Below, in pieces: positions 1 to 60,260 of a stretch of DNA of 60,260 nt (its first letter is position 1; every line of letters starts with the position of its first letter). Location: the NCBI GenBank assembly GCA_947173945.1, contig CAMWGV010000011.1, positions 1 to 60,260 of the forward strand. The letters are read 5' to 3'. This DNA is from an uncultured Lachnospiraceae bacterium (GTDB taxonomy: Bacteria > Bacillota > Clostridia > Lachnospirales > Lachnospiraceae). Under the pieces are notes generated by a model. It did no database searches, was not told the origin of the DNA, and saw only the letters and a list, made by a program, of their open reading frames with translations. The position numbers and the translations under genes are program-made.

Positions 1-18
1 ATTTTAACAATTAGTATA

Positions 19-47
19 TTGTCAAATGAGTTGTTATATGCTATGAT
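19..47 (+). promoter_or_regulatory. Sigma-A promoter for the first DegV gene
   Basis: A -35 box TTGTCA (19-24) is followed after 17 bases by a -10 box TATGAT (42-47). A GGAGG ribosome site lies just before the ATG at 85. The position and spacing fit transcription of the DegV gene alone or with the genes that follow. Confidence 0.6.
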
Positions 48-84
48 ATGTGGTATTAAAAACTATGTGTAGGAGGCTTGCCCT

Positions 85-915
85 ATGAAATTTAAAATAG
101 TTGGTGATAGCTGTTGCGATTTAACGAAAGAAGAACTATCAAAAGAGTATTTTGTAAATGTACCGCTCACCCTGACTGTAGGGGGAGTTGATATTGTTGA
201 TGATGAAAATATTGATACAAAAGACCTTCTGAAAAGGATGGAGGTATGTGAGGACTGTCCTAAGTCAGCATGTCCGTCTCCTGAGGCGTATATGAAGGCA
301 TATGAAGGTGCAGAAGAGGTATATGTGGTTACATTATCCTCAAAGCTGAGTGGTTCATACAATAGTGCCATGTTGGCAAAGGATATGTTTTTGGAGGAGC
401 ATCCGGACGTTAAAATATATGTTTTTGATTCTAAATCAGCGGCAGCGGCCCAGCATCTTATATGTGAAAGACTGGAAACACTTGCCCTTCAGGGAAAAAA
501 ATATGAAACAATAGTCAGTATGACAGAGGAGTATATCAAAAAGCAGGTAACTATATTTGTTCTCGAAAATCTTGATGTTATGAGAAAGAACGGTAGAATG
601 TCAAAGGTTAAGTTTCTGGTTGCAAATGTGTTGAATATTAAACCTATACTGTTTGGAAAGGATGGGGAGATACACCAGCTTGATCAGGCAAAGGGCATGA
701 ACAAGGCATTGAATAAGCTGCTTTGGCATATTGAGAAAGGTAATTTTGACAAAAAGCGCAAGGTTGAGATCACACAATGCGACAGCTATGAGAGATGTAT
801 GAACGTAAGAAAGATACTTATGGAAAAATTTGGTTTTGAAAATGTTGTCATTTTAGATGCAAAAGGTGTAAGCACTCTTTATGAAAATCGCGGCGGTATA
901 GTTATTTCCTTTTAA
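85..915 (+). CDS. DegV family fatty-acid-binding protein
   Basis: This 276-residue protein has the usual DegV length and fold pattern. It opens with a VGDSCCDLT segment and carries the lipid-head-group motif SSKLSGSYNSA near residues 86-96. DegV/FakB proteins bind a fatty acid in the cytoplasm and present it to the FakA kinase for phosphorylation; that role is family knowledge. The ATG has a good ribosome site (AGGAGG). A second DegV gene lies about 1.2 kb downstream (2133-3002), so these are paralogues around an amidase gene. No fakA is visible, so the partner kinase must be elsewhere. The bound lipid cannot be read from sequence. Confidence 0.9.
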   Translation: MKFKIVGDSCCDLTKEELSKEYFVNVPLTLTVGGVDIVDDENIDTKDLLKRMEVCEDCPKSACPSPEAYMKAYEGAEEVYVVTLSSKLSGSYNSAMLAKDMFLEEHPDVKIYVFDSKSAAAAQHLICERLETLALQGKKYETIVSMTEEYIKKQVTIFVLENLDVMRKNGRMSKVKFLVANVLNIKPILFGKDGEIHQLDQAKGMNKALNKLLWHIEKGNFDKKRKVEITQCDSYERCMNVRKILMEKFGFENVVILDAKGVSTLYENRGGIVISF

Positions 916-974
916 AAATGGCGCTTGTGTAAAATAATACAGATGTTACAGCAAAGGTGCAGGATTTAATTATC

Positions 975-1003
975 TTGTGTCTTTGTTTTTTTAATGCTAT
1001 AAT
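975..1003 (+). promoter_or_regulatory. Sigma-A promoter for the amidase gene
   Basis: TTGTGT (975-980), a 17-base spacer, and a consensus TATAAT (998-1003) lie about 30 bases before the ATG at 1035. The gap of about 120 bases after the DegV stop supports separate transcription. Confidence 0.65.
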
Positions 1004-1034
1004 TAGAATATTTATAATAAATAGGAGAATTCTA

Positions 1035-2120
1035 ATGATAAGAAGAAAACATTTTTATATATTTGCAATTTTATGCCTTGTTTTGGCTATTTCTATATCG
1101 GGATGCGGAAAAGATGAAAAAAAGAAGTCCCAAAACACGACAAAAGGAACAGATGAGGTGCCTACAACTGAGGAGAAAAAGCCAAGTAATACTGAGGAAG
1201 AACAGAGTGCAGATGAGGATGGATTTTATATAGTTGATGATTATGTAACCCCTGTTCAGGATGTGGCAGAGATTATGATAAAGCCATCGGAGGGTTCAGG
1301 GATTTACAGATATATGAAGGCAGGCGAAGCCGTAAAAAGGACAGGATATAATGATACCTGGTCAAGAATCGTAGTGGATAATACAGATTTCTATGTTCTG
1401 ACGGTACAGATTGAGAAGGCATCCAAACCTGAAACATCGGAAGAAAGCAATTCAGAGGACACTGAAAATCCAGAGGAGGATGGAAAACAGCTGCCTAAAA
1501 AAATTGTCATAGATGCGGGAAATCAGGCACGTGAAAATGTTATATCTGAGCCTATTGGACCTGATAGCCAGGAAACAAAAAAGGGAGCGACAACAGGCAA
1601 TGTGGGAACAACCTATGAAACAAAAGAGTACGAAATTAATCTTGTTTATGCACAGCTTCTTAAGGCAGAGCTTGAGACAAGAGGGTACGAGGTGTTCCTT
1701 ACAAGAGACAGCAATGATGCTGATATGACTAATATGGAAAGGGCACAGTATGCCAACAGCTCGGGCGCAACTGTATTTATAAGAATACAAATGGGATTTA
1801 GCTCAAATAAGGAGTTGTCAGGAGTTATGGCGCTTACTATGTCTAAAGACAACATATATAACGCTGAGTTATATGATGAAAGTAATTATTTGGCAACAAG
1901 AATCATACAGGGAATTATTTTGGAGACAGGTGCCGTAAATCAGGGTATCTATGAAACGGATGAAATGACTGCAATTAATTGGAGCAGGATTCCTGTCGCA
2001 GTTATCAGACCTGCATTTTTGAGTAATTCACTGGATGAAGCTAACTTGCTGGATGAGGATTATCAGGCTAAACTTGTTAAGGGAATAGCGGATGGTATAG
2101 ATAGTTATTTTTCGGAGTAG
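1035..2120 (+). CDS. N-acetylmuramoyl-L-alanine amidase lipoprotein
   Basis: The protein starts at the ATG at 1035, preceded by AGGAGAA, giving 361 residues; an upstream in-frame start at 957 has no ribosome site. A basic, hydrophobic signal peptide ends in a lipobox (ISGCGK), so it should be a membrane-anchored lipoprotein. An acidic Glu/Thr/Ser-rich linker follows, then an SH3-like stretch around residues 65-125. The C-terminal half begins at KKIVIDAGN and continues with an ITMSKD-like and IRPAFLSN-type pattern typical of Amidase_3 (zinc amidases that cut the MurNAc-L-Ala bond). The usual second motif HxN is not obvious (GNQARE stands where GHG is expected), so catalytic competence is uncertain. 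It is followed 12 bases later by a DegV gene, probably cotranscribed. Confidence 0.75.
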   Translation: MIRRKHFYIFAILCLVLAISISGCGKDEKKKSQNTTKGTDEVPTTEEKKPSNTEEEQSADEDGFYIVDDYVTPVQDVAEIMIKPSEGSGIYRYMKAGEAVKRTGYNDTWSRIVVDNTDFYVLTVQIEKASKPETSEESNSEDTENPEEDGKQLPKKIVIDAGNQARENVISEPIGPDSQETKKGATTGNVGTTYETKEYEINLVYAQLLKAELETRGYEVFLTRDSNDADMTNMERAQYANSSGATVFIRIQMGFSSNKELSGVMALTMSKDNIYNAELYDESNYLATRIIQGIILETGAVNQGIYETDEMTAINWSRIPVAVIRPAFLSNSLDEANLLDEDYQAKLVKGIADGIDSYFSE

Positions 2121-2132
2121 GAGGAAGAAAAA

Positions 2133-3002
2133 TTGAATGATTATGTATTGGTAAGTGATTCTACGGCGGATTTGGATCCGAAGGTTGTAGGAGAACTTGG
2201 TGTCAGAATTATACCTTTTACTTATTCGATTAATGATGAGGTATTTGGGTATTATCTTGATGAAAGGGACGGAGATATCAGTGATTTTTACGGACGCCTT
2301 AAAAAGGGAGCAATGCCGGTAACATCACAGGTTAATCCTATTACCTATAAGGAGTATTTTGAACAAATAGTCAAGGAGGGAAAGGATGTGCTTTATATAT
2401 GCTTTTCCTCAGGACTTAGTGGGTCCTATCATACATGCCTGCTGGGAATTGACATGTTGAAGGACAAATATCCTGATGCAAATGTTATTGCCATAGACTC
2501 TCTTTGTGCTTCTGTTGGTGAGGGGCTTCTCTTGTACAAGGCTGCAAAGAAGAAGCAGGAGGGGCTTGGAATTAATGAATTGGAAAGTTGGATACGTGAT
2601 AAGTGCTCACATATAAGACATTGGTTTATGGTTGAGGATTTATTCCATCTTAAGCGGGGAGGAAGAATTTCTACTGTTGAAGCAATGGTAGGAAGTGCCC
2701 TGAAAATAAAGCCAATATTAAGTGTGGACGAGGAGGGAAAACTTTTCGTCAAATCAAAAACAAGAGGAACATCAAAGGCATTGGAATATTTGGTTTCGAA
2801 GCTTGTTGAGGAGGGCGGTGACCTCAAAAAACAGCAGGTGGTTTTAGGCCATGCTGATGCACCGGAAAAAGTAAACAGATTAAAAGAAATGGTTATTGAT
2901 GTTGGTGTACTTCCTGAAAATATAATTATTGCACCAATCGGCCCGGTTATCGGAACACATGTGGGAGCCGGCATGACTGCGTTGGTTTTTGAACAAAGTT
3001 AG
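2133..3002 (+). CDS. DegV family fatty-acid-binding protein (second copy)
   Basis: This 289-residue DegV paralogue begins with a TTG codon at 2133 that sits six bases after GGAGGAAG. It shows VSDSTADLD at the N-terminus and FSSGLSGSYHTCLLG near residue 90, the conserved fatty-acid head-group pocket. Its C-terminal GPVIGTHVGAGM segment is also characteristic. It is only distantly like the copy at 85-915, so the two may prefer different fatty acids (inference). It is likely translated from the same mRNA as the amidase upstream, from which it is separated by 12 bases. Confidence 0.9.
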   Translation: MNDYVLVSDSTADLDPKVVGELGVRIIPFTYSINDEVFGYYLDERDGDISDFYGRLKKGAMPVTSQVNPITYKEYFEQIVKEGKDVLYICFSSGLSGSYHTCLLGIDMLKDKYPDANVIAIDSLCASVGEGLLLYKAAKKKQEGLGINELESWIRDKCSHIRHWFMVEDLFHLKRGGRISTVEAMVGSALKIKPILSVDEEGKLFVKSKTRGTSKALEYLVSKLVEEGGDLKKQQVVLGHADAPEKVNRLKEMVIDVGVLPENIIIAPIGPVIGTHVGAGMTALVFEQS

Positions 3003-3053
3003 ACATTTGTGTGATATAACTATTAACACATATGAATTTTTTGTAACAAAAGC

Positions 3054-3082
3054 TTGACACCTAAATTGGTAAATGTTACAAT
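3054..3082 (+). promoter_or_regulatory. Strong sigma-A promoter for the SleB-like hydrolase
   Basis: A consensus TTGACA (3054-3059), a 17-base spacer and TACAAT (3077-3082) lie about 70 bases before the ATG at 3149. Confidence 0.75.
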
Positions 3083-3087
3083 ACTTC

Positions 3088-3119
3088 CGTAACAAAATTG
3101 TAACAAAGTTAACTTTGTT
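3088..3119. promoter_or_regulatory. Possible WalR-type direct repeat plus an 18-bp palindrome
   Basis: Just downstream of the -10 box, CGTAAC-N5-TGTAAC (3088-3104) fits the WalR/YycF direct-repeat pattern (TGTWAH-N5-TGTWAH) with one mismatch. It overlaps a perfect palindrome centred at 3110/3111 (AACAAAGTTAACTTTGTT, 3102-3119). Both sit between promoter and ribosome site of a cell-wall hydrolase, which is the class of gene WalR controls in Bacillus and Staphylococcus. The assignment is inference. Confidence 0.4.
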
Positions 3120-3148
3120 GCAAAATTATAATAAACAGGTGGAAAGCA

Positions 3149-4039
3149 ATGAATAAGAGAATGAAGTTGAAGATGAACAATCTTCGTCTGAATCTTAAGA
3201 AGAATGTTTTTAACGAAAAGTACCTTGTGAGAAATACTATTGCAGCTTTAGTCGGAGTTTCTGCTATTGGATTATCAGTATGTGGAGTGAATGTCCTTAA
3301 GGATAGTAAGGATGTAAAAGCAAGTACTGTGGCAGTAGCTGAAGCAGATGATACGATAGATGATACACTTACTGTTAATACAATCAGCCTTATGGATCCG
3401 GCATCTGTTTTGAATCTGAAATCCGCGATGGATAACGATGCACAGATGGTTGTTGAGGCAAATGATTTTCAGGTGGTTGCCAAGGTTCAGGATGATTTTG
3501 AGCTTGAGGGATCAGAATTGGATGTAACACCATCAGAGGCGACAACAGAGCTTCAGGTTTCTGAACAGCCTACGACAACAGTGGCACCGACCACAACACA
3601 GGCTCCAACTACAGAGGAACCGACAACGGAACAGCCGGCATCACAAGAGCCTCCTGCTCCAACAACAAGAGCAGCGTTTGACCTTACAGAGTATGAAATC
3701 CAGCTTATGGCATGTGTACTTACTCTTGAGTGTGGTAATCAGTCCTATGAGGGACAGCTTGCAGTTGCAAATCTGATACTAAACAGGCTTGAGACAGGTA
3801 TATGGGGAGACACAATTGAAGGTGTACTTTACGCACAAAACCAGTTCTCAGTTGTATATACCGACAGTTTTGCACAGTGTATGGCTAACGGACCTCAGGA
3901 GAGCTGTGTGACAGCAGTCAGGGATGCTGCATCAGGAAACAATAATATAGGTACATATCTCTCATACAGAGCAACATACAGTGTGGATACAAGTGCATAT
4001 CCGGACAGTGCAATTATAGGTGACCATATATTCTTCTAG
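3149..4039 (+). CDS. SleB-like cell wall hydrolase, exported
   Basis: This 296-residue protein has an N-terminal basic stretch and one hydrophobic segment near residues 30-52, which may be a signal or anchor. A low-complexity Thr/Pro/Glu linker covers about residues 140-175. The C-terminal domain (about 178-296) has the Hydrolase_2/SleB pattern: a glutamate in LTLECGNQSYEGQ, then LAVANLILNRLE and QFSVVY. SleB enzymes are lytic transglycosylases acting on peptidoglycan in spores; homologues in gut Clostridia also occur outside sporulation. The AGGTGGAAAG ribosome site supports the ATG at 3149. It is convergent with argG and shares a terminator with it. Confidence 0.85.
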   Translation: MNKRMKLKMNNLRLNLKKNVFNEKYLVRNTIAALVGVSAIGLSVCGVNVLKDSKDVKASTVAVAEADDTIDDTLTVNTISLMDPASVLNLKSAMDNDAQMVVEANDFQVVAKVQDDFELEGSELDVTPSEATTELQVSEQPTTTVAPTTTQAPTTEEPTTEQPASQEPPAPTTRAAFDLTEYEIQLMACVLTLECGNQSYEGQLAVANLILNRLETGIWGDTIEGVLYAQNQFSVVYTDSFAQCMANGPQESCVTAVRDAASGNNNIGTYLSYRATYSVDTSAYPDSAIIGDHIFF

Positions 4040-4063
4040 TGAAGGAAAAGAAAAAGTTTTCAA

Positions 4064-4105
4064 ATAAAAAAACTGCTGTACAATTTGTACAGCAGTTCTT
4101 TTTTA
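4064..4105. terminator. Bidirectional terminator between the SleB-like gene and argG
   Basis: A perfect 11-bp stem (AACTGCTGTAC at 4071-4081, GTACAGCAGTT at 4087-4097) with a 5-base loop is flanked by an A run on the left and a T run on the right. It can stop transcription arriving from either side, as expected between convergent genes. Confidence 0.9.
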
Positions 4106-4109
4106 TTTT

Positions 4110-5327
4110 CTATTTGCCATCCCTTTTTGCGTCAAGCATTCCACGAACCTTCATGGAAAGACCAAACAGATTGATAAAGCCTTCTGCATCCTTGTGGTCA
4201 TACAAATCACCTGTTGTAAAGCTTGCTAGCTCCTCTGAATAAAGTGAGTAAGGAGATGTCGTACCAGCCTTTATTATATTGCCTTTGTAAAGTTTGAATT
4301 TAACTTCGCCTGTAACACGCTCCTGTGTGCTCTCAATAAATGCCTGAAGTGCCTCGCGGAGAGGACAGAACCATTTGCCTTCATAAATCATGTCTGCAAA
4401 CTTGTCACCAATGAGCTTCTTAAATGCAAGCGTATCTCTGTCGAGTATAAGCTCCTCAAGCTGTGTATGTGCCTCCATGAGAATTGTTCCACCCGGAGTT
4501 TCGTATACACCACGTGATTTCATACCTACTACACGATTTTCTACTATGTCAATAATTCCCACACCATGTTTTCCACCGAGTCTGTTAAGCTCACGTATAA
4601 TGTCTGAAACCTTCATTTCTTTTCCGTTTACGGATTTTGGAACACCCTTTTCGAATGTCATTGTAACATATTCAGGTTCGTCAGGTGCCTTTAGTGGATG
4701 TGTACCAAGAACGAGGAGATGATCCCAGTTTGGCTCCTCACCCGGATTTTCAAGTTCAAGACCTTCGTGGCTTATGTGCCAGAGGTTCCTGTCACGGCTA
4801 TAGGAAGAAGAAGCATCAAACGGAAGGTCAATACCATGCGCCTTACAGTATGCGATTTCATCTTCACGTGACTGCATTGTCCATTCAGGCTGTCTCCATG
4901 TAGCTATTACTCTCAAGTCAGGAGCAAGGGCTTTTATGTTTATCTCAAATCGTACCTGATCATTACCCTTGCCTGTTGCACCGTGGCATATTGTAGTTGC
5001 ACCTTCTTTTCGTGCAATCTCAACAAGCTTCTTTGCAATAAGCGGTCTTGCATATGATGTACCGAGAAGATATTTATTTTCGTAAACAGAACCTGCTTGG
5101 ACACCCGGAACGATATACTCATCACAGAACTCATCGACTACATCTAATATGTAGAGCTTTTCCGCACCTGAATATTTTGCTCTTTCCTCTAAGCCCTCAA
5201 GTTCGCTCTCCTGTCCAACATCAATACATACACATACAACATCAAAGTCATAGGTTTCCTTTAGCCATGGGATGATAGCAGTGGTATCAAGGCCGCCGGA
5301 ATATGCAAGAATTACTTTTTCTTTCAT
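4110..5327 (-). CDS. argG: Argininosuccinate synthase
   Basis: This 405-residue protein is the normal length for ArgG. It starts with KVILAYSGGLDTTAIIPWL, containing the SGGLDT ATP-pyrophosphatase loop, and has GATGKGNDQVRFE and the Ser/Tyr-rich SSSYSRDRNLWH segment. ArgG joins citrulline and aspartate using ATP to give argininosuccinate. It reads leftward, divergent from argC-argJ-argB, and the 213-base gap between them carries promoters and ArgR-like boxes. No argH is next to it. Confidence 0.97.
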   Translation of the reverse strand: MKEKVILAYSGGLDTTAIIPWLKETYDFDVVCVCIDVGQESELEGLEERAKYSGAEKLYILDVVDEFCDEYIVPGVQAGSVYENKYLLGTSYARPLIAKKLVEIARKEGATTICHGATGKGNDQVRFEINIKALAPDLRVIATWRQPEWTMQSREDEIAYCKAHGIDLPFDASSSYSRDRNLWHISHEGLELENPGEEPNWDHLLVLGTHPLKAPDEPEYVTMTFEKGVPKSVNGKEMKVSDIIRELNRLGGKHGVGIIDIVENRVVGMKSRGVYETPGGTILMEAHTQLEELILDRDTLAFKKLIGDKFADMIYEGKWFCPLREALQAFIESTQERVTGEVKFKLYKGNIIKAGTTSPYSLYSEELASFTTGDLYDHKDAEGFINLFGLSMKVRGMLDAKRDGK

Positions 5328-5359
5328 TACATTTTATCCTCCTTAAAAAACATAGGTTA

Positions 5360-5388
5360 AGTATAAACCTTAATATTAGAATATGCAA
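5360..5388 (-). promoter_or_regulatory. argG promoter
   Basis: On the minus strand TTGCAT (5388-5383), 17 bases, then TATACT (5365-5360), about 33 bases before the argG ATG. The -35 box reuses the TGCAT core of the nearby ARG-box-like sequences. Confidence 0.6.
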
Positions 5389-5402
5389 GAGTATTTCAAC
5401 TT

Positions 5403-5497
5403 ATATGCATAAAATTATGTATAAAATATAAAAATATGCATAAAATATAAAAAATATACAGAAAAAGTAAATATTATGTTGCATATTTTAATATGTG
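5403..5497. promoter_or_regulatory. ArgR operator cluster (ARG-box-like sites)
   Basis: Three AT-rich imperfect palindromes resemble the ARG box (TATGCAT-like arms about 10 bases apart): 5403-5420 (ATATGCATAAAATTATGT), 5433-5450 (AATATGCATAAAATATAA) and 5480-5497 (TGCATATTTTAATATGTG). The third overlaps the -35 region of the argC promoter. Position between divergent arginine operons makes ArgR/AhrC control the natural reading. Binding is inferred. Confidence 0.65.
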
Positions 5498-5507
5498 GTT
5501 GTATAAT
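5479..5507 (+). promoter_or_regulatory. argCJB promoter
   Basis: TTGCAT (5479-5484), a 17-base spacer and TATAAT (5502-5507) lie 34 bases before the argC ATG. An ARG-box-like palindrome covers the -35 region, so repressor binding would block polymerase. Confidence 0.7.
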
Positions 5508-5540
5508 CGTGTTAATTCACTGGGAAAAGAGGAAATTATT

Positions 5541-6584
5541 ATGGTAAAAGTAGGTATAATCGGCTCTACAGGATATGCTGGTCAGGAGCTTGTGAGATTG
5601 CTTTTGGGACATGGAGATGTTTCAATAGAATGGTATGGTTCAAGAAGTTACATAGATAAAAAATATTCTGACGTATATGGAAATATGTTTCAGATTGTTG
5701 ACCAAAGGTGTATGGATGATAATATGGAGGAGCTTGCAGATAAGGTTGATGTAATATTTACTGCTACTCCTCAGGGACTTGCAGCGTCACTTGTGAATGA
5801 AAATATTCTTTCAAAAACGAAGCTTGTTGATCTTTCGGCAGATTTCCGGATAAAGGATGTTGCAACATATGAGGCATGGTATAATATTGAGCATAAAGCA
5901 CCGGAATTTATAAAGGAAGCAGTTTATGGTCTTTGTGAAATAAACAGAGAGGCTATAAAGGGAGCCAGAATTATAGCAAATCCAGGATGCTATACGACCT
6001 GCTCCATTTTATCACTGTATCCACTTGTAAAAGAAAGGCTGATAGATGTTGATTCTATAATTGTAGATGCAAAATCGGGGACCTCAGGTGCAGGCCGGGG
6101 TGCCAAGGTTGCAAATCTTTACTGTGAGGTAAACGAGAGCATAAAGGCATACGGAGTTACGACTCACAGGCATACTCCTGAAATAGAGGAACAGCTTGGT
6201 TATGCTTATGATGGAACACCTCTTACCATAAACTTTACACCGCACCTTGTACCTATGAACAGAGGCATACTTATAACTGCATATGCAGGTCTTACAAAGG
6301 AATGCTCCTATGAGGATATTAAGGCTGTGTATGACAAATATTATGAGAATGAAACCTTTGTAAGAGTTCTCGATAAGGGTGTATGCCCTGAGACAAGATG
6401 GGTTGAGGGAAGTAATTATGTTGATGTGAATTTTGTTATAGACCCTAGAACAAACAGAGTTGTAGTTATGGGGGCAATGGATAATTTAGTAAAGGGCGCA
6501 GCAGGTCAGGCAGTGCAGAATATGAATCTTATAATGGGACTGGATGAAACAAAGGGGCTTATGATGCCGCCGCTTTTCCCATAG
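5541..6584 (+). CDS. argC: N-acetyl-gamma-glutamyl-phosphate reductase
   Basis: The start chosen is the ATG at 5541 after GAGGAAAT, giving 347 residues; an earlier in-frame ATG at 5493 lies inside the promoter. The N-terminus VGIIGSTGYAGQELVRLL is the NADP-binding loop, and ANPGCYTTCS holds the catalytic cysteine. A histidine-containing HRHTPEIEEQL segment follows. ArgC reduces N-acetylglutamyl phosphate to the semialdehyde in arginine biosynthesis. First gene of argC-argJ-argB. Confidence 0.97.
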   Translation: MVKVGIIGSTGYAGQELVRLLLGHGDVSIEWYGSRSYIDKKYSDVYGNMFQIVDQRCMDDNMEELADKVDVIFTATPQGLAASLVNENILSKTKLVDLSADFRIKDVATYEAWYNIEHKAPEFIKEAVYGLCEINREAIKGARIIANPGCYTTCSILSLYPLVKERLIDVDSIIVDAKSGTSGAGRGAKVANLYCEVNESIKAYGVTTHRHTPEIEEQLGYAYDGTPLTINFTPHLVPMNRGILITAYAGLTKECSYEDIKAVYDKYYENETFVRVLDKGVCPETRWVEGSNYVDVNFVIDPRTNRVVVMGAMDNLVKGAAGQAVQNMNLIMGLDETKGLMMPPLFP

Positions 6585-6625
6585 AAAAGGCCTGACAGGT
6601 GCCAGAGAATGATAGGAGGAAAAGC

Positions 6626-7852
6626 ATGAATATAATAGATGGTGGAGTGACAGCTCCAAAGGGTTATAAGGCAGCAGGAACACGGGCAGGAATTAAGGCA
6701 GGAAAAACCAATAAGGATATGGCAATGATTTACTCAGAATGCCCGGCAGACGTGGCAGGAACCTTTACAAGAAACGTTGTAAAGGCGGCACCGGTTTTGT
6801 GGGACAAAAAGGTTGTTGAGGAACAAAAGGTAGCACAGGCGGTTATAGTAAATAGCGGAATTGCCAATGCCTGTACAGGGGATGAGGGCTATGAGGATGC
6901 AAAAAAAATGGCAGTGCTTACTGCAGAGGCACTTGGAATTAATGCTGAGCATGTGCTTGTCGCATCAACAGGTGTTATTGGCTTTAAGCTTCCGATGGAT
7001 GTTATAGCGTCGGGAATAAATTCCCTTAAGGATATGATAAGTGACAGCAGACAGTCGGCAGATGATGCAGCAACAGCCATTCTTACTACGGATACTCACA
7101 AAAAGGAAATTGCAGTACAATTTGAAATTGACGGAACGACCGTTACAATAGGTGCTATGTGTAAAGGGTCAGGTATGATCCATCCAAACATGGGAACTAT
7201 GCTTGGTTTTATTACAACAGACCTTGCTATAGACCAGTCACTGCTTCAAAAGGCGCTCAGGGAAAATATTGAGGATACATTTAACATGGTATCAGTTGAT
7301 GGTGATACATCCACGAATGATACAGTTGTTATTCTGGCAAACGGACTTGCGGGAAATAAAAAAATTGATACTGAGAATGCGGAATATGAAGTGTTTAAAA
7401 AGGCACTTAATGAAGTGAATACATTTCTTGCAACACAGATTGCAGGGGATGGAGAAGGAGCTACAAGACTTTTTCAGGTCGATGTCAAGGGTGCACCGGA
7501 TACTGCTTCGGCAAAGGTACTTGCAAAATCTATTGTTACATCCAATCTTACAAAATGTGCCATATATGGAAAGGATGCAAACTGGGGAAGAATACTTTGT
7601 GCAATGGGTTATTCCGGTGTGGAATTTGACCCATACAAGGTTGACATAACTATTGAAAGCGAAAAGGGAAGTATCCAGCTTGTCAGTAATGGAAAAGCAA
7701 CAGATTTTGACGAGGAAAGGGCAACAGAAATACTTTCACCGGAACGGGTAATCGCAATTGCTGATATCAAATCCGGAGATGCTGTGGCAACAGCATGGGG
7801 TTGCGATTTGACATATGATTATGTTAAGATAAACGCTGATTACAGGTCTTAA
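6626..7852 (+). CDS. argJ: Bifunctional ornithine acetyltransferase / N-acetylglutamate synthase
   Basis: The start is the ATG at 6626, seven bases after AGGAGGA, giving 408 residues. ArgJ transfers acetyl from N-acetylornithine to glutamate and recycles the acetyl group. The self-cleavage region reads GMIHPNMGTMLGF, with the nucleophilic Thr of the later beta subunit preceded by Gly where Ala is usual (NMATML in most homologues). The N-terminal GVTAPKGYKAAGTRAGIK and C-terminal NADYRS ends are typical. Its presence means the cyclic acetyl pathway, which fits the absence of argE or argA nearby. Confidence 0.96.
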   Translation: MNIIDGGVTAPKGYKAAGTRAGIKAGKTNKDMAMIYSECPADVAGTFTRNVVKAAPVLWDKKVVEEQKVAQAVIVNSGIANACTGDEGYEDAKKMAVLTAEALGINAEHVLVASTGVIGFKLPMDVIASGINSLKDMISDSRQSADDAATAILTTDTHKKEIAVQFEIDGTTVTIGAMCKGSGMIHPNMGTMLGFITTDLAIDQSLLQKALRENIEDTFNMVSVDGDTSTNDTVVILANGLAGNKKIDTENAEYEVFKKALNEVNTFLATQIAGDGEGATRLFQVDVKGAPDTASAKVLAKSIVTSNLTKCAIYGKDANWGRILCAMGYSGVEFDPYKVDITIESEKGSIQLVSNGKATDFDEERATEILSPERVIAIADIKSGDAVATAWGCDLTYDYVKINADYRS

Positions 7853-7893
7853 TGTTGTAAAGATGAATTGTAAATTTGGAAAGGACGCTTATT

Positions 7894-8784
7894 ATGGTAA
7901 ATAATGATTCAATGGATTTGGTTTTGGCTAAGGCTCAAACACTGATAGAAGCCCTGCCATACATTCAGAAATTTAATGGAAAAAAGGTTGTTGTTAAGTA
8001 TGGTGGAAGTGCCATGATAGATGAAAACCTGAAATATAATGTAATAAAGGATGTTGCACTTTTAAAGTTAGTTGGTCTTAAACCTATTATTGTTCATGGC
8101 GGTGGTAAGGAGATAAGTGCATGGATGAATAAAATCGGAAAAGAATCCGAATTTATAAATGGTCTTCGTGTTACCGACAATGAAACTCTTGATGTGGCGG
8201 AGATGGTTCTGTCAAAGGTTAACAAAAGTCTTGTGGCAATGATGCAGAAGCTGGGACTTAAAGCTGTTGGTATAAGCGGAAAGGATGGAGGTATGCTTCA
8301 GGTCCGCAAAAAGCTTAGCGGTGGAAAGGATATAGGCTATGTAGGTGAGGTTGTTTCTGCGGATGTATCTATTCTTGAAACACTGATTGAAAATGACTTT
8401 ATTCCGGTTATAGAGCCTATAGGAATCGGGATAGATGATTTTCATGGATATAACATAAATGCCGATGATGCTGCCTGTGCAGTTGCAACAGCATTAAATG
8501 CAGAAAAATTAGTATTTTTAACTGATATTGAGGGCGTGTTCGTTGATCCGGAGGATAAGTCCACTCTTATTTCGGAGATGGATATAAATGAGGCACAGGA
8601 ATTTATTGACAAGGGAATTGTAGGCGGCGGTATGCTTCCAAAACTTACAAATTGTATAGAAGCAATGAGAAATGGCGTATCAAGGGTACATATGCTTGAC
8701 GGACGTGTTGAGCATTGCCTGTTACTGGAAATATTTACGGAAAAAGGTATTGGAACAGCTATTATGAAAGAGCCATTATTGTAG
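7894..8784 (+). CDS. argB: Acetylglutamate kinase
   Basis: The start chosen is the ATG at 7894, about nine bases after GGAAAGGA; an upstream TTG in frame overlaps that ribosome site. The 296-residue protein shows the amino-acid kinase motifs VVKYGGSAM and [10 protein letters not shown], then GGMLPKL near the C-terminus. ArgB phosphorylates N-acetylglutamate and is the usual feedback point for arginine. Third gene of the operon; no argD or argF follows. Confidence 0.96.
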
Positions 8785-8813
8785 ACATATAGTTTAAAAA
8801 GTTATTTTAGAAT

Positions 8814-8867
8814 AAAACCTCTGTTATGACAAATAATAAATTATATTATTTTCAAAACGGAGGTTTT
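8814..8867 (+). terminator. Terminator-like hairpin overlapping the next ribosome site
   Basis: AAAACCTCTGTT (8814-8825) can pair with AACGGAGGTTTT (8856-8867), 11 of 12 positions, with a 30-base AT-rich loop and a T run. The 3-prime arm contains the GGAGG ribosome site of the gene starting at 8872. The element could end argB transcription, and in a read-through RNA it would hide that ribosome site. Confidence 0.5.
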
Positions 8868-8871
8868 TCTT

Positions 8872-9312
8872 ATGTGGGGACTTATTATTGCTCTTATATC
8901 AGGAACACTTATGAGTATTCAGGGAGTATTTAATACGGGTGTTACAAAACAGACTTCAAACTGGCTTGTAACTTCATGGGTTGCTTTTTCAAGCTTTGTC
9001 GTAGCATTTATTCTTTGGGGGATATTTGAAAGAAATGATACAAATATAATGTCATTATTTCAGATTGAAAACAAATATATGCTTACCGGTGGTGTGATTG
9101 GAGCATTTATTACATGGACGGTTATAAAGAGCATAGCGGAGCTTGGACCTGCAAAGGCAGTTCTTCTTATTGTAATTGCACAGCTTCTCATTGCGTATAT
9201 TATAGAGCTTATGGGAATGTTTGGAGTAGAAAAGGTATCCTTTGAGTGGAGTAAATTAATAGGAATTATTATATCTATTGTAGGATTTATCATATTTAAA
9301 TGGGAAAAGTAG
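8872..9312 (+). CDS. YdcZ/DUF606-type DMT membrane protein
   Basis: This 146-residue protein is almost entirely hydrophobic, with about five predicted membrane helices. The N-terminal IIALISGTLMSIQGVFN is typical of the short YdcZ (DUF606) branch of the drug/metabolite transporter superfamily, whose members work as dimers. Substrate is unknown. The GGAGG site sits four to eight bases before the ATG inside the hairpin noted at 8814-8867. Confidence 0.75.
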   Translation: MWGLIIALISGTLMSIQGVFNTGVTKQTSNWLVTSWVAFSSFVVAFILWGIFERNDTNIMSLFQIENKYMLTGGVIGAFITWTVIKSIAELGPAKAVLLIVIAQLLIAYIIELMGMFGVEKVSFEWSKLIGIIISIVGFIIFKWEK

Positions 9313-9424
9313 AGTACTATTATACTTTTTTACTATTGTAATATTTTTCAAAGTTGGGTAAAATGGTAGTGTGTTTTGTTATGTGTTGTGAAATACTTGC
9401 TCAGATTATAGGGAGGTATTTCAT

Positions 9425-9994
9425 ATGCATAGATTTTTTGTATATATGTCAGCAATTTTGGTGATGACATTTCTGACGGCATGTGGCAATAGTGGAACGG
9501 TAATTACTGCCATTGAAACCGATGGTAGTACTGCTGATGAAGCGGTCAGTGCTGAGGCACCTGTTGAGGACAGGCTGTTGGCGGTATATGTTTGTGGTGC
9601 TGTTGTGAATCCGGGAGTTTATTATATGGAGCCCGGCGCAATCAAACAGGACGCTCTATATGCGGCAGGTGGGTTTTCTGAGGAGGCAGACAGAGAGTAC
9701 ATCAATCTGGCTGAGAGGATTTCTGACGGGGAAAAAATATATTTTCCAAGTGAGGAGGAAACAGAATATTATATTAGTATTGACCAAGATAAAGAATCTG
9801 GTCTGATAAACATTAACACAGCTGATGAAGAAACACTGATGACACTGCCGGGAATCGGTAAGAGCAAGGCAAGGGCGATTGTAGCGTACAGAGAAGAACA
9901 TGGAAGCTACAAAAGTGTGGATGACATAAAACAAATAAGTGGAATCAAGGATGGTGTCTACAATAATATAAAGGATTATATATGTGTAGAGTAA
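9425..9994 (+). CDS. comEA: ComEA-like DNA-binding lipoprotein (SLBB + helix-hairpin-helix)
   Basis: This 189-residue protein starts at an ATG after GGGAGGT. A signal peptide ends in a lipobox (FLTACGN), so it is predicted to be lipid-anchored outside the membrane rather than held by a transmembrane helix as in Bacillus ComEA. An SLBB domain follows (LAVYVCGAVVNPGVY, about residues 58-115). The C-terminal helix-hairpin-helix pair has INTADEETLMTLPGIGKSKA (about residues 130-149). ComEA binds incoming DNA and passes it to ComEC, which is encoded 2.7 kb downstream in the same orientation. Confidence 0.88.
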   Translation: MHRFFVYMSAILVMTFLTACGNSGTVITAIETDGSTADEAVSAEAPVEDRLLAVYVCGAVVNPGVYYMEPGAIKQDALYAAGGFSEEADREYINLAERISDGEKIYFPSEEETEYYISIDQDKESGLININTADEETLMTLPGIGKSKARAIVAYREEHGSYKSVDDIKQISGIKDGVYNNIKDYICVE

Positions 9995-10003
9995 GGAGAT
10001 AAC

Positions 10004-10690
10004 ATGAAAAAGGTTTTGGTAGTTGATGATGAAAAGTCAATCGTAAAGGGAATAAAATTCAGCCTCGAACAGGATGATATGCATGTAGATGTGGCATATG
10101 ATGGAGATGAGGGCTTTAATATGGCAAAGGAGAACAAGTATGATATTATTCTCCTTGATATTATGTTGCCTGGTATTACTGGCTTGGAAATCTGTCAGAT
10201 GATTCGGGAGTTTTCCGATGTTCCTATCATTATGCTTACAGCTAAAGGTGATGATATGGATAAAATATTGGGGCTTGAGTATGGCGCAGACGATTATATT
10301 ACGAAGCCGTTTAACATTCTTGAGGTAAAGGCGAGGATAAAGGCTATTTTAAGAAGAAATACCAAAATTGCCAATGAGACTGCGAGTAGCAAGATTATAG
10401 AAGCCAAAGGCCTTAAAATTGATTGTGACAGCAGGCGGGTATACATAGATGAAAAGGAAGCGAACCTGACTGCAAAGGAATTCGACCTTGTGTATCTGTT
10501 GATTTCAAACCCTAACAAGGTTTATTCAAGAGAACAGCTTTTAAAGACAATATGGGGAGCAGGTTATCCCGGTGATGCAAGAACGGTGGATGTTCATGTA
10601 AGAAGACTTAGGGAGAAAATTGAGTCAACACCTGCAAATCCAAAATATATTCACACGAAGTGGGGAGTTGGATATTATTTTCAATCCTGA
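10004..10690 (+). CDS. OmpR/PhoB-family response regulator
   Basis: This 228-residue protein has a receiver domain with acidic DDE near residue 8, phospho-acceptor Asp in ILLDIMLPG (about residue 53), Thr/Ala in MLTAKGDD and Lys in YITKPFN. A winged-helix DNA-binding domain ends with GDARTVDVHVRRLREKIE and WGVGYYF. The ATG follows AAGGAGA ten bases after comEA. The sensor kinase follows 22 bases later. The pair sits between comEA and comEC, so it may control those genes, but this is inference. Confidence 0.95.
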   Translation: MKKVLVVDDEKSIVKGIKFSLEQDDMHVDVAYDGDEGFNMAKENKYDIILLDIMLPGITGLEICQMIREFSDVPIIMLTAKGDDMDKILGLEYGADDYITKPFNILEVKARIKAILRRNTKIANETASSKIIEAKGLKIDCDSRRVYIDEKEANLTAKEFDLVYLLISNPNKVYSREQLLKTIWGAGYPGDARTVDVHVRRLREKIESTPANPKYIHTKWGVGYYFQS

Positions 10691-10712
10691 TACTTGAAGC
10701 GAGGAAACGACA

Positions 10713-12146
10713 TTGAAAACGAACAAAAAAAATATGACTGCTATCAGTCTGCGTGCATTTATTACGATATACATTATACTTGTTGTTTTGTTGCTTTTAT
10801 CTGTTTATTCTATAGTCATTGTAAGATTCAGTAAGGACAGCCAGAGAAAGGTATTGGAAAATGATGTGTGGAAGCAGTGTGACAGGCTTTCACAGGATTT
10901 GATTGCAAATGAATTTTCTGTGGTCGGAGAGAATGCGGATTTAAATCTCTGCATAGATTCTATGGCAACATTTTTTGATGGACGTATTTTTATCATTGAC
11001 TCCGATTATAAGATTATAAAGGATTCCGCGGATGAAAAACAAAATACATTTATTATAAATTCATCTGTCATCAGTGCTATGACAGGGGAGGAGTCCCGTG
11101 TTGTCTCATTGATGGATCAACATTATCAGTATGTTTGTCCTGTGAATACAGAGGATGGAACCGCAGGTGTAATAATGGTCAGCATTCCGTCCCAAAGAAT
11201 AACGTCTGTATGGGATAACATTTCTGAACGAAGCTATATGCTTGTATTTGTTGTTATCGTGATTGGTATTTTGCTGGCTGTGCTGGGAGCAGGTATATGT
11301 GTAAGGGGCTTAAAAAACATTAATACACATATGGAGACTATGAGGTATGGTCAGGCATCCCATGACATACCGGAATCCGGTTTTACTGAGTTCCGGACTA
11401 TTATAGAAAATTACAATAACTCTATTGGCAAGCTTATGGAAATAGATTCCTCAAGACAGGAGTTTGTATCAAATGTGTCACATGAGCTGAAAACGCCTAT
11501 TACATCCATGAAAGTGCTTGCGGATTCCCTGGTTCAAAATGAACAGGCAGATTTGGATATGTACAAAGAGTTTATGGCGGATATTGTTGATGAAATTGAC
11601 AGGGAAAGTGAAATCATTACAGATTTGCTTACACTTGTAAAAACAGATAAAAAATCTGCAGAGCTTAACATTGCAACTATTGATATTAACACTCTGCTTG
11701 AGATTATTCTTAAGCGTGTTGCACCTTTGGCCGATGCAAGAGGTATTGTTATAACGTATGAGAGCTATAGAGAGGTTGAGGCTGATGTTGATGAGGTGAA
11801 GCTTACACTTGCCTTGACAAATATTATAGAAAATGCCATAAAATACAATGTTGATAATGGCTGGATAAAGGTTACTTTAAACTCGGATCACAAAAACTTT
11901 TACGTTAAGGTGGCTGATTCGGGAGTGGGTATACCGGATGATTGTAAGGATAAGGTTTTTGAAAGATTTTATAGAGTTGATAAGGCAAGAAGCAGGGATA
12001 CCGGAGGAACCGGTCTGGGGCTTGCTATAACAAGAAATATTATTCTCATGCATGAAGGTACAATTAAGCTGTATAGTGAATCCGGTGAGGGAACAACATT
12101 TACTATTAAAATCCCTATCAGGCATGTAGATAACAAAGAGGGTTAA
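10713..12146 (+). CDS. Sensor histidine kinase
   Basis: The 477-residue protein begins with a TTG after GCGAGGAAA. Two membrane helices (about residues 12-34 and 172-194) bracket an extracellular sensing region of about 135 residues. A HAMP-like linker leads to the H-box SNVSHELKTPITSMK with the phospho-accepting His. The ATP-binding domain has the N box (ENAIKYN), DSGVGIPD and GGTGLGLAI. It pairs with the response regulator upstream. The signal is unknown. Confidence 0.93.
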   Translation: MKTNKKNMTAISLRAFITIYIILVVLLLLSVYSIVIVRFSKDSQRKVLENDVWKQCDRLSQDLIANEFSVVGENADLNLCIDSMATFFDGRIFIIDSDYKIIKDSADEKQNTFIINSSVISAMTGEESRVVSLMDQHYQYVCPVNTEDGTAGVIMVSIPSQRITSVWDNISERSYMLVFVVIVIGILLAVLGAGICVRGLKNINTHMETMRYGQASHDIPESGFTEFRTIIENYNNSIGKLMEIDSSRQEFVSNVSHELKTPITSMKVLADSLVQNEQADLDMYKEFMADIVDEIDRESEIITDLLTLVKTDKKSAELNIATIDINTLLEIILKRVAPLADARGIVITYESYREVEADVDEVKLTLALTNIIENAIKYNVDNGWIKVTLNSDHKNFYVKVADSGVGIPDDCKDKVFERFYRVDKARSRDTGGTGLGLAITRNIILMHEGTIKLYSESGEGTTFTIKIPIRHVDNKEG

Positions 12147-12152
12147 ATCGCA

Positions 12153-12641
12153 ATGAAAAAGGTTGTTAATGTTTTCCTTGCTTTGTGTATGCTTATTTTG
12201 CTGGCAGGATGCGGGGAGAAAAATGCAAATACTGAGTTTTCCGAGGGCGTGGCGCAGGAAAATATGGTAGACATATATTACCCGGGAGATAAGGGCATTG
12301 AAAAGGATAGTGTTGCCTTTCAGCTAAAACAGCCGGATTCAATGGTAGCATCCATTGAGGAGCTTATGCCTGTTTTGTCTGAGAAGCTGGGTAGTGACAG
12401 AATTGAATATAGTACTTATATGATAGATGCCTACAATAATGTCACCTTGGATTTTGATTTGGTAAGCGAATACAATAAAGAGTTTTATCTTCTTGCAAAG
12501 GCGGCAATAACAAGTTCTTTATTTCAGATACCTGATATAAATGTCATAACGGTAAGACTCAGTGACGATAAGGGAAAGGTTATTTCAGAGGAGAGCTTTG
12601 ACCGAAAATCTTTCTATTTCTACGGATATTCCGGTATGTAA
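12153..12641 (+). CDS. GerMN-domain lipoprotein
   Basis: This 162-residue protein has a signal peptide with lipobox (LLAGCGEK) and a mature domain with a GerMN-like pattern (VDIYYPG, then ITSSLFQIPDINVITV). GerMN domains occur in sporulation/germination lipoprotein GerM and in proteins linked to two-component systems. It starts six bases after the kinase stop, which suggests it is an accessory or output of that system. Exact function is not known. Confidence 0.75.
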   Translation: MKKVVNVFLALCMLILLAGCGEKNANTEFSEGVAQENMVDIYYPGDKGIEKDSVAFQLKQPDSMVASIEELMPVLSEKLGSDRIEYSTYMIDAYNNVTLDFDLVSEYNKEFYLLAKAAITSSLFQIPDINVITVRLSDDKGKVISEESFDRKSFYFYGYSGM

Positions 12642-12662
12642 AAATCAGTTGGGAGATTTTAA

Positions 12663-15029
12663 TTGAGAAGAATTTTGTTTTGGGCAGTAGTTATGTTTGC
12701 ACTTGGAGAGGTGGTTTACATAATGATTGGCAAAACGGTTTTATCGTACATGCTTATTGGCATGTTTATTTGCGTTGGAGTATTTTTTTACAGGATATGC
12801 AAAAGAGCAGCATATATATGTGTGTTTGCCATGCCTCTTGCAGGCTTTATATGTATTGGAAACGGTTATGTATGTGACCGTTTGATGGAGCTTAGATACA
12901 GGGAATCTGCGGGTGATGGGACATATATTAAGCTTCAGGGCATTGTTGATGAAGTAAGCGGTGGGAATGAAAAATGCAGTATAGTAATAAAAACAGTTGA
13001 TGGGTGTAGAGTGATTGCATACGGAGTTGACTGTGACCTTAAAAAGGGTCAGGAGATTTTGGTGATGGGGAATGCGGTCTGTCCGTCTAGACCCACAAAC
13101 CCAGGAGCATTTGATTTTGTTACCTATTACAAAGGAAGAAATATATGTTTTTCCATAAATATAGACCAGCTGACGTTGCTTGATGCATCCTATAATAGGA
13201 TGTGGCAAAAACTTGTAAATATCAGGATGTGGGGAATTCACAGACTGGAAGCAATATGTGAAAACGGCTGTGCAGAATATAAAGGGATTTTGTTTGGAGA
13301 TAAAAGCAGTATCAGTGACAGGAATATGCTGATTTATAGGAGGAGCGGTATCGCTCATATTCTGGCTATATCCGGGCTTCATATATCAATCGTAAGTGGA
13401 TTTATTTATATGCTTTTCCGAAAAATGTATATGCCAACATGGCTGTCCGCATTTACTGCAATAATGACGGCATTTTTGTATGGAGCACTTGCGGGTTTTG
13501 GCATGAGCACAGTCAGGGCCCTTATCATGCTGACTGTCGCCATGTTGGGCAACCGGCTTGGAAAGAGTGTTGATATGCTTACAGGGCTTGCGGCGGCTGT
13601 TTTTATAATGCTAATAAAAAATCCAATGAGTATCATGGATACAGGTATGCTGTTAAGCGCAGGGGCAATACTGGGAGTATGCATGGGAGCATACATAAAT
13701 AAATGCCTTTTAAATAATGGACGGATAAAAAAATATTTTAGAAAACATAGGGCTGCCAAATACATAATGAGTTCTGTCATTGTTTCAATATCAATCAATA
13801 TAGTTACATTTCCCATAGTTGCATATTTTTATTATGAGCTTCCAATGTATGGGTTTATCATCAATTTATTTGTTGTTCCATGCATGTCATTGGTTGTGGT
13901 ATTGGGAGTTGTGGGCATTATATTATCCATGCTTTCTCTATCGATTGGGAGAGCGTTTATTACACCGGGAATAGGGCTTCTGAAAATTTTCAAGAAAATA
14001 TCAGAAATCACTCTGAAGCTTCCTTTTTCAACAGCAAATACAGGAAAGCCATCCATGTGGCAGATAATTGTATATTATACAATACTGCTTGTAATTCTGG
14101 CTATAATGGACAGACATATGAAGGAAAAGCTGATACGTTTTTTAGAGGATAAAAGATTTAAAAAAATAGACAGACGAAAATTTACAAAAATACAACATGG
14201 TTTGGTTATTCTGATATTATGTTTAGTGGTTAACATAACTATATGTATTCCTTTTATTAAAAATAGGGAAAGCTTTGTATTTCTTGATGTTGGACAGGGA
14301 GACGGAGTATTGATTTCTACACCGCATGGGACGGTGATTGCCATAGATGGGGGCACAGTAAGTATGGAAGGGGAAAACCTTGCAAAATACATATTGTCGC
14401 CTGCAGCAAAGTCATTAAAAATGGCAGATATTGATTTTTGGGCTGTCACACATGGAGATTTGGATCATGTAAATGGTCTGATATATATTTTGGAAAACTA
14501 TGATGTCTATGGAATAAACATTCGTTGTATTCTTCTTTCCGAGCATGTCGTATGTAATGATGCTATAAATAAAATAGTGACGCTTTCCGAGAACAACAAA
14601 ATTCCAATCAGATACATGAATGTTGGAGATATGGTAACAGACGGAAGTGCAGATATTGTGTGCTGCCATCCTGACAGAAGCGTTGAGACGGAAGATACAA
14701 ATGATGCTTCTTTGGGGCTCAGCTACAATGGAGAAAAGCTCAGTGGGCTGTTTCTTGGAGATATGTCGGAGGAAGCAATTGCATATATGTTTTTGCATCA
14801 TGGAACGCTTTTGGAAAATAGCTATACCTGTTTAAAGGTGCCGCATCATGGCTCAAAAAACTCCCTTTATGAGCCATTGTATGCTGACGGCAAAGGGGAA
14901 ATGGCCGTTATTTCATGTGGTAAAAATAATTTGTATGGACATCCTCACAGTGATGTGATTAATATGCTTACGAATGAGCATATTGATATATACCGTACAG
15001 ATATACATGGAGCTGTTATTATCAGGTAG
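12663..15029 (+). CDS. comEC: DNA internalization protein ComEC/Rec2
   Basis: This 788-residue protein starts at TTG (12663) after GGGAGA. An N-terminal membrane and OB-like region (1-180) leads into the Competence domain with many helices (about 210-500, with GIAHILAISGLHISI). A C-terminal metallo-beta-lactamase-like domain (about 540-788) has LDVGQGDGVLIS, HGDLDHVNG and PHHGSKNS. ComEC is the membrane channel for transforming DNA, and the C-terminal domain is thought to degrade one strand. The gene appears intact, so the strain keeps at least two uptake components. Confidence 0.95.
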   Translation: MRRILFWAVVMFALGEVVYIMIGKTVLSYMLIGMFICVGVFFYRICKRAAYICVFAMPLAGFICIGNGYVCDRLMELRYRESAGDGTYIKLQGIVDEVSGGNEKCSIVIKTVDGCRVIAYGVDCDLKKGQEILVMGNAVCPSRPTNPGAFDFVTYYKGRNICFSINIDQLTLLDASYNRMWQKLVNIRMWGIHRLEAICENGCAEYKGILFGDKSSISDRNMLIYRRSGIAHILAISGLHISIVSGFIYMLFRKMYMPTWLSAFTAIMTAFLYGALAGFGMSTVRALIMLTVAMLGNRLGKSVDMLTGLAAAVFIMLIKNPMSIMDTGMLLSAGAILGVCMGAYINKCLLNNGRIKKYFRKHRAAKYIMSSVIVSISINIVTFPIVAYFYYELPMYGFIINLFVVPCMSLVVVLGVVGIILSMLSLSIGRAFITPGIGLLKIFKKISEITLKLPFSTANTGKPSMWQIIVYYTILLVILAIMDRHMKEKLIRFLEDKRFKKIDRRKFTKIQHGLVILILCLVVNITICIPFIKNRESFVFLDVGQGDGVLISTPHGTVIAIDGGTVSMEGENLAKYILSPAAKSLKMADIDFWAVTHGDLDHVNGLIYILENYDVYGINIRCILLSEHVVCNDAINKIVTLSENNKIPIRYMNVGDMVTDGSADIVCCHPDRSVETEDTNDASLGLSYNGEKLSGLFLGDMSEEAIAYMFLHHGTLLENSYTCLKVPHHGSKNSLYEPLYADGKGEMAVISCGKNNLYGHPHSDVINMLTNEHIDIYRTDIHGAVIIR

Positions 15030-15170
15030 ATTGTACTGGCTTGTGAAGGGAAAAGAGCCTCCCATTTTGAGGAAATGAATGTTAAAATTGACATGACAGG
15101 GAAATTGTTGTAAAAACATATATAGGAATGTATGAAAAGAACAAAGCAGAGAATGTAGGAGAATATAAGA
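15030..15170 (+). other. Intergenic gap with a weak promoter candidate
   Basis: The 141 bases between comEC and holA contain TTGACA (about 15088-15093) with only a poor -10 (TAAAAA) at 17 bases, and a weak CCTC/GAGG hairpin. No gene was seen. It may give separate transcription of holA. Confidence 0.3.
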
Positions 15171-16175
15171 GTGGCACAAAAGTCAGATGGAATGTCGGTT
15201 ATTAATTCACATATAGAGCAGGAAAGTTACTCCGGTGTTTATCTTTTTTGCGGCGATGAGCCATACCTTGTAAACCAGTATAAGGATAAGCTGATAGATG
15301 CAGTCTGTGATAAAAAGGATAGTATGAATTACATGGTGTACAAGGGAGAACATGCAGTGCCGGAGGATATAAGTGAGCTTGCAACGACGATGCCCTTTTT
15401 TGCGGACAGGAGAGTTATCCTTGTGGAAAACTCGGGTTTTTTTAAAAAGGGAAATGAGGCGATGGAGGCTTTGCTCGAGAATTTAACAGATACAACAATA
15501 CTTGTGTTTGTTGAAAGCGAAATAGACAAGAGGCTTAAACTTTATAAGCAGCTTGCAAAAGCAGGAACTGTTGTAGAATTTTCTACGCCTGATGAGAAGA
15601 CCCTGCTGACATGGCTGAAGTCATTGTTTACAAGAGAGGGTATGAAAATTGATGATGAGGCTGTTTATGCCCTGCTTCAAAATGTAGGAGCAGACATGAA
15701 TTTGCTTGCCAATGAGGCGGAAAAGCTGAAATGCTACTGTATGGAACAGGAAAAGATAGATGCTGCCTCTGTAGAAAGACTATGTATAAATCAGGTGGAA
15801 AGTAAAATATTTGATATGATGGATGCACTGTCACAAAGAAATGCGGAAAAGACAATGCGGCTGTATGATGATTTACTTATGTTGAGAGAGCCAGCCATGC
15901 GGCTGTTGTTTTTGGTGACAAGACAGTACAATATACTTCTTAAAGTTAAACTTGCGCTGGAATCAGAAAGTAATAATAGCAAAATAGCCTCCGCTGTTAA
16001 AATACCGCCATTTACTGTAAAAAAATACGTGGCTCAATGTGATGGGTATACCTATAGTCAGTTAATAGAATGTGTTGACATGTGCCAGCGTGCCGACAGC
16101 GATATAAAATCAGGACGAATGAAGGACAATATGGCTGTGGAAATGCTGATTGTTAATCTGCTTAACAAAGAATGA
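15171..16175 (+). CDS. holA: DNA polymerase III delta subunit
   Basis: This 334-residue protein starts at GTG (15171) after GTAGGAGA. The N-terminal YSGVYLFCGDEPYLVNQYKD segment is the HolA signature, and the length matches the clamp-loader delta subunit. Delta opens the beta clamp in the cytoplasmic replication complex. The order comEC-holA-rpsT is common in Firmicutes, which supports all three calls. Confidence 0.95.
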   Translation: MAQKSDGMSVINSHIEQESYSGVYLFCGDEPYLVNQYKDKLIDAVCDKKDSMNYMVYKGEHAVPEDISELATTMPFFADRRVILVENSGFFKKGNEAMEALLENLTDTTILVFVESEIDKRLKLYKQLAKAGTVVEFSTPDEKTLLTWLKSLFTREGMKIDDEAVYALLQNVGADMNLLANEAEKLKCYCMEQEKIDAASVERLCINQVESKIFDMMDALSQRNAEKTMRLYDDLLMLREPAMRLLFLVTRQYNILLKVKLALESESNNSKIASAVKIPPFTVKKYVAQCDGYTYSQLIECVDMCQRADSDIKSGRMKDNMAVEMLIVNLLNKE

Positions 16176-16181
16176 TTAAAA

Positions 16182-16226
16182 AAAGAGCATCACTATAACT
16201 AAATGTTAGCTATAGGAATGCTCTTT
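16182..16226. terminator. Bidirectional terminator between holA and rpsT
   Basis: AAAGAGCAT (16182-16190) pairs with ATGCTCTTT (16218-16226), and an inner CTATAACTAA/TTAGCTATAG arm (9 of 10 pairs) extends the stem. A and T runs flank it on both sides, fitting two converging genes. Confidence 0.9.
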
Positions 16227-16239
16227 CTTTATTTTTTAA

Positions 16240-16503
16240 TTATGCCATACGGTTAACTGCTAAAGTAAGATGTGAAATCTTTCTTGAAGCGTTGTTCTTG
16301 TGGTAAATACCCTTTGAAGCAGCCTTGCTTATCTCTGAGATAGCAATTTTAAGCTTTGCCTCAGCCTCAGCCTTGTTGCCGGACTCGATAGCAGCTTCAA
16401 CATTCTTAATAAGAGTCTTAACCTTAGACTTAATCATCTTGTTTCTCAATGTTTTAGTTTCAATTACAAGAATTCTCTTCTTTGCAGATTTGATATTTGC
16501 CAA
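16240..16503 (-). CDS. rpsT: 30S ribosomal protein S20
   Basis: The best start is a TTG whose first base is 16503, giving MANIKSAKKRIL and an 87-residue protein, the usual S20 length. A GGAGGTG ribosome site lies eight bases upstream. A longer in-frame ATG (16518) overlaps that site and is rejected. S20 binds 16S rRNA in early 30S assembly. Use of a TTG start for S20 is known in other bacteria and may limit its synthesis. Confidence 0.96.
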   Translation of the reverse strand: MANIKSAKKRILVIETKTLRNKMIKSKVKTLIKNVEAAIESGNKAEAEAKLKIAISEISKAASKGIYHKNNASRKISHLTLAVNRMA

Positions 16504-16541
16504 ATCAGACACCTCCATTAAAATAAATCAAAAGTTTAAAT

Positions 16542-16570
16542 AAGTATTGTATTAATATCACCTTAGTCAA
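16542..16570 (-). promoter_or_regulatory. rpsT promoter candidate
   Basis: Reading leftward, TTGACT (16570-16565) is followed at 17-18 bases by ATACTT/TACTTA. The -35 is good and the -10 is weak. The remaining 100 bases up to the cyclic-di-GMP gene stop (16679) show no gene. Confidence 0.4.
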
Positions 16571-16678
16571 GACACGAACAAACATACCCACACCACCAGA
16601 TATGCTGAACCTTGGTGAATTATTGCTATCGTACTGTTTCGCACGCAAACCTTAGGATATCAAATTAGTATTTTAATG

Positions 16679-19600
16679 TCAATAGTTTTTCTGTAAATAT
16701 TTTTTTACCAGCTTGTCGTAGTCACTAATAGGCATTGGCTTGGCAAACAGGAATCCCTGACCGACTTCACAGCCTAATTCCTTTAACATTTTGAGCTGGT
16801 CAGAAGCTTCAATACCCTCGCTTACAACCCTGATGTCCAGATTGTGAGCCATATCTATTATGCACTTCAGTATGTATACCGCATTTTTGTCATTTGAGGC
16901 GGAACGTGCAAGAAAATCGTGGTCAAGCTTAATAACATCTACAGGCAGGTCACGAAGCAGGGTGAGAGATGAGTAGCCTGTTCCGAAATCATCCATATTT
17001 ATGGAAAAGTCAAGGGAACGCAGCTTGCCGAGAACATCTATCATATGCTCATAATCCTCAACTAAAATGCTTTCCGTTATTTCAAACTCAATGTAATGAT
17101 GAGGTATACAATATTTTTCAACAATTTCCTGTGCCTTAAGCAGAAAATCCGGATGTGACAGCGTTATGCGTGAAAGGTTAACGGAGAAAGGCAGGGCACA
17201 TATATCTGTGTCTAGATATCTCCGAAGAGATTTGCAGGCTTCCTCAAGCATAAAGCAGTCGATCTGATAGATAAATCCATTTTTTTCAAAGGACGGTATA
17301 AAGGCGGATGGTTCAAGAAATCCTTTTGAAGGGGACATCCATCTTACAAGAAGCTCTCCACCAATCAGTGTGTCATTGTTAATATCATATTTTGGCTGTA
17401 CATATGCACAGAATTCTTTATTCTCAAGGGCAGCATGCATGCTGTTTTCGATATGTGCCTCATTGAGCACGGTTTTGTGGTACTCATCGTTATAAAAGGC
17501 ATAGGATACTCCGGTAGCTGCTTTAATATTTTTGGCTGCCATCATGGCACGGTCAACGAGACGGTTAATGCTGTACGAGTGCATCGTTTCATCTATTATA
17601 AGGATTCCTGTAATGAAATCAACTAAAAATCTGTCCTGTATCGTACCACATGCATCGTGAATTTCGTTTCTGATGCTATTATAGATATCCATAAATGAAT
17701 TATCTTTTTTATTATGAATCAGCATAATATATGTGTCACCGATTAATCTGGCAAAGGTTTCTCCGTCTTCAAGATGTTTATTCAGGACATCCGCAACTGT
17801 TTTAAGGGTCAGGTCTCCCACACTGTGTCCATATGTTTCATTGATATATTTAAAGTTTTTAATGTTAAAATAGAACATTACATAATCATCATCAGGATTA
17901 TTATCAAGTATATCCTGAGCAGTTACTTTGAACTTTTCAAAGTTTCCATAGCCGGTTATGATATCACGATAGGATGCCTCGGCAACTTTCTTTTCTATCG
18001 TAATATTTTGCTCAAGCTCCTGTTTGATACGTTCGGATTTTGTCTGTTTATGTATGTTGGATACGAGCACATATGAATTATTTCCCGTACTCCAGTTTAT
18101 TGGGGACATATATACATCCAAAGTTTCACCTGTTGCCTTGTTTGGCTTTACACATTTTGAGGTCTGATTCTCAGTCGTTTTATGAAGTGCACAGTCACGG
18201 CATGGACCGCTGCATTGATACATACAGCTATAGCATTTACTGTTGAGAGTCAGATTCGGGAAGTATTCTGTGGCAGTTTCATTGAAATACATAACGTCGT
18301 AGCTATCTCTGTCCACAATAACAATAGAATTTTCAACAGTATCAAAAATACGTATTGTATCCTCACGAAGCAGCGACATACGCTCGCTGCTTTTCTTGGC
18401 ACAGACTGCTTCGCCTAAAAGCTTGAAAATGTGCTTAAAGGAAGTGATTACAGATGAAGACCAGACGGAATCACTGTTCATTGAATAAAAGCCTATAAAA
18501 CCAATCACATTTCCTTCAAGCATAATCTGTGACTGGATAAGGCGTCTGATACCCTCCGAATAAGGATTCATGCTTGAGGAATGCAGTTTAATTAAGGATG
18601 TGTCCGAACTGTATACAACACCGTCAATTCCCATTGCGTTAAGCTCCTCAAATACTGTTGCCGGAGTGTGTTGTTTTATATGCCGGTCATCTGAAATTCC
18701 TTTTTTGCACCACTGATGTGTACAATCAACAAATTTATCTGTTGAGCCATATTCCCATATGCATATTTTGTCTATATCGTAGTTGTTCCCGATAATATCA
18801 AGAGATTTTTTAATTGCCATATGAGTGTTGCTGTCGGAAAAGAGCATTGTCAGAAGCTCGTTTATTACTTTGTCATCAGAGGAAGCTTTTACACTGCTTC
18901 GCTCATTTTCATATGTGGCTCTTTCCATGTCATTTTCATAGCAGAAGTAGCAGTTTTTACCATTAAGCTTTGCCTGATATAAAGCAGTATCTGCTCTTTC
19001 AAGAAGAACATCATAAGAAATTTGTTCATTGGTTGCAGCTATGCCTATGCTGAGAGTGACCTTACAGGAATCTGTTCCTGGGTAAAGTGCTCTCAGTTTA
19101 TTTGCAATCTGATCCGCTTTTTCACATGCAACCTGAGTATCAAGAAGATTGCTGAAATAAACACAGAATTCATCGCCGCCAAGTCGTCCTGCCAGATCAT
19201 ATTCGCTGGTATATTCTTTCAGTGTGTCAGCTATGCTCACAATGACTTCATCACCCTTAAGATGACCGTATGTATCGTTTATTTTTTTGAAATCGTCAAT
19301 ATCAACAAGCATAAGTACATTGTATGTATTACCATCCAGTTCACGGAGATGTGACTTGATTTTGTTTTCTGTAGAGGCTTTATTGAACAGTCCCGTCATG
19401 AGGTCGGTTTCTGCTTTTAGTAAAAGCTTTTGTTGTTCCATTTTTTGTGAATTAATATTTCTCAGCAGTCCTACAACACGTATCGGGTTTTGTTCCTCAT
19501 CATAAATAGTTGAAAACGTTGAGAAAAACCATTGAAATCCGTTGTTTTTGGTGTTCAGCTTAAACTCAGTTGAATGAAACTCGACACCGGATTTTGCAAG

Positions 19601-20578
19601 CATGAAAAGTTCATCAAAGGCATCCTTTGTATCAGTAGATACAAGCCCTGATTCAATCATGGAAACAGCAGGATTATATATAATGGCATCCGCATCAAAT
19701 ATGTTGTTGAATTTTTCAGCAAAGGTAATTATGTCCTCCGCAATATCATATTCGTACGGAAGTTCCTCGGATATGTCTGCAATAATCAGATATTTTTGTT
19801 CCTCAAGCATTGCCTTCATCTCTGCAATTTTAAGGTTTGTAATATCTGACATAACAAGATTTAAAATAGGGAAACCCTCGGCATTTTCGCCGGAGCGTGC
19901 AAAAATGGCATTGACCCATTTGATACTGTTATCAGCACATTTGATTCTGAAGTTTGCGATTTTAGAGTTCTTATCCTCTGTTAGGTCAGCAAGCACATCA
20001 ATTACGATTGCAAGATCCTCGCTCCAAACGACGGATAGTGTATTTTTACCGCACATTTCCTTAAAACTTGTTTCTGTATATCCGCACATATCATAAAAAA
20101 AGTTATTTGCCCATATAAGTGAAAGATTGTTGTCGAGCAGATGCTTGCTGACACCGCTTGGGACAGTATTTGCAAATATTTCCAGATCCGTTTTTGCCTG
20201 TGCTGTTTCATTTGCAGCAATTTCAAGATTTGTAATGTCAGTGAATACACACTGTAAAACATCACGTCCGTCATTTAATGAGTATGCCTGTCCATTGCAG
20301 AGAACCGTAAGAATATTTCCGTTTTTTGTTACGATTCTGTTTTGGAAACTGATAAGATTGGAAATACTAAGCTGATAATTGATTGAAGCTATAGTTTCTG
20401 CAAAATCATCCACGAAAAGAAGATTGTCCAATGTGCATATATTTTTTGAAAGCTCACGAGGGGAGTAGCCAGTCATAAGGCAGAGCCCCTGATCAAAGTC
20501 TAAAATGTTATATGGTGCATCAGTTTCAAGAACAAAAGTTGCAACGTCATTTCCATTTGTGTAGCTTGTTGAAGTCAT
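16679..20578 (-). CDS. PAS-GGDEF-GAF-PAS-GGDEF-EAL cyclic-di-GMP protein
   Basis: The start is the ATG at 20578, six bases after AGGGGTG, giving 1299 residues. Several PAS-like units fill the first 400 residues. A first GGDEF domain has an intact RLGGDEF motif near residue 465 but lacks the I-site arginine (SEYD where RxxD is expected). A GAF-like region and a Cys-rich PAS (CYSCMYQCSGPCRDC) follow. A second GGDEF domain is degenerate (ARLIGDTYI near 945). The C-terminal EAL domain reads GGELLVRW instead of EALxR but keeps FEITES, MDDFGTGYSS, IKLDHDF, SEGIE and VGQGF, so phosphodiesterase activity is plausible. No membrane helix was seen, so it is probably cytoplasmic. Confidence 0.9.
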   Translation of the reverse strand: MTSTSYTNGNDVATFVLETDAPYNILDFDQGLCLMTGYSPRELSKNICTLDNLLFVDDFAETIASINYQLSISNLISFQNRIVTKNGNILTVLCNGQAYSLNDGRDVLQCVFTDITNLEIAANETAQAKTDLEIFANTVPSGVSKHLLDNNLSLIWANNFFYDMCGYTETSFKEMCGKNTLSVVWSEDLAIVIDVLADLTEDKNSKIANFRIKCADNSIKWVNAIFARSGENAEGFPILNLVMSDITNLKIAEMKAMLEEQKYLIIADISEELPYEYDIAEDIITFAEKFNNIFDADAIIYNPAVSMIESGLVSTDTKDAFDELFMLAKSGVEFHSTEFKLNTKNNGFQWFFSTFSTIYDEEQNPIRVVGLLRNINSQKMEQQKLLLKAETDLMTGLFNKASTENKIKSHLRELDGNTYNVLMLVDIDDFKKINDTYGHLKGDEVIVSIADTLKEYTSEYDLAGRLGGDEFCVYFSNLLDTQVACEKADQIANKLRALYPGTDSCKVTLSIGIAATNEQISYDVLLERADTALYQAKLNGKNCYFCYENDMERATYENERSSVKASSDDKVINELLTMLFSDSNTHMAIKKSLDIIGNNYDIDKICIWEYGSTDKFVDCTHQWCKKGISDDRHIKQHTPATVFEELNAMGIDGVVYSSDTSLIKLHSSSMNPYSEGIRRLIQSQIMLEGNVIGFIGFYSMNSDSVWSSSVITSFKHIFKLLGEAVCAKKSSERMSLLREDTIRIFDTVENSIVIVDRDSYDVMYFNETATEYFPNLTLNSKCYSCMYQCSGPCRDCALHKTTENQTSKCVKPNKATGETLDVYMSPINWSTGNNSYVLVSNIHKQTKSERIKQELEQNITIEKKVAEASYRDIITGYGNFEKFKVTAQDILDNNPDDDYVMFYFNIKNFKYINETYGHSVGDLTLKTVADVLNKHLEDGETFARLIGDTYIMLIHNKKDNSFMDIYNSIRNEIHDACGTIQDRFLVDFITGILIIDETMHSYSINRLVDRAMMAAKNIKAATGVSYAFYNDEYHKTVLNEAHIENSMHAALENKEFCAYVQPKYDINNDTLIGGELLVRWMSPSKGFLEPSAFIPSFEKNGFIYQIDCFMLEEACKSLRRYLDTDICALPFSVNLSRITLSHPDFLLKAQEIVEKYCIPHHYIEFEITESILVEDYEHMIDVLGKLRSLDFSINMDDFGTGYSSLTLLRDLPVDVIKLDHDFLARSASNDKNAVYILKCIIDMAHNLDIRVVSEGIEASDQLKMLKELGCEVGQGFLFAKPMPISDYDKLVKKYLQKNY

Positions 20579-20595
20579 ATATTCACCCCTCACTG

Positions 20596-20673
20596 TTGAA
20601 CATCAGCCCATTCAAAATTTGCTTTCAGCAAATGGACTGATGCTACATGTCAAGTTTTCATAAAAACTTGACA
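20596..20673 (-). promoter_or_regulatory. Two-hairpin leader of the cyclic-di-GMP gene
   Basis: A perfect 11-bp inverted repeat with a 4-base loop (TGTCAAGTTTT at 20648-20658, AAAACTTGACA at 20663-20673) lies next to a second imperfect hairpin with CATCAG/CTGATG arms and an inner ATTTGCT/AGCAAAT stem (about 20603-20645). Both lie between promoter and ribosome site of the leftward gene. They do not match the GEMM cyclic-di-GMP riboswitch pattern. Confidence 0.45.
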
Positions 20674-20699
20674 CATCATTTCAATAAAAAGCTACATAA

Positions 20700-20728
20700 A
20701 TTATATTCTAAAATAAGGTATATGGCAA
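20700..20728 (-). promoter_or_regulatory. Promoter of the cyclic-di-GMP gene
   Basis: On the minus strand TTGCCA (20728-20723), 17 bases, then TATAAT (20705-20700). The predicted leader is about 115 bases. Confidence 0.65.
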
Positions 20729-20778
20729 GCATTAGCAACCAAAAGCAGAAATAAAAAGCATACTATAGAAAAGCTTTC

Positions 20779-20807
20779 TTTACATACTTATTCGAAAATG
20801 GTACAAT
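20779..20807 (+). promoter_or_regulatory. Promoter for the 224-residue membrane protein gene
   Basis: TTTACA (20779-20784), a 17-base spacer and TACAAT (20802-20807). A small hairpin GACCAT/ATGGTC (20827-20843) lies between it and the gene. Confidence 0.6.
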
Positions 20808-20866
20808 ATTACAGTGATTGACTTATGACCATTATCTATGGTCTTAAAATGAAAAGATGAATAAGA

Positions 20867-21541
20867 ATGAGTAAGTATAATAAATATCAAATTATTGCAA
20901 CAATATGCATAGCGTTGTTTATAATAAACTTTTCGTTGTGCATACTTGTTATGGACAGGCATGTGTACGGATGGTGCTACGAGGATTATGTGGACACGCT
21001 TATGGAAACATATGGGGAAAATCTTGGAGACAAAGCACTTAGTAAATTTGAAGCAGAGCAAAATTATAATCAGCTTGCAGATGGATTTACAAAGTTTTTT
21101 GGAAATAATTATTCGGATACAAGCTATGAAATAACAAAAGAAAATATTGAGAAGCTGAATAAACTTAAGGGATACTACCGGTTGGCATGGGTTGTTGTAG
21201 TTTTTAGTATTGTGGGAATCGTCTACAGCTACAGGGAACTTTCGAGAATCCGAATGTACATGCCGCTTCTTTATGGTGGTATACTGGCATCGGTTTTAAC
21301 TGTTTTAAATGCTGTTATCATTATGATATCCCACAGTGATACACTGACCGGGGTGAGAAATATGATAATACATGGTGATTATTCGTATTTTGGTGATATG
21401 GATTTAATACGATGGATATTGCCTCCGGATTATGGAATGGCACTTGCGGTTGCTTATCTTTGCATAGTGTTTATTCTGATTATTCTGGCGGTATTAATAA
21501 GAGCAATAATAATATTTTGTGGACGTCCACATAAGTTTTAA
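20867..21541 (+). CDS. Uncharacterized four-helix membrane protein
   Basis: I do not recognise this 224-residue family with confidence. It shows four hydrophobic segments, near residues 6-27, 103-121, 128-149 and 190-215, with a hydrophilic loop of about 70 residues after the first helix and a smaller loop before the last. The layout resembles TIGR01906/DUF1461-type integral membrane proteins, but that is only a suggestion. The ribosome site before the ATG is weak. It ends 13 bases before glgB and has its own promoter, so it is probably cotranscribed with glgB. Confidence 0.6.
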   Translation: MSKYNKYQIIATICIALFIINFSLCILVMDRHVYGWCYEDYVDTLMETYGENLGDKALSKFEAEQNYNQLADGFTKFFGNNYSDTSYEITKENIEKLNKLKGYYRLAWVVVVFSIVGIVYSYRELSRIRMYMPLLYGGILASVLTVLNAVIIMISHSDTLTGVRNMIIHGDYSYFGDMDLIRWILPPDYGMALAVAYLCIVFILIILAVLIRAIIIFCGRPHKF

Positions 21542-21554
21542 CGGAGGAAATTAT

Positions 21555-23810
21555 ATGAATAAGAGATTGGAAAATTGGGTTAACTGGGTTTTGTACGATG
21601 AACTTATGAACGGTCAGCTTAATGCACCTAAGCATTTGCTGGGTATTCATGACTATGGAGAAGGACAGGTTATAACTGTTTACCGCCCGCATTCTGAGTC
21701 TGTTTCCGTTACATCTACAACGGGTAAAAATCCTGTACCTATGGAGCAACTGGGAGATGGGTTTTATGGTGTATATTTTCCAAAGAAAAAGTATAAGGGC
21801 AGCAAATACAGAATTGAAACAAAATATTTGGATGGAACAACAGTGCTGACGGCTGATTGCTATGCATTTGATTCCCTTATCACAGACTATGATACCTATC
21901 TTTTTGCCGAGGGTAAAAATTATGACATATACGATAAGCTGGGAGCACACCCTATGACGATAGATGGCGTAAAGGGTACCTATTTCTCAGTATGGGCACC
22001 AAACGCAAGACGTGTGAGCATAGTTGGCGATTTTAACATGTGGGATGGAGCAATCAATCCGATGCAGATACATTCAGCTTCGGGAATATACGAGATATTC
22101 ATGCCTGATGTAAATGAGGGGGCAGTTTATAAGTTCCAGATTCAGACAAGGACAGGTGAGATACTTTACAAGGCTGATCCATATGGAAATCAGGCACAGG
22201 TAAGACCTGATAATGCAAATGTCGTTGCGGATTTAAGAAACTACAAATGGACCGACGGTGTATGGATGGAGAACAGAAAGAAGCAGACAAGAGTATCGCG
22301 TCTGAAACAGCCAATGTCCATATATGAGGTACATCTTGGCTCATGGAAGAAGAAAATCGAAGACTCAGATTTTGGCTTTTATAATTACAGGGAGATTGCA
22401 AAACAGCTGGGAGCTTATGTTAAGGAAATGGGATATACCCACATTGAGCTTATGGGTATTGCAGAGTATCCGTTTGACGGTTCCTGGGGATATCAGGTAA
22501 CAAACTATTATGCCCCTACAAGCAGATATGGAACTCCACAGGATTTTATGTATTTTGTAGATTACATGCACTCAATTGGAATAGCGGTTATTCTTGACTG
22601 GGTACCTGCACATTTCCCAAGAGATGCACATGGACTTGGAAGATTTGATGGTATGCCGCTTTATGAGCATCCGGACCCAAGGCGTGGAGAGCATCCGGAT
22701 TGGGGAACTTATATATTTGATTATGCAAGAAATGAGGTTAGCAATTTCCTTACCTCAAACGCATTGTTCTGGGTTGAGAAATTCCACATAGATGCACTCA
22801 GGGTAGATGCAGTTGCTTCCATGCTTTATCTTGATTATGGTAAGCAGAACGGACAGTGGCTTCCAAACAAGGATGGCGGAAATGAAAATTATGATGCCAT
22901 CGAGCTTATGCAAAAGATAAATACGGTTATGGAGGAGAGAAATCCGGGTGCATATTTGATAGCAGAGGAGTCAACCGCATGGGCTGGAGTAACGGCACCA
23001 GCATCACTCAAAGGACTTGGCTTCCTGTTTAAATGGAACATGGGCTGGATGAATGATTTCCTTGAGTATATGAAGCTTGATCCATACTTCCGTTCCTTTA
23101 ATCATAACAGGCTTACATTTAGCTTGAGCTACACATATTCAGAAAATTATGTGCTTGTTATTTCACATGATGAGGTTGTTCATCTGAAGTGTTCCATGAT
23201 TAACAAGATGCCGGGCTTTGAGGTGGATAAGTTTGCGAACCTCAGAACTGCATATGGTTTCATGCTTGGACATCCGGGTAAGAAGCTTCTCTTTATGGGA
23301 CAGGAGTTTGCACAGCTCAGAGAGTGGAGTGAGGCGAGAAGCCTTGACTGGTATCTTCTCGATGAGCCGCTTCACAGGCAAATGCAGAATTTTGTTAAGA
23401 GACTTAACCATATTTACACAGAATATGATGCTTTATATTACAATGATAATGAGCCGGTTGGCTTTGAATGGGTAAAGGTTGACGATGCTGACGAAGGTAT
23501 AGTCGCATTTGTCAGACGAGGTAAAACAGTGAAAGACCAGCTTCTGTTTGTATGTAACTTTGTTCCGGTTGAAAGGACAACACATTTAATCGGAGCACCA
23601 TGTCCGGGAGAATATACGGAGATACTCAATTCTGACGCAGAGGAATTTGGTGGTATGAACAGAACAAACGGTGTTGTTACTGCGATTGATAAACCTTGCG
23701 ACAGAATGAATTATGCTTTAAGCTTAACAATTCCTCCTCTTTCAGTTATGATATTTAAGTATGACTACAAAGAGAAAGCTACAGCGAGCAAGAAGGGTAG
23801 TAGTAAATAG
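21555..23810 (+). CDS. glgB: 1,4-alpha-glucan branching enzyme
   Basis: The start is the ATG at 21555 after ACGGAGGAAA, giving 751 residues. An N-terminal CBM48-like domain (YFSVWAPNARRVSIVGDFN, about 145-163) precedes the GH13 barrel. Catalytic residues are visible: the nucleophile Asp in LRVDAVASMLYL, the acid/base Glu in LIAEESTAW and the stabilising Asp in ISHDEVVH. GlgB adds alpha-1,6 branches to glycogen. No other glg gene is next to it. It has an extra N-terminal region of about 100 residues, as in long GlgB forms. Confidence 0.95.
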   Translation: MNKRLENWVNWVLYDELMNGQLNAPKHLLGIHDYGEGQVITVYRPHSESVSVTSTTGKNPVPMEQLGDGFYGVYFPKKKYKGSKYRIETKYLDGTTVLTADCYAFDSLITDYDTYLFAEGKNYDIYDKLGAHPMTIDGVKGTYFSVWAPNARRVSIVGDFNMWDGAINPMQIHSASGIYEIFMPDVNEGAVYKFQIQTRTGEILYKADPYGNQAQVRPDNANVVADLRNYKWTDGVWMENRKKQTRVSRLKQPMSIYEVHLGSWKKKIEDSDFGFYNYREIAKQLGAYVKEMGYTHIELMGIAEYPFDGSWGYQVTNYYAPTSRYGTPQDFMYFVDYMHSIGIAVILDWVPAHFPRDAHGLGRFDGMPLYEHPDPRRGEHPDWGTYIFDYARNEVSNFLTSNALFWVEKFHIDALRVDAVASMLYLDYGKQNGQWLPNKDGGNENYDAIELMQKINTVMEERNPGAYLIAEESTAWAGVTAPASLKGLGFLFKWNMGWMNDFLEYMKLDPYFRSFNHNRLTFSLSYTYSENYVLVISHDEVVHLKCSMINKMPGFEVDKFANLRTAYGFMLGHPGKKLLFMGQEFAQLREWSEARSLDWYLLDEPLHRQMQNFVKRLNHIYTEYDALYYNDNEPVGFEWVKVDDADEGIVAFVRRGKTVKDQLLFVCNFVPVERTTHLIGAPCPGEYTEILNSDAEEFGGMNRTNGVVTAIDKPCDRMNYALSLTIPPLSVMIFKYDYKEKATASKKGSSK

Positions 23811-23840
23811 CGCTTGAAAGACAATGGAAGGTTGTAAGTT

Positions 23841-24527
23841 ATGAAGCAGAAAATAAAAGGTGTGATGAAACGGGTCATTATAGCTGTTGGATTTATAGTC
23901 GTGCTTATAACCTGTGGACTTCTTGGAACAAATCTTTATGTGAGGTTCAGCGTAAAGAATAAAATAATCGATACGGATGAGGCAGCCAAGCTTAAGGATG
24001 TGGATTGTATTATCATACTTGGGGCATCGGTAAAAGATAATGAAAGCCCAAGCCTTATGCTTAAGGACAGACTTGACAGAGGTATTGAGCTTTACTTTGC
24101 AGGTTGCTCACCAAAGCTTTTGATGAGCGGTGACCACGGAAGCATTTATTATAATGAAGTCAGCGTTATGAAAAAGTATGCTGCTTCTGCAGGAATTCCT
24201 ACAGAAGATATATTTTTGGATCATGCAGGCTTTTCAACTTATGAGAGCATGTATAGGGCAAAATATATTTTCAAGGCAAAAAAAGTTATTGTCGTAACGC
24301 AGAAATATCATTTGTATCGTTCTCTTTATGTTGCAAAGCAGCTAGGACTGGATGCTTATGGTGTTGCAGCTGCGGATATCAGGTATTCGGGACAGACATA
24401 CAGGGATGTGAGAGAGATTCTTGCCATCTCAAAGGATTTTTGCAAAGCAATCATTAAGCCTGAGGCGTCCCTTATGGGTGCGGAAATATCCCTTGACGGA
24501 GACGGAAATGTAACCAACGATAACTGA
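23841..24527 (+). CDS. SanA/YdcF-like DUF218 membrane-anchored protein
   Basis: This 228-residue protein has one N-terminal membrane helix (about residues 10-30) and a DUF218 domain: CIIILGASV, then MSGDHG, and VVTQKYHLYRSLYVAKQLG. DUF218 proteins include SanA, linked to envelope barrier function in Escherichia coli, and YdcF. The helix suggests an extracytoplasmic domain. It lies 30 bases after glgB and ahead of the greA promoter. The biochemical role is unknown. Confidence 0.82.
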   Translation: MKQKIKGVMKRVIIAVGFIVVLITCGLLGTNLYVRFSVKNKIIDTDEAAKLKDVDCIIILGASVKDNESPSLMLKDRLDRGIELYFAGCSPKLLMSGDHGSIYYNEVSVMKKYAASAGIPTEDIFLDHAGFSTYESMYRAKYIFKAKKVIVVTQKYHLYRSLYVAKQLGLDAYGVAAADIRYSGQTYRDVREILAISKDFCKAIIKPEASLMGAEISLDGDGNVTNDN

Positions 24528-24530
24528 AAA

Positions 24531-24559
24531 TTGACATGAAAGATTTGGTAATGTATAAT
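24531..24559 (+). promoter_or_regulatory. Consensus sigma-A promoter for greA
   Basis: A full-consensus promoter: TTGACA (24531-24536), 17 bases, TATAAT (24554-24559). It lies four bases after the SanA-like stop and about 50 bases before greA, and probably drives greA-lysS. Confidence 0.85.
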
Positions 24560-24610
24560 ACTGTAAGTTAATGCCTGACGGCAAATATATAAATGGAAAG
24601 GGCAAATATT

Positions 24611-25090
24611 ATGGCAGAAAAGAAAAATATGCTGACCTATGAAGGTCTGAAAAAGTTAGAGGAAGAGTTACAGGATTTAAAGGTAAACAAACGTCAGGAA
24701 GTAGCCCAGAAAATAAAAGAGGCAAGAGAGCAGGGAGACTTGTCTGAGAATGCTGAGTATGACGCAGCTAAGGATGAACAAAGAGATATTGAGTCGCGAA
24801 TTGAGGAAATAGAAAAAATACTCAAAAATGCAGAGGTTATTGATGAGGACGATTTTGACCATGAAACAGTAAACTTTAGTTCAGAGGTAGTTCTCCACGA
24901 CATAGATATGGACGAGGTTGTTACTTATAAGATAGTTGGTTCTACAGAGGCAAATATCATGCAGGGTAAGATTTCAAATGAATCTCCGCTTGGCATGGCT
25001 CTTATGAAGAAAAAAATAGGGGAGACAGTAACCGTAGAGGCTCCAGATGGAAACTATGATTACAAGATACTTGATATAAAGAGAAACTAA
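24611..25090 (+). CDS. greA: Transcription elongation factor GreA
   Basis: The start chosen is the ATG at 24611, preceded by GGAAAGGG; an upstream in-frame ATG at 24593 overlaps that site. The 159-residue protein is normal GreA length. It has the N-terminal coiled coil with the acidic tip (LSENAEYDAAKDEQ, about residues 37-50) that enters the RNA polymerase secondary channel. The C-terminal domain has SPLGMALMKKKIGETV. GreA rescues backtracked polymerase. It pairs with lysS downstream, a common arrangement. Confidence 0.97.
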   Translation: MAEKKNMLTYEGLKKLEEELQDLKVNKRQEVAQKIKEAREQGDLSENAEYDAAKDEQRDIESRIEEIEKILKNAEVIDEDDFDHETVNFSSEVVLHDIDMDEVVTYKIVGSTEANIMQGKISNESPLGMALMKKKIGETVTVEAPDGNYDYKILDIKRN

Positions 25091-25117
25091 CTGTTAGATG
25101 GAAAGAGAGATATAGAA

Positions 25118-26620
25118 GTGGCTGAAAATAATAACCAAAACAATCAGGCAAAACCTCAGGACATAAACCAGCTTTTAAAGGTGCGTCGTGAGAAGCTTGC
25201 TGAATTACAGGCAAATGGCAAAAATCCATTTGAGATAACAAAGTATGATGTTGACACTCATACGGCAGATATAAAGGATGATTTTGATGCATATGACGGT
25301 AAGGTGGTATCTGTAGCAGGCAGACTTATGTCAAAGCGTGTTATGGGTAAGGCATCCTTCGGAAATATCCAGGATAAATCAGGCAATATACAGATATATG
25401 TAGCCCGTGACGATTTGGGCGAGGAGTCTTACAAGGAATTTAAGCGTATGGATATCGGCGATATCGTTGGTTTAAAGGGTAAGGTATTCCTCACAAAGAC
25501 AGGCGAAAAGTCAATACATGTTACAGAAATTACGCTTCTTACCAAGAGTCTTCAGATTCTTCCTGAGAAGTATCATGGACTTACCAATACGGATTTACGT
25601 TATCGTCAGAGATATACAGACCTTATTATGAATCCGGAGGTCAAGGATACATTTATTAAGCGTTCACAGATTATAAGTACCATCCGCAGATACCTTGACG
25701 GACAGGGATTTATGGAGGTTGAAACCCCAATGCTTGTCAGCAACGCAGGTGGCGCTGCTGCAAGACCGTTTGAAACGCATTTTAATGCTCTTGGCGAGGA
25801 TTTGAAGCTGAGAATTTCTCTCGAGCTTTATCTGAAGAGACTGATTGTAGGCGGCTTGGAGCGTGTTTATGAAATTGGACGTGTATTTCGTAATGAGGGA
25901 CTTGATACAAGACACAATCCGGAGTTTACGCTTATGGAGCTTTATCAGGCTTATACAGATTACAACGGAATGATGGATTTGACAGAAAATCTTTATCGGT
26001 ATGTTGCGCAGGAAGTACTTGGTACAACAAAGATTACTTACAATGGTATCGAGATGGATTTGGGAAAACCTTTCGAGCGTATCACTATGGTGGATGCTGT
26101 TAAGAAATATGCAAATGTTGATTTTAATGAGATACACACCTTGGAGGATGCAAGGGCAGCAGCCAAGGAGCATCATATAGAGTTTGAGGAGAGACACCTT
26201 AAGGGCGACATTCTTAATCTGTTCTTTGAGGAATATGTGGAGGAACATTTAGTTCAGCCAACATTTGTTATGGATCACCCTGTTGAAATATCACCGCTCA
26301 CAAAGAAGAAACCGGACAATCCGGATTACGTGGAGCGTTTTGAATTCTTTATGAACGGCTGGGAAATGGCAAATGCCTATTCAGAGTTAAATGACCCGAT
26401 TGACCAAAGAGAGCGTTTTGCTGCTCAGGATGCACTTGCAGATGCAGGCGACGAGGAAGCAAACCACACGGACGAGGACTTCTTAAATGCCCTTGAAATC
26501 GGTATGCCACCAACAGGTGGTATCGGATTCGGAATTGATAGAATGTGTATGCTTCTGACTGATTCACCGGCAATCAGGGATGTGCTGTTGTTCCCGACAA
26601 TGAAGAGCTTGGATAAGTAA
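25118..26620 (+). CDS. lysS: Lysyl-tRNA synthetase, class II
   Basis: This 500-residue protein starts at GTG (25118) after GGAAAGAGAG. It has an OB-fold anticodon-binding domain (about 60-165) followed by the class II core: motif 1 at FMEVETPMLV, motif 2 at FRNEGLDTRHNPEFTLME and motif 3 at GGIGFGIDRMCMLLT. It attaches lysine to its tRNA. A strong terminator follows, making this the last gene before the Ter island. Confidence 0.97.
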   Translation: MAENNNQNNQAKPQDINQLLKVRREKLAELQANGKNPFEITKYDVDTHTADIKDDFDAYDGKVVSVAGRLMSKRVMGKASFGNIQDKSGNIQIYVARDDLGEESYKEFKRMDIGDIVGLKGKVFLTKTGEKSIHVTEITLLTKSLQILPEKYHGLTNTDLRYRQRYTDLIMNPEVKDTFIKRSQIISTIRRYLDGQGFMEVETPMLVSNAGGAAARPFETHFNALGEDLKLRISLELYLKRLIVGGLERVYEIGRVFRNEGLDTRHNPEFTLMELYQAYTDYNGMMDLTENLYRYVAQEVLGTTKITYNGIEMDLGKPFERITMVDAVKKYANVDFNEIHTLEDARAAAKEHHIEFEERHLKGDILNLFFEEYVEEHLVQPTFVMDHPVEISPLTKKKPDNPDYVERFEFFMNGWEMANAYSELNDPIDQRERFAAQDALADAGDEEANHTDEDFLNALEIGMPPTGGIGFGIDRMCMLLTDSPAIRDVLLFPTMKSLDK

Positions 26621-26701
26621 AGTCAGTGTTTATGCGGGTTTGAGGCATGCCGGGTAGTCAAAGGTATGCTAAAAAGTGGGATAGGCTTCGATAATGGTAA
26701 G

Positions 26702-26740
26702 AAAAGACCCCTGCTACGCTTTTCGTGACAGGGGTTTTCA
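26702..26740 (+). terminator. Terminator after lysS
   Basis: ACCCCTG (26707-26713) pairs with CAGGGGT (26729-26735), with an inner ACG/CGT pair, followed by TTTT. It separates the housekeeping greA-lysS unit from the Ter island. Confidence 0.85.
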
Positions 26741-26959
26741 ACGTAAAACTATTTTTTACAGTCCCTTGGAATAATTATCTTGTGATAATAATGTTTTGAT
26801 AGGCAAATAAAGGTAGATGTAAAACAATATTTAATGATGATAGCCAAGAGCTGGAAGAAGTTCTTGCTGTTATACATGAGAAAAACTAATACACATTCTA
26901 GAGGAAGTTCTTGTTGTTATACATGAGAAAAACTAATGCACATGCTGGAGGAAGTTCAA
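26741..26959 (+). other. Leader of the Ter island
   Basis: The 219 bases before the Ca2+ ATPase gene are AT-rich. No strong consensus promoter was found; TTGATA (about 26796) with TAAAAC at 18 bases is a weak candidate. The right part consists of the 47-bp tandem repeats listed separately. Confidence 0.45.
26854..26957 (+). repeat. 47-bp tandem repeat, 2.2 copies, upstream of the Ter island
   Basis: Units at 26854-26900 and 26901-26947 differ at only a few positions, and a third partial unit (26948-26957, GAGGAAGTTC) supplies the ribosome site of the Ca2+ ATPase gene. Each full unit contains GAGGAAGTTC followed by an ATGAGAAAAACTAA segment that could start a 16-19 codon peptide. Whether these peptides are made is unknown. 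Confidence 0.75.
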
Positions 26960-29614
26960 ATGAAGTACAACGGATTGACTGACGCTGAGGTTAAGATCTC
27001 GAGAGAAAAAAACGGTTCGAATATTATCCCAGATTCTGAACCAACAACATTTTGGGATGAGTTTAAGGAAACCTTTGGGGATCCAATGATTAAGATTCTT
27101 TTAGTTATTGCAGCAATTATGATTGTTATGTTTTTCTTTGGATATGCTCAAATTTATGAGCCTGTTGGAACTATTGTTGCAGTATTTATTGTTGCAACAG
27201 TATCTGCAAAAACGGGTGTGGCAAGTGATACAGCATATAGAAAGCTGAAAGAAGACCAGAAAAAAGATATATGTAAAGTTTTCCGTAATGGAATGGTTAC
27301 AGTTGTTGAAGTAGATGACGTTGTTGTAGGTGACAAAGTGTTACTTCAAGCAGGAGATAAGATTCCGGCAGATGGTATTTTGATTGATGGAGATTTGAGA
27401 GTAGATAATTCAGCATTAAACGGAGAAGCCGAAGAGTGTAAGAAATTTGCAACCTCTGAGGATAATGTTTTTGATGAAGAGATTACAGGTGATGTATTTG
27501 TAGATGAATACTCATTGTTTAGAGGTGCGGTTGTATTTGATGGAGAAGGCGTTCTTGATGTACGCAAAGTAGGTCTTAAGTCTATGATGGGTAAAATGGC
27601 TGAAGACATGCAAGATGAAGAGCCTGATTCACCATTGAAAGTTAAACTTGGAATTTTAGCAACTCAGATTTCGAAATTTGGTTATATTGGAGCTGCTGTT
27701 ATAACCGTATTATATATTGCATTCTTTATTTTTAGAGCAGGTGGATTTGCTCCATATTTAGCAACTGGATGGTCTAGTATTGTACAGGATTTGGTTGAAG
27801 CAGTGTCTCTTGCAATAGTTATTATTGTATGTGCTGTTCCAGAGGGATTGCCTCTTATGATTTCTTTGGTTCTTATGCAGAATACAAAGAAAATGTTAGA
27901 TCATAATGTGTTAGTTCGTAAGGCGGAAGGCATTGAAACTGCTGGTTCGTTAAATATTTTATTTAGTGATAAGACAGGAACGATTACAAAAGGTTCATTA
28001 GAAGTTGTAGAATTTTTCACTGCTGATGGAGGAGTCATTCCTATTGAGAACATAAAAGAACATGGAAAATTAAAAACAATGATAGATGTTGCAATCGGAA
28101 TGAATTCAGCGTCTATGTATGATGGTTCACACAAGGTTATTGGTGGAAATGCTACAGATCAAGCACTTATGAGATTTTTGGGAGAAGATAACTATAGACT
28201 TATAAGTAGTGATAGAACTTATATAGCAGGTGTTTCGCAGGGATTTAATTCGGCTAACAAATTTAGTCAAGTTGAAATAACTGATTTGAATCAGACATTC
28301 TATAAAGGTGCTCCTGAAAAATTCTTGGAGATTTCTAATAAGGCATTAGATGCAAATGGAGATGTGGCAGCACTTAACTTAGAAGCAGTTAATGCTAAAA
28401 TTAATGAGCTTGCATCTAGAGCAATGAGAGTTTTAGCGTTTGGCTATTCTAATAAGAAATTGACTCAGGATGCCATTAATGATGACGTTGTTATTATTGG
28501 ATTCGTGGCAATTCGTGATGATGTTAGGCCCGAGGCAAAAGATGCGATTAAGGAAGTTCAAGATGCTGGAATTCAGGTTGTAATGATTACTGGTGATCGT
28601 CTTGAAACAGCAGTGGCGATTGCTAAGGATGCGGGACTTATTCAGAACGAAACAGATAGAGCGTTAACATCTGCTCAACTTGCTACTATGAGTGACGATG
28701 ATCTTAAGGCGATTATTAAAGATATTAGAGTAATAGCTAGAGCATTACCTACAGATAAATCAAGAATGGTTCGTATCTGTCAGGAAATGAATTTGGTATG
28801 TGGTATGACAGGTGATGGTGTTAACGATTCCCCAGCGTTAAAGAGAGCGGACGTTGGTTTTGCTATGGGTAGTGGTACTGAAGCAGCTAAAGAAGCTGGC
28901 GAAATTGTTGTTCTTGATGATAATTTTAAATCAATAAAGGATGCAATTCTTTATGGTAGAACAATTTATAACAATATTTTAAAATTTTGTAAATTCCAGC
29001 TTGTTATTAATGTTGCGGCTGTTGTTGTAAGTGCAATCAGTCCATTCTTTGGAATAGAAGAGCCTTTGAAGGTTACACATTTGCTCTTTGTAAATCTTGT
29101 AATGGACGGATTAGGCGCAATTATGCTTGGAAACGAGCCTGCTCTTGAAAAATACATGAAGGAAACACCAAGGAGAAGAGATGAGAGTATCATTAGCAAG
29201 AAGATGTTTTCTCAGATTTTGACGATGGGAATATGGCTTACAGCTATTAGTTTCTTGTTCTTGAAAGCTCCGTTCTTCAATCAGTTCTTTGAGAATGATG
29301 CACAGAAATATACGGCATACTTTGTATTATTTATTGTAGCTGCGTTATTTAATGGATTTAATGTTAGAGACGAGAGATTTGGAATATTCAAAGGACTTAA
29401 TGAGAATCCAGGTTTTTTAAAAGTTTGGTTTACTATAGTAATTGTACAGATGATTATTGTAAATGCTGCACTTATTCCGTTTACATTCTTTACATGGATT
29501 GGAAATATGTTTAGCTGTGTTCCATTTGGTGTAATGGGATGGGGAGTTACTATTGCATTGGCATTAACAATGATACCGGTTGATTTAATAAGAAAATGTA
29601 TTGTTAGTAAATAA
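26960..29614 (+). CDS. Calcium-translocating P-type ATPase (PMCA-like)
   Basis: The start is the ATG at 26960, five bases after GGAGGAAG, giving 884 residues. The phosphorylated Asp is residue 337 in SDKTGTITK (most pumps read DKTGTLT). Other marks are the actuator LNGEAEE region, the ion-site helix VPEGLPLMISLVL, the nucleotide domain with KGAPEKFL, and TGDGVNDSPALKRADVG. Helix 6 reads NLVMDGLGAIML. It should export Ca2+ from the cytoplasm. TerD proteins bind Ca2+, so a Ca2+ pump opening a TerD operon is functionally coherent. It takes the first position where many Ter loci have the membrane protein TerC, which is not found here. Confidence 0.93.
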   Translation: MKYNGLTDAEVKISREKNGSNIIPDSEPTTFWDEFKETFGDPMIKILLVIAAIMIVMFFFGYAQIYEPVGTIVAVFIVATVSAKTGVASDTAYRKLKEDQKKDICKVFRNGMVTVVEVDDVVVGDKVLLQAGDKIPADGILIDGDLRVDNSALNGEAEECKKFATSEDNVFDEEITGDVFVDEYSLFRGAVVFDGEGVLDVRKVGLKSMMGKMAEDMQDEEPDSPLKVKLGILATQISKFGYIGAAVITVLYIAFFIFRAGGFAPYLATGWSSIVQDLVEAVSLAIVIIVCAVPEGLPLMISLVLMQNTKKMLDHNVLVRKAEGIETAGSLNILFSDKTGTITKGSLEVVEFFTADGGVIPIENIKEHGKLKTMIDVAIGMNSASMYDGSHKVIGGNATDQALMRFLGEDNYRLISSDRTYIAGVSQGFNSANKFSQVEITDLNQTFYKGAPEKFLEISNKALDANGDVAALNLEAVNAKINELASRAMRVLAFGYSNKKLTQDAINDDVVIIGFVAIRDDVRPEAKDAIKEVQDAGIQVVMITGDRLETAVAIAKDAGLIQNETDRALTSAQLATMSDDDLKAIIKDIRVIARALPTDKSRMVRICQEMNLVCGMTGDGVNDSPALKRADVGFAMGSGTEAAKEAGEIVVLDDNFKSIKDAILYGRTIYNNILKFCKFQLVINVAAVVVSAISPFFGIEEPLKVTHLLFVNLVMDGLGAIMLGNEPALEKYMKETPRRRDESIISKKMFSQILTMGIWLTAISFLFLKAPFFNQFFENDAQKYTAYFVLFIVAALFNGFNVRDERFGIFKGLNENPGFLKVWFTIVIVQMIIVNAALIPFTFFTWIGNMFSCVPFGVMGWGVTIALALTMIPVDLIRKCIVSK

Positions 29615-29636
29615 GAATTGAGTGGAGGTGTAAAAG

Positions 29637-30248
29637 ATGGCTATCAATCTTTCTAAGGGTCAAAAGATTAATCTTGAAAAGAAAAGCAATGCAGGATTAG
29701 GAGAGATTTTGGTTAATTTAAATTGGAATTCGCGTCCTGTAAAAAAGAGTGGATTAGCAGGATTGTTTGGTGGAATGACGAGTGCTGATATTGATTTGGA
29801 TCTTGGTTGCTTGTATGAATTTAAAGATGGAAGAAAGGGTGTTGTGCAGGCATTGGGAAATGCCTTTGGTTCTCTTACAAATCCCCCTTTTATAGCACTT
29901 GATGGAGATGATAGGACTGGTGAAAGTTCGGATGGTGAAAATCTCAGAATTAATGGAAATCAGATATCTCAGATAAAACGTATTTTGGTTTACACATTTA
30001 TATATGAAGGCGTTGCCAATTGGCAACAAGCTGATGCGGTTGTAACAATTAAATATCCAGATGCAGAAGATGTTGTTATTAAAATGGATGCGTATAATAA
30101 TGCAAATATAATGTGTGCACTTGCATTATTTGAAAATGTTAATGATGAGACATTTAGTGTTCAAAAATTGGTTCAGTTTTATCAAGGGCATTCGGCAATG
30201 GATGCAGCTTTTAATTGGGGACTGAATTGGAAATCAGGTAGAAAATAG
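29637..30248 (+). CDS. TerD-family protein, divergent copy
   Basis: This 203-residue protein begins MAINLSKGQKINL, the hallmark TerD N-terminus, and ends with FNWGLNWKSGRK. The middle keeps an acidic metal-site pattern (ADIDLDLGCLYEF and LDGDDRTGESSDGENLRI) but differs from the canonical DFDLDASAF version. TerD domains are Ca2+-binding beta-sandwiches in stress-response systems. AGTGGAGGTG precedes the ATG, 22 bases after the ATPase stop. It may correspond to a TerA-like subgroup, which is not certain. Confidence 0.85.
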   Translation: MAINLSKGQKINLEKKSNAGLGEILVNLNWNSRPVKKSGLAGLFGGMTSADIDLDLGCLYEFKDGRKGVVQALGNAFGSLTNPPFIALDGDDRTGESSDGENLRINGNQISQIKRILVYTFIYEGVANWQQADAVVTIKYPDAEDVVIKMDAYNNANIMCALALFENVNDETFSVQKLVQFYQGHSAMDAAFNWGLNWKSGRK

Positions 30249-30261
30249 AAAGGAGAGGCAT

Positions 30262-30529
30262 ATGTCAATCAATCTGTTAAAAGGACAAAAAATTAATTTA
30301 TCAAAAGAAAATGTAGAACTTTCTCAAATTATGGTAGGACTTGGTTGGGTCGAAGTTGAGAAACCAAAAGGATTTTTTGCGAGTTTATTGAGGTTAAAAT
30401 TATGACGGAATGATAGTAATGATTGTAGGCGAAAATTACGGTAAGAATGGTGAGTGGAAGTTTAATGCCCTTGATCAGCTAGTTCGTGAGGCAAGCAGAC
30501 TTCATTCATTGATAGAGTACTATATATAA
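30262..30529 (+). pseudogene. Internally deleted TerD-family pseudogene
   Basis: From the ATG at 30262 (after AGGAGAGG) the frame reads MSINLLKGQKINLSKENVEL and ends at TGA (30403-30405) after 47 residues. From 30401 in the next frame comes a TerD C-terminus (YDGMIVMIVGENY, NGEWKFNAL, then LHSLIEYYI) ending at TAA 30527-30529. About 100 codons of the middle, including the acidic Ca2+ sites, are missing, and the two ends are out of frame. The parent was closest to the next gene (30543-31154), whose start and end it matches. It keeps good ribosome-site spacing within the array. Confidence 0.88.
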
Positions 30530-30542
30530 GGAGGAACAATAA

Positions 30543-31154
30543 ATGGGAATAAATCTTCAAAAAGGACAGAAAATTGACTTGACTAAAGGTGGCGGAACAG
30601 GTTTGAAAAAGGTTATGGTAGGACTTGGCTGGGATGAGGCAGAGCAGCCTAGACAGTCGAAAGGTTTTTTGTCAAGTTTATTTGGTGGGGATTCAACACC
30701 ACAAAGCATAGACTGTGATGCAGCTGCTGTTTTATGTGCTGAAGATGGAAAAATGAGAGAACTTGTATATTATGGGCAATTAAAGTCTGGTAATGGTTCT
30801 GTTGTGCATCAAGGAGATAATCTTACAGGTGAGGGAGATGGTGATGATGAACAGATTATGGTAGATATTCCAAATCTTCCATCTAGTATTCATAAAATCG
30901 TGTTTGTTGTTAATATTTATGAGGCTGCTTCGAGAAATCAACACTTTGGTATGATAAATAATGCATTTATCCGATTGGTGGATATGGATAAGAATACTGA
31001 ACTTTGTAGATTTAATCTTTCTGAAAACTATAATGGTATGGAAGGAATGATAGTAGGTGAAATCTATAGGTATAACGGAGAGTGGAAATTCAATGCAATA
31101 GGACAACCAGTTCAAAAAGCAAGTCGTGTGCAGGATCTTATTGAAAAAATTTAG
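30543..31154 (+). CDS. TerD-family protein with altered first metal site
   Basis: This 203-residue TerD paralogue starts MGINLQKGQKIDLTKGG after AAGGAGG. It has a Gly/Ser insertion (GFLSSLFGGDS) near residue 40, and its first acidic motif reads IDCDAAAVLC where canonical TerD has DFDLDASAF. The second site, GDNLTGEGDGDDEQIMVDI, is intact. The C-terminal NGEWKFNAIGQPVQ is typical. Loss of acidic residues at the first site suggests weaker or altered Ca2+ binding (inference). Confidence 0.9.
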   Translation: MGINLQKGQKIDLTKGGGTGLKKVMVGLGWDEAEQPRQSKGFLSSLFGGDSTPQSIDCDAAAVLCAEDGKMRELVYYGQLKSGNGSVVHQGDNLTGEGDGDDEQIMVDIPNLPSSIHKIVFVVNIYEAASRNQHFGMINNAFIRLVDMDKNTELCRFNLSENYNGMEGMIVGEIYRYNGEWKFNAIGQPVQKASRVQDLIEKI

Positions 31155-31172
31155 AAAGGATAATGAATTTTT

Positions 31173-31748
31173 ATGGCGATTAATTTACAAAAAGGACAGA
31201 GAGTTAGCTTAGATAACTCGTTACAGATGGTTATGGTAGGTCTTGGCTGGGATACAAACAAATATGATGGTGGTTTTGATTTTGACTTAGATGCTTCAGC
31301 ATTTATGCTGGGTGCAAATGGAAAAATTCAGCAGGAAACAGATTTTGTCTTTTATAATAATGCAAATGGCAGAAATAATGCCATTAAACACATGGGAGAC
31401 AATCTTACAGGAGTTGGCGATGGTGATGATGAAGTTATTATTATCGATTTCTCTAAGATACCTGCAGATATTGAAAAGATTGCTATTTGTGTAACTATTC
31501 ATGAAGCAATTGAAAGAAGACAAAATTTTGGCCAAGTGTCCAATGCGTATGTTAGAGTTGCAAAAATTGCAAATGAATTCGATTCAATGGGTGAAGATCA
31601 GTTAAGATTTGATTTGGAAGAAGAATTTTCTATCGAAACTGGTTTGGTAGTATGTGAGATATATCGCAAGAATGGTGAATGGAAATTCAATGCGGTTGCA
31701 GCAGGATATCAGGGTGGCTTAGAAACTATGTTAAACATGTATCAGTAA
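31173..31748 (+). CDS. TerD-family Ca2+-binding stress protein (canonical copy 1)
   Basis: This 191-residue protein has all canonical TerD features: MAINLQKGQRVSLDN, GLGWDTNKYDGGFDFDLDAS, GDNLTGVGDGDDEVIIIDF, and the C-terminal YRKNGEWKFNAVAAGYQGGL. The paired acidic clusters coordinate Ca2+ in structures of TerD-family proteins. It is highly similar to the next gene, with which it forms a recent tandem duplication. It lies 18 bases after the previous TerD gene. Confidence 0.96.
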   Translation: MAINLQKGQRVSLDNSLQMVMVGLGWDTNKYDGGFDFDLDASAFMLGANGKIQQETDFVFYNNANGRNNAIKHMGDNLTGVGDGDDEVIIIDFSKIPADIEKIAICVTIHEAIERRQNFGQVSNAYVRVAKIANEFDSMGEDQLRFDLEEEFSIETGLVVCEIYRKNGEWKFNAVAAGYQGGLETMLNMYQ

Positions 31749-31762
31749 GGAGAAAATAAAAA

Positions 31763-32347
31763 ATGGCAGTAAATCTTTCAAAGGGACAAAGAGTAAGTTT
31801 AGATAATTCTATGAGAATGGCGTTGGTAGGACTTGGTTGGGATATAAACAAGTATGATGGTGGTTTTGACTTTGACTTGGACGCATCAGCATTTCTATTA
31901 GGTGCAAATGGAAAATGTTTAAGGGATGAGGATTTTGTTTTTTATAACAACCTTAACGGTAGAAATGGAGCTGTAGTTCATCAGGGAGATAACCTTACAG
32001 GAGAAGGCGATGGTGATGATGAAGTTATTATTATCGATTTTACAAAGGTCCCAGATGAAATTCAGAAAATTGCTGTTTGTGTAACAATTCATGATGCACA
32101 GGCAAGAAGACAGAACTTTGGGCAAGTATCAAATGCATATATTAGAGTGGCAAAAATTGCGAATGAGTTTGATATGAACGGTGAAGACCAAATTAGATTT
32201 GATCTTGAAGAGGAATTCTCTATCGAAACAGCTTTGGTTGTTTGTGAAATTTATAAGCATAACGGTGAATGGAAGTTTAATGCGGTTGCTTCCGGATTCC
32301 AGGGCGGACTTGAGGCACTTGTTTCAAATTACGGTTTAAGTTGTTAA
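31763..32347 (+). CDS. TerD-family Ca2+-binding stress protein (canonical copy 2)
   Basis: This 194-residue protein begins MAVNLSKGQRVSLDNSMRM and keeps YDGGFDFDLDASAFLLG and GDNLTGEGDGDDEVIIIDF. It differs from the upstream copy mainly in the loop around residues 50-70 and the last residues (SNYGLSC). The ribosome site is AAGGAGAA. It is the last TerD in the array; a terminator-like hairpin follows 60 bases later. Confidence 0.96.
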   Translation: MAVNLSKGQRVSLDNSMRMALVGLGWDINKYDGGFDFDLDASAFLLGANGKCLRDEDFVFYNNLNGRNGAVVHQGDNLTGEGDGDDEVIIIDFTKVPDEIQKIAVCVTIHDAQARRQNFGQVSNAYIRVAKIANEFDMNGEDQIRFDLEEEFSIETALVVCEIYKHNGEWKFNAVASGFQGGLEALVSNYGLSC

Positions 32348-32412
32348 TAATTGGTTTATTGTGCGTGTCAGGGAGGCACTTTATAGTACCAGCATTTATT
32401 AATTGGAATGAT

Positions 32413-32450
32413 GGACGGGAAAATCTCTCTGAGGTTTTCTCGCCCTTTTT
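32413..32450 (+). terminator. Terminator or attenuator after the TerD array
   Basis: GGG-AAAATCTC can pair with GAGGTTTT...CCC across a 3-base loop (about 32417-32445), with a 4-base bulge, followed by TTTTT. It ends nine bases before the ATG of the radical SAM gene, so it may set the ratio between abundant TerD proteins and the downstream genes. Confidence 0.6.
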
Positions 32451-32458
32451 ATTTGTAT

Positions 32459-33079
32459 ATGAAAGAATTGTTAATTTCTCATTATGTAGATACCACCAAG
32501 GTTCTAGGACCATATGATAGAAGCGCATTATGGGTTCACGGATGTTGTTTCGAATGCCCTGGTTGTATTGCAAAAGAAATGAATCAGAACATCCCTCAGA
32601 CAGTAAAAAGTAACGATATTGCAGAGGTTTTTGCACGTATAGGCAATACTGAGGGAATCACAATTAGTGGAGGAGAACCTTTTCTTCAGGCTGAAGCGTT
32701 GGCTGAAATGATTGATTTGATAAAGAAGAAAAGGGACTATGGGGTAATAGTTTATACAGGTTTTTTGTATGAAAATCTAAAGAAATCATCAGATGAAAGT
32801 ATAAATAAACTATTGAACCATATTGATATCTTAGTAGATGGTCAATATAAAGAAGAACTGGACGATGGCAAACCTTTTAGAGGTTCGTCTAATCAGAGAA
32901 TACTTGAATTGACAGATAGATATCATTCTATTATTCGACAATATTACTATGAATCTAATAAAAGAAACATAGAGATAAATATAAAAGAAAAAAATGTTTA
33001 CATGATAGGAGTTCCATCAAAATATGGACTTCAAACATGGAAATCCTTTAAGGCAAAGGCGGAGGGAAAAAATGGCTGA
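32459..33079 (+). CDS. Radical SAM activase-like protein (NrdG-type), Ter-linked
   Basis: The start chosen is the ATG at 32459, which aligns MKELLISHYVDTT with NrdG-like N-termini and gives 206 residues. No ribosome site precedes it, because the hairpin at 32413-32450 is immediately upstream. The cluster motif CCFECPGC (CxxxCxxC) binds the [4Fe-4S] centre, and ITISGGEPFLQAEAL is the SAM-binding GGE motif. Proteins of this type activate glycyl-radical enzymes. No ribonucleotide reductase is encoded nearby, so the target is probably something in this island. It overlaps the next gene by eight bases. Confidence 0.82.
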   Translation: MKELLISHYVDTTKVLGPYDRSALWVHGCCFECPGCIAKEMNQNIPQTVKSNDIAEVFARIGNTEGITISGGEPFLQAEALAEMIDLIKKKRDYGVIVYTGFLYENLKKSSDESINKLLNHIDILVDGQYKEELDDGKPFRGSSNQRILELTDRYHSIIRQYYYESNKRNIEINIKEKNVYMIGVPSKYGLQTWKSFKAKAEGKNG

Positions 33080-34112
33080 GTTTGATATATTAAGCAAAGA
33101 TTATATTAAATTAAATTTTCTTAGTGAAATTGTGAATACAAAAGCGGTCAGTATGAATGTTTATCTTGAGATAGATGGTGTTGAAAAAGATTTTCTAGAT
33201 GTAAGAACTGCTGAAAAAAATGCATATAGATTCAATAATTTTAATGTTTCAGAAGATGCTAGTAGTAATTGTCTCACATTTAGACCGGTTGTAATTGGAT
33301 GTCTTGCGTATTTTAAGATTATTAGTAATCAGACATTACGTATAGAAATAGTAAAAAATGGGACAAATTCAGTGGCACAGTCATTTGATATTTCAGCAGG
33401 TGAGACCAAAATTGAATTTGATCCACAAGGCACATCGAAATATGTGATGAAAGTTAATCAAATATCGGTGTCAGAAGCAATAGAAAGTCCTACATCAGTG
33501 CCAAAGCCAGAGGTTCAACAAAGTAGTAATCCTTTTGAATCGGAATTTTCTGGTTTTAATGTTGCTCCGATTCCAGTGGCTCAGTCAACTGATAACTCGA
33601 TAAATTCAGTTTCTAATAATACCCCTGTCGCAATACCACCTCAACCTGCAGTAATTCCAGAGGTGCTTGTTCAACCAAGCTTTTCGACAGTAAGTAGAGA
33701 AGAAGTTAGAGTTAAGCAAAATGAATTAAATGATTTGCAGCACAGTGAAAGTAGACTTAATACAGAAATTTCAGAGTTGAATGATAAAATTGTTGAGCTG
33801 AATGACAAAATCCAAAAACTAACAGACAATAAAAGGCATCTAGTTGAAAATATGGATAAGTTGCAAGCTGAATATAATAAGAATTATAGCAATTATGAGC
33901 AAGATTTTGAAGAGATAAAAAGTAAATATGATATTGATGAAGAAATACTTCTTATGTATGCGGATAGAGAGGTTGTTCCTATCGAAGAATTGATTGAACG
34001 TGCAAAATTTGATATAAATCAGCTAGAAGAACAAATAAGAATTTTTATTGAAGCGCAAGCGAGGAAGACAGCAGAAATAGAAAATGAACTTAAAATAGGA
34101 AAGAAAGAATAA
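33072..34112 (+). CDS. Ter-island protein with beta-rich N-terminus and C-terminal coiled coil
   Basis: The start is the ATG at 33072 after GGAGGGAAA, overlapping the previous stop, giving 346 residues. I do not recognise a named family. Residues 1-140 look beta-rich (NVYLEIDGVEKDFLDV, LRIEIVKNG), reminiscent of a TerD-like or other beta-sandwich. Residues 145-215 are a Pro/Ser/Asn/Val-rich linker. Residues 215-346 are a long coiled coil (LNDKIVELNDKIQKL). It is followed 13 bases later by another coiled-coil gene. A scaffold or adaptor role is inferred. Confidence 0.75.
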   Translation: MAEFDILSKDYIKLNFLSEIVNTKAVSMNVYLEIDGVEKDFLDVRTAEKNAYRFNNFNVSEDASSNCLTFRPVVIGCLAYFKIISNQTLRIEIVKNGTNSVAQSFDISAGETKIEFDPQGTSKYVMKVNQISVSEAIESPTSVPKPEVQQSSNPFESEFSGFNVAPIPVAQSTDNSINSVSNNTPVAIPPQPAVIPEVLVQPSFSTVSREEVRVKQNELNDLQHSESRLNTEISELNDKIVELNDKIQKLTDNKRHLVENMDKLQAEYNKNYSNYEQDFEEIKSKYDIDEEILLMYADREVVPIEELIERAKFDINQLEEQIRIFIEAQARKTAEIENELKIGKKE

Positions 34113-34125
34113 GTTGGTGAATTAG

Positions 34126-35592
34126 ATGGATGAAATACATCGTCTTGAAAATCAGATAAAACAGCTCCAAGAAGAGCTAGAAAAACAGAATAAGGAAGCT
34201 GCGAAGATGCGCCAGCGTCTTTCTGATGAAAATTTGCGTAGACTTAAAGAGTATGAGAGAGAGATGCAGTCAAATCTCGATCAACATGATCGTGATGTTC
34301 AGATGGAATATGAAAGATTACTGAATGAATATCAACGTAGCGTAAATGCCGAGATTCAAGAACAACAGCTTGCTATGGATGTTGAGTATCAGAAACTCCT
34401 TGCTACTACACAAGCTAAGGAACGTGAATGGATAGAGAAAAGTCAGCAACTTGAAAGCCTTATTACTGAATTAAAAAAGAGCACACAAGAGAAGGATCAA
34501 ATTAGTGCTCAAGAATCTGATAAATATATGTTGGAAGCGGGGATGGCTTACAAAGAAGTAGAAAAGAAACCTCATGAAAAGTTCTTTCCAAAGAGGATTA
34601 AACCCTTTCATACTGCTATTTGCGAAGCGAGAACGCTAGCCAAAAGTGGTTTGAATGAAGCTGCTATTGCAATATATATTTCAACAAGATCTGGATTAAA
34701 TAGATTAGGATTTGATGTTGACGAGCAGTATGATGAATGGATTCGTCAATATTCAATTTTTAAGAATAAGGTTGGATTATTACATATACAGACAACAGAT
34801 GAACTTGCCTTTTGGGTAAATATGTCAGCCAACAAAACAGTCAAAACAGATGATTTGAGCGAGGCTGAAAAAAATGAAGCGAGAATTCAAATAAACTATT
34901 GGTCTACTGGTGAATATGGAAATATTTGCAAAAGACTATCGGAATTTGCAAAGGAAATTTCAGAAGTAGAAAAAACAAGTCCAACAGAATATTTAAAAAG
35001 AGAAGATTCTTATGATATTGATGTGTTGAAGAAATCAATAACAGAACTAGATGAGATGCTTGGAAAATTTAAGGATTTAAGCGTCTTATATAAAGAACGA
35101 TATAACGCTTCTTGCGAAAGGGCTGATTGGGGCGAACTAATAATTGATTTCTTTGAAGGTGAAATAAACTTGGAGTGGCTTGAAGAAGAGACACATTTTA
35201 AAGATGCAGAAGCGGATGTATTAGTAGCTGTAGACTATGAACAATACATGCAGCATATATATGGGCAGGAGTATGATAAGGTTGATGCAAGAGAGTGGCT
35301 AGAATTAGTCTTTCAGAATTCACAAGAAACAGATATATATATATACATAGTACCATATGAAAAAGGCACACATGTTGAAAATAGAGTGGTTTTATATATT
35401 GATTATTCTGGAGCTGTAAATGATGATTATTCAAGAACGATATATGCTCATATTATGGAAAGTATTCGTCTTGAAGAAGATAATGGAGTTATCAACTTTA
35501 CAACAGATATTAATGAGTTAAAGACAAATATGAATACAACTTTGCGAGAAACAGGACAGTCAATCTCAAAAAAAATGCAAAGAATACGTTAA
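34126..35592 (+). CDS. Coiled-coil protein of unknown function
   Basis: This 488-residue protein begins MDEIHRLENQIKQLQEELEK; roughly residues 1-135 are a charged coiled coil. The rest appears globular, with an alpha-helical part (about 150-340) and a C-terminal alpha/beta part containing LIIDFFEGE near residue 340 and DADVLV-like strands (about 360-450). No signal peptide or membrane helix was seen. An IIDFFE motif also occurs in the next gene near residue 397, suggesting a shared C-terminal domain. It is translationally linked to its neighbours. Confidence 0.75.
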   Translation: MDEIHRLENQIKQLQEELEKQNKEAAKMRQRLSDENLRRLKEYEREMQSNLDQHDRDVQMEYERLLNEYQRSVNAEIQEQQLAMDVEYQKLLATTQAKEREWIEKSQQLESLITELKKSTQEKDQISAQESDKYMLEAGMAYKEVEKKPHEKFFPKRIKPFHTAICEARTLAKSGLNEAAIAIYISTRSGLNRLGFDVDEQYDEWIRQYSIFKNKVGLLHIQTTDELAFWVNMSANKTVKTDDLSEAEKNEARIQINYWSTGEYGNICKRLSEFAKEISEVEKTSPTEYLKREDSYDIDVLKKSITELDEMLGKFKDLSVLYKERYNASCERADWGELIIDFFEGEINLEWLEEETHFKDAEADVLVAVDYEQYMQHIYGQEYDKVDAREWLELVFQNSQETDIYIYIVPYEKGTHVENRVVLYIDYSGAVNDDYSRTIYAHIMESIRLEEDNGVINFTTDINELKTNMNTTLRETGQSISKKMQRIR

Positions 35593-35609
35593 AGAATGGA
35601 GAATAAGTT

Positions 35610-37148
35610 ATGAGTGGAGAAGCTGGAGGAATAATTTTGGTTCCGTTAGCTATTGCTGCGTTACCAATAGTTGGAATGGTGTTGGTAGGAGGTGCTGTAA
35701 TTGCAGGTGCTAGTGCCGGTGTTAGTGCAGCAGCTAATGCAGCAGAAAGGCGTGCAGCGGAAAGACGTGCAGCGGAAAGAAGACAACAAGAGATGATTCG
35801 CAGAAATGGAATCAGCGATTCTGTAAATTCATTTAGATATACAATTAATAATAATATTAATGAACAAATTCGTCTTAATGATGAAGCTTCAAATCAGATG
35901 ATGAGAGAGATGGAAAAGAATCGTCAGATGTTGTTAAACATTATACAATCTAATGATCCAGAGAAATATCAACAGTATATGGGTCAGATTAGAACGTCAA
36001 GACAGCAGTTATCAAATACTTTGTTTGAGATTCAGGAGGGATTTGTAAGAGATTATCATGTTAAAATTACACAGAGTATGGATGCAGTTTCCAATACTAT
36101 AAATTCTCAATTTGCATCATATATAAGTGAACTTCAACAGATGCAGGCCGACTTGCAGGCAAAAAATGAGCGTGCTAGTCAAATTGCAAGTGATTATATT
36201 GCGGAAGCTAAAGATATGATTCAGACGCTAGAGTCAGAATTCAATGCTAAAAAGTTCTCTCTTCCGCAGTTAATTGAGATTCAGAATCTTTTGAATGATG
36301 CTGTGAATCAGTATAATATGGGAAATTATGAGGCGGCTATTGCAACTGCAAAGGATGCTACATTAGAAACTATAGAAGAGATTTATAAAACTGATTGTAA
36401 AAAGCAAGAGTGGGATAATTTTTATAGTATGGCATTATCCATTTCGTCTGAACTTTATGCATACATGCAGGCACAGTCTGTTATAACAGCAGATGTAAAA
36501 AAAGAAGTTGAAGCTAGAGTTGGAAAACAGTTAAAGGATGATATTGTAGGTATCAAAATTAGTGAATATACAGACCGAATGAAAGATGGACAAAGCCAGT
36601 ATGATTATTTACTCGGAAAGGTATATGAAATAAAAACATTTTTGGAATCAGAACAATCCAAAGATGTGTCAACACAACAGTTAAAAGATTATGTTGAACT
36701 GCTTAATGGTAAATTATATCCTTCTGCTACATTAGCAATATATAAGGGTATATTGAATATGAGTAATGCATTTTCCAGACAGAATATAAGTGAAGAAATT
36801 ATTGATTTCTTTGAAGATCATAATTTTAATTTTACAGGTTATTCATATGATGATGATCGCCATGATGGAACTCTTCACATTGGTTTGGAAAATGATGTAA
36901 CGGGTGAAGAAATTGTAGTTACTTTGGCTCCTGAGGTGATGGAAAACGGTGAGGTTCAGACAAAGGTGGAAATAAATCAGCTTAAAGGCGATGAAACTAA
37001 TGAAGAACGTAAAGCATTTTACAGAGAGAGTGTTCAAAATGTTGTCGTAGAGAATACTCCTGGTGCACAGATAAAACTTGAATGTAAGAAGGAATCAAGA
37101 AATAAGCTTTCACAGAAGACTGAATTAAGAGATAGATTGAAAGCATAA
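35610..37148 (+). CDS. Glycine/alanine-rich N-terminus plus coiled-coil protein
   Basis: This 512-residue protein has a hydrophobic Gly/Ala/Val segment at residues 6-44 (ILVPLAIAALPIVGMVLVGG) that could insert into or lie on a membrane. An AERRAAERR repeat patch (about 46-60) and long coiled coils (60-260) follow. Near residue 395 the EEIIDFFED motif opens a C-terminal domain with LHIGLENDVTGEEIVV. I know no function for it. It may form the membrane-facing member of the three coiled-coil proteins placed before the AAA+ gene. Ribosome site AATGGAG precedes the ATG. Confidence 0.75.
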   Translation: MSGEAGGIILVPLAIAALPIVGMVLVGGAVIAGASAGVSAAANAAERRAAERRAAERRQQEMIRRNGISDSVNSFRYTINNNINEQIRLNDEASNQMMREMEKNRQMLLNIIQSNDPEKYQQYMGQIRTSRQQLSNTLFEIQEGFVRDYHVKITQSMDAVSNTINSQFASYISELQQMQADLQAKNERASQIASDYIAEAKDMIQTLESEFNAKKFSLPQLIEIQNLLNDAVNQYNMGNYEAAIATAKDATLETIEEIYKTDCKKQEWDNFYSMALSISSELYAYMQAQSVITADVKKEVEARVGKQLKDDIVGIKISEYTDRMKDGQSQYDYLLGKVYEIKTFLESEQSKDVSTQQLKDYVELLNGKLYPSATLAIYKGILNMSNAFSRQNISEEIIDFFEDHNFNFTGYSYDDDRHDGTLHIGLENDVTGEEIVVTLAPEVMENGEVQTKVEINQLKGDETNEERKAFYRESVQNVVVENTPGAQIKLECKKESRNKLSQKTELRDRLKA

Positions 37149-37174
37149 TAGTTTAAATTGGGAGTTGAGTCGGT

Positions 37175-40100
37175 ATGAGTTCTATTCTTCAAAAGACAAA
37201 TATGAATAAGATTTTTCTTATATATGGGCACTTAGATGACATGTTTATATCGAGAAATCTTCAAAAGAATAATTTTAGGCCATTTCTAAATGGATATCTT
37301 AAGAGCATTGGATATGATCAGGTGGTCTTTTATTCTGGTGCAAAAAATGTCGGAAAATTTGTCTTAGACGATGAAAGTGCAGTTTTGGCTATTAATAAGA
37401 ACAAAAGACAGCAAGATGCCACATCAAATACAAATGCATCCACAATAGAACAACCAAAGAAGAAGCGTAGAATTATGAATCCTCGTGCTGCTGCAAATAA
37501 GACAGATGAACAAAGTAATTCAGATTCAAATGTTCAACAATCAGAGCAGATTCAAACTACAAATGACACTCCAAATACTGAAACTACAAAGTTAGTTTAT
37601 AAGCAACCGAAAATAACACCTATAGAGTTCTTAGAGGATGCAAAAAAAATGATGGCTGATAATACTCATAAATCAGCAATTGTTTTTACATTTTTCCAAG
37701 ACTTTTTTACCGATAGAGCTGCACCATTGCAACCTTATCTTGAATTGGTTTCGCACTTGTGGGATGAATATAGTAATGAAAGTAATGACAATATATGTAT
37801 TTTTTTGGCACCACAGATGTCGAATACTGATCTGAGTAAGATGTTTGATAATATGGAAAATGGATTTGTCCTGAAGAATCGATTTTTTAATTCAAACGGA
37901 ACTGTAAATAGAGGAACAGCAATTGAGGTTGGTTTACCTAATCTTGATGAACTTTCATATATGCTGGAGTATCTTCGAATCGTTGGAGATAAAGGCAAGA
38001 GATTAGTATTTAAACAAGAAGAGAAAAAGAAAATTACATCATCTATTATGTACCTGAGTCGGGAATCTGAAAAAGATGAAAAACGTTCGGGCTATTTGCA
38101 TGCTATTTATAACAATATTGTAAATTATATGGTTATGCAGCCAGAACTAGATGTTGAAATTAATGAGGATGTTGTAAAAAAACTATATAGTAAATATAAG
38201 AAGGTAGATGATGCTGATCCACTTGAGAAGTTGAAAAACACGAGTGGATGGGAAAGTGTAGCTTCAAGAATAGAAGAAATATTAAAAGACTATCGTATGA
38301 AAAAAGCGGAGGCTGAGAGAAACGGAATACAAAGGAATCAAATAGTTAAACCTGCGTGTTCAAATGAACGTATTGATACTGAAACAGACAATATAGGATT
38401 CAAATACCCAGTACCTCATTTTGTATTAAGAGGAAATCCAGGTGTTGGAAAGACAACTGTTGCAAGATTAATTGGACAAATCTTTTATAACGAAGGAATT
38501 CTACAAAAAGGTTCTACAATCGAAGCAAAAAGAGATGATTTAGTAGGACAGTATGTTGGTGAAACTGCTATAAAAACTACAGAGTGTGTAGAAGGTGCTT
38601 TAGAAGGTGTTCTGTTTATTGACGATGCATATTCTTTGTTAGAAAAAGGTGATGATCATAATTATGCAAAAGAAGCGATTGATACACTTGTTCCAATTAT
38701 GACTAATCCAGAAAAATACAGATTCTGTATGATTATGGCTGGATATCCAGAACCTATGGATGATTTGCTAGAAATGAATGCTGGCTTGAGAAGTAGATTT
38801 AGCAAGGCAAATATTCTGACTATTGAAGATTATAAGCCAGAATTACTGAAAAAAATATTTGTTAATGATTGTAAAAAAGCTGGTTATAAGTTTATTGGTG
38901 AAGCAGAGGGAGAAGAAGCATTAGATTTAGATTTATTCTTTACTAACCTGTATAATCAACGAAACAGAGCTGATTTTGGAAACGCAAGGGATATAGTCGC
39001 ATTAGCAAAAGAAGTAAAGATGCAATGTAGTTTGAGAGATGATTCGATACGTTGTATTGTTAAGGATGATTTTGGTGATTTCCAAAAGTATTTTATTAAA
39101 AGAGGAGTCTCATCCATTGATGAAATTTATGCACAAATTGATAAATATGTTGGCATGGATTTTGTTAAGGATTTATTTAAAAATATACGATTCGAGGTGC
39201 TTGATACCATTGACAGTAAAAAACGTGGTATTACACCAGAGCCATATCCAGATCATTATATTTTCGCAGGAAATCCAGGTACAGGTAAAACAACTGTTGG
39301 AAAGATGATAGGCGAATTTTATCATATGATGGAGGTTCTTGGTGGAACAGAAACACTGTTTGTAGATGCTTCAGATATTATTGGTAATCACGTTGGAGAT
39401 TCTAAGAATAAGATTGTTGAAGTAATGCAACAAGCAATAGACCATAATCAGGTTCTTTACATTGACGAGGCTTATCAGATATCAGAGTCAGCATATGGAA
39501 ATGAAATTATTGGTGCTATGATGACAAAGATGACTGAGAATGCGGATGATTTCAAAGTGATTTTTGGAATGTACTCAAATCGTGTGGAAGCTTTCTTGAA
39601 AATGAATGCGGGTTTATCTCGTAGATTGAGAGTAGTTGAGTTTCCAGATTATACGCCTGATCAACTTTTAGAAATATTTGATAGGACTATTTCGTCGCAA
39701 GGTTGCACAATAACAGAAGAGGCACACGAAAGAGTAAAACTTATAATGGAATATAAATATAATATTCGCGGTGAAGATTTTGGTAATGCAGGTGAAGTTA
39801 AAAAGATGGTTATTGATATGAAACGTCTTCGCCTTGACAGAGTATATTCATCGGATGAAGAAATAGATAAGTATGAGTATATTTTAGAGGATATTCCAGC
39901 TGATCTACTAGCTAAGGTAGAGGATCGGGTTAATCCAAAATCACTTGATGATATTATGGAAGAGCTCAATCAACAGGTTGGTATGAGTGATTTAAAAGAT
40001 ATTATTATTCAAAAGCAGGAAGAGATAATATTCGCACAAAAAAGTGGAGAATCTATAACTAATATCAGACCAGGCTATTATTTCTTTGTTGGTAATCCAG

Positions 40101-40783
40101 GTACAGGTAAATCTACTAGTGCGAAATTATTTGCGGAATGTATGCAACAATTAGGTATTGTTAAGACAAATAATTTTCATTCTTGTACAGCTAAGGATTT
40201 GATTGGACAGTATGTTGGAGAAACTGATAAGAAAACTTATGCACTGTTACAAAAATCTATTAATAGTGTTCTTTTTATTGATGAAGCGTATAGTCTTTCA
40301 TATGCAGACAGTCATTCGGACACAAATTACAAGAAAGAGGCATTAGAACAGATTATTGCTTTTATGGATGAGCCAGAACATAGAAGAAATTGCTGTATTA
40401 TATTAGCTGGTTATGAAAAGGACATGCAAGGATTATACAAATCCAATAGCGGAATGCGCTCAAGAATCGAAGAAGTCCATTTTAGAGATTATACTGCCGA
40501 TGAAACTTATGACATTTTTAAGTTATTCTGTAAGAAAAATGGATTTTCGATTTCTGAGGGTGTTAGAGAAATATATGTTCCGGTATTTGAAGAATTAAAG
40601 AAATTAGAGTATTTTTCAAATGGAAGAACAGCAAGAACTATTTATGAAAAAACAACGATGAATTTAAAACGTCGAATAGTAAGAAGCGATAATATAGAGC
40701 CAGGCACAGAAAAAACTATTATTCCGACGGATTTGCTGTCTGTAGATGAAGCAATAGCTGTAATTGGTGTAGATGGAAAGTAG
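37175..40783 (+). CDS. Triple AAA+ ATPase of the CbxX/CfqX (SpoVK-like) type
   Basis: This 1202-residue protein carries an N-terminal region (1-400) without a recognised domain, opening with IFLIYGHLDDMFIS. Three CbxX-type AAA+ modules follow. Walker A motifs start at residues 420 (GNPGVGKTT), 699 (GNPGTGKTT) and 973 (GNPGTGKST). Walker B pairs are D483-D484 (FIDDAY), D764-E765 (YIDEAY) and D1036-E1037 (FIDEAY). Arginine-finger segments NAGLRSRF, NAGLSRRL and NSGMRSRI are present. Module 1 thus has Asp in place of the hydrolytic Glu. CbxX/CfqX AAA+ proteins remodel protein complexes, as in Rubisco activase. The downstream gene overlaps or nearly overlaps its end. Confidence 0.88.
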   Translation: MSSILQKTNMNKIFLIYGHLDDMFISRNLQKNNFRPFLNGYLKSIGYDQVVFYSGAKNVGKFVLDDESAVLAINKNKRQQDATSNTNASTIEQPKKKRRIMNPRAAANKTDEQSNSDSNVQQSEQIQTTNDTPNTETTKLVYKQPKITPIEFLEDAKKMMADNTHKSAIVFTFFQDFFTDRAAPLQPYLELVSHLWDEYSNESNDNICIFLAPQMSNTDLSKMFDNMENGFVLKNRFFNSNGTVNRGTAIEVGLPNLDELSYMLEYLRIVGDKGKRLVFKQEEKKKITSSIMYLSRESEKDEKRSGYLHAIYNNIVNYMVMQPELDVEINEDVVKKLYSKYKKVDDADPLEKLKNTSGWESVASRIEEILKDYRMKKAEAERNGIQRNQIVKPACSNERIDTETDNIGFKYPVPHFVLRGNPGVGKTTVARLIGQIFYNEGILQKGSTIEAKRDDLVGQYVGETAIKTTECVEGALEGVLFIDDAYSLLEKGDDHNYAKEAIDTLVPIMTNPEKYRFCMIMAGYPEPMDDLLEMNAGLRSRFSKANILTIEDYKPELLKKIFVNDCKKAGYKFIGEAEGEEALDLDLFFTNLYNQRNRADFGNARDIVALAKEVKMQCSLRDDSIRCIVKDDFGDFQKYFIKRGVSSIDEIYAQIDKYVGMDFVKDLFKNIRFEVLDTIDSKKRGITPEPYPDHYIFAGNPGTGKTTVGKMIGEFYHMMEVLGGTETLFVDASDIIGNHVGDSKNKIVEVMQQAIDHNQVLYIDEAYQISESAYGNEIIGAMMTKMTENADDFKVIFGMYSNRVEAFLKMNAGLSRRLRVVEFPDYTPDQLLEIFDRTISSQGCTITEEAHERVKLIMEYKYNIRGEDFGNAGEVKKMVIDMKRLRLDRVYSSDEEIDKYEYILEDIPADLLAKVEDRVNPKSLDDIMEELNQQVGMSDLKDIIIQKQEEIIFAQKSGESITNIRPGYYFFVGNPGTGKSTSAKLFAECMQQLGIVKTNNFHSCTAKDLIGQYVGETDKKTYALLQKSINSVLFIDEAYSLSYADSHSDTNYKKEALEQIIAFMDEPEHRRNCCIILAGYEKDMQGLYKSNSGMRSRIEEVHFRDYTADETYDIFKLFCKKNGFSISEGVREIYVPVFEELKKLEYFSNGRTARTIYEKTTMNLKRRIVRSDNIEPGTEKTIIPTDLLSVDEAIAVIGVDGK

Positions 40784-40790
40784 GGATTAT

Positions 40791-41714
40791 ATGGACAACA
40801 TCGTATCACTTTACAATTGTTTGTATGATATGGAGTTATATAAGAATAATTTTATATCAGATGAAATAAAGAAAAAGTGTATTGGTGATTTAGTTCAATT
40901 TTATAATCAAATGCATAATGAGAATAAATTGGTAGGATTGTTTTCCCCAAAGTCCTTTATGATTGATTTGAACACAGGAGATATTGAGACTGGTGCTAAT
41001 ATTGAGGTCGAAGTGGGACTTAAAGACTGTGAAATAATAAAGTTTATTCCACCAGAAATCATAAAGGGAGAAAACGAATGGGATGTAGCTGCGGATTATT
41101 ATTGTTTGGCATTATTTATATATTCAATAAGTTTCTTTAGTTATCCGTTTGATGGGAAAAGAGTATATGAATGTCCGATAGTAACTACAGAAAGGGCTAT
41201 AGAAGAATACAGTAATCCGGTTTTTGTATTTGATTTAGTCGACACATCAAATAATGTTGGAGATTCAACAGATTATAGAGTTCGTAGATTATGGAATGAA
41301 GAGAGTAGCCAAGCATTAAAAGATGCATATATTAAATCGTTTACAAGTGCTGTACACAATAAAGATTTTAGAATTTCTATTAATGATTGGATGAGATTAT
41401 TAGGGATAGCATCAATAGAATCTGATTTGAAATCGAAGTACATATTAAGTGTTGATAATATTCAGAAAGAGTTGCACTGTGGTACTGAAATATATGAAAG
41501 TGACATATTTGGAGGAAATAGTAGTATAAAAATTGGAGTTGTAGTTGCAAGTAAGAAGCATGCGTCGGTTATGGCATTAGGTAATGCATCTAATTATATA
41601 TGGAGATTGCAATTGCCTGATAATCAGGAGATGATGATTCCGCCAAATAGTGTTGCTCCGTTGGCAAAAGGAACAGTAATAACAATAAATGAGAAAGTTG
41701 TAAATATTATCTGA
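40791..41714 (+). CDS. Protein pseudokinase lacking the N-lobe, with C-terminal beta domain
   Basis: The start preferred is the ATG at 40791 after AGGGA, giving 307 residues; an ATG at 40773 in the same frame overlaps the AAA+ gene. It has a kinase-like C-lobe: IPPEIIKGENEW matches the MAPE segment of the next gene, and DVAADYYCLALFIYSISFF matches the helix-F region. It lacks the glycine loop, the VAIK lysine, the catalytic Asp (SPKSFMIDL stands there) and the metal-binding Asp. The last 70 residues (ALGNASNYIWRLQLPDN) match the C-terminal domain of the next gene. It is probably a catalytically dead partner of that kinase. Confidence 0.72.
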   Translation: MDNIVSLYNCLYDMELYKNNFISDEIKKKCIGDLVQFYNQMHNENKLVGLFSPKSFMIDLNTGDIETGANIEVEVGLKDCEIIKFIPPEIIKGENEWDVAADYYCLALFIYSISFFSYPFDGKRVYECPIVTTERAIEEYSNPVFVFDLVDTSNNVGDSTDYRVRRLWNEESSQALKDAYIKSFTSAVHNKDFRISINDWMRLLGIASIESDLKSKYILSVDNIQKELHCGTEIYESDIFGGNSSIKIGVVVASKKHASVMALGNASNYIWRLQLPDNQEMMIPPNSVAPLAKGTVITINEKVVNII

Positions 41715-41727
41715 AAGAGGTGAAGGT

Positions 41728-42987
41728 ATGCCGTCATTAGTAAAAGGTGAAAGAATACCAACAATAACTATGGATGAAAGCGTGGAGGTTGTTGAATATC
41801 TTGCAGAAGGTGGTCAAGGTGAAGTATATAAGATTAACTATAATGGAAAGATGTGTGCTTTGAAATGGTATAAAAGACCAGTTCCACCAGATGTGTTTTA
41901 TGATAATCTTGCAAATAATGTAAAAAAAGGAGCGCCAAATGAGCATTATCTATGGCCGCTTATTCTGACAGCAAAATATAAAGGTAGTTATGGATACATA
42001 ATGGAGTTGCGTCCGTCAAAATACAGAGAGTTTGGAGAATTTCTATTAGATATATCGAGATTTAGTAGTTATGAAGTGATGATTCAAGTTGCGTTTAACA
42101 TTGTGGAAAGTTTTAGAATTCTTCATAGTAAAGGATATAGTTATCAGGATGTGAACGAAGGTGGTTTCTTTATTAATCCGACAGATGGAGATGTTTTGAT
42201 TTGTGATAATGATAATGTTGCACCATATGGAATAAATCTTGGAGTAAAAGGTATGGCTAGATATATGGCACCAGAAGTTGTTATTAATCAAACAAGACCG
42301 AATACTCATACAGATAGATTTTCGTTGGCAGTACTTTTGTTTAGACTGTTTTATCTGGATCATCCACTTGAAGGTCAATATACTATTAATTTTCCTTTGA
42401 CAGATGCAATAGGCGCACAGCTTTATGGTGTAGATCCATTGTTTATATTTGATCCAAATAACGATAGAAATAGACCGGATCCTGAAGCACATCCGAATGT
42501 ATTAAGAAGATGGACGATGTTCCCACCAGATTTACAGGTTACTTTTATTAAAGCATTCACGAAAGGTATGAAAGATATTAATAATCGTGTGACCGAAGTA
42601 GAATGGGAAGAGGCTCTTGTAAAGGCACGTGGAATGCTTGTGAAACTGAATGGAAAAGAGCAGTTTGTTAATATATATGCAAAGCAAGAAATTCCAAAAG
42701 GTTGTAGATTTTTGAAGTTGCCAGAATATGTAGTGGTACTTGCCAATGATTCGAAAATATATTCATGTCATGTGGATCAGTATAGCGCAGATTATATGAC
42801 TATTTCAGGAGTTGTAAAAGCTAGTTTATCAAATAAAGATGTTTTAGGACTAGGTAATTTAACTGATAGTATATGGAAAGTAAAAATGCCAGATGGTCAA
42901 ACAACTGAGGTTCCTAAAAATGGATATGTGAAATTAGATCCAGGAGTAGAAATAGATTTTGGAGGAACTATAGGTAAAATTTATTAG
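41728..42987 (+). CDS. Ter-associated Ser/Thr protein kinase (TerY-P kinase)
   Basis: This 419-residue protein has a glycine loop at 27-33 (EGGQGEV), the ATP-anchoring Lys46 (ALKWY), the catalytic-loop Asp141 (SYQDVNEGGFFIN, with YQD for HRD), a DND metal motif at 160-162 in place of DFG, and a MAPE motif near 182. Residues about 325-419 form a separate beta-rich domain shared with the upstream pseudokinase. Together with the vWA and PP2C genes downstream it forms the TerY-P triad (YegI-PphC-YegL in Escherichia coli). The usual DxxxxN asparagine is not in its standard place, so activity needs testing. Confidence 0.85.
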   Translation: MPSLVKGERIPTITMDESVEVVEYLAEGGQGEVYKINYNGKMCALKWYKRPVPPDVFYDNLANNVKKGAPNEHYLWPLILTAKYKGSYGYIMELRPSKYREFGEFLLDISRFSSYEVMIQVAFNIVESFRILHSKGYSYQDVNEGGFFINPTDGDVLICDNDNVAPYGINLGVKGMARYMAPEVVINQTRPNTHTDRFSLAVLLFRLFYLDHPLEGQYTINFPLTDAIGAQLYGVDPLFIFDPNNDRNRPDPEAHPNVLRRWTMFPPDLQVTFIKAFTKGMKDINNRVTEVEWEEALVKARGMLVKLNGKEQFVNIYAKQEIPKGCRFLKLPEYVVVLANDSKIYSCHVDQYSADYMTISGVVKASLSNKDVLGLGNLTDSIWKVKMPDGQTTEVPKNGYVKLDPGVEIDFGGTIGKIY

Positions 42988-43004
42988 GAAAGAGGAAAGA
43001 AGAA

Positions 43005-44000
43005 ATGGGAGATTTTTGGGATGGATTTGAATTTCCAACATTAGATCCGCAAACTACAACATCTGCTTCAGTCAATACTGTTATTGAAGAAACACCGACA
43101 ATTGGAGATATTGCGGGTTCAATAATAAAGAGAGCTATGGTGGTATTCTTCATAATTGATATATCGGGCAGTATGAAAGGTGCACGTATTGGAGCAGTAA
43201 ATGATGCGATTAGAAATCTTTTACCAGAATTAAAAAAACGTGAAGCGTCAAATACTAATGCTGAGATTAGAATTGCAATTATGGAGTTTTCGAGTAATGC
43301 AAATTGGAGAACGCTTACACCACAGCCGATTAAAAATTTTGTTTATGATGATATTACTTATGTAAGCGGTGGAACAAATTTTGGAAATGCTTTCAAGGCA
43401 TTAAATGAAAAACTTTCAAGAAAAGCCTTCTTAAATGCTTCAGCAGGTTCTTATACACCACTTATCATTTTGTTAACCGATGGTAAACCATCAGATATAG
43501 CATTGTATCCGGAAGAATTGGATAAATTGCGTCATAATTCATGGTTTCAGTATGCTACAAAAGCAGGAATTGCAATTGAGGAAGGAGCATTAAGTCCTGA
43601 GTGTAAGCAAGTATTACTTGAGTTTACAGGAAATGCAAAAAATGTTCTTGAGGCTAAAGATACTAATGTTTTATCAAAGCAGATAGAATTAGTTACTTTG
43701 ACGGGTGTGGATTTTGTTACGCAGCAAGGTTCGCTTCAAAATGCAAATGCAGGGGTTCAGCCTGCAATAGGAAATAAATTTGGTTCAACTGTAGTGCTAC
43801 CACAGCCTGCTTTTGTTAATATGAATCAAGGCATGATGGGGACACCTACACCAGTACCAGTTTCATTGCCACAGCCACAGCCAGCACCCATACCTAACCC
43901 TATTCCTCAGCCTACAGTTAATGTAACGGATGGGTCAGATCCTGTTATTCCTGGATTGGCGGATATAGACTGGGATAACGATTTCCCAACATTTAATTAG
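43005..44000 (+). CDS. TerY-like von Willebrand factor A protein
   Basis: This 331-residue protein has a vWA domain at about 45-245 with a complete MIDAS metal site: DISGSMKG (DxSxS), SGGTNFGNAF (Thr) and LLTDGKPSD (Asp). A Pro/Gln-rich tail (PQPQPAPIPNPIPQP) and an acidic end (DIDWDNDFPTF) follow. A similar WDGF/D-rich segment occurs at the N-terminus (DFWDGFEFPTL), which may be a repeated docking motif. TerY proteins sit in phospho-signalling triads with a kinase and PP2C. The ATG has a GAGGAAAG ribosome site. Confidence 0.93.
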   Translation: MGDFWDGFEFPTLDPQTTTSASVNTVIEETPTIGDIAGSIIKRAMVVFFIIDISGSMKGARIGAVNDAIRNLLPELKKREASNTNAEIRIAIMEFSSNANWRTLTPQPIKNFVYDDITYVSGGTNFGNAFKALNEKLSRKAFLNASAGSYTPLIILLTDGKPSDIALYPEELDKLRHNSWFQYATKAGIAIEEGALSPECKQVLLEFTGNAKNVLEAKDTNVLSKQIELVTLTGVDFVTQQGSLQNANAGVQPAIGNKFGSTVVLPQPAFVNMNQGMMGTPTPVPVSLPQPQPAPIPNPIPQPTVNVTDGSDPVIPGLADIDWDNDFPTFN

Positions 44001-44015
44001 TTTTGAGGTGGTTTT

Positions 44016-45518
44016 ATGATTGATTCGTTCAAAGTATTTAATGGACATAGGATAGGTTCTTCACATGTAGCAAATGGAAATCCATGTGAAGACTTTTCGA
44101 TGAGTTATCAGAATGAACTTGTGTCCATAGCAGTAATAAGTGATGGACATGGTGATAAAAATTGTTTTAGGAGTGCTAAAGGTGCACAAATTGTATGTGA
44201 GGTAGCTGTTGAACGGATTAAAAATACATTTACATGTAAGGAAGCCCTTGAAAGTTTAAAAAATTCTCCTGAGAGAATAATATCGGAGATAGAAAAAAGC
44301 ATTATTCATTATTGGAATGTAAATGTAGAAAATGATATTATTACAAATCCTATTTCAGATGAAGAACTGCTTGGATTAGATGAACATGTTGTCGATGCAA
44401 TTAAAAACACTGGACGATCTCATAAGGTTTATGGGTGTACATTAATAGCTGCTGTATTTTTTGATGATTTTTGGTTTGGTATTCATATTGGTGATGGAAA
44501 ATGTGTTGCAATTCAAAAGAATGGATTATATAAACAACCTATTCCATGGGATAATGAAAACTGTGTAGGAAATCGTTCAACTTCGATTTGTTCAAGTAGA
44601 GCATACGATAGTTTTAGATTTACATATGGAGAAGACGTTCCTGTTGCGGTATTTGTAGCTTCAGATGGAGTGGATGAAAGTTTTGATGAAAATGGATTGA
44701 ATAAGTTCTATTATACATTGGCTTGTTGGGTTAAAGCTTTATCGACAGATGATTGTAAAAATAAACTTGATGAAATGCTTTGTCAGATAAGTCAGGTTGG
44801 TAGTGGGGATGATGTTTCAGTTTCATGTATTGTAGATTGCGTAAATGAGATTAAAAAACCTTTTGCTACGTCTCAACAAGTGGCAGAAAAAATGGAAGAA
44901 CTATATTCCACATTGTTGGATATAGAAGGAAGATGTTCTGATTTAGTTGAACGAAAAAGTGAAGTTGAACATAAAGTTGATGAAATCGAACGAGAGATTA
45001 ATGAATTAGAGGAACAAATTAGACATAAAAAAGAACAATTGAATGAAAGAAAGGCTGAGCATGAAAGTGTTCTAAAGGCATTTTCTTCATCAAAGGAGCA
45101 GCTAGATGGAATTATTTCTCAATTTGAAGAAGCAAAAGATGTTAAGAAAAGAGTTGATGACTATTGGAAAGAAATAGGAGAACCGATTACTGATAATTTT
45201 ACCATTATGAGTTATACTCCAAAGAAATTCGAGGATGTAGTTATTGTACAGACGAATTCGGAGAATGCTCCAGTTAGTGAGAATACTGAAAAGGCAGAAG
45301 AAACACCTAGAGAGGATGTTAAAACTTCAACTAAAGATAGTGAAAAGCATATAGTTGTAGTTCCACAGGTAAATATTGCAGAAAGTGTTCAGAATATGAA
45401 TATAAATGAAAATAAAGAAGGAACAATTGTTTTAGGTGAGTTACCACAAGAACAGAAAAGTATTGATGGTTATACAAAAACTGGAGTTCTTGGCAATTTA
45501 TTCAAGAAACAAAAGTGA
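44016..45518 (+). CDS. PP2C-type Ser/Thr phosphatase with coiled-coil tail
   Basis: The first 280 residues form a PP2C domain with the metal-binding signatures CEDFSM, ISDGHGD, GIHIGDGK, VASDGVDES and GSGDDVSVS. Residues about 285-385 are a long charged coiled coil, and an acidic, poorly structured tail follows, ending in LGNLFKKQK. It should reverse phosphorylation by the kinase encoded at 41728-42987. The ribosome site GAGGTGG precedes the ATG, 15 bases after the vWA gene. The coiled coil may bind the other coiled-coil proteins of the island. Confidence 0.93.
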   Translation: MIDSFKVFNGHRIGSSHVANGNPCEDFSMSYQNELVSIAVISDGHGDKNCFRSAKGAQIVCEVAVERIKNTFTCKEALESLKNSPERIISEIEKSIIHYWNVNVENDIITNPISDEELLGLDEHVVDAIKNTGRSHKVYGCTLIAAVFFDDFWFGIHIGDGKCVAIQKNGLYKQPIPWDNENCVGNRSTSICSSRAYDSFRFTYGEDVPVAVFVASDGVDESFDENGLNKFYYTLACWVKALSTDDCKNKLDEMLCQISQVGSGDDVSVSCIVDCVNEIKKPFATSQQVAEKMEELYSTLLDIEGRCSDLVERKSEVEHKVDEIEREINELEEQIRHKKEQLNERKAEHESVLKAFSSSKEQLDGIISQFEEAKDVKKRVDDYWKEIGEPITDNFTIMSYTPKKFEDVVIVQTNSENAPVSENTEKAEETPREDVKTSTKDSEKHIVVVPQVNIAESVQNMNINENKEGTIVLGELPQEQKSIDGYTKTGVLGNLFKKQK

Positions 45519-45529
45519 GGGGAGTTTTG

Positions 45530-45820
45530 GTGGCAGAAATTGAATATGACGAAGGAATAATGAATATGTGTAGTAGTATTTTAGAAGAGATTGATTTGAA
45601 AAATCCATGCAATGTACAGTTTAAGTATAGAAAAGAGTAACCTTATTTTTTAGAGATTAATACAAGAATGTCAGGTGGGATTCATATGGCATGTAGAGCT
45701 GCGAGAGTAAATATTTCTAATATAGCAGTTAATAAACTCCTTGGAGTAGATAAGGCTTGGAATATAAATAAAGATGCCAAGATTATATCGCAGGTTGAGA
45801 TACCAGTAATATTAAATTGA
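45530..45820 (+). pseudogene. ATP-grasp C-terminal remnant with in-frame stop
   Basis: A GTG at 45530 after GAGGGGAG opens a 97-codon frame interrupted by TAA at 45638-45640. Before the stop it reads NPCNVQFKYRKE, and after it PYFLEINTRMSGGIHMAC. This is the metal-binding end of an ATP-grasp ligase (N.Q.K...., then EINxRxSGG). The N-terminal 200 or more residues are absent. ATP-grasp enzymes are members of the Ter biosynthetic module next to HAD, PRTase and CitE-like genes, as here. The remnant overlaps the HAD start region, which shows it was part of the operon. Confidence 0.85.
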
Positions 45821-45822
45821 TT

Positions 45823-46536
45823 ATGGAAGAATGTAGATTTTGTGATTTAGATAGTACACTTATTTTTTCACATAGACATGAGATTGGAGAAAAGGTTGTA
45901 GTGGAGTATCTAAAAGATAAAGAACAGTCATATATGCAAGCAAATATATACGAAATTTTTCGGAGTGTTGGGTCGCGTATTGTGCCGCTTACTTCAAGAA
46001 CATGTTCTCAGTACAATCGTATTATATTTCCTATATATCCTGAATATGCATTGATAGACAATGGTGGGATATTGCTGAAAAATGGAGAAATAGATGAGGC
46101 GTGGCGGGAAGAAACTATTGCTATTACTGCTGAGGATATAAGTGTCATGAGATTAATTGAACCACAATTGGAAAAGTATGGTAAGATTAAGTGGCAGGAT
46201 GATTTAGTGCTTTTCCTTAAATTAGTAAATTCGGATGATACTTGTACAGTAAATAAAATAGTAGAAGAATATAATTTGCTTTTTTTTGAGCATGGTGCAA
46301 AAAAGTATATATGTTCTAGAGCGATGAACAAAGGAATGGCAATCAAACGTTTTAAGGAAAGATTTATTGTGAAAAAAGCCTATATGGCTGGAGATTCTTT
46401 GGTGGATTATGCGACAGCACCTTTTGTAGATGCTCTATATTTACCAAAAGAATTAATGAATAAAGTACCTTTTCATGCCAATGTATCTTACGTTGATAAG
46501 CTGGATTTGGCTGAAAAAATTTTGAGAGGATGCTAA
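45823..46536 (+). CDS. HAD-superfamily phosphatase, Ter biosynthetic module
   Basis: The start chosen is the ATG at 45823, giving 237 residues; an in-frame TTG at 45817 overlaps the remnant stop. HAD motifs are visible: motif I CDLDSTLIFSHR (DxD), motif II PLTSRT, a conserved Lys in NKGMAIKRF and motif IV AGDSLVDYATAPFVDAL. The sequence resembles the HAD phosphatases coded with PRTase and ATP-grasp genes in Ter clusters, where a sugar-phosphate or nucleotide-like substrate is proposed. It looks intact although its ATP-grasp neighbour is dead. Confidence 0.9.
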   Translation: MEECRFCDLDSTLIFSHRHEIGEKVVVEYLKDKEQSYMQANIYEIFRSVGSRIVPLTSRTCSQYNRIIFPIYPEYALIDNGGILLKNGEIDEAWREETIAITAEDISVMRLIEPQLEKYGKIKWQDDLVLFLKLVNSDDTCTVNKIVEEYNLLFFEHGAKKYICSRAMNKGMAIKRFKERFIVKKAYMAGDSLVDYATAPFVDALYLPKELMNKVPFHANVSYVDKLDLAEKILRGC

Positions 46537-46898
46537 TATGGTAACAAGCTTTTATTAAATAAATAGAATTCTAGATTTGACACTAAGCAAGTATAGCGCA
46601 CTTGATGAAAATGGTGTTGATGGTGTTCTGAAAAAGCATTTATTTTTTAAGACAAATTCATAGAAATGAGTTGTTGTATAATGAAACAATTTATTTGATT
46701 TATGAGTTTAATCCCTCTGAAAATAAAGGGAAACGGTTAAAAATATTTCTTAAGATTGATAGTCAAAGTAATAATAGTTATGAGAGTACTTAGATTGAAA
46801 ATTGACCATTACAGTAGCAAAGCTTAGGCAGCGTTTATGGAAGTAATAGAACTAATGCACATATTATTAACGAACGAATTGATAAGGAGTTTCTGTAA
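46537..46898 (+). pseudogene. Decayed gene of unknown family
   Basis: The 362 bases between the HAD and vWA genes hold protein-like fragments in different frames. From the ATG at 46538 the frame reads six codons, a stop, then LDENGVDGVLKKHLFF; a frameshift near 46650 leads to LRQIHRNELLYNETIYLIYE and NKGKRLKIFLKID; and a third frame ends NAHIINERIDKEFL at TAA (46896-46898). No family is recognised. The pattern is typical of an inactivated reading frame, not of an ordinary intergenic region. Confidence 0.6.
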
Positions 46899-47462
46899 AT
46901 GGAAAGAATAGACTATGTATATATTATTGTTGATAATTCTAATAGCATGCTAGGAAATAAAATAGGTTCAGTTAATGATGCCATAAACAATATTTTATTT
47001 CGGCTAAGAAAAATACAAGCAAAAAATGATGTTAGTATTCAAATGATACAAATGTCTTTTGCTAAAAGTGTTGTTTGGTCAAATGTGTTTCCTGTACCAC
47101 TTAGTCAGTTTGTATATAACGATTTGTATACTTGTGAAAGTGAATCTAATATGGGGACTGCTTTTAAGGAGCTATATGAAAAATTAGAAAGGCAATATGA
47201 AGTTACATCAACAAAGGATTCAGAAACTACTATATTGTTATTTTCAGATGGCTTGTATTCCGATGATGTATATGCAGGATTATCTTTATTAAAGAAAAAT
47301 CCGATTTTTAAAACTGCTAATAGGATAGGAATAACATTTCATGATGATTTATCGGAGGATTTGGCAGAAAAATTTCTAGCTGAATATGTATCGGGAAGTG
47401 ACAATATAGTTATTGACGACTTTGGTAAACTTAACAGATTATTATTTGAAAAGTATCGATAG
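46899..47462 (+). CDS. Short vWA-domain protein (TerF/TerY-like)
   Basis: This 187-residue protein is a bare vWA domain: DNSNSMLGNKIG (DxSxS MIDAS), SNMGTAF and LLFSDGLYSDD. The start ATG follows ATAAGGAGT. It is much shorter than the vWA protein at 43005-44000 and lacks its proline-rich tail. It sits beside the biosynthetic genes, so it may recruit them or a metal ion to the signalling complex (inference). Confidence 0.88.
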   Translation: MERIDYVYIIVDNSNSMLGNKIGSVNDAINNILFRLRKIQAKNDVSIQMIQMSFAKSVVWSNVFPVPLSQFVYNDLYTCESESNMGTAFKELYEKLERQYEVTSTKDSETTILLFSDGLYSDDVYAGLSLLKKNPIFKTANRIGITFHDDLSEDLAEKFLAEYVSGSDNIVIDDFGKLNRLLFEKYR

Positions 47463-47471
47463 GTGATGAAT

Positions 47472-48428
47472 ATGGTAGAGATTGAGGACCAAATTGCTGA
47501 ATATATTCGCAATTTGATTAGTAAAAAAGGAAAAGATATTTTAAGCAACCCAATAGGTATGTTTGGTGCAATTTGTGATGCTTTTATTTCATATTCTGAT
47601 ATTTTGATGGCAATAAAGCCAGCAGCGGTTACTGATGCCTCTGTTGAACTTAAGAGACAACTGGAGATAGGGAGATTTGATTGTAAAAAAATTTTTGATG
47701 AATTTAAGACAGCATCTAATCAAGAGGCTTTGAATCAATATCTAAAGATAGTATTTCAGGCAATAGATTGTGAAGAAAAGTTTGTTTATTCTTCGATAGA
47801 GGTACTAGATAATAGTACCGTAATAAAAGAGAAAAAAGTTAAATTAGAAAAAGGTAATGAAAAAAATAAAACTGCAGATGATTATTATGAATTAGCAAAA
47901 GCACAAAAAACAATCAGAGGTATTGATAATAAAAGTATTTATATTGGTAATCTTTTGAAAGCTGTTGAAATGGGGCATTGTGAAGCAATTCATATAATGG
48001 CCCATTATTATATTAAAGGAAAATATGTTCCTTTAGATATAGATAAAGGAATTAAGCTTTTGAAGCAAATTGCTGACGATGGTAATGCACTTGCAGCATA
48101 TGATCTTTTTAATTTATCGAAAAGAAATGTGATATCTTTTGATGAGGCATTTCCATATTTGAAAGTTGCTGCCAATGGTGGAATGAAGAGCGCAATCTTT
48201 GATTTAGGGATGGTCTATTATGAAAATGGAAGTCCAGAAGACTATGTTAATGCTGTAAAATGGTTTGAACAAGCCTGCGAATTTGGTGATATGCATTCAT
48301 ATTATCAGCTTGCTTTATGTTATAGGTTTGGCCATGGGGTAAAGTGTGACGGTAAAAAAGCTATGGAGTTATTGAAAAAAGCGGCTATGCTTGGTCATTA
48401 TAAAGCAAAAGAAATTATTGGAGATTGA
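47472..48428 (+). CDS. Sel1-repeat protein with unknown N-terminal half
   Basis: The preferred start is the ATG at 47472, five bases after AGGTGA, giving 318 residues; GTG/ATG codons at 47463 and 47466 are alternatives. The C-terminal 170 residues have Sel1-like (TPR-type) repeats, for example AIHIMAHYYIKGKYVPLDID, LLKQIADDGNALAAYDL, AVKWFEQACEFGDMHSYYQL and AMELLKKAAMLGHYKAKEII. Sel1 repeats mediate protein contacts. Residues 1-140 match nothing I recognise. It follows the vWA gene almost without a gap. Confidence 0.8.
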   Translation: MVEIEDQIAEYIRNLISKKGKDILSNPIGMFGAICDAFISYSDILMAIKPAAVTDASVELKRQLEIGRFDCKKIFDEFKTASNQEALNQYLKIVFQAIDCEEKFVYSSIEVLDNSTVIKEKKVKLEKGNEKNKTADDYYELAKAQKTIRGIDNKSIYIGNLLKAVEMGHCEAIHIMAHYYIKGKYVPLDIDKGIKLLKQIADDGNALAAYDLFNLSKRNVISFDEAFPYLKVAANGGMKSAIFDLGMVYYENGSPEDYVNAVKWFEQACEFGDMHSYYQLALCYRFGHGVKCDGKKAMELLKKAAMLGHYKAKEIIGD

Positions 48429-48513
48429 TTGAAATACAACTAGGATGCGATAACATAGTTATTGGACTAATAATTATATTTTATGATACGTTTGTAGAGA
48501 GGAAAATAGTTTA

Positions 48514-49479
48514 GTGATTGATAATATTGAATTGAAGTATAGTGTAGGTGCGTTGCTATATTCACCAGCACTGAATACAAAAATTGCTGATGCAATAATA
48601 AAGGAAAAATATGGAAAACAGTTCTCTTTGGCATTATGCTTGGAGGATAGTATTGCTGATGATTCTGTGGAAATGGCTGAGAAACAGCTAATAAACACCT
48701 TAAGAAAGATAGATGAAGCTTGTAAGAATAATGTTTTCTTTATGCCGAAGATTTTTATAAGAGTTAGATCGCCGAAACAGCTGGAAAAAGTATTTGATAT
48801 GCTGGGAGATTTAAATGATATTATTACAGGATTTATATTTCCAAAGTACTCTATAGGAAATGCACAAGAATATAATATAGCAATGAAAAAAATAAATGCT
48901 AAGTCTTCAAAATGCGTATATATGATGCCTATTTTAGAAAGTAAGGATATTGTTGATTTTAAAACAAGAAGAGAAGTTCTAAATTTATTAAAAGAAGAGA
49001 TTGACTCTGTTAATGAATATGTCCTTAATGTGAGAGTTGGTGGTAATGATTTTTCAAATGAGTTTTCAACGCGAAGACATTATGATGAAACTATATATGA
49101 TGTATTGCCTATTGCACAGCTCTTAGGCGATATTTTAACTGTTTTTTCAAGGGAATATGTTGTTTCGGGACCTGTATGGGAATTTTTTGCTAGCGATAAT
49201 GGTGAATGGAAGACAGGGTTGAAGCAAGAATTGAAACTTGATAAATTGAATGGTTTTGTTGGGAAAACAGTTATACATCCCAAGCAGATTGCAGTTGTTA
49301 ATGAGGCATTAAAAGTTTCTAATAAAGATTTTGAAGATGCAAAGGAAATCCTTAATTGGGATGAGGAAGGACTTCAAGTAGGGAAGAGCTTCGCTGGAGA
49401 AAGAATGAATGAGGTGAAAACACATTATAATTGGGCTATGAAGACATTAGTTTTGGCTCAAATATATGGTGTATTATAA
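48514..49479 (+). CDS. CitE/HpcH-HpaI-type lyase, Ter biosynthetic module
   Basis: This 321-residue protein starts at GTG (48514), about 10 bases after GAGAGGAAA. Family features are LLYSPALNTKIADAII, CLEDSIADDSV (the Glu-Asp pair of the metal/acyl site), IFIRVRSP, MPILES and TVIHPKQIAVVNEAL. HpcH/HpaI and CitE proteins cleave or form C-C bonds of acyl substrates. Homologues are part of the predicted nucleoside-like metabolite pathway in Ter clusters. The 85 bases before it hold no clear promoter. Confidence 0.9.
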   Translation: MIDNIELKYSVGALLYSPALNTKIADAIIKEKYGKQFSLALCLEDSIADDSVEMAEKQLINTLRKIDEACKNNVFFMPKIFIRVRSPKQLEKVFDMLGDLNDIITGFIFPKYSIGNAQEYNIAMKKINAKSSKCVYMMPILESKDIVDFKTRREVLNLLKEEIDSVNEYVLNVRVGGNDFSNEFSTRRHYDETIYDVLPIAQLLGDILTVFSREYVVSGPVWEFFASDNGEWKTGLKQELKLDKLNGFVGKTVIHPKQIAVVNEALKVSNKDFEDAKEILNWDEEGLQVGKSFAGERMNEVKTHYNWAMKTLVLAQIYGVL

Positions 49480-49493
49480 GGAGTTGTTTAAAG

Positions 49494-50609
49494 GTGAGAG
49501 AATATTCTATTGAAGACTTGGTATGTGTTGCTAAAAGAGAGAATAACAGTAAAAGAGCGTATTTATATGTGAATCCTATTCAAGGAAAACATATACCAGT
49601 TAGTCCCAATAAGCCATTGGAATTGTATAAAACGATGGCGAAAAAACTTGAAGAAAGATTTCCAAATGAGAGATTACTTATAATAGGATTTGCTGAGACT
49701 GCTACAGCTATTGGAGCAGCAATTGCCAGCTATGCAGATAATGTTACTTTTTGTACACAGACAACACGTGAGAAATATCAAGGAGCAAGGTATTTGTATT
49801 TTACAGAATCACATAGCCATGCAACGGAGCAGAGTTTGATAATAAGTGGATATGAATATATATTGGATGATGTTGATCGTATTGTTTTCGCGGAGGATGA
49901 AGTTACTACAGGTAATACTATTATTAAATTGATTTCTGCAATAAGAACAGAATATGAGGGTAAGTACTTGAAGTTTGGTATTATTTCAATACTAAATAGT
50001 ATGAGTGATTATAGAATATTTGAATTGGAAAAAGATGGAATTCCTTGTTTATATATTAATAAAATACCTTATGAATACAATATTGAGAATATTGATTCTT
50101 TTAAATATTTAGAGTTTGAATCGGTGAAAGCATCACCATACAATGAAAAGATTATTACAGGAATTATACCTCCGAATTTAAGATATGTTCAAGATAAGAG
50201 TACATATTCTGATAGCGTCAATGCTTATATTAAAAAGGTGTGCGAGAAAGTTCATATTTCAAAGGATATAAAAAGGATTCTTGTTTTAGGTACAGAAGAA
50301 TTTATGTTTCCACCAATGAAAGTTGCAGAGTATATACAAAACGAACATCCGAATGTGGAAGTGAGTTTTCATGCGACAACCAGAAGCCCCATTATGATAA
50401 GCTGTGATGAAAACTATCCATTGCATTCACGATGGTCAATAAATAGTGTATATGAAGCAGGAAGAATAACTTATGTTTATAATCTTTCTAATTATGATTT
50501 GGCAATAGTTTTATCCGATGCTGACGTTAAATCTACAGTAGGAATAGAAAAATTAGAGGAGGCTTTGGCAGGAGCAGGGTGTAAAGAAATCATCTTTGTT
50601 CACGCATAA
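49494..50609 (+). CDS. Phosphoribosyltransferase-like protein with probable TRSP domain
   Basis: The start chosen is GTG at 49494 after AAGGAG (spacing 10), giving 371 residues; upstream in-frame codons lie inside the previous gene. The PRTase core has IIGFAETATAIGAAIA and the PRPP-binding loop FAEDEVTTGNTIIKLI. The C-terminal portion (about 245-371), with ILVLGTEEFMFPPMKVAEYI and PLHSRWS, matches the TRSP domain typically fused after the PRTase_2 domain. Such proteins are characteristic of Ter biosynthetic modules, where transfer of a ribosyl phosphate is proposed. Confidence 0.88.
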   Translation: MREYSIEDLVCVAKRENNSKRAYLYVNPIQGKHIPVSPNKPLELYKTMAKKLEERFPNERLLIIGFAETATAIGAAIASYADNVTFCTQTTREKYQGARYLYFTESHSHATEQSLIISGYEYILDDVDRIVFAEDEVTTGNTIIKLISAIRTEYEGKYLKFGIISILNSMSDYRIFELEKDGIPCLYINKIPYEYNIENIDSFKYLEFESVKASPYNEKIITGIIPPNLRYVQDKSTYSDSVNAYIKKVCEKVHISKDIKRILVLGTEEFMFPPMKVAEYIQNEHPNVEVSFHATTRSPIMISCDENYPLHSRWSINSVYEAGRITYVYNLSNYDLAIVLSDADVKSTVGIEKLEEALAGAGCKEIIFVHA

Positions 50610-50614
50610 AAGTG

Positions 50615-51670
50615 ATGAGAAGTAGTTATAATCTAGAAGATGTAAATATCTTATTAAAAGATATCACTGGTTTAGTTGAACCATTACCAGCTGAAATAAG
50701 AGAAAAGAAAATACAAAGTGGTATACATTATTGTGAGATGTTACCCTTAGAATATCAACCTAGTGATAAATATATGCAGGCATATGAATTTGCTTTGAAA
50801 GAGTATTCAAAGGATACCGCAGATGCAGTGGCAAAAATGGCAGAAAAAATCTTTAAGCTAAAAGGTGAGAGTCTAGTTATTGTTTCGCTTGCAAGAGCTG
50901 GAATACCAATAGGAATACTTGCTAAAAGATATATTGAAAAAAGACATGGATGTAAAGTGAGACATTATGCTATTTCAATTATTAGAGACAGAGGTATAGA
51001 TCATAATGCTATGCGATATATTTTGGAAAGGCATAGTGCTAAAGATATTCAATTTGTAGATGGATGGGTAGGCAAGGGAGCCATATTTACAGAATTATAT
51101 AAAGAATTAGGACAATATCCAGACATAGATAAAAGCTTGGCTGTTGTTTCAGATCCTGCGAATCTAACAGATTTGTGTGGGACACATGAAGATATTTTAA
51201 TTCCTAGTTCATGTTTAAATGCTGTTGTAACCGGTTTGATTAGTCGAACTTTCTTGAAAAGTGACATCATTGGCGATAAAGATTTCCATGGAGCAGCATA
51301 TTATAGTCAATTGGAAAATACGGATTTGTCTAATGAATTCATAGATAGCATTGAATGTAATTTTGATTTTGATATAGATGATTATGTGGAGAGAAAAAAT
51401 GAATCTGGAATAGAAATTGTTAAAAATATTGCTCGTATATATAATGTAGGTAATATAAATTATATAAAACCAGGCATAGGTGAAGCAACTCGTGTATTAT
51501 TAAGAAGAATACCGTGGAAAATTCTTATTAATAAAGAGTATGTTGGAGCAAAGGAACTGGAACATATTATTCAACTTGCTAAAGAGAAAAAGGTTGATAT
51601 TGAGATATGCGGTATTGATTTAGGTGGATATAAGGTTTGCGGGATAATAAAGCAACTTGCTGATGTGTAA
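50615..51670 (+). CDS. StiP-family protein with C-terminal PELOTA-like domain
   Basis: An ATG at 50615 (or the adjacent GTG at 50612) gives about 351 residues. The N-terminal 260 residues show a PRTase-like fold pattern (VIVSLARAGIPIGILAKRY, then HYAISIIRDRGID) and CGTHEDILIPSSCLNAVVTG, as in the StiP family (predicted cysteine protease). The last 80 residues (NYIKPGIGEATRVLLRR and VDIEICGIDLGGYKVCG) match the PELOTA_1 RNA-binding-like domain. It follows the PRTase gene within six bases and completes the predicted metabolite module. The enzymatic activity is not established. Confidence 0.88.
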   Translation: MRSSYNLEDVNILLKDITGLVEPLPAEIREKKIQSGIHYCEMLPLEYQPSDKYMQAYEFALKEYSKDTADAVAKMAEKIFKLKGESLVIVSLARAGIPIGILAKRYIEKRHGCKVRHYAISIIRDRGIDHNAMRYILERHSAKDIQFVDGWVGKGAIFTELYKELGQYPDIDKSLAVVSDPANLTDLCGTHEDILIPSSCLNAVVTGLISRTFLKSDIIGDKDFHGAAYYSQLENTDLSNEFIDSIECNFDFDIDDYVERKNESGIEIVKNIARIYNVGNINYIKPGIGEATRVLLRRIPWKILINKEYVGAKELEHIIQLAKEKKVDIEICGIDLGGYKVCGIIKQLADV

Positions 51671-51755
51671 AGGAGATGAAAGAAATATCCAATTACATCT
51701 TTTGAAAAATGATATGTCTACAATGTGGGATGAAATTATTTTCTCAATTTTATAG
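51663..51755 (+). CDS. Possible 30-residue peptide or gene remnant
   Basis: An ATG at 51663, overlapping the StiP stop, opens a 30-codon frame (start MCKGDERNIQLHLLKNDM, end IIFSIL) ending at TAG 51753-51755. It has no clear ribosome site and no recognised family. It could be the start of a truncated further island gene or chance. Confidence 0.25.
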   Translation: MCKGDERNIQLHLLKNDMSTMWDEIIFSIL

Positions 51756-51769
51756 GGTATGTATCTTAA

Positions 51770-51806
51770 GGACACTTTCCAAGTGAAAATTTGGAAGTGT
51801 CCTTTT
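51770..51806. terminator. Terminator hairpin, copy 1 of a 37-bp repeat
   Basis: GGACACTTTCCAA and TTGGAAGTGTCC pair with one bulged T around an 8-base loop, followed by TTTT, with AAGG on the other side. It lies between the convergent StiP and histidine kinase genes. A 36/37 identical copy lies at 58273-58309. Confidence 0.85.
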
Positions 51807-51809
51807 ATA

Positions 51810-53210
51810 TTATGGGTATTCTGCTGACAATGGTAGACCTAGCTCAACTTCAAAACCGCCATATTCACTATGTTTTATTAGCATTTTTCCTTTATGTGCA
51901 AATACGATTTGCTTGACAATGAGCAAGCCTAAACCATGACGTTGCTCAGAGGCGTTTTCGTCGCAAACCATATAATGCGGAGAATGATTGAGTTTTTTAA
52001 TTTGTTCATCCGTAGCACCCATACCGTCATCGGCAACAACAACCGTATAAACATTATCTTCAGCTACAACACGAACGAAGATACGGCAGCCCTGCTCGTT
52101 ATGGTTCATACTGTTCTGAATCAGATTGCTTACTGCTCGTTTAATTAAATCTTTGTCAATACATACGGGACAAGAGGTTAAGTTTTCGTCCGTTTCCCAT
52201 TCAATCGCGTACTTTTCATCAATATTCATATTGATGAAATCGACCACAACCTGACGTACAATAGCAATCAGATTTTGTTTTTCGGGATTAATCGGCTGCA
52301 TATTATATTCCAGCTTGGATGCAAGATTCAAGTCATTAATTAAGTTCCTCATTCGATTACTTTGTTTTACAATAACCGCAGCTTTTTTGCGGTTATCTTC
52401 TGATAGCTGCATATCACTTTCTAACTGTCCGGCATAACCCATGACCATTGACAGTGGTGTTCGTATGTCGTGGGATACCCCTGCAATCCAATTTGCTCTT
52501 GCGGTTTCTCTTTTACGGAGCTGCCTGCTTTGCGTTTGCAAAATATCTGAGGTCTTGTTAATGTTTACCGCCAGCTCTGATAAAAGTCCTTTTTCTCTGA
52601 TATGGACTTCTTCGTTTGTAGACAAAGCCTGTATTCCGCCCACTATCGGTTTTATTGATTTTAACAGCTTGGAATTAGCAATCACATAAATTATAAAAAT
52701 GAAGGCTGCATTGATTGCAAAAACAGAAACAATCGTTTTGGGGAAGTTGGCGATTAAATTATAATCCCAACTCGGCCACATGTGTTTCCAAAAGCTGTCT
52801 TTTGGATAGCCTAGTACAACAAGTCCGTTTTCCACTTCTCCTGTAAATGTCGGATACCCATCTATATAGCCACGGGTCAGGCTTGCTATATCCGAAACAG
52901 AATATGACATAGGTATAGTGTCTGGAAGATTATCCGTCTGCCATACAACTTTCATTGTTGCATTGTCAATAAAGATTGCCCACACATTTGTTTTTTGAAG
53001 TTCAAGTGCTGTGTCTTCGGACAAAATATATCCGTTTTCATCTTGAAACAGATTAGCAGCAACTTTCTCAGCAGTTTTCCAAGGTTGAGCATTTGGTGCT
53101 TGACTTTCAGTATATATGGCTAACAATATAATATTCAAAATAATAAGCAAAACAGAAGATAGTAGCATGATACCCACGAAATGCCATATCAGTTTAGACA
53201 CACTTTTCAT
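51810..53210 (-). CDS. Sensor histidine kinase next to an ABC exporter
   Basis: The start is the ATG at 53210, overlapping the response-regulator stop region, giving 466 residues. Two membrane helices (about 8-30 and 160-182) enclose an extracellular region of about 130 residues. The H-box is AGVSHDIRTPLSMVMGY and the ATP site includes NLIQNSMNHN, DDGMGA and HGLGLLIVKQI. It pairs with the response regulator immediately upstream on the minus strand and probably senses an antimicrobial peptide or envelope stress, judging from the divergent ABC genes. Confidence 0.92.
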   Translation of the reverse strand: MKSVSKLIWHFVGIMLLSSVLLIILNIILLAIYTESQAPNAQPWKTAEKVAANLFQDENGYILSEDTALELQKTNVWAIFIDNATMKVVWQTDNLPDTIPMSYSVSDIASLTRGYIDGYPTFTGEVENGLVVLGYPKDSFWKHMWPSWDYNLIANFPKTIVSVFAINAAFIFIIYVIANSKLLKSIKPIVGGIQALSTNEEVHIREKGLLSELAVNINKTSDILQTQSRQLRKRETARANWIAGVSHDIRTPLSMVMGYAGQLESDMQLSEDNRKKAAVIVKQSNRMRNLINDLNLASKLEYNMQPINPEKQNLIAIVRQVVVDFINMNIDEKYAIEWETDENLTSCPVCIDKDLIKRAVSNLIQNSMNHNEQGCRIFVRVVAEDNVYTVVVADDGMGATDEQIKKLNHSPHYMVCDENASEQRHGLGLLIVKQIVFAHKGKMLIKHSEYGGFEVELGLPLSAEYP

Positions 53211-53211
53211 A

Positions 53212-53916
53212 TCATTTGTCCTCCATGATAAGCTTATATCCAAGCCCTTTAATCGTTATCAAAGAAACAGGCTGTGATGGATTGGCTTCAATCTTTTCTC
53301 TTATACGGCGAATATGTGCCATCAGCGAATTTTCATAACCGAAAGGATTGTCGCCCCAAGCGGCTTCACATAGTGCGTCAATTGTAACGATTCGTCCTGC
53401 GTTCCGATATAAGACTGTCAAAATATCGTGTTCCTTTGCTGTAAGTGAAATATGCTCTCCGTTTTTTATGACCTCTGCGCGGGCAAAATCAATTTCGCTG
53501 TCATGTAGTTTTACGAGAGGATTTTCGGTTTTATAGCTTCTTCGAAGAATGGCATTTACACGGAATAAAAGCTCCTTCGGCAAAAATGGCTTTACCATGT
53601 AATCATCCGCACCAAGATTAAAGCCACGGAACTTATCATCGTCCTCGCCACGGGCAGTTAAAAACAGAACAGGATAGTCAGCTGCTTTTTTTATCTGTTC
53701 CATCAAATCAAACCCATTCCCATCAGGAAGCATTACATCAAGAATTGCAAATTCAGGTTGATAGGCTTCAGAAACAGTAATTGCTTCATTCACCGTTTTT
53801 GCCGTCCTTATATTTTGAAATCCATCCTCATTCAAGATAGAGACGACCATATCTAAAATTTCCTGGGCATCATCCACAAGCAAAATACGTTTTTGTTTTA
53901 AATAATCAAGGCTCAT
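53212..53916 (-). CDS. OmpR-family response regulator
   Basis: The start is the ATG at 53916 after AAGGAGGTAAC, giving 234 residues. The receiver domain has VDDAQE, phospho-acceptor Asp in AILDVMLPDG, Thr in FLTARGEDD and Lys in YMVKPFLP. The winged-helix end has YENSLMAHIRRIREKIE and IKGLGYKL. It is cotranscribed with the kinase and divergent from the ABC operon at 54072, the usual layout of peptide-detoxification modules. Confidence 0.94.
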   Translation of the reverse strand: MSLDYLKQKRILLVDDAQEILDMVVSILNEDGFQNIRTAKTVNEAITVSEAYQPEFAILDVMLPDGNGFDLMEQIKKAADYPVLFLTARGEDDDKFRGFNLGADDYMVKPFLPKELLFRVNAILRRSYKTENPLVKLHDSEIDFARAEVIKNGEHISLTAKEHDILTVLYRNAGRIVTIDALCEAAWGDNPFGYENSLMAHIRRIREKIEANPSQPVSLITIKGLGYKLIMEDK

Positions 53917-53940
53917 ATAGTTACCTCCTTCATATATCCT

Positions 53941-53949
53941 ATTATAGCA
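53941..53949 (-). promoter_or_regulatory. Extended -10 promoter of the two-component operon
   Basis: On the minus strand TGC-TATAAT (TATAAT at 53946-53941) forms an extended -10; no good -35 was found. Confidence 0.5.
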
Positions 53950-53981
53950 TAGAGATGTGTCATTTTCTGTTGTGCAATGAA

Positions 53982-54000
53982 ATGTAAGGTAAATGTAAGG
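53982..54000. promoter_or_regulatory. Direct repeat, likely response-regulator site
   Basis: ATGTAAGG occurs at 53982-53989 and again at 53993-54000, an 11-base period typical of OmpR-family binding on one face of the helix. It lies upstream of a TACAAT -10 (about 54033) for the ABC operon with no consensus -35, which fits activator dependence. Confidence 0.5.
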
Positions 54001-54071
54001 ATGAGAGAAGGTTAGCACAAGGTTGATAAGCTACAATATACTTACGATGATAAGAAAGAGGGTAAAATACA

Positions 54072-54827
54072 ATGAATATCATTGAAACAAAAAATTTAAC
54101 AAAATCATATGCTGATTTTACAGCGGTTTCGGATATCAATCTGCATATCCCGAAAGGAACTGTTTATGGCTTTCTCGGTCCGAATGGCGCTGGGAAATCC
54201 ACTACAATGAAAATGTTTTTGGGGCTTACTAAGCCCACTGCCGGCTCATTTACGATTGATGGGAAGATGTACCCCGAAAACAGAGTGCAAATATTAAAAG
54301 AAATTGGCTCGTTTATTGAAGCACCCGCTTTTTATGGGAATTTGAGCGGAGAAGAAAATCTCGAAATTATACGTAAAATATTGGGACTTCCTAAATCCTC
54401 CGTAGCGGAAGCTCTTGAAATCGTGGGGCTGACGCAGTTTAAGAAACGGCTTGCCAAGAAATATTCTCTTGGAATGAAGCAAAGGTTAGGTCTTGCAAGT
54501 GCTTTAATTGGAAAGCCGCCAATCTTGATTTTAGACGAGCCGACAAATGGACTTGATCCTGTCGGTATCCACGAAATCAGAACACTGATCCGTTCTTTAC
54601 CGGAGAAGTTTAACTGTACTGTTTTGGTATCGTCGCATTTGCTGTCCGAAATAGAGCTAATGGCCGATACCATCGGTATCCTGAATCACGGTCATTTGTT
54701 GTTTGAGGGAACACTTGACCAGCTTAAAGCTAGTGCAATTTCACAGGGCTATCCTACGGATAATCTGGAAGATACATTTCTTGCCTTGATTGACGCTGAC
54801 AACAGACAAGGAGGTGCAGTGTTATGA
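54072..54827 (+). CDS. ABC transporter ATPase, bacitracin/lantibiotic-immunity type
   Basis: This 251-residue ATPase has Walker A GPNGAGKSTT (about 37-46), the LSGEENLEI segment, signature YSLGMKQRLGLA and Walker B LILDEPTNGLDPVG, then SSHLLSEIE. The BcrA-like architecture suggests it powers an exporter or immunity pump with the two permeases that follow. Its stop overlaps the next start by four bases (ATGA). Confidence 0.94.
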   Translation: MNIIETKNLTKSYADFTAVSDINLHIPKGTVYGFLGPNGAGKSTTMKMFLGLTKPTAGSFTIDGKMYPENRVQILKEIGSFIEAPAFYGNLSGEENLEIIRKILGLPKSSVAEALEIVGLTQFKKRLAKKYSLGMKQRLGLASALIGKPPILILDEPTNGLDPVGIHEIRTLIRSLPEKFNCTVLVSSHLLSEIELMADTIGILNHGHLLFEGTLDQLKASAISQGYPTDNLEDTFLALIDADNRQGGAVL

Positions 54828-55546
54828 GCGTTTCTTTGGAATGTAAGAAGGTAAAACGGACTGGGTTTTTATCGGCATTTTTAGGTGGCGGTATTTTGGC
54901 GGCGGCTTTTCCTGTTGTCAATATGGTTGTCCGTTCGGAACAGTATCTTAATCTGCCGGATACTCCAATACAAATTCTGTTTGGTGCAAATTGGCAGATA
55001 ATGGCAATGCTGAATGTGCTGCTTGTTGTAGCCGGAACCTGCCTTTTATATCATACCGAATATGCAGACAATGCTATGCAGAAAATGAAAGCTTTACCCA
55101 TTCGGGAAAGCTCTATTTTCTTGGGGAAAACGGTTTTAACAATTTTTATGAGCCTTTTCGTGCTTGTAATAGAAGCGGGAGCAGTCGCATTTTGCTCTTA
55201 TCATTGGTTTGAAATCGGAAATGGTTTTTTGGGTGAACTGTGCAAATACTTTGGGTATTCATTTTTGTTGATGTTACCCTGCATTATTTTGTCACTTCTT
55301 ATTTCAGAGGCGTGTAAGAATATGTGGATATCACTTGGCATTGGTGTAGTATGCGTGTTTACTGCAACTATGCTGCCGACAAATGATTTTGTTCTTTCAC
55401 TCTTTCCCTTTGCAATGCCTTTTCAGGTGTTTGCGGGGCCTGATGTAACACAGGCAATGCACTATATCTATGCCATAATCGCTGAGCTTGTGGTTCTCTG
55501 TTTAGCACAGTTATCGTTTGTAAAGATAAGGAGGGCATTTGAATGA
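54824..55546 (+). CDS. ABC transporter permease (first subunit)
   Basis: This 240-residue protein has six predicted membrane helices, beginning near residue 15 (FLSAFLGGGILAAAFPVV). It is of the ABC-2 type seen with lantibiotic and bacitracin immunity ATPases. The start overlaps the ATPase gene and the end overlaps the next permease, so the three are translationally coupled. Confidence 0.88.
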   Translation: MSVSLECKKVKRTGFLSAFLGGGILAAAFPVVNMVVRSEQYLNLPDTPIQILFGANWQIMAMLNVLLVVAGTCLLYHTEYADNAMQKMKALPIRESSIFLGKTVLTIFMSLFVLVIEAGAVAFCSYHWFEIGNGFLGELCKYFGYSFLLMLPCIILSLLISEACKNMWISLGIGVVCVFTATMLPTNDFVLSLFPFAMPFQVFAGPDVTQAMHYIYAIIAELVVLCLAQLSFVKIRRAFE

Positions 55547-56313
55547 ACTTTTTAACACTTATTGGAATAGAGTTTAAAAAAATCCGCCGTTCTAAAATCC
55601 TTTTGATTTTGGCAGTAGCTGCCGTTATTCTTTGGGTACCTTCTATCTTAAACGCAAAAATGAATTTCGGTATGCAGGCGGTAGGAATTTCGCCGGAAAA
55701 CAATTTCTTTATTCAAGGGTTTTTGGGAATGGCGTGGTTTATGTTTCCTGCAAGTATGGTGGTCGGAACAGTTCTTTTAAGCCAAACCGAAAAGGCGAAT
55801 AAGGGAATTTTGAAAATGCTTGCCTTGCCGATCAGCACAGCGAAACTTTGTATGGCAAAGTTTGTTGTATTGCTTACGCTGGCGGCAATACAAATTTTAA
55901 TGATGACAGGCATGTACTACATCAGTGCCGCCATCAGTTCGAGGACGCAGGATTATAGCTTTATCTTGCCAACATTATTTGTGCTAAAAGAGATTGGCTT
56001 AATATTTCTGTCTGCAATACCAATGATTGCTTTTTTTTGGATGTTATCGGTTTGCATTCAGACACCGATTTTTTCTATCGGTATTGGTCTGGCTTCGATT
56101 GTACCATCAGTATTGATAATCAACACAAAGGTGTGGTTTGCCTATCCAATGTCATATCCGTTTTTCGTCATCACATCGGAATATGGAAAACTTGCAACAA
56201 ATCTTGATACAGCACAGGTTGAATTAATACCGTGGATACCTGTTGCCATTGTTATTACAATCATAGCTTTAGGCATTTCCTGCCTTCGTTTCGGGCAGGC
56301 TGAAAGGAGATAA
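55543..56313 (+). CDS. ABC transporter permease (second subunit)
   Basis: This 256-residue protein has about six membrane helices and an N-terminal IEFKKIRRSKILLILAV typical of ABC-2 permeases. The pair of different permeases with one ATPase resembles the EFG arrangement of lantibiotic immunity. The substrate cannot be told from sequence. Confidence 0.88.
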   Translation: MNFLTLIGIEFKKIRRSKILLILAVAAVILWVPSILNAKMNFGMQAVGISPENNFFIQGFLGMAWFMFPASMVVGTVLLSQTEKANKGILKMLALPISTAKLCMAKFVVLLTLAAIQILMMTGMYYISAAISSRTQDYSFILPTLFVLKEIGLIFLSAIPMIAFFWMLSVCIQTPIFSIGIGLASIVPSVLIINTKVWFAYPMSYPFFVITSEYGKLATNLDTAQVELIPWIPVAIVITIIALGISCLRFGQAERR

Positions 56314-56318
56314 TTATT

Positions 56319-56606
56319 ATGAAAAACAAAATTTTAACCGCTGTCAGCACCATCATGCTTTTTGTTCCATGGACGATCCTTCCTCTTAGAACGTTTGATT
56401 GGGCATTAGAATCGCCTGTCGCTGAAATTATGATTTCCTGCTATGCTACGTTTATGATTTTCAGCGGAGTGTTCACTATTATTTCGTATGTTAAGGCAAA
56501 GGTTCAAAACAATATTATGAAATTCTGTTTGATTGTAAACAGTCTTTATGCCGTTGCAGGAGCCGCATTATTAGGAATGATGATTATACCGAAATTTATG
56601 GGATAA
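56319..56606 (+). CDS. Small three-helix membrane protein
   Basis: This 95-residue protein has about three hydrophobic segments (residues 5-22, 33-53 and 66-92). Ribosome site AAAGGAGA overlaps the preceding stop, so it belongs to the ABC operon. No family was recognised; it may be an accessory subunit. Confidence 0.75.
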   Translation: MKNKILTAVSTIMLFVPWTILPLRTFDWALESPVAEIMISCYATFMIFSGVFTIISYVKAKVQNNIMKFCLIVNSLYAVAGAALLGMMIIPKFMG

Positions 56607-56752
56607 TGTGAACGGTTATAAAGAAATCCAAAATAATCCTATCGGCATGTTCCTTACGCAACTTGCTAAGATGTGGACTGTAACATCGAAGACACATTGT
56701 TCTTGCAGTATACCTTACGGTATGTTTTACTATGTAAATTGCGAAAAAATTA

Positions 56753-56780
56753 TTGACGAATGTCGAAAAAATGGTATAGT
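56753..56780 (+). promoter_or_regulatory. Promoter for the purine permease
   Basis: TTGACG (56753-56758), a 16-base spacer and TATAGT (56775-56780). It lies just before the hypoxanthine phosphoribosyltransferase remnant and about 110 bases before the permease start. Confidence 0.5.
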
Positions 56781-56789
56781 TATCCTAAA

Positions 56790-56867
56790 TTCTTCATCAT
56801 CGGATATGGGCTCGATTATGACGAATACTACCGCAATCTGCCGTATATAGCGGAATCTGCGGAATAA
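56790..56867 (+). pseudogene. Hypoxanthine phosphoribosyltransferase C-terminal remnant
   Basis: A 25-codon segment reads FFIIGYGLDYDEYYRNLPYI and then AESAE before TAA (56865-56867). This matches the conserved C-terminus of HPRT (GYGLDYxExYRNLPYI). No start or N-terminal domain precedes it; the upstream 56608-56789 sequence encodes nothing recognisable, although an 80-codon frame crosses it in another phase. HPRT and purine permease are often neighbours, so this is probably what remains after a deletion fused this junction. Confidence 0.8.
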
Positions 56868-56888
56868 TTTTTTGAGGGAGAAAAACAA

Positions 56889-58253
56889 ATGTTTCAAAAA
56901 TTGTTTAAGTTGAAGGAAAACAATACCACGGTGAAAACCGAGGTCATGGCAGGTATTACCACTTTTATGACTATGGCATATATACTTGCGGTAAATCCTA
57001 GTATTCTTTCCGATGCAGGTATGGACAGCACTGCAGTGCTTCTCGCCACCTGTATTGCATCTTTTATTGGTACCGCCTGTATGGCATTTATGGCAAACCT
57101 TCCTTTCGCTCTTTCGGCAGGGATGGGTCTGAATGCATATCTTGCCTACACTGTAGTTCTCAGCGGTAAGGCTTCCTGGCAGGTTGCTCTGCTGGCAGTG
57201 TTCGTTGAAGGTATCATTTTTATCATTCTTTCACTTACCAAGGTGCGTGAAGCCATTTTCGATTCGATTCCGCTGTCGTTGAAACGGGCAGTATCGGTAG
57301 GTATTGGTCTCTTTATCGCATTTATTGGTCTGCAAAATGCCGGTTTGGTGGTAGGGAACCCATCCACGCTAGTATCGCTTATCAGTTTCGGTGATGATTT
57401 TAATGCGGCGGGGATTTGTGCACTCCTTGCAATTGTTGGTCTTTTCATAACCGCTGTTCTTTATGTAAAAAATGTAAAAGGATCCATTCTTATTGGTATC
57501 CTTGTTACTTGGGTTTTGGGTATCATTTGTGAGCTTACGGGACTTTATGTTCCAAATGCGGATGCAGGATTCTATTCGATAATTCCAACTTTCCAGATGA
57601 CAGATTTTTCAAAGCTGGGGGAAACCTTCGGTCAGTGTTTCAATGCTGACTTAAGCAACGTTAAAATCCTCGATTTTATTGTAATTATATTTTCCTTCCT
57701 GTTTGTAGATTTGTTTGATACGCTGGGAACTCTTATTGGTGTCAGCACAAAGGCGGGCATGCTGGATGAAAACGGAAAGCTTCCAAAGATTAAGCCTGCA
57801 CTTTTGGCGGATTCCATCGCTACTTCAGCGGGTGCTGTGTTGGGTACTTCTACCACCACTACCTTCGTTGAATCCTCCGCAGGTGTCATGGTGGGTGGAA
57901 GAACAGGACTTACTGCTCTTGTTACCGCAGTGCTTTTCCTGATTTCTATGTTCTTTGCACCTATTTTTACTGCGATTCCGTCTTTTGCTACTGCTCCGGC
58001 ACTCATCATGGTTGGCTTTTTAATGTTCAGCTCTGTCACTGAGATTAAGTTTGACAGTGAGAACTACACAAAAGCGATTCCTGCGTACCTTTGCATTATT
58101 GCGATGCCTCTTTTCTACAGTATCTCGGAAGGTATCTCAATCGGCATTATTTCTTATGTGCTCATTAACCTAGCCTGCAAGAAGTGGAAAGATATACATC
58201 CGATTATGTACATTCTTGCTGTACTGTTCATTTTGAAGTATATTTTCCTGTAA
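56889..58253 (+). CDS. NCS2-family purine permease (PbuG/AdeQ-like)
   Basis: This 454-residue protein has about 12 membrane helices. The N-terminal TVKTEVMAGITTFMTMAYIL, then PFALSAGMGLNAYLAYTVV, SLKRAVSVGIGLFIAFIGLQ and LFDTLGTLIGVS are hallmarks of the AzgA/PbuG branch of NCS2, which imports hypoxanthine, guanine or adenine by proton symport. A GGGAG ribosome site precedes the ATG. No purine riboswitch was found upstream. Confidence 0.95.
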   Translation: MFQKLFKLKENNTTVKTEVMAGITTFMTMAYILAVNPSILSDAGMDSTAVLLATCIASFIGTACMAFMANLPFALSAGMGLNAYLAYTVVLSGKASWQVALLAVFVEGIIFIILSLTKVREAIFDSIPLSLKRAVSVGIGLFIAFIGLQNAGLVVGNPSTLVSLISFGDDFNAAGICALLAIVGLFITAVLYVKNVKGSILIGILVTWVLGIICELTGLYVPNADAGFYSIIPTFQMTDFSKLGETFGQCFNADLSNVKILDFIVIIFSFLFVDLFDTLGTLIGVSTKAGMLDENGKLPKIKPALLADSIATSAGAVLGTSTTTTFVESSAGVMVGGRTGLTALVTAVLFLISMFFAPIFTAIPSFATAPALIMVGFLMFSSVTEIKFDSENYTKAIPAYLCIIAMPLFYSISEGISIGIISYVLINLACKKWKDIHPIMYILAVLFILKYIFL

Positions 58254-58272
58254 TTGCATAGAACAGCAATGT

Positions 58273-58309
58273 GGACACTTTCCAAGTGAAAATTTGGGAG
58301 TGTCCTTTT
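58273..58309. terminator. Terminator hairpin, copy 2 of a 37-bp repeat
   Basis: Same sequence as 51770-51806 except for one base (GGGAGTGTCC for GGAAGTGTCC), in the same orientation, followed by TTTTG. It ends transcription from the NCS2 gene. Confidence 0.85.
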
Positions 58310-58345
58310 GTTATGGTTAAAAATAAAATTGCATTTGTAACGATA

Positions 58346-58374
58346 TTGAATTGAGCAAACACCTATGCTATAGT
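58346..58374 (+). promoter_or_regulatory. Promoter for the Cys/His-repeat protein gene
   Basis: TTGAAT (58346-58351), a 17-base spacer and TATAGT (58369-58374), preceded by a TGC extended -10, about 40 bases before the start codon. Confidence 0.65.
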
Positions 58375-58416
58375 AATTTTATTATAGTAAATTGTTCGGA
58401 AGGGAGGAAGATGCAG

Positions 58417-58989
58417 ATGAAAAAGAAAAAAATAATATCGGCCATTGCGTTTGTGGCGATTGCGATGGTATCAGGCGGTATCGTTTCAATGTATGAGATG
58501 AATAAAAAATCAGTGGATGTCAAGGGCGCAGCACAGGTGGAAACTGTAGGTATGGTCCAAACAGAGGATGAGAGGACAACACAGGCAGATAAAGTGATGT
58601 TTTCCTGTGGGGTGTCAGGCTGTACAGTGGAAACTACCCATACACATGGAGCTTGTGGAATTGATGGTTGCACGCAGATTGGGGAGCACAGCCACGACAG
58701 ATGCGATGTAGCAGGGTGTACGGAAACAGAAGTGCATATGCACAACGGAGAATACTGTTACCCTCACAGTACAGATGATGGGCATGCATACCATAATTGC
58801 GGAGTATCGGGCTGTACACAGGTGGAGAACCACACGCACAATTCTTGTGGCGTATCGGGCTGTACAGAGATGGCGAGCCATACGCATAACTCCTGCGGTG
58901 TATCAGGCTGCACACAGACTGGAGAGCACAGTCATGGAGAAAACAGCGGCGGGCATCATCAGTCTGGTCATGGAGAAGGCCATCATTAA
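58417..58989 (+). CDS. Exported or membrane-anchored Cys/His 16-residue repeat protein
   Basis: The start chosen is the ATG at 58417, nine bases after GGAGG; an in-frame ATG at 58411 is closer. The 190-residue protein has an N-terminal hydrophobic signal/anchor (IISAIAFVAIAMVSGGI). Then come six units of the pattern C-x4-C-x5-H-x-H with a 16-residue period, for example CGVSGCTQVENHTHNS, CGVSGCTEMASHTHNS and CGVSGCTQTGEHSHGE. The third unit has an insert with extra Cys and His. The tail is His-rich (GGHHQSGHGEGHH). Each unit could form one Cys2His2 metal site. No family recognised; extracellular zinc, copper or nickel binding is inferred. Confidence 0.8.
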   Translation: MKKKKIISAIAFVAIAMVSGGIVSMYEMNKKSVDVKGAAQVETVGMVQTEDERTTQADKVMFSCGVSGCTVETTHTHGACGIDGCTQIGEHSHDRCDVAGCTETEVHMHNGEYCYPHSTDDGHAYHNCGVSGCTQVENHTHNSCGVSGCTEMASHTHNSCGVSGCTQTGEHSHGENSGGHHQSGHGEGHH

Positions 58990-59008
58990 GGGTTGAATTA
59001 AACAGCAT

Positions 59009-59045
59009 AAGAGCGTATAGGCACAGCCTATGCGCTCTTTTTTTA
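59009..59045 (+). terminator. Terminator after the Cys/His-repeat gene
   Basis: A 14-bp stem (AAGAGCGTATAGGC, 59009-59022) pairs with GCCTATGCGCTCTT (59026-59039) around a 3-base loop, followed by a T run. Confidence 0.93.
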
Positions 59046-59072
59046 AAGGAATAAAAAACCCGTAAACGCGGC

Positions 59073-59101
59073 TTGGCAGAAAATATGTGTAATGTTATAA
59101 T
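59073..59101 (+). promoter_or_regulatory. Promoter for the thioesterase gene
   Basis: TTGGCA (59073-59078), a 17-base spacer and consensus TATAAT (59096-59101), about 52 bases before the ATG at 59153. Confidence 0.75.
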
Positions 59102-59152
59102 CAGCACATGAGATAGCAGTTGATAAAGGTAAATTGAAAAAGGAGATGCGGT

Positions 59153-59902
59153 ATGATTTTTGAAAAGAATTATCTCCCACAGTTTAGGGATGCTGATGCA
59201 GATGGTTATGTGGGGTTGCGGGGATATATGAACTATTTTCAGGACATGGCAACTCATTATATGCATAATATTCAAAAGGGGAACGATACGCTTCCGGAAG
59301 AATACGGAATTGTCTGGATGTATACAAAGTATAAAATGCATATAAGCCATAAAGTTGATTTTACGAAAGAATTGAATATGAAAACATGGATTCCGGAGGA
59401 AAAATCACCGGCAGTAATTCATCAGAACCTGCTCATTTCCAGAGGTGGAGAAGAATGTGCACGAGGGTGTGTTGAAAGCTGCCTTTATCATATTTCTAAA
59501 GAAAAACTGGTTCGGCTTAAAGAAATTGATTTCCCAACGGATTTAGCAGAAAATATAGAATACGGAATACAGGGATTTCAAAAATTGCCAGTGGATTTAG
59601 AGGAGATGGAATATGTATATACCCATCAGGTCAGATATACGGATTTGGATAAGACAGGCCATATGACAAATTTGAAATATGTGGATTTGTTTTTGAATGC
59701 CTTTGACAGCAAATTTTTTGAAGAGTTTCAGATTGAGGAGTTTGAACTTCATTTTTTAGATCAATGTTTTGAAGGCGAGTCCATTCACGTTTACAAAAAA
59801 ATATCAGATGGGAGAAGTTCTTTAGTGGCAGTGCATGATAGTAAAATTCCTTGTGCCGTTGCAGATGTTTTGGTGCAATCTAAACCATTGTTACCTTCGT
59901 GA
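59153..59902 (+). CDS. Acyl-ACP thioesterase
   Basis: This 249-residue protein has two hot-dog domains, as in bacterial FatA-like acyl-ACP thioesterases. The first begins YLPQFRDADADGYVGLRGYM and the second HQVRYTDLDKTGHMTNLKYV, the second holding the catalytic Asp/Asn/His-type region (DLDKTGHMTN). It releases free fatty acids from acyl carrier protein in the cytoplasm. AAAGGAGATG precedes the ATG. It is transcribed alone. Confidence 0.9.
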   Translation: MIFEKNYLPQFRDADADGYVGLRGYMNYFQDMATHYMHNIQKGNDTLPEEYGIVWMYTKYKMHISHKVDFTKELNMKTWIPEEKSPAVIHQNLLISRGGEECARGCVESCLYHISKEKLVRLKEIDFPTDLAENIEYGIQGFQKLPVDLEEMEYVYTHQVRYTDLDKTGHMTNLKYVDLFLNAFDSKFFEEFQIEEFELHFLDQCFEGESIHVYKKISDGRSSLVAVHDSKIPCAVADVLVQSKPLLPS

Positions 59903-59936
59903 CATACAATGAGAGCATATTTGTTTTAAAAATCTC

Positions 59937-59965
59937 TTGAATTTATGATACGCATGTAGTATTAT
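59937..59965 (+). promoter_or_regulatory. Possible promoter before the Rpn-like gene
   Basis: TTGAAT (59937-59942), 17 bases, TATTAT (59960-59965). The 264-base gap between 59902 and 60167 holds no other recognisable feature. Confidence 0.5.
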
Positions 59966-60166
59966 TGCTACAAAGCATTGTATTCTATTTTTACTTTGGC
60001 TTAGCCATTCTTGACTACTCTGTAATCAAATAAAACTTCGATGCTTTATTTCACAAAAAAATAGGCAGCGAGGTTGCTGTTTGGAACATGAGAATATGTG
60101 AGTAATATATTACGTATTTTTTGTCCATTTCTCCTTCTCTGCCTGTAATCACAAGGAGGAAAATGG

Positions 60167-60260
60167 ATGAACAAAAAGAATGAGAAAAGGAACCAACAAT
60201 CAGACATTAAAAGCTTTGCAGAACTGGAGATTAAGGATGATTTTATGTTTGGGGTTATCA
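60167..60260 (+). CDS. Rpn/PD-(D/E)XK transposase-like protein, N-terminal fragment
   Basis: The frame opens at the ATG at 60167 after AAGGAGGAAA and runs off the window end after 31 codons. It reads MNKKNEKRNQQSDIKSF, then AELEIKDDFMFGVI, which resembles the start of Rpn-family (recombination-promoting nuclease, PDDEXK transposase-like) proteins common and variable in Lachnospiraceae. A neighbouring ATG at 60163 gives only a six-codon frame. The call rests on a short segment. Confidence 0.6.
   Translation, partial: MNKKNEKRNQQSDIKSFAELEIKDDFMFGVI

Follow-up and report, generated by a model that had tools for sequence, protein, structure and literature searches.

We know of no agreed mechanism for Ter systems, which reportedly, in the account of Anantharaman, Iyer and Aravind from 2012, combine TerD proteins and a TerY-P triad with an operon for a nucleoside-like metabolite. 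Ter systems are also treated in PMC11090510, PMC7824862 and PMC7159879, of which the sections drawn on here form the basis of the following comparison. The locus described below lies in a 60,260-nucleotide stretch of DNA (the window) from an uncultured Lachnospiraceae bacterium and encodes the same TerD, vWA, PP2C, kinase, HAD, CitE-like lyase, phosphoribosyltransferase (PRTase)-TRSP and StiP-PELOTA proteins as Ter systems, with the ATP-grasp protein of these systems reduced to a relic, whereas its five-gene core and its P-type ATPase go unmentioned in those sections. Compound Type III-A CoCoNuT, in the part of PMC11090510 used, resembles the window in its TerY-P triad, its coiled coils and its two TerY-like vWA genes, the second of which is shorter and lacks the MIDAS Thr; one variant places a SpoVK-type AAA+ protein beside a glycine-zipper protein, and others carry FtsK/HerA ATPases. 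That AAA+ protein has two domains and the one in the window three, the same part of the paper mentions neither a radical SAM (rSAM) protein nor coiled-coil proteins of the window type, and CoCoNuT is marked by an McrB-type GTPase and McrC, with no McrC or nuclease family found among the 20 ORFs of the locus. GAP1-N2 systems, described in the consulted sections of PMC7159879 as recruiting HSP70 or kinase/PP2C/vWA genes, are marked by a DO-GTPase and GAP1, both absent from those 20 ORFs; the likeness to them lies in a distant core locus, L014, and those sections describe no triple AAA+, rSAM or CC proteins for them, the paper mentioning a radical SAM domain in connection with FtsH ternary systems. 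Phage-borne Ter systems, as covered by the excerpted text of PMC7824862, find a parallel in a virus-classed record (L033, L045-L047) that carries the whole island, although an island with the core is a far larger gene set. The Ter, TerY-P and FtsK modules are known and the core is little-known: the literature searched, the 2012 paper aside, yielded no description of it.

Gene content and composition of the island

The initial annotation had placed a P-type ATPase, TerD proteins, an rSAM protein, coiled-coil proteins, a triple AAA+ protein, kinase, vWA and phosphatase genes and a metabolite module in one co-directional block, and all of these classes are indeed present on the + strand. The block of about 25 kb holds 20 intact genes (26936-51670), separated, when relics are counted, by gaps of 0-87 bp or overlapping by 7-11 bp:

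26850..26957, +, 47-bp unit in 2.3 tandem copies (Tandem Repeats Finder)
26936..29614, +, P-type cation-transporting ATPase (PF00689, PF00122, PF00702, PF00690 over cut-off)
29637..30248, +, divergent TerD-family protein (PF02342, 41.8 bits)
30262..30529, +, TerD relic retaining both the N- and the C-terminal piece, middle gone (sequence comparison)
30543..31154, +, TerD (PF02342, 231 bits)
31173..31748, +, TerD (PF02342, 246 bits)
31763..32347, +, TerD (PF02342, 250 bits)
32408..33079, +, core rSAM protein, NrdG-like type (PF13353; CX3CX2C intact)
33072..34112, +, core CC1 (AlphaFold2 model, pLDDT 75.5; structural matches)
34126..35592, +, core CC2 (AlphaFold2 model, pLDDT 83.4)
35610..37148, +, core CC3 (hydropathy; paralogy with CC2)
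37175..40783, +, core AAA3, triple AAA+ protein (domain and profile matches)
40773..41714, +, pseudokinase-like protein (hhalign 99.8% to the adjacent kinase)
41728..42987, +, Ser/Thr kinase-like protein (PF00069)
43005..44000, +, vWA protein 1 (PF13519, PF00092; MIDAS residues present)
44016..45518, +, PP2C-type phosphatase with C-terminal coiled coil (PF13672)
45539..45814, +, ATPgrasp_Ter relic, C-terminal part with internal stop (54% identity to residues 242-333 of the L017 ATP-grasp)
45817..46536, +, HAD-superfamily phosphatase-like protein (NCBIfam models below cut-off; DxDxT motif)
46538..46811, +, HerA-like (DUF87) ATPase relic, N-terminal part interrupted by stops and a frame change (sequence comparison)
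46899..47462, +, short vWA protein 2 (domain match; MIDAS Thr missing)
47463..48428, +, Sel1-repeat protein (PF08238)
48514..49479, +, CitE-like C-C bond lyase (PF15617, 342 bits)
49431..50609, +, phosphoribosyltransferase with TRSP domain (PF15609, PF12500)
50612..51670, +, StiP-PELOTA protein (PF11202, PF15608)

The block had also been called more AT-rich than its flanks, and it is distinct by both GC and third-position GC (GC3). GC is 0.302-0.360 in 2-kb windows wholly inside the block compared with 0.362-0.440 in those wholly outside, and the 20 genes of the island have GC3 values of 0.176-0.277, against 0.313-0.460 in flanking ORFs of at least 150 aa. The left edge lies 315 bp downstream of LysS, and the 47-bp tandem repeat, which stops just within the first island ORF, is a possible regulatory region. 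No direct or inverted word of at least 10 bases is common to 26600-26990 and 51640-51860, and no tRNA, tmRNA or Rfam family was found within the window. Because the LysS neighbourhoods of nine congeners lack the island genes and hold nothing that is clearly the right flank of the window (weak ABC-transporter matches to that flank occur in only two of the nine), no clean empty insertion site was found; at E<=1e-60, 20 relatives gave no match to the histidine kinase of the right flank. The block was probably acquired laterally.

The P-type ATPase carries the motifs DKTGT, PEGLP and NxxMD, from which we take Ca2+ to be its probable substrate. The proposed TerD array stands with four intact genes (PF02342, 41.8-250.5 bits; cut-off 25.3), the fifth copy being the relic at 30262-30529; the GDGDDE motif is carried by three of the intact proteins and missing from the divergent one. 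The TerY-like vWA, PP2C and kinase genes adjoin one another at 41728-45518 as in a TerY-P triad, and their presence in the block would fit the suggested phosphorylation control. In the six kinases aligned, the Gly loop, K46, D141 and D160 are invariant in all six, and C159 and C347 are the sole invariant cysteines, so that the C-terminal zinc ribbon of TerY-P kinases, which in an alternative form end in an OB fold, was not found. The pseudokinase-like protein lacks the N-lobe and the catalytic Asp and has a C-terminal domain in common with the kinase, the hhalign alignment of the pair running from residue ~109 of the kinase onward. The single vWA gene reported earlier proved to be two, the second without the MIDAS Thr, and the Sel1-repeat gene at 47463-48428 was missing from that gene list.

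The metabolite module is present in its HAD, CitE-like lyase, PRTase-TRSP and StiP-PELOTA components, the last three scoring over cut-off and the HAD protein identified by sub-cut-off models and its motif. It is nonetheless incomplete, as ATPgrasp_Ter (PF15632), intact in locus L017, survives in the window only as a stop-bearing relic. A fuller version of the island in Butyrivibrio AC2005 adds FtsK together with a toxin-like and a small helical protein, and about eight of its genes are missing from or relics in the window copy. With relics of three genes (TerD, ATP-grasp and HerA-like ATPase), the copy in the window is reduced, a feature that the initial annotation had overlooked.

The five-gene core and its distribution

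The core consists of rSAM, CC1, CC2, CC3 and AAA3. The three cysteines of the rSAM CX3CX2C motif are invariant in 13/13 alignment rows, and the protein scores below cut-off as an NrdG activase (TIGR02491, 104.3 bits; cut-off 126.1); a separate relative, 36% identical to it, is encoded elsewhere in the same genome. In its AlphaFold2 model, CC1 is predicted to comprise a beta-sandwich domain, a disordered linker and a C-terminal coiled coil, and sequence-profile comparison of CC1 with TerD found no similarity. An alternative, longer CC1 ORF begins at 33024. CC2 is modelled as a long coiled coil followed by a helical region and a C-terminal alpha/beta domain, and CC3 has a hydrophobic, Gly-rich N-terminus (hydropathy 2.83 at residues 8-26) and then a coiled coil; this N-terminus would suit the membrane association proposed for the island. 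CC2 and CC3 are paralogous (hhalign 97.8%, E 6.5e-13). AAA3 has a 400-residue N-terminal region and three CbxX/SpoVK-type AAA+ domains with three Walker A/B pairs, the first Walker B reading IDD instead of IDE. It belongs to the CbxX type by TIGR02881 (442 bits, summed over the three domains; cut-off 423) and falls below cut-off for TIGR02880 and for EccA (TIGR03922, 401 bits; cut-off 467); a match to AAA_5 (51 bits) is far under that to PF00004 (164). Its AAA+ domains match CbbX, SpoVK and EccA, with CbbX and EccA1 (EccA match PDB 9lur) as the closest solved relatives by sequence, but AAA3 differs from all three in its three domains per chain, extra N-terminal region and first Walker B.

The prediction that the gene set would be syntenic is borne out: an uninterrupted run of the five core genes, their order unchanged, occurs in the window, at 11 of 15 genome loci and in one virus-classed record (L033). 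As the same order is found again in other genomes, the grouping exceeds chance. Fifteen loci are a lower bound, since the pattern method misses true relatives, such as the virus-classed record, which encodes AAA3 and the kinase and is unmatched by the patterns for either. Distribution is sporadic, as had been anticipated, with the core in 4/397 genomes of the family and 1/37 of the genus, own genome included in both. CC3 was found in 15 of the 16 genomes examined, the genome of L024 yielding none, and at L026 AAA3 has unrelated genes upstream, with the CC genes at the end of a separate contig. The TerY-P-like set lies downstream of the core in six of 12 informative loci and is absent from the other six, and Ter genes are absent from two of 13, so that cooperation between the core and the Ter genes is not a given. 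The island is modular, a point absent from the earlier account. L019 is a natural small version, limited to the core with its TerD and P-type ATPase genes. Across the 45 pairs that ten gene families form, pairwise distances correlate (Spearman 0.53-0.96; the highest figure quoted, 0.96, for AAA3-TerD), a comparison of linked genes only, with no unlinked control and some values from only 6 pairs.

By tblastn, CC2 had no match in the plasmid or phage collections and CC3 none in the plasmid collection. AAA3 matched 34 plasmid records, all at <60% identity (28-32% among the 20 matches listed), and two phage records at 28-29%, which we take to be general CbxX relatives. Of the patterns run on viral contigs, those for AAA3 and the kinase picked up no relative, and those for CC2 and CC3 found one record, in which the whole island stands beside portal, terminase and tail genes and whose phage nature is uncertain. 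L069-L071 have different ORFs behind a portal gene, as in that record; because nothing in L070 (G1218) matches the tail genes and the host-like ORFs farther along, and three relatives gave no hit with a tail-protein query, we claim no phage cargo hotspot. PADLOC, run on ten island proteins, returned weak, family-level matches only and nothing specific.

Competing explanations

We favour, at a probability of roughly one half, a horizontally acquired, modular and reduced Ter-type stress or conflict island centred on the conserved core. We infer that CC1-CC3 would form a membrane-tethered scaffold, which an AAA3 ring may remodel or thread, while the cation pump and TerD proteins could supply or read Ca2+ close to the membrane and the kinase/phosphatase/vWA set would switch the assembly. 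The lyase/PRTase/HAD/ATP-grasp module of full islands might make a nucleoside-like signal, and their FtsK/HerA/toxin module might be the output. It is possible, if doubtful, that the core is instead an independent conflict-system or effector cassette merely co-housed with Ter genes, its control module being interchangeable (TerY-P, GAP1-N2/DO-GTPase or HSP70). L031 has the core, and L050 has it as far as CC3 at the contig end, neither with TerD upstream; DO-GTPase2 and GAP1-N2/M adjoin rSAM-CC2-CC3-AAA3 at L014; an HSP70 gene shares a run with rSAM-CC3-AAA3 at L016/L015, separated from them by three unassigned ORFs; and the recruitment of such partners by GAP1-N2 systems, noted above, points the same way. 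Yet within the close clade, 11 of 13 informative loci have P-type ATPase and TerD genes upstream of the core, the other partners occur in two distant loci only, and CC1 is unsupported in L014.

A type VII-like secretion or antagonism locus, with AAA3 corresponding to EccA, FtsK/HerA to EssC, and helical protein and toxin as cargo, is improbable in our view. The resemblance of AAA3 to EccA would fit it, as would the FtsK, HerA and 163-aa helical protein of relatives and their protein with a conserved N-terminus and variable C-termini, one a PF15644 papain-fold toxin. Against this, the window has no FtsK or toxin gene and only a HerA relic, at L022 the stretch from PP2C to lyase is free of FtsK, HerA and toxin, none of the three lies directly downstream of AAA3 in L019, L020, L024 or L027, and at E<=1e-10 no HerA-like match was obtained in the L019 and L024 genomes; the small helical protein has no Pfam WXG100 match, and type VII membrane parts were not seen. 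We also consider it unlikely that the window copy is a decaying, functionless remnant: its three relics and the roughly eight Butyrivibrio AC2005 genes missing or degraded speak for decay, but twenty long open frames persist, with catalytic motifs in those checked, and L022 is likewise compact at the same place, without ATP-grasp, HerA and FtsK.

Implications for Ter-type islands

Lacking modules of its fuller relative, the window copy is ill suited to initial experiments, for which L019-type small versions offer a minimal set. The core, with its AAA+ motor, paralogous scaffold proteins and hydrophobic anchor, provides concrete proteins for complex purification and imaging. More speculatively, rSAM-CC1-CC2-CC3-AAA3 might be a conflict machine, so far unrecognised, that remodels membranes and serves as a portable effector chassis for at least three modules of threshold or signalling type (Ter/TerY-P, GAP1-N2 GTPases and HSP70), with a TerD-like domain of CC1 as physical link to the TerD array. 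If so, the core would relate to these modules as an interchangeable output engine to a sensor, and, provided that it also functions when controlled by GAP1 or HSP70, it would link conflict systems hitherto treated separately.

Gene content and decay of the island

Pfam and NCBIfam searches bore out the co-directional block of named gene classes described in the initial annotation, which holds 20 intact genes, all on the + strand from 26936 to 51670, in a draft genome of 2.84 Mb (contig C11). Families were recognised for a P-type cation ATPase and four TerD proteins, for the NrdG-like radical SAM protein (rSAM) and the triple CbxX-type AAA+ protein (AAA3), for a kinase, a PP2C phosphatase and two vWA proteins, and for one protein each of HAD, Sel1-repeat, CitE-like lyase, PRTase-TRSP and StiP-PELOTA type. 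The three coiled-coil proteins (CC1, CC2 and CC3) and a short kinase-like protein matched no Pfam family above its cut-off. The block is also more AT-rich than its flanks, as had been claimed, with a GC3 of 0.176-0.277 across all 20 island genes versus 0.313-0.460 in flanking ORFs. A 47-bp tandem repeat of 2.3 copies (26850-26957) overlaps the start of the P-type ATPase ORF, and a 12-base piece of it is present again at 46851. Three decayed genes lie within the block:

30262-30529, TerD relic with its middle missing
45539-45814, ATP-grasp relic of the Ter metabolite operon, C-terminal part, containing a stop (PF15632 in an intact relative)
46538-46811, HerA-like ATPase relic, N-terminal part

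A fuller arrangement is found in Butyrivibrio sp. AC2005 (L043, L017, L044), where an HTH regulator comes first, followed by P-type ATPase, seven TerD-like ORFs, rSAM, CC1, CC2, CC3, AAA3, pseudokinase, kinase, vWA, PP2C, small coiled-coil protein, Zn-peptidase, ATP-grasp, HAD, HerA, 400-aa toxin-like protein, 163-aa helical protein, FtsK, short vWA, Sel1, 228-aa ORF, CitE-like lyase, PRTase, StiP and TerD. TerD copies aside, the window lacks about eight of these genes, two of which persist as relics. Since in locus L022, too, ATP-grasp, HerA and FtsK are missing from the stretch that separates PP2C from the lyase, a compact form recurs. The metabolite module itself is already known; with no intact ATP-grasp, the window copy may fail to yield the product of the module if no other gene provides this step.

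The 400-aa protein has a 442-aa counterpart in a virus-classed record; the two share residues 1-136 at 41% identity and differ in the remainder, a polymorphic toxin-like pair:

L044:4290-5492, toxin-like protein of 400 aa
L046:6585-7913, toxin-like protein of 442 aa, with a different C-terminus that is a PF15644 papain-fold toxin domain

Together with the adjoining FtsK, HerA and small helical protein, the pair resembles the WXG100/FtsK module that PMC11090510 attributes to Anantharaman 2012; the helical protein has no Pfam WXG100 match. The window's share of the module is the HerA relic only.

Synteny of the core across genomes

Scanning genome contigs with six exact AAA3 peptide patterns gave 15 loci, a lower bound, labelled Lachnospiraceae, Ruminococcaceae, Ruminococcus, Clostridia, Clostridiales or Butyrivibrio. 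The gene set proved syntenic in its core: rSAM-CC1-CC2-CC3-AAA3 is contiguous and in the same order in 11 of the 15 (L017, L018, L019, L021, L022, L025, L027, L028, L029, L030 and L031), as well as in the window and the virus-classed L033. In both L021 and L030, AAA3 extends as far as the contig end, and in L030 it is split over two frames. L020 and L023 start at a contig end, and their genomes have the remaining core genes, or CC1-CC3, at the end of a further contig (L052, L051). Unrelated genes lie upstream of AAA3 in L026, the CC genes of that genome being close to where a different contig ends (L050), and no CC3 was found in the genome of L024.

Neighbourhoods were tallied by manual reading, excluding loci cut by a contig end at the relevant place. 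A P-type ATPase and TerD precede rSAM in 11 of 13 informative loci (window, L017, L018, L019, L021, L022, L025, L027, L030, L033, L052) and are absent there from L031 and L050. The ATPase of L027 is divergent (29% identity), and one ORF intervenes in L025, an unrelated 350-aa frame between TerD and the core (L025:4055-5107). Downstream of AAA3, kinase-vWA-PP2C is present in six of 12 informative loci (window, L017, L018, L022, L023, L033), five of them with the pseudokinase (the exception is L033), and absent from L019, L020, L024, L027, L028 and L031. Correlated pairwise distances between the gene families, a comparison that includes no unlinked control gene, support a putative shared history.

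Protein anatomy and a candidate mechanism

CC2 and CC3 are paralogues (hhalign 97.8%, E 6.5e-13, distant sequences excluded), with coiled coil making up part of the 381 aligned columns. The CC3 N-terminus is hydrophobic and Gly-rich (mean hydropathy 2.83 at residues 8-26), a stretch seen by eye in 12 of 13 aligned sequences and missing from the distant L016. AAA3 has three Walker A/B pairs (420/479, 699/760, 973/1032), of which the first has IDD as its Walker B in 14 of 15 sequences, L025 giving no pattern match, and the L031 protein has only two AAA+ domains. All 13 aligned rSAM sequences keep the Cys motif, and the window's genome encodes a separate rSAM relative, 36% identical. In the kinase, the Gly loop, K46, D141 and D160 are conserved in 6/6. 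The short kinase-like protein aligns to it only from about residue 109 on and thus lacks the N-lobe; its catalytic Asp position is not conserved. MIDAS residues are present in vWA1, and vWA2 lacks the MIDAS Thr, as PMC11090510 describes for the second vWA in compound CoCoNuT operons.

We consider most likely a mechanism in which the coiled-coil proteins would form a membrane-tethered scaffold remodelled by the CbxX-type ring, the TerD proteins and cation pump would be located at the membrane, and the kinase/phosphatase/vWA set would act as a switch. The initial interpretation is supported in part: the membrane-associated, phosphorylation-controlled assembly that it proposed is consistent with the hydrophobic CC3 N-terminus and the kinase, PP2C and vWA genes, the anatomy being what is shown and the assembly as such predicted.

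Sporadic distribution and alternative partners

The anticipated sporadic distribution was found. AAA3 occurs at E<=1e-60 in 4/250 family genomes, two of them distant forms, and the CC3 profile matches 1/37 genus, 4/397 family, 1/391 class and 1/398 phylum genomes, in overlapping sets that each count the window's own genome; the four family genomes are those of the AAA3 search, and all have a sequence in the profile. None of nine congeners has island genes at the LysS context. Such presence is as expected of lateral transfer. The transfer suggested earlier gains from the GC3 shift and the sporadic presence, but no flanking repeat was found at the island edges and Pfam recognised no integrase family among its ORFs.

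The 67.5-kb record of L033 carries the island (GC 0.46-0.53, L046), flanked on one side by portal, terminase, primase and DNA-methyltransferase genes and on the other by tail genes, with a GC there of mostly 0.58-0.66. Across L045-L047, the whole island separates packaging genes from tail genes, and macro-domain and ADP-ribosylglycohydrolase genes come after it. Ter genes are reported in phages (PMC7824862). As a PHROGs search of ten ORFs picked out neither a capsid nor a tape-measure gene, and one related record seems in part chromosomal, this record may be a decayed prophage. In its virus-classed relatives (L069-L071, L078, L079), different ORFs follow the portal gene, methylase- and DUF262-like by eye, with host-like ORFs further on.

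Distant cores keep other company. In genome G240, a DO-GTPase2 gene and a GAP1-N2/M gene precede homologues of rSAM, CC2 (95.5%), CC3 (97.8%) and AAA3 (span L014:875-12303); CC1 is not supported in L014. In G194 (L016, L015), an HSP70 gene and three unassigned ORFs precede rSAM, CC3 (90.9%) and AAA3; L016:5249-6766 with L015 places this distant core, the HSP70 gene and an RCC1-repeat protein in one run. At L031:10001-12727 (genome G112), the two-domain AAA3 homologue is directly followed by HerA-like and FtsK genes, with no Ter genes upstream of the core. GAP1-N2 systems are described in PMC7159879 as conflict systems with HSP70 and kinase/PP2C/vWA themes, and these GAP1-N2 and HSP70 neighbours are the best hint that the core belongs to the conflict-system world. 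The Ter-type parts of the island are ordinary Ter modules, already known; its interesting part is the recurring core with its alternative partners.
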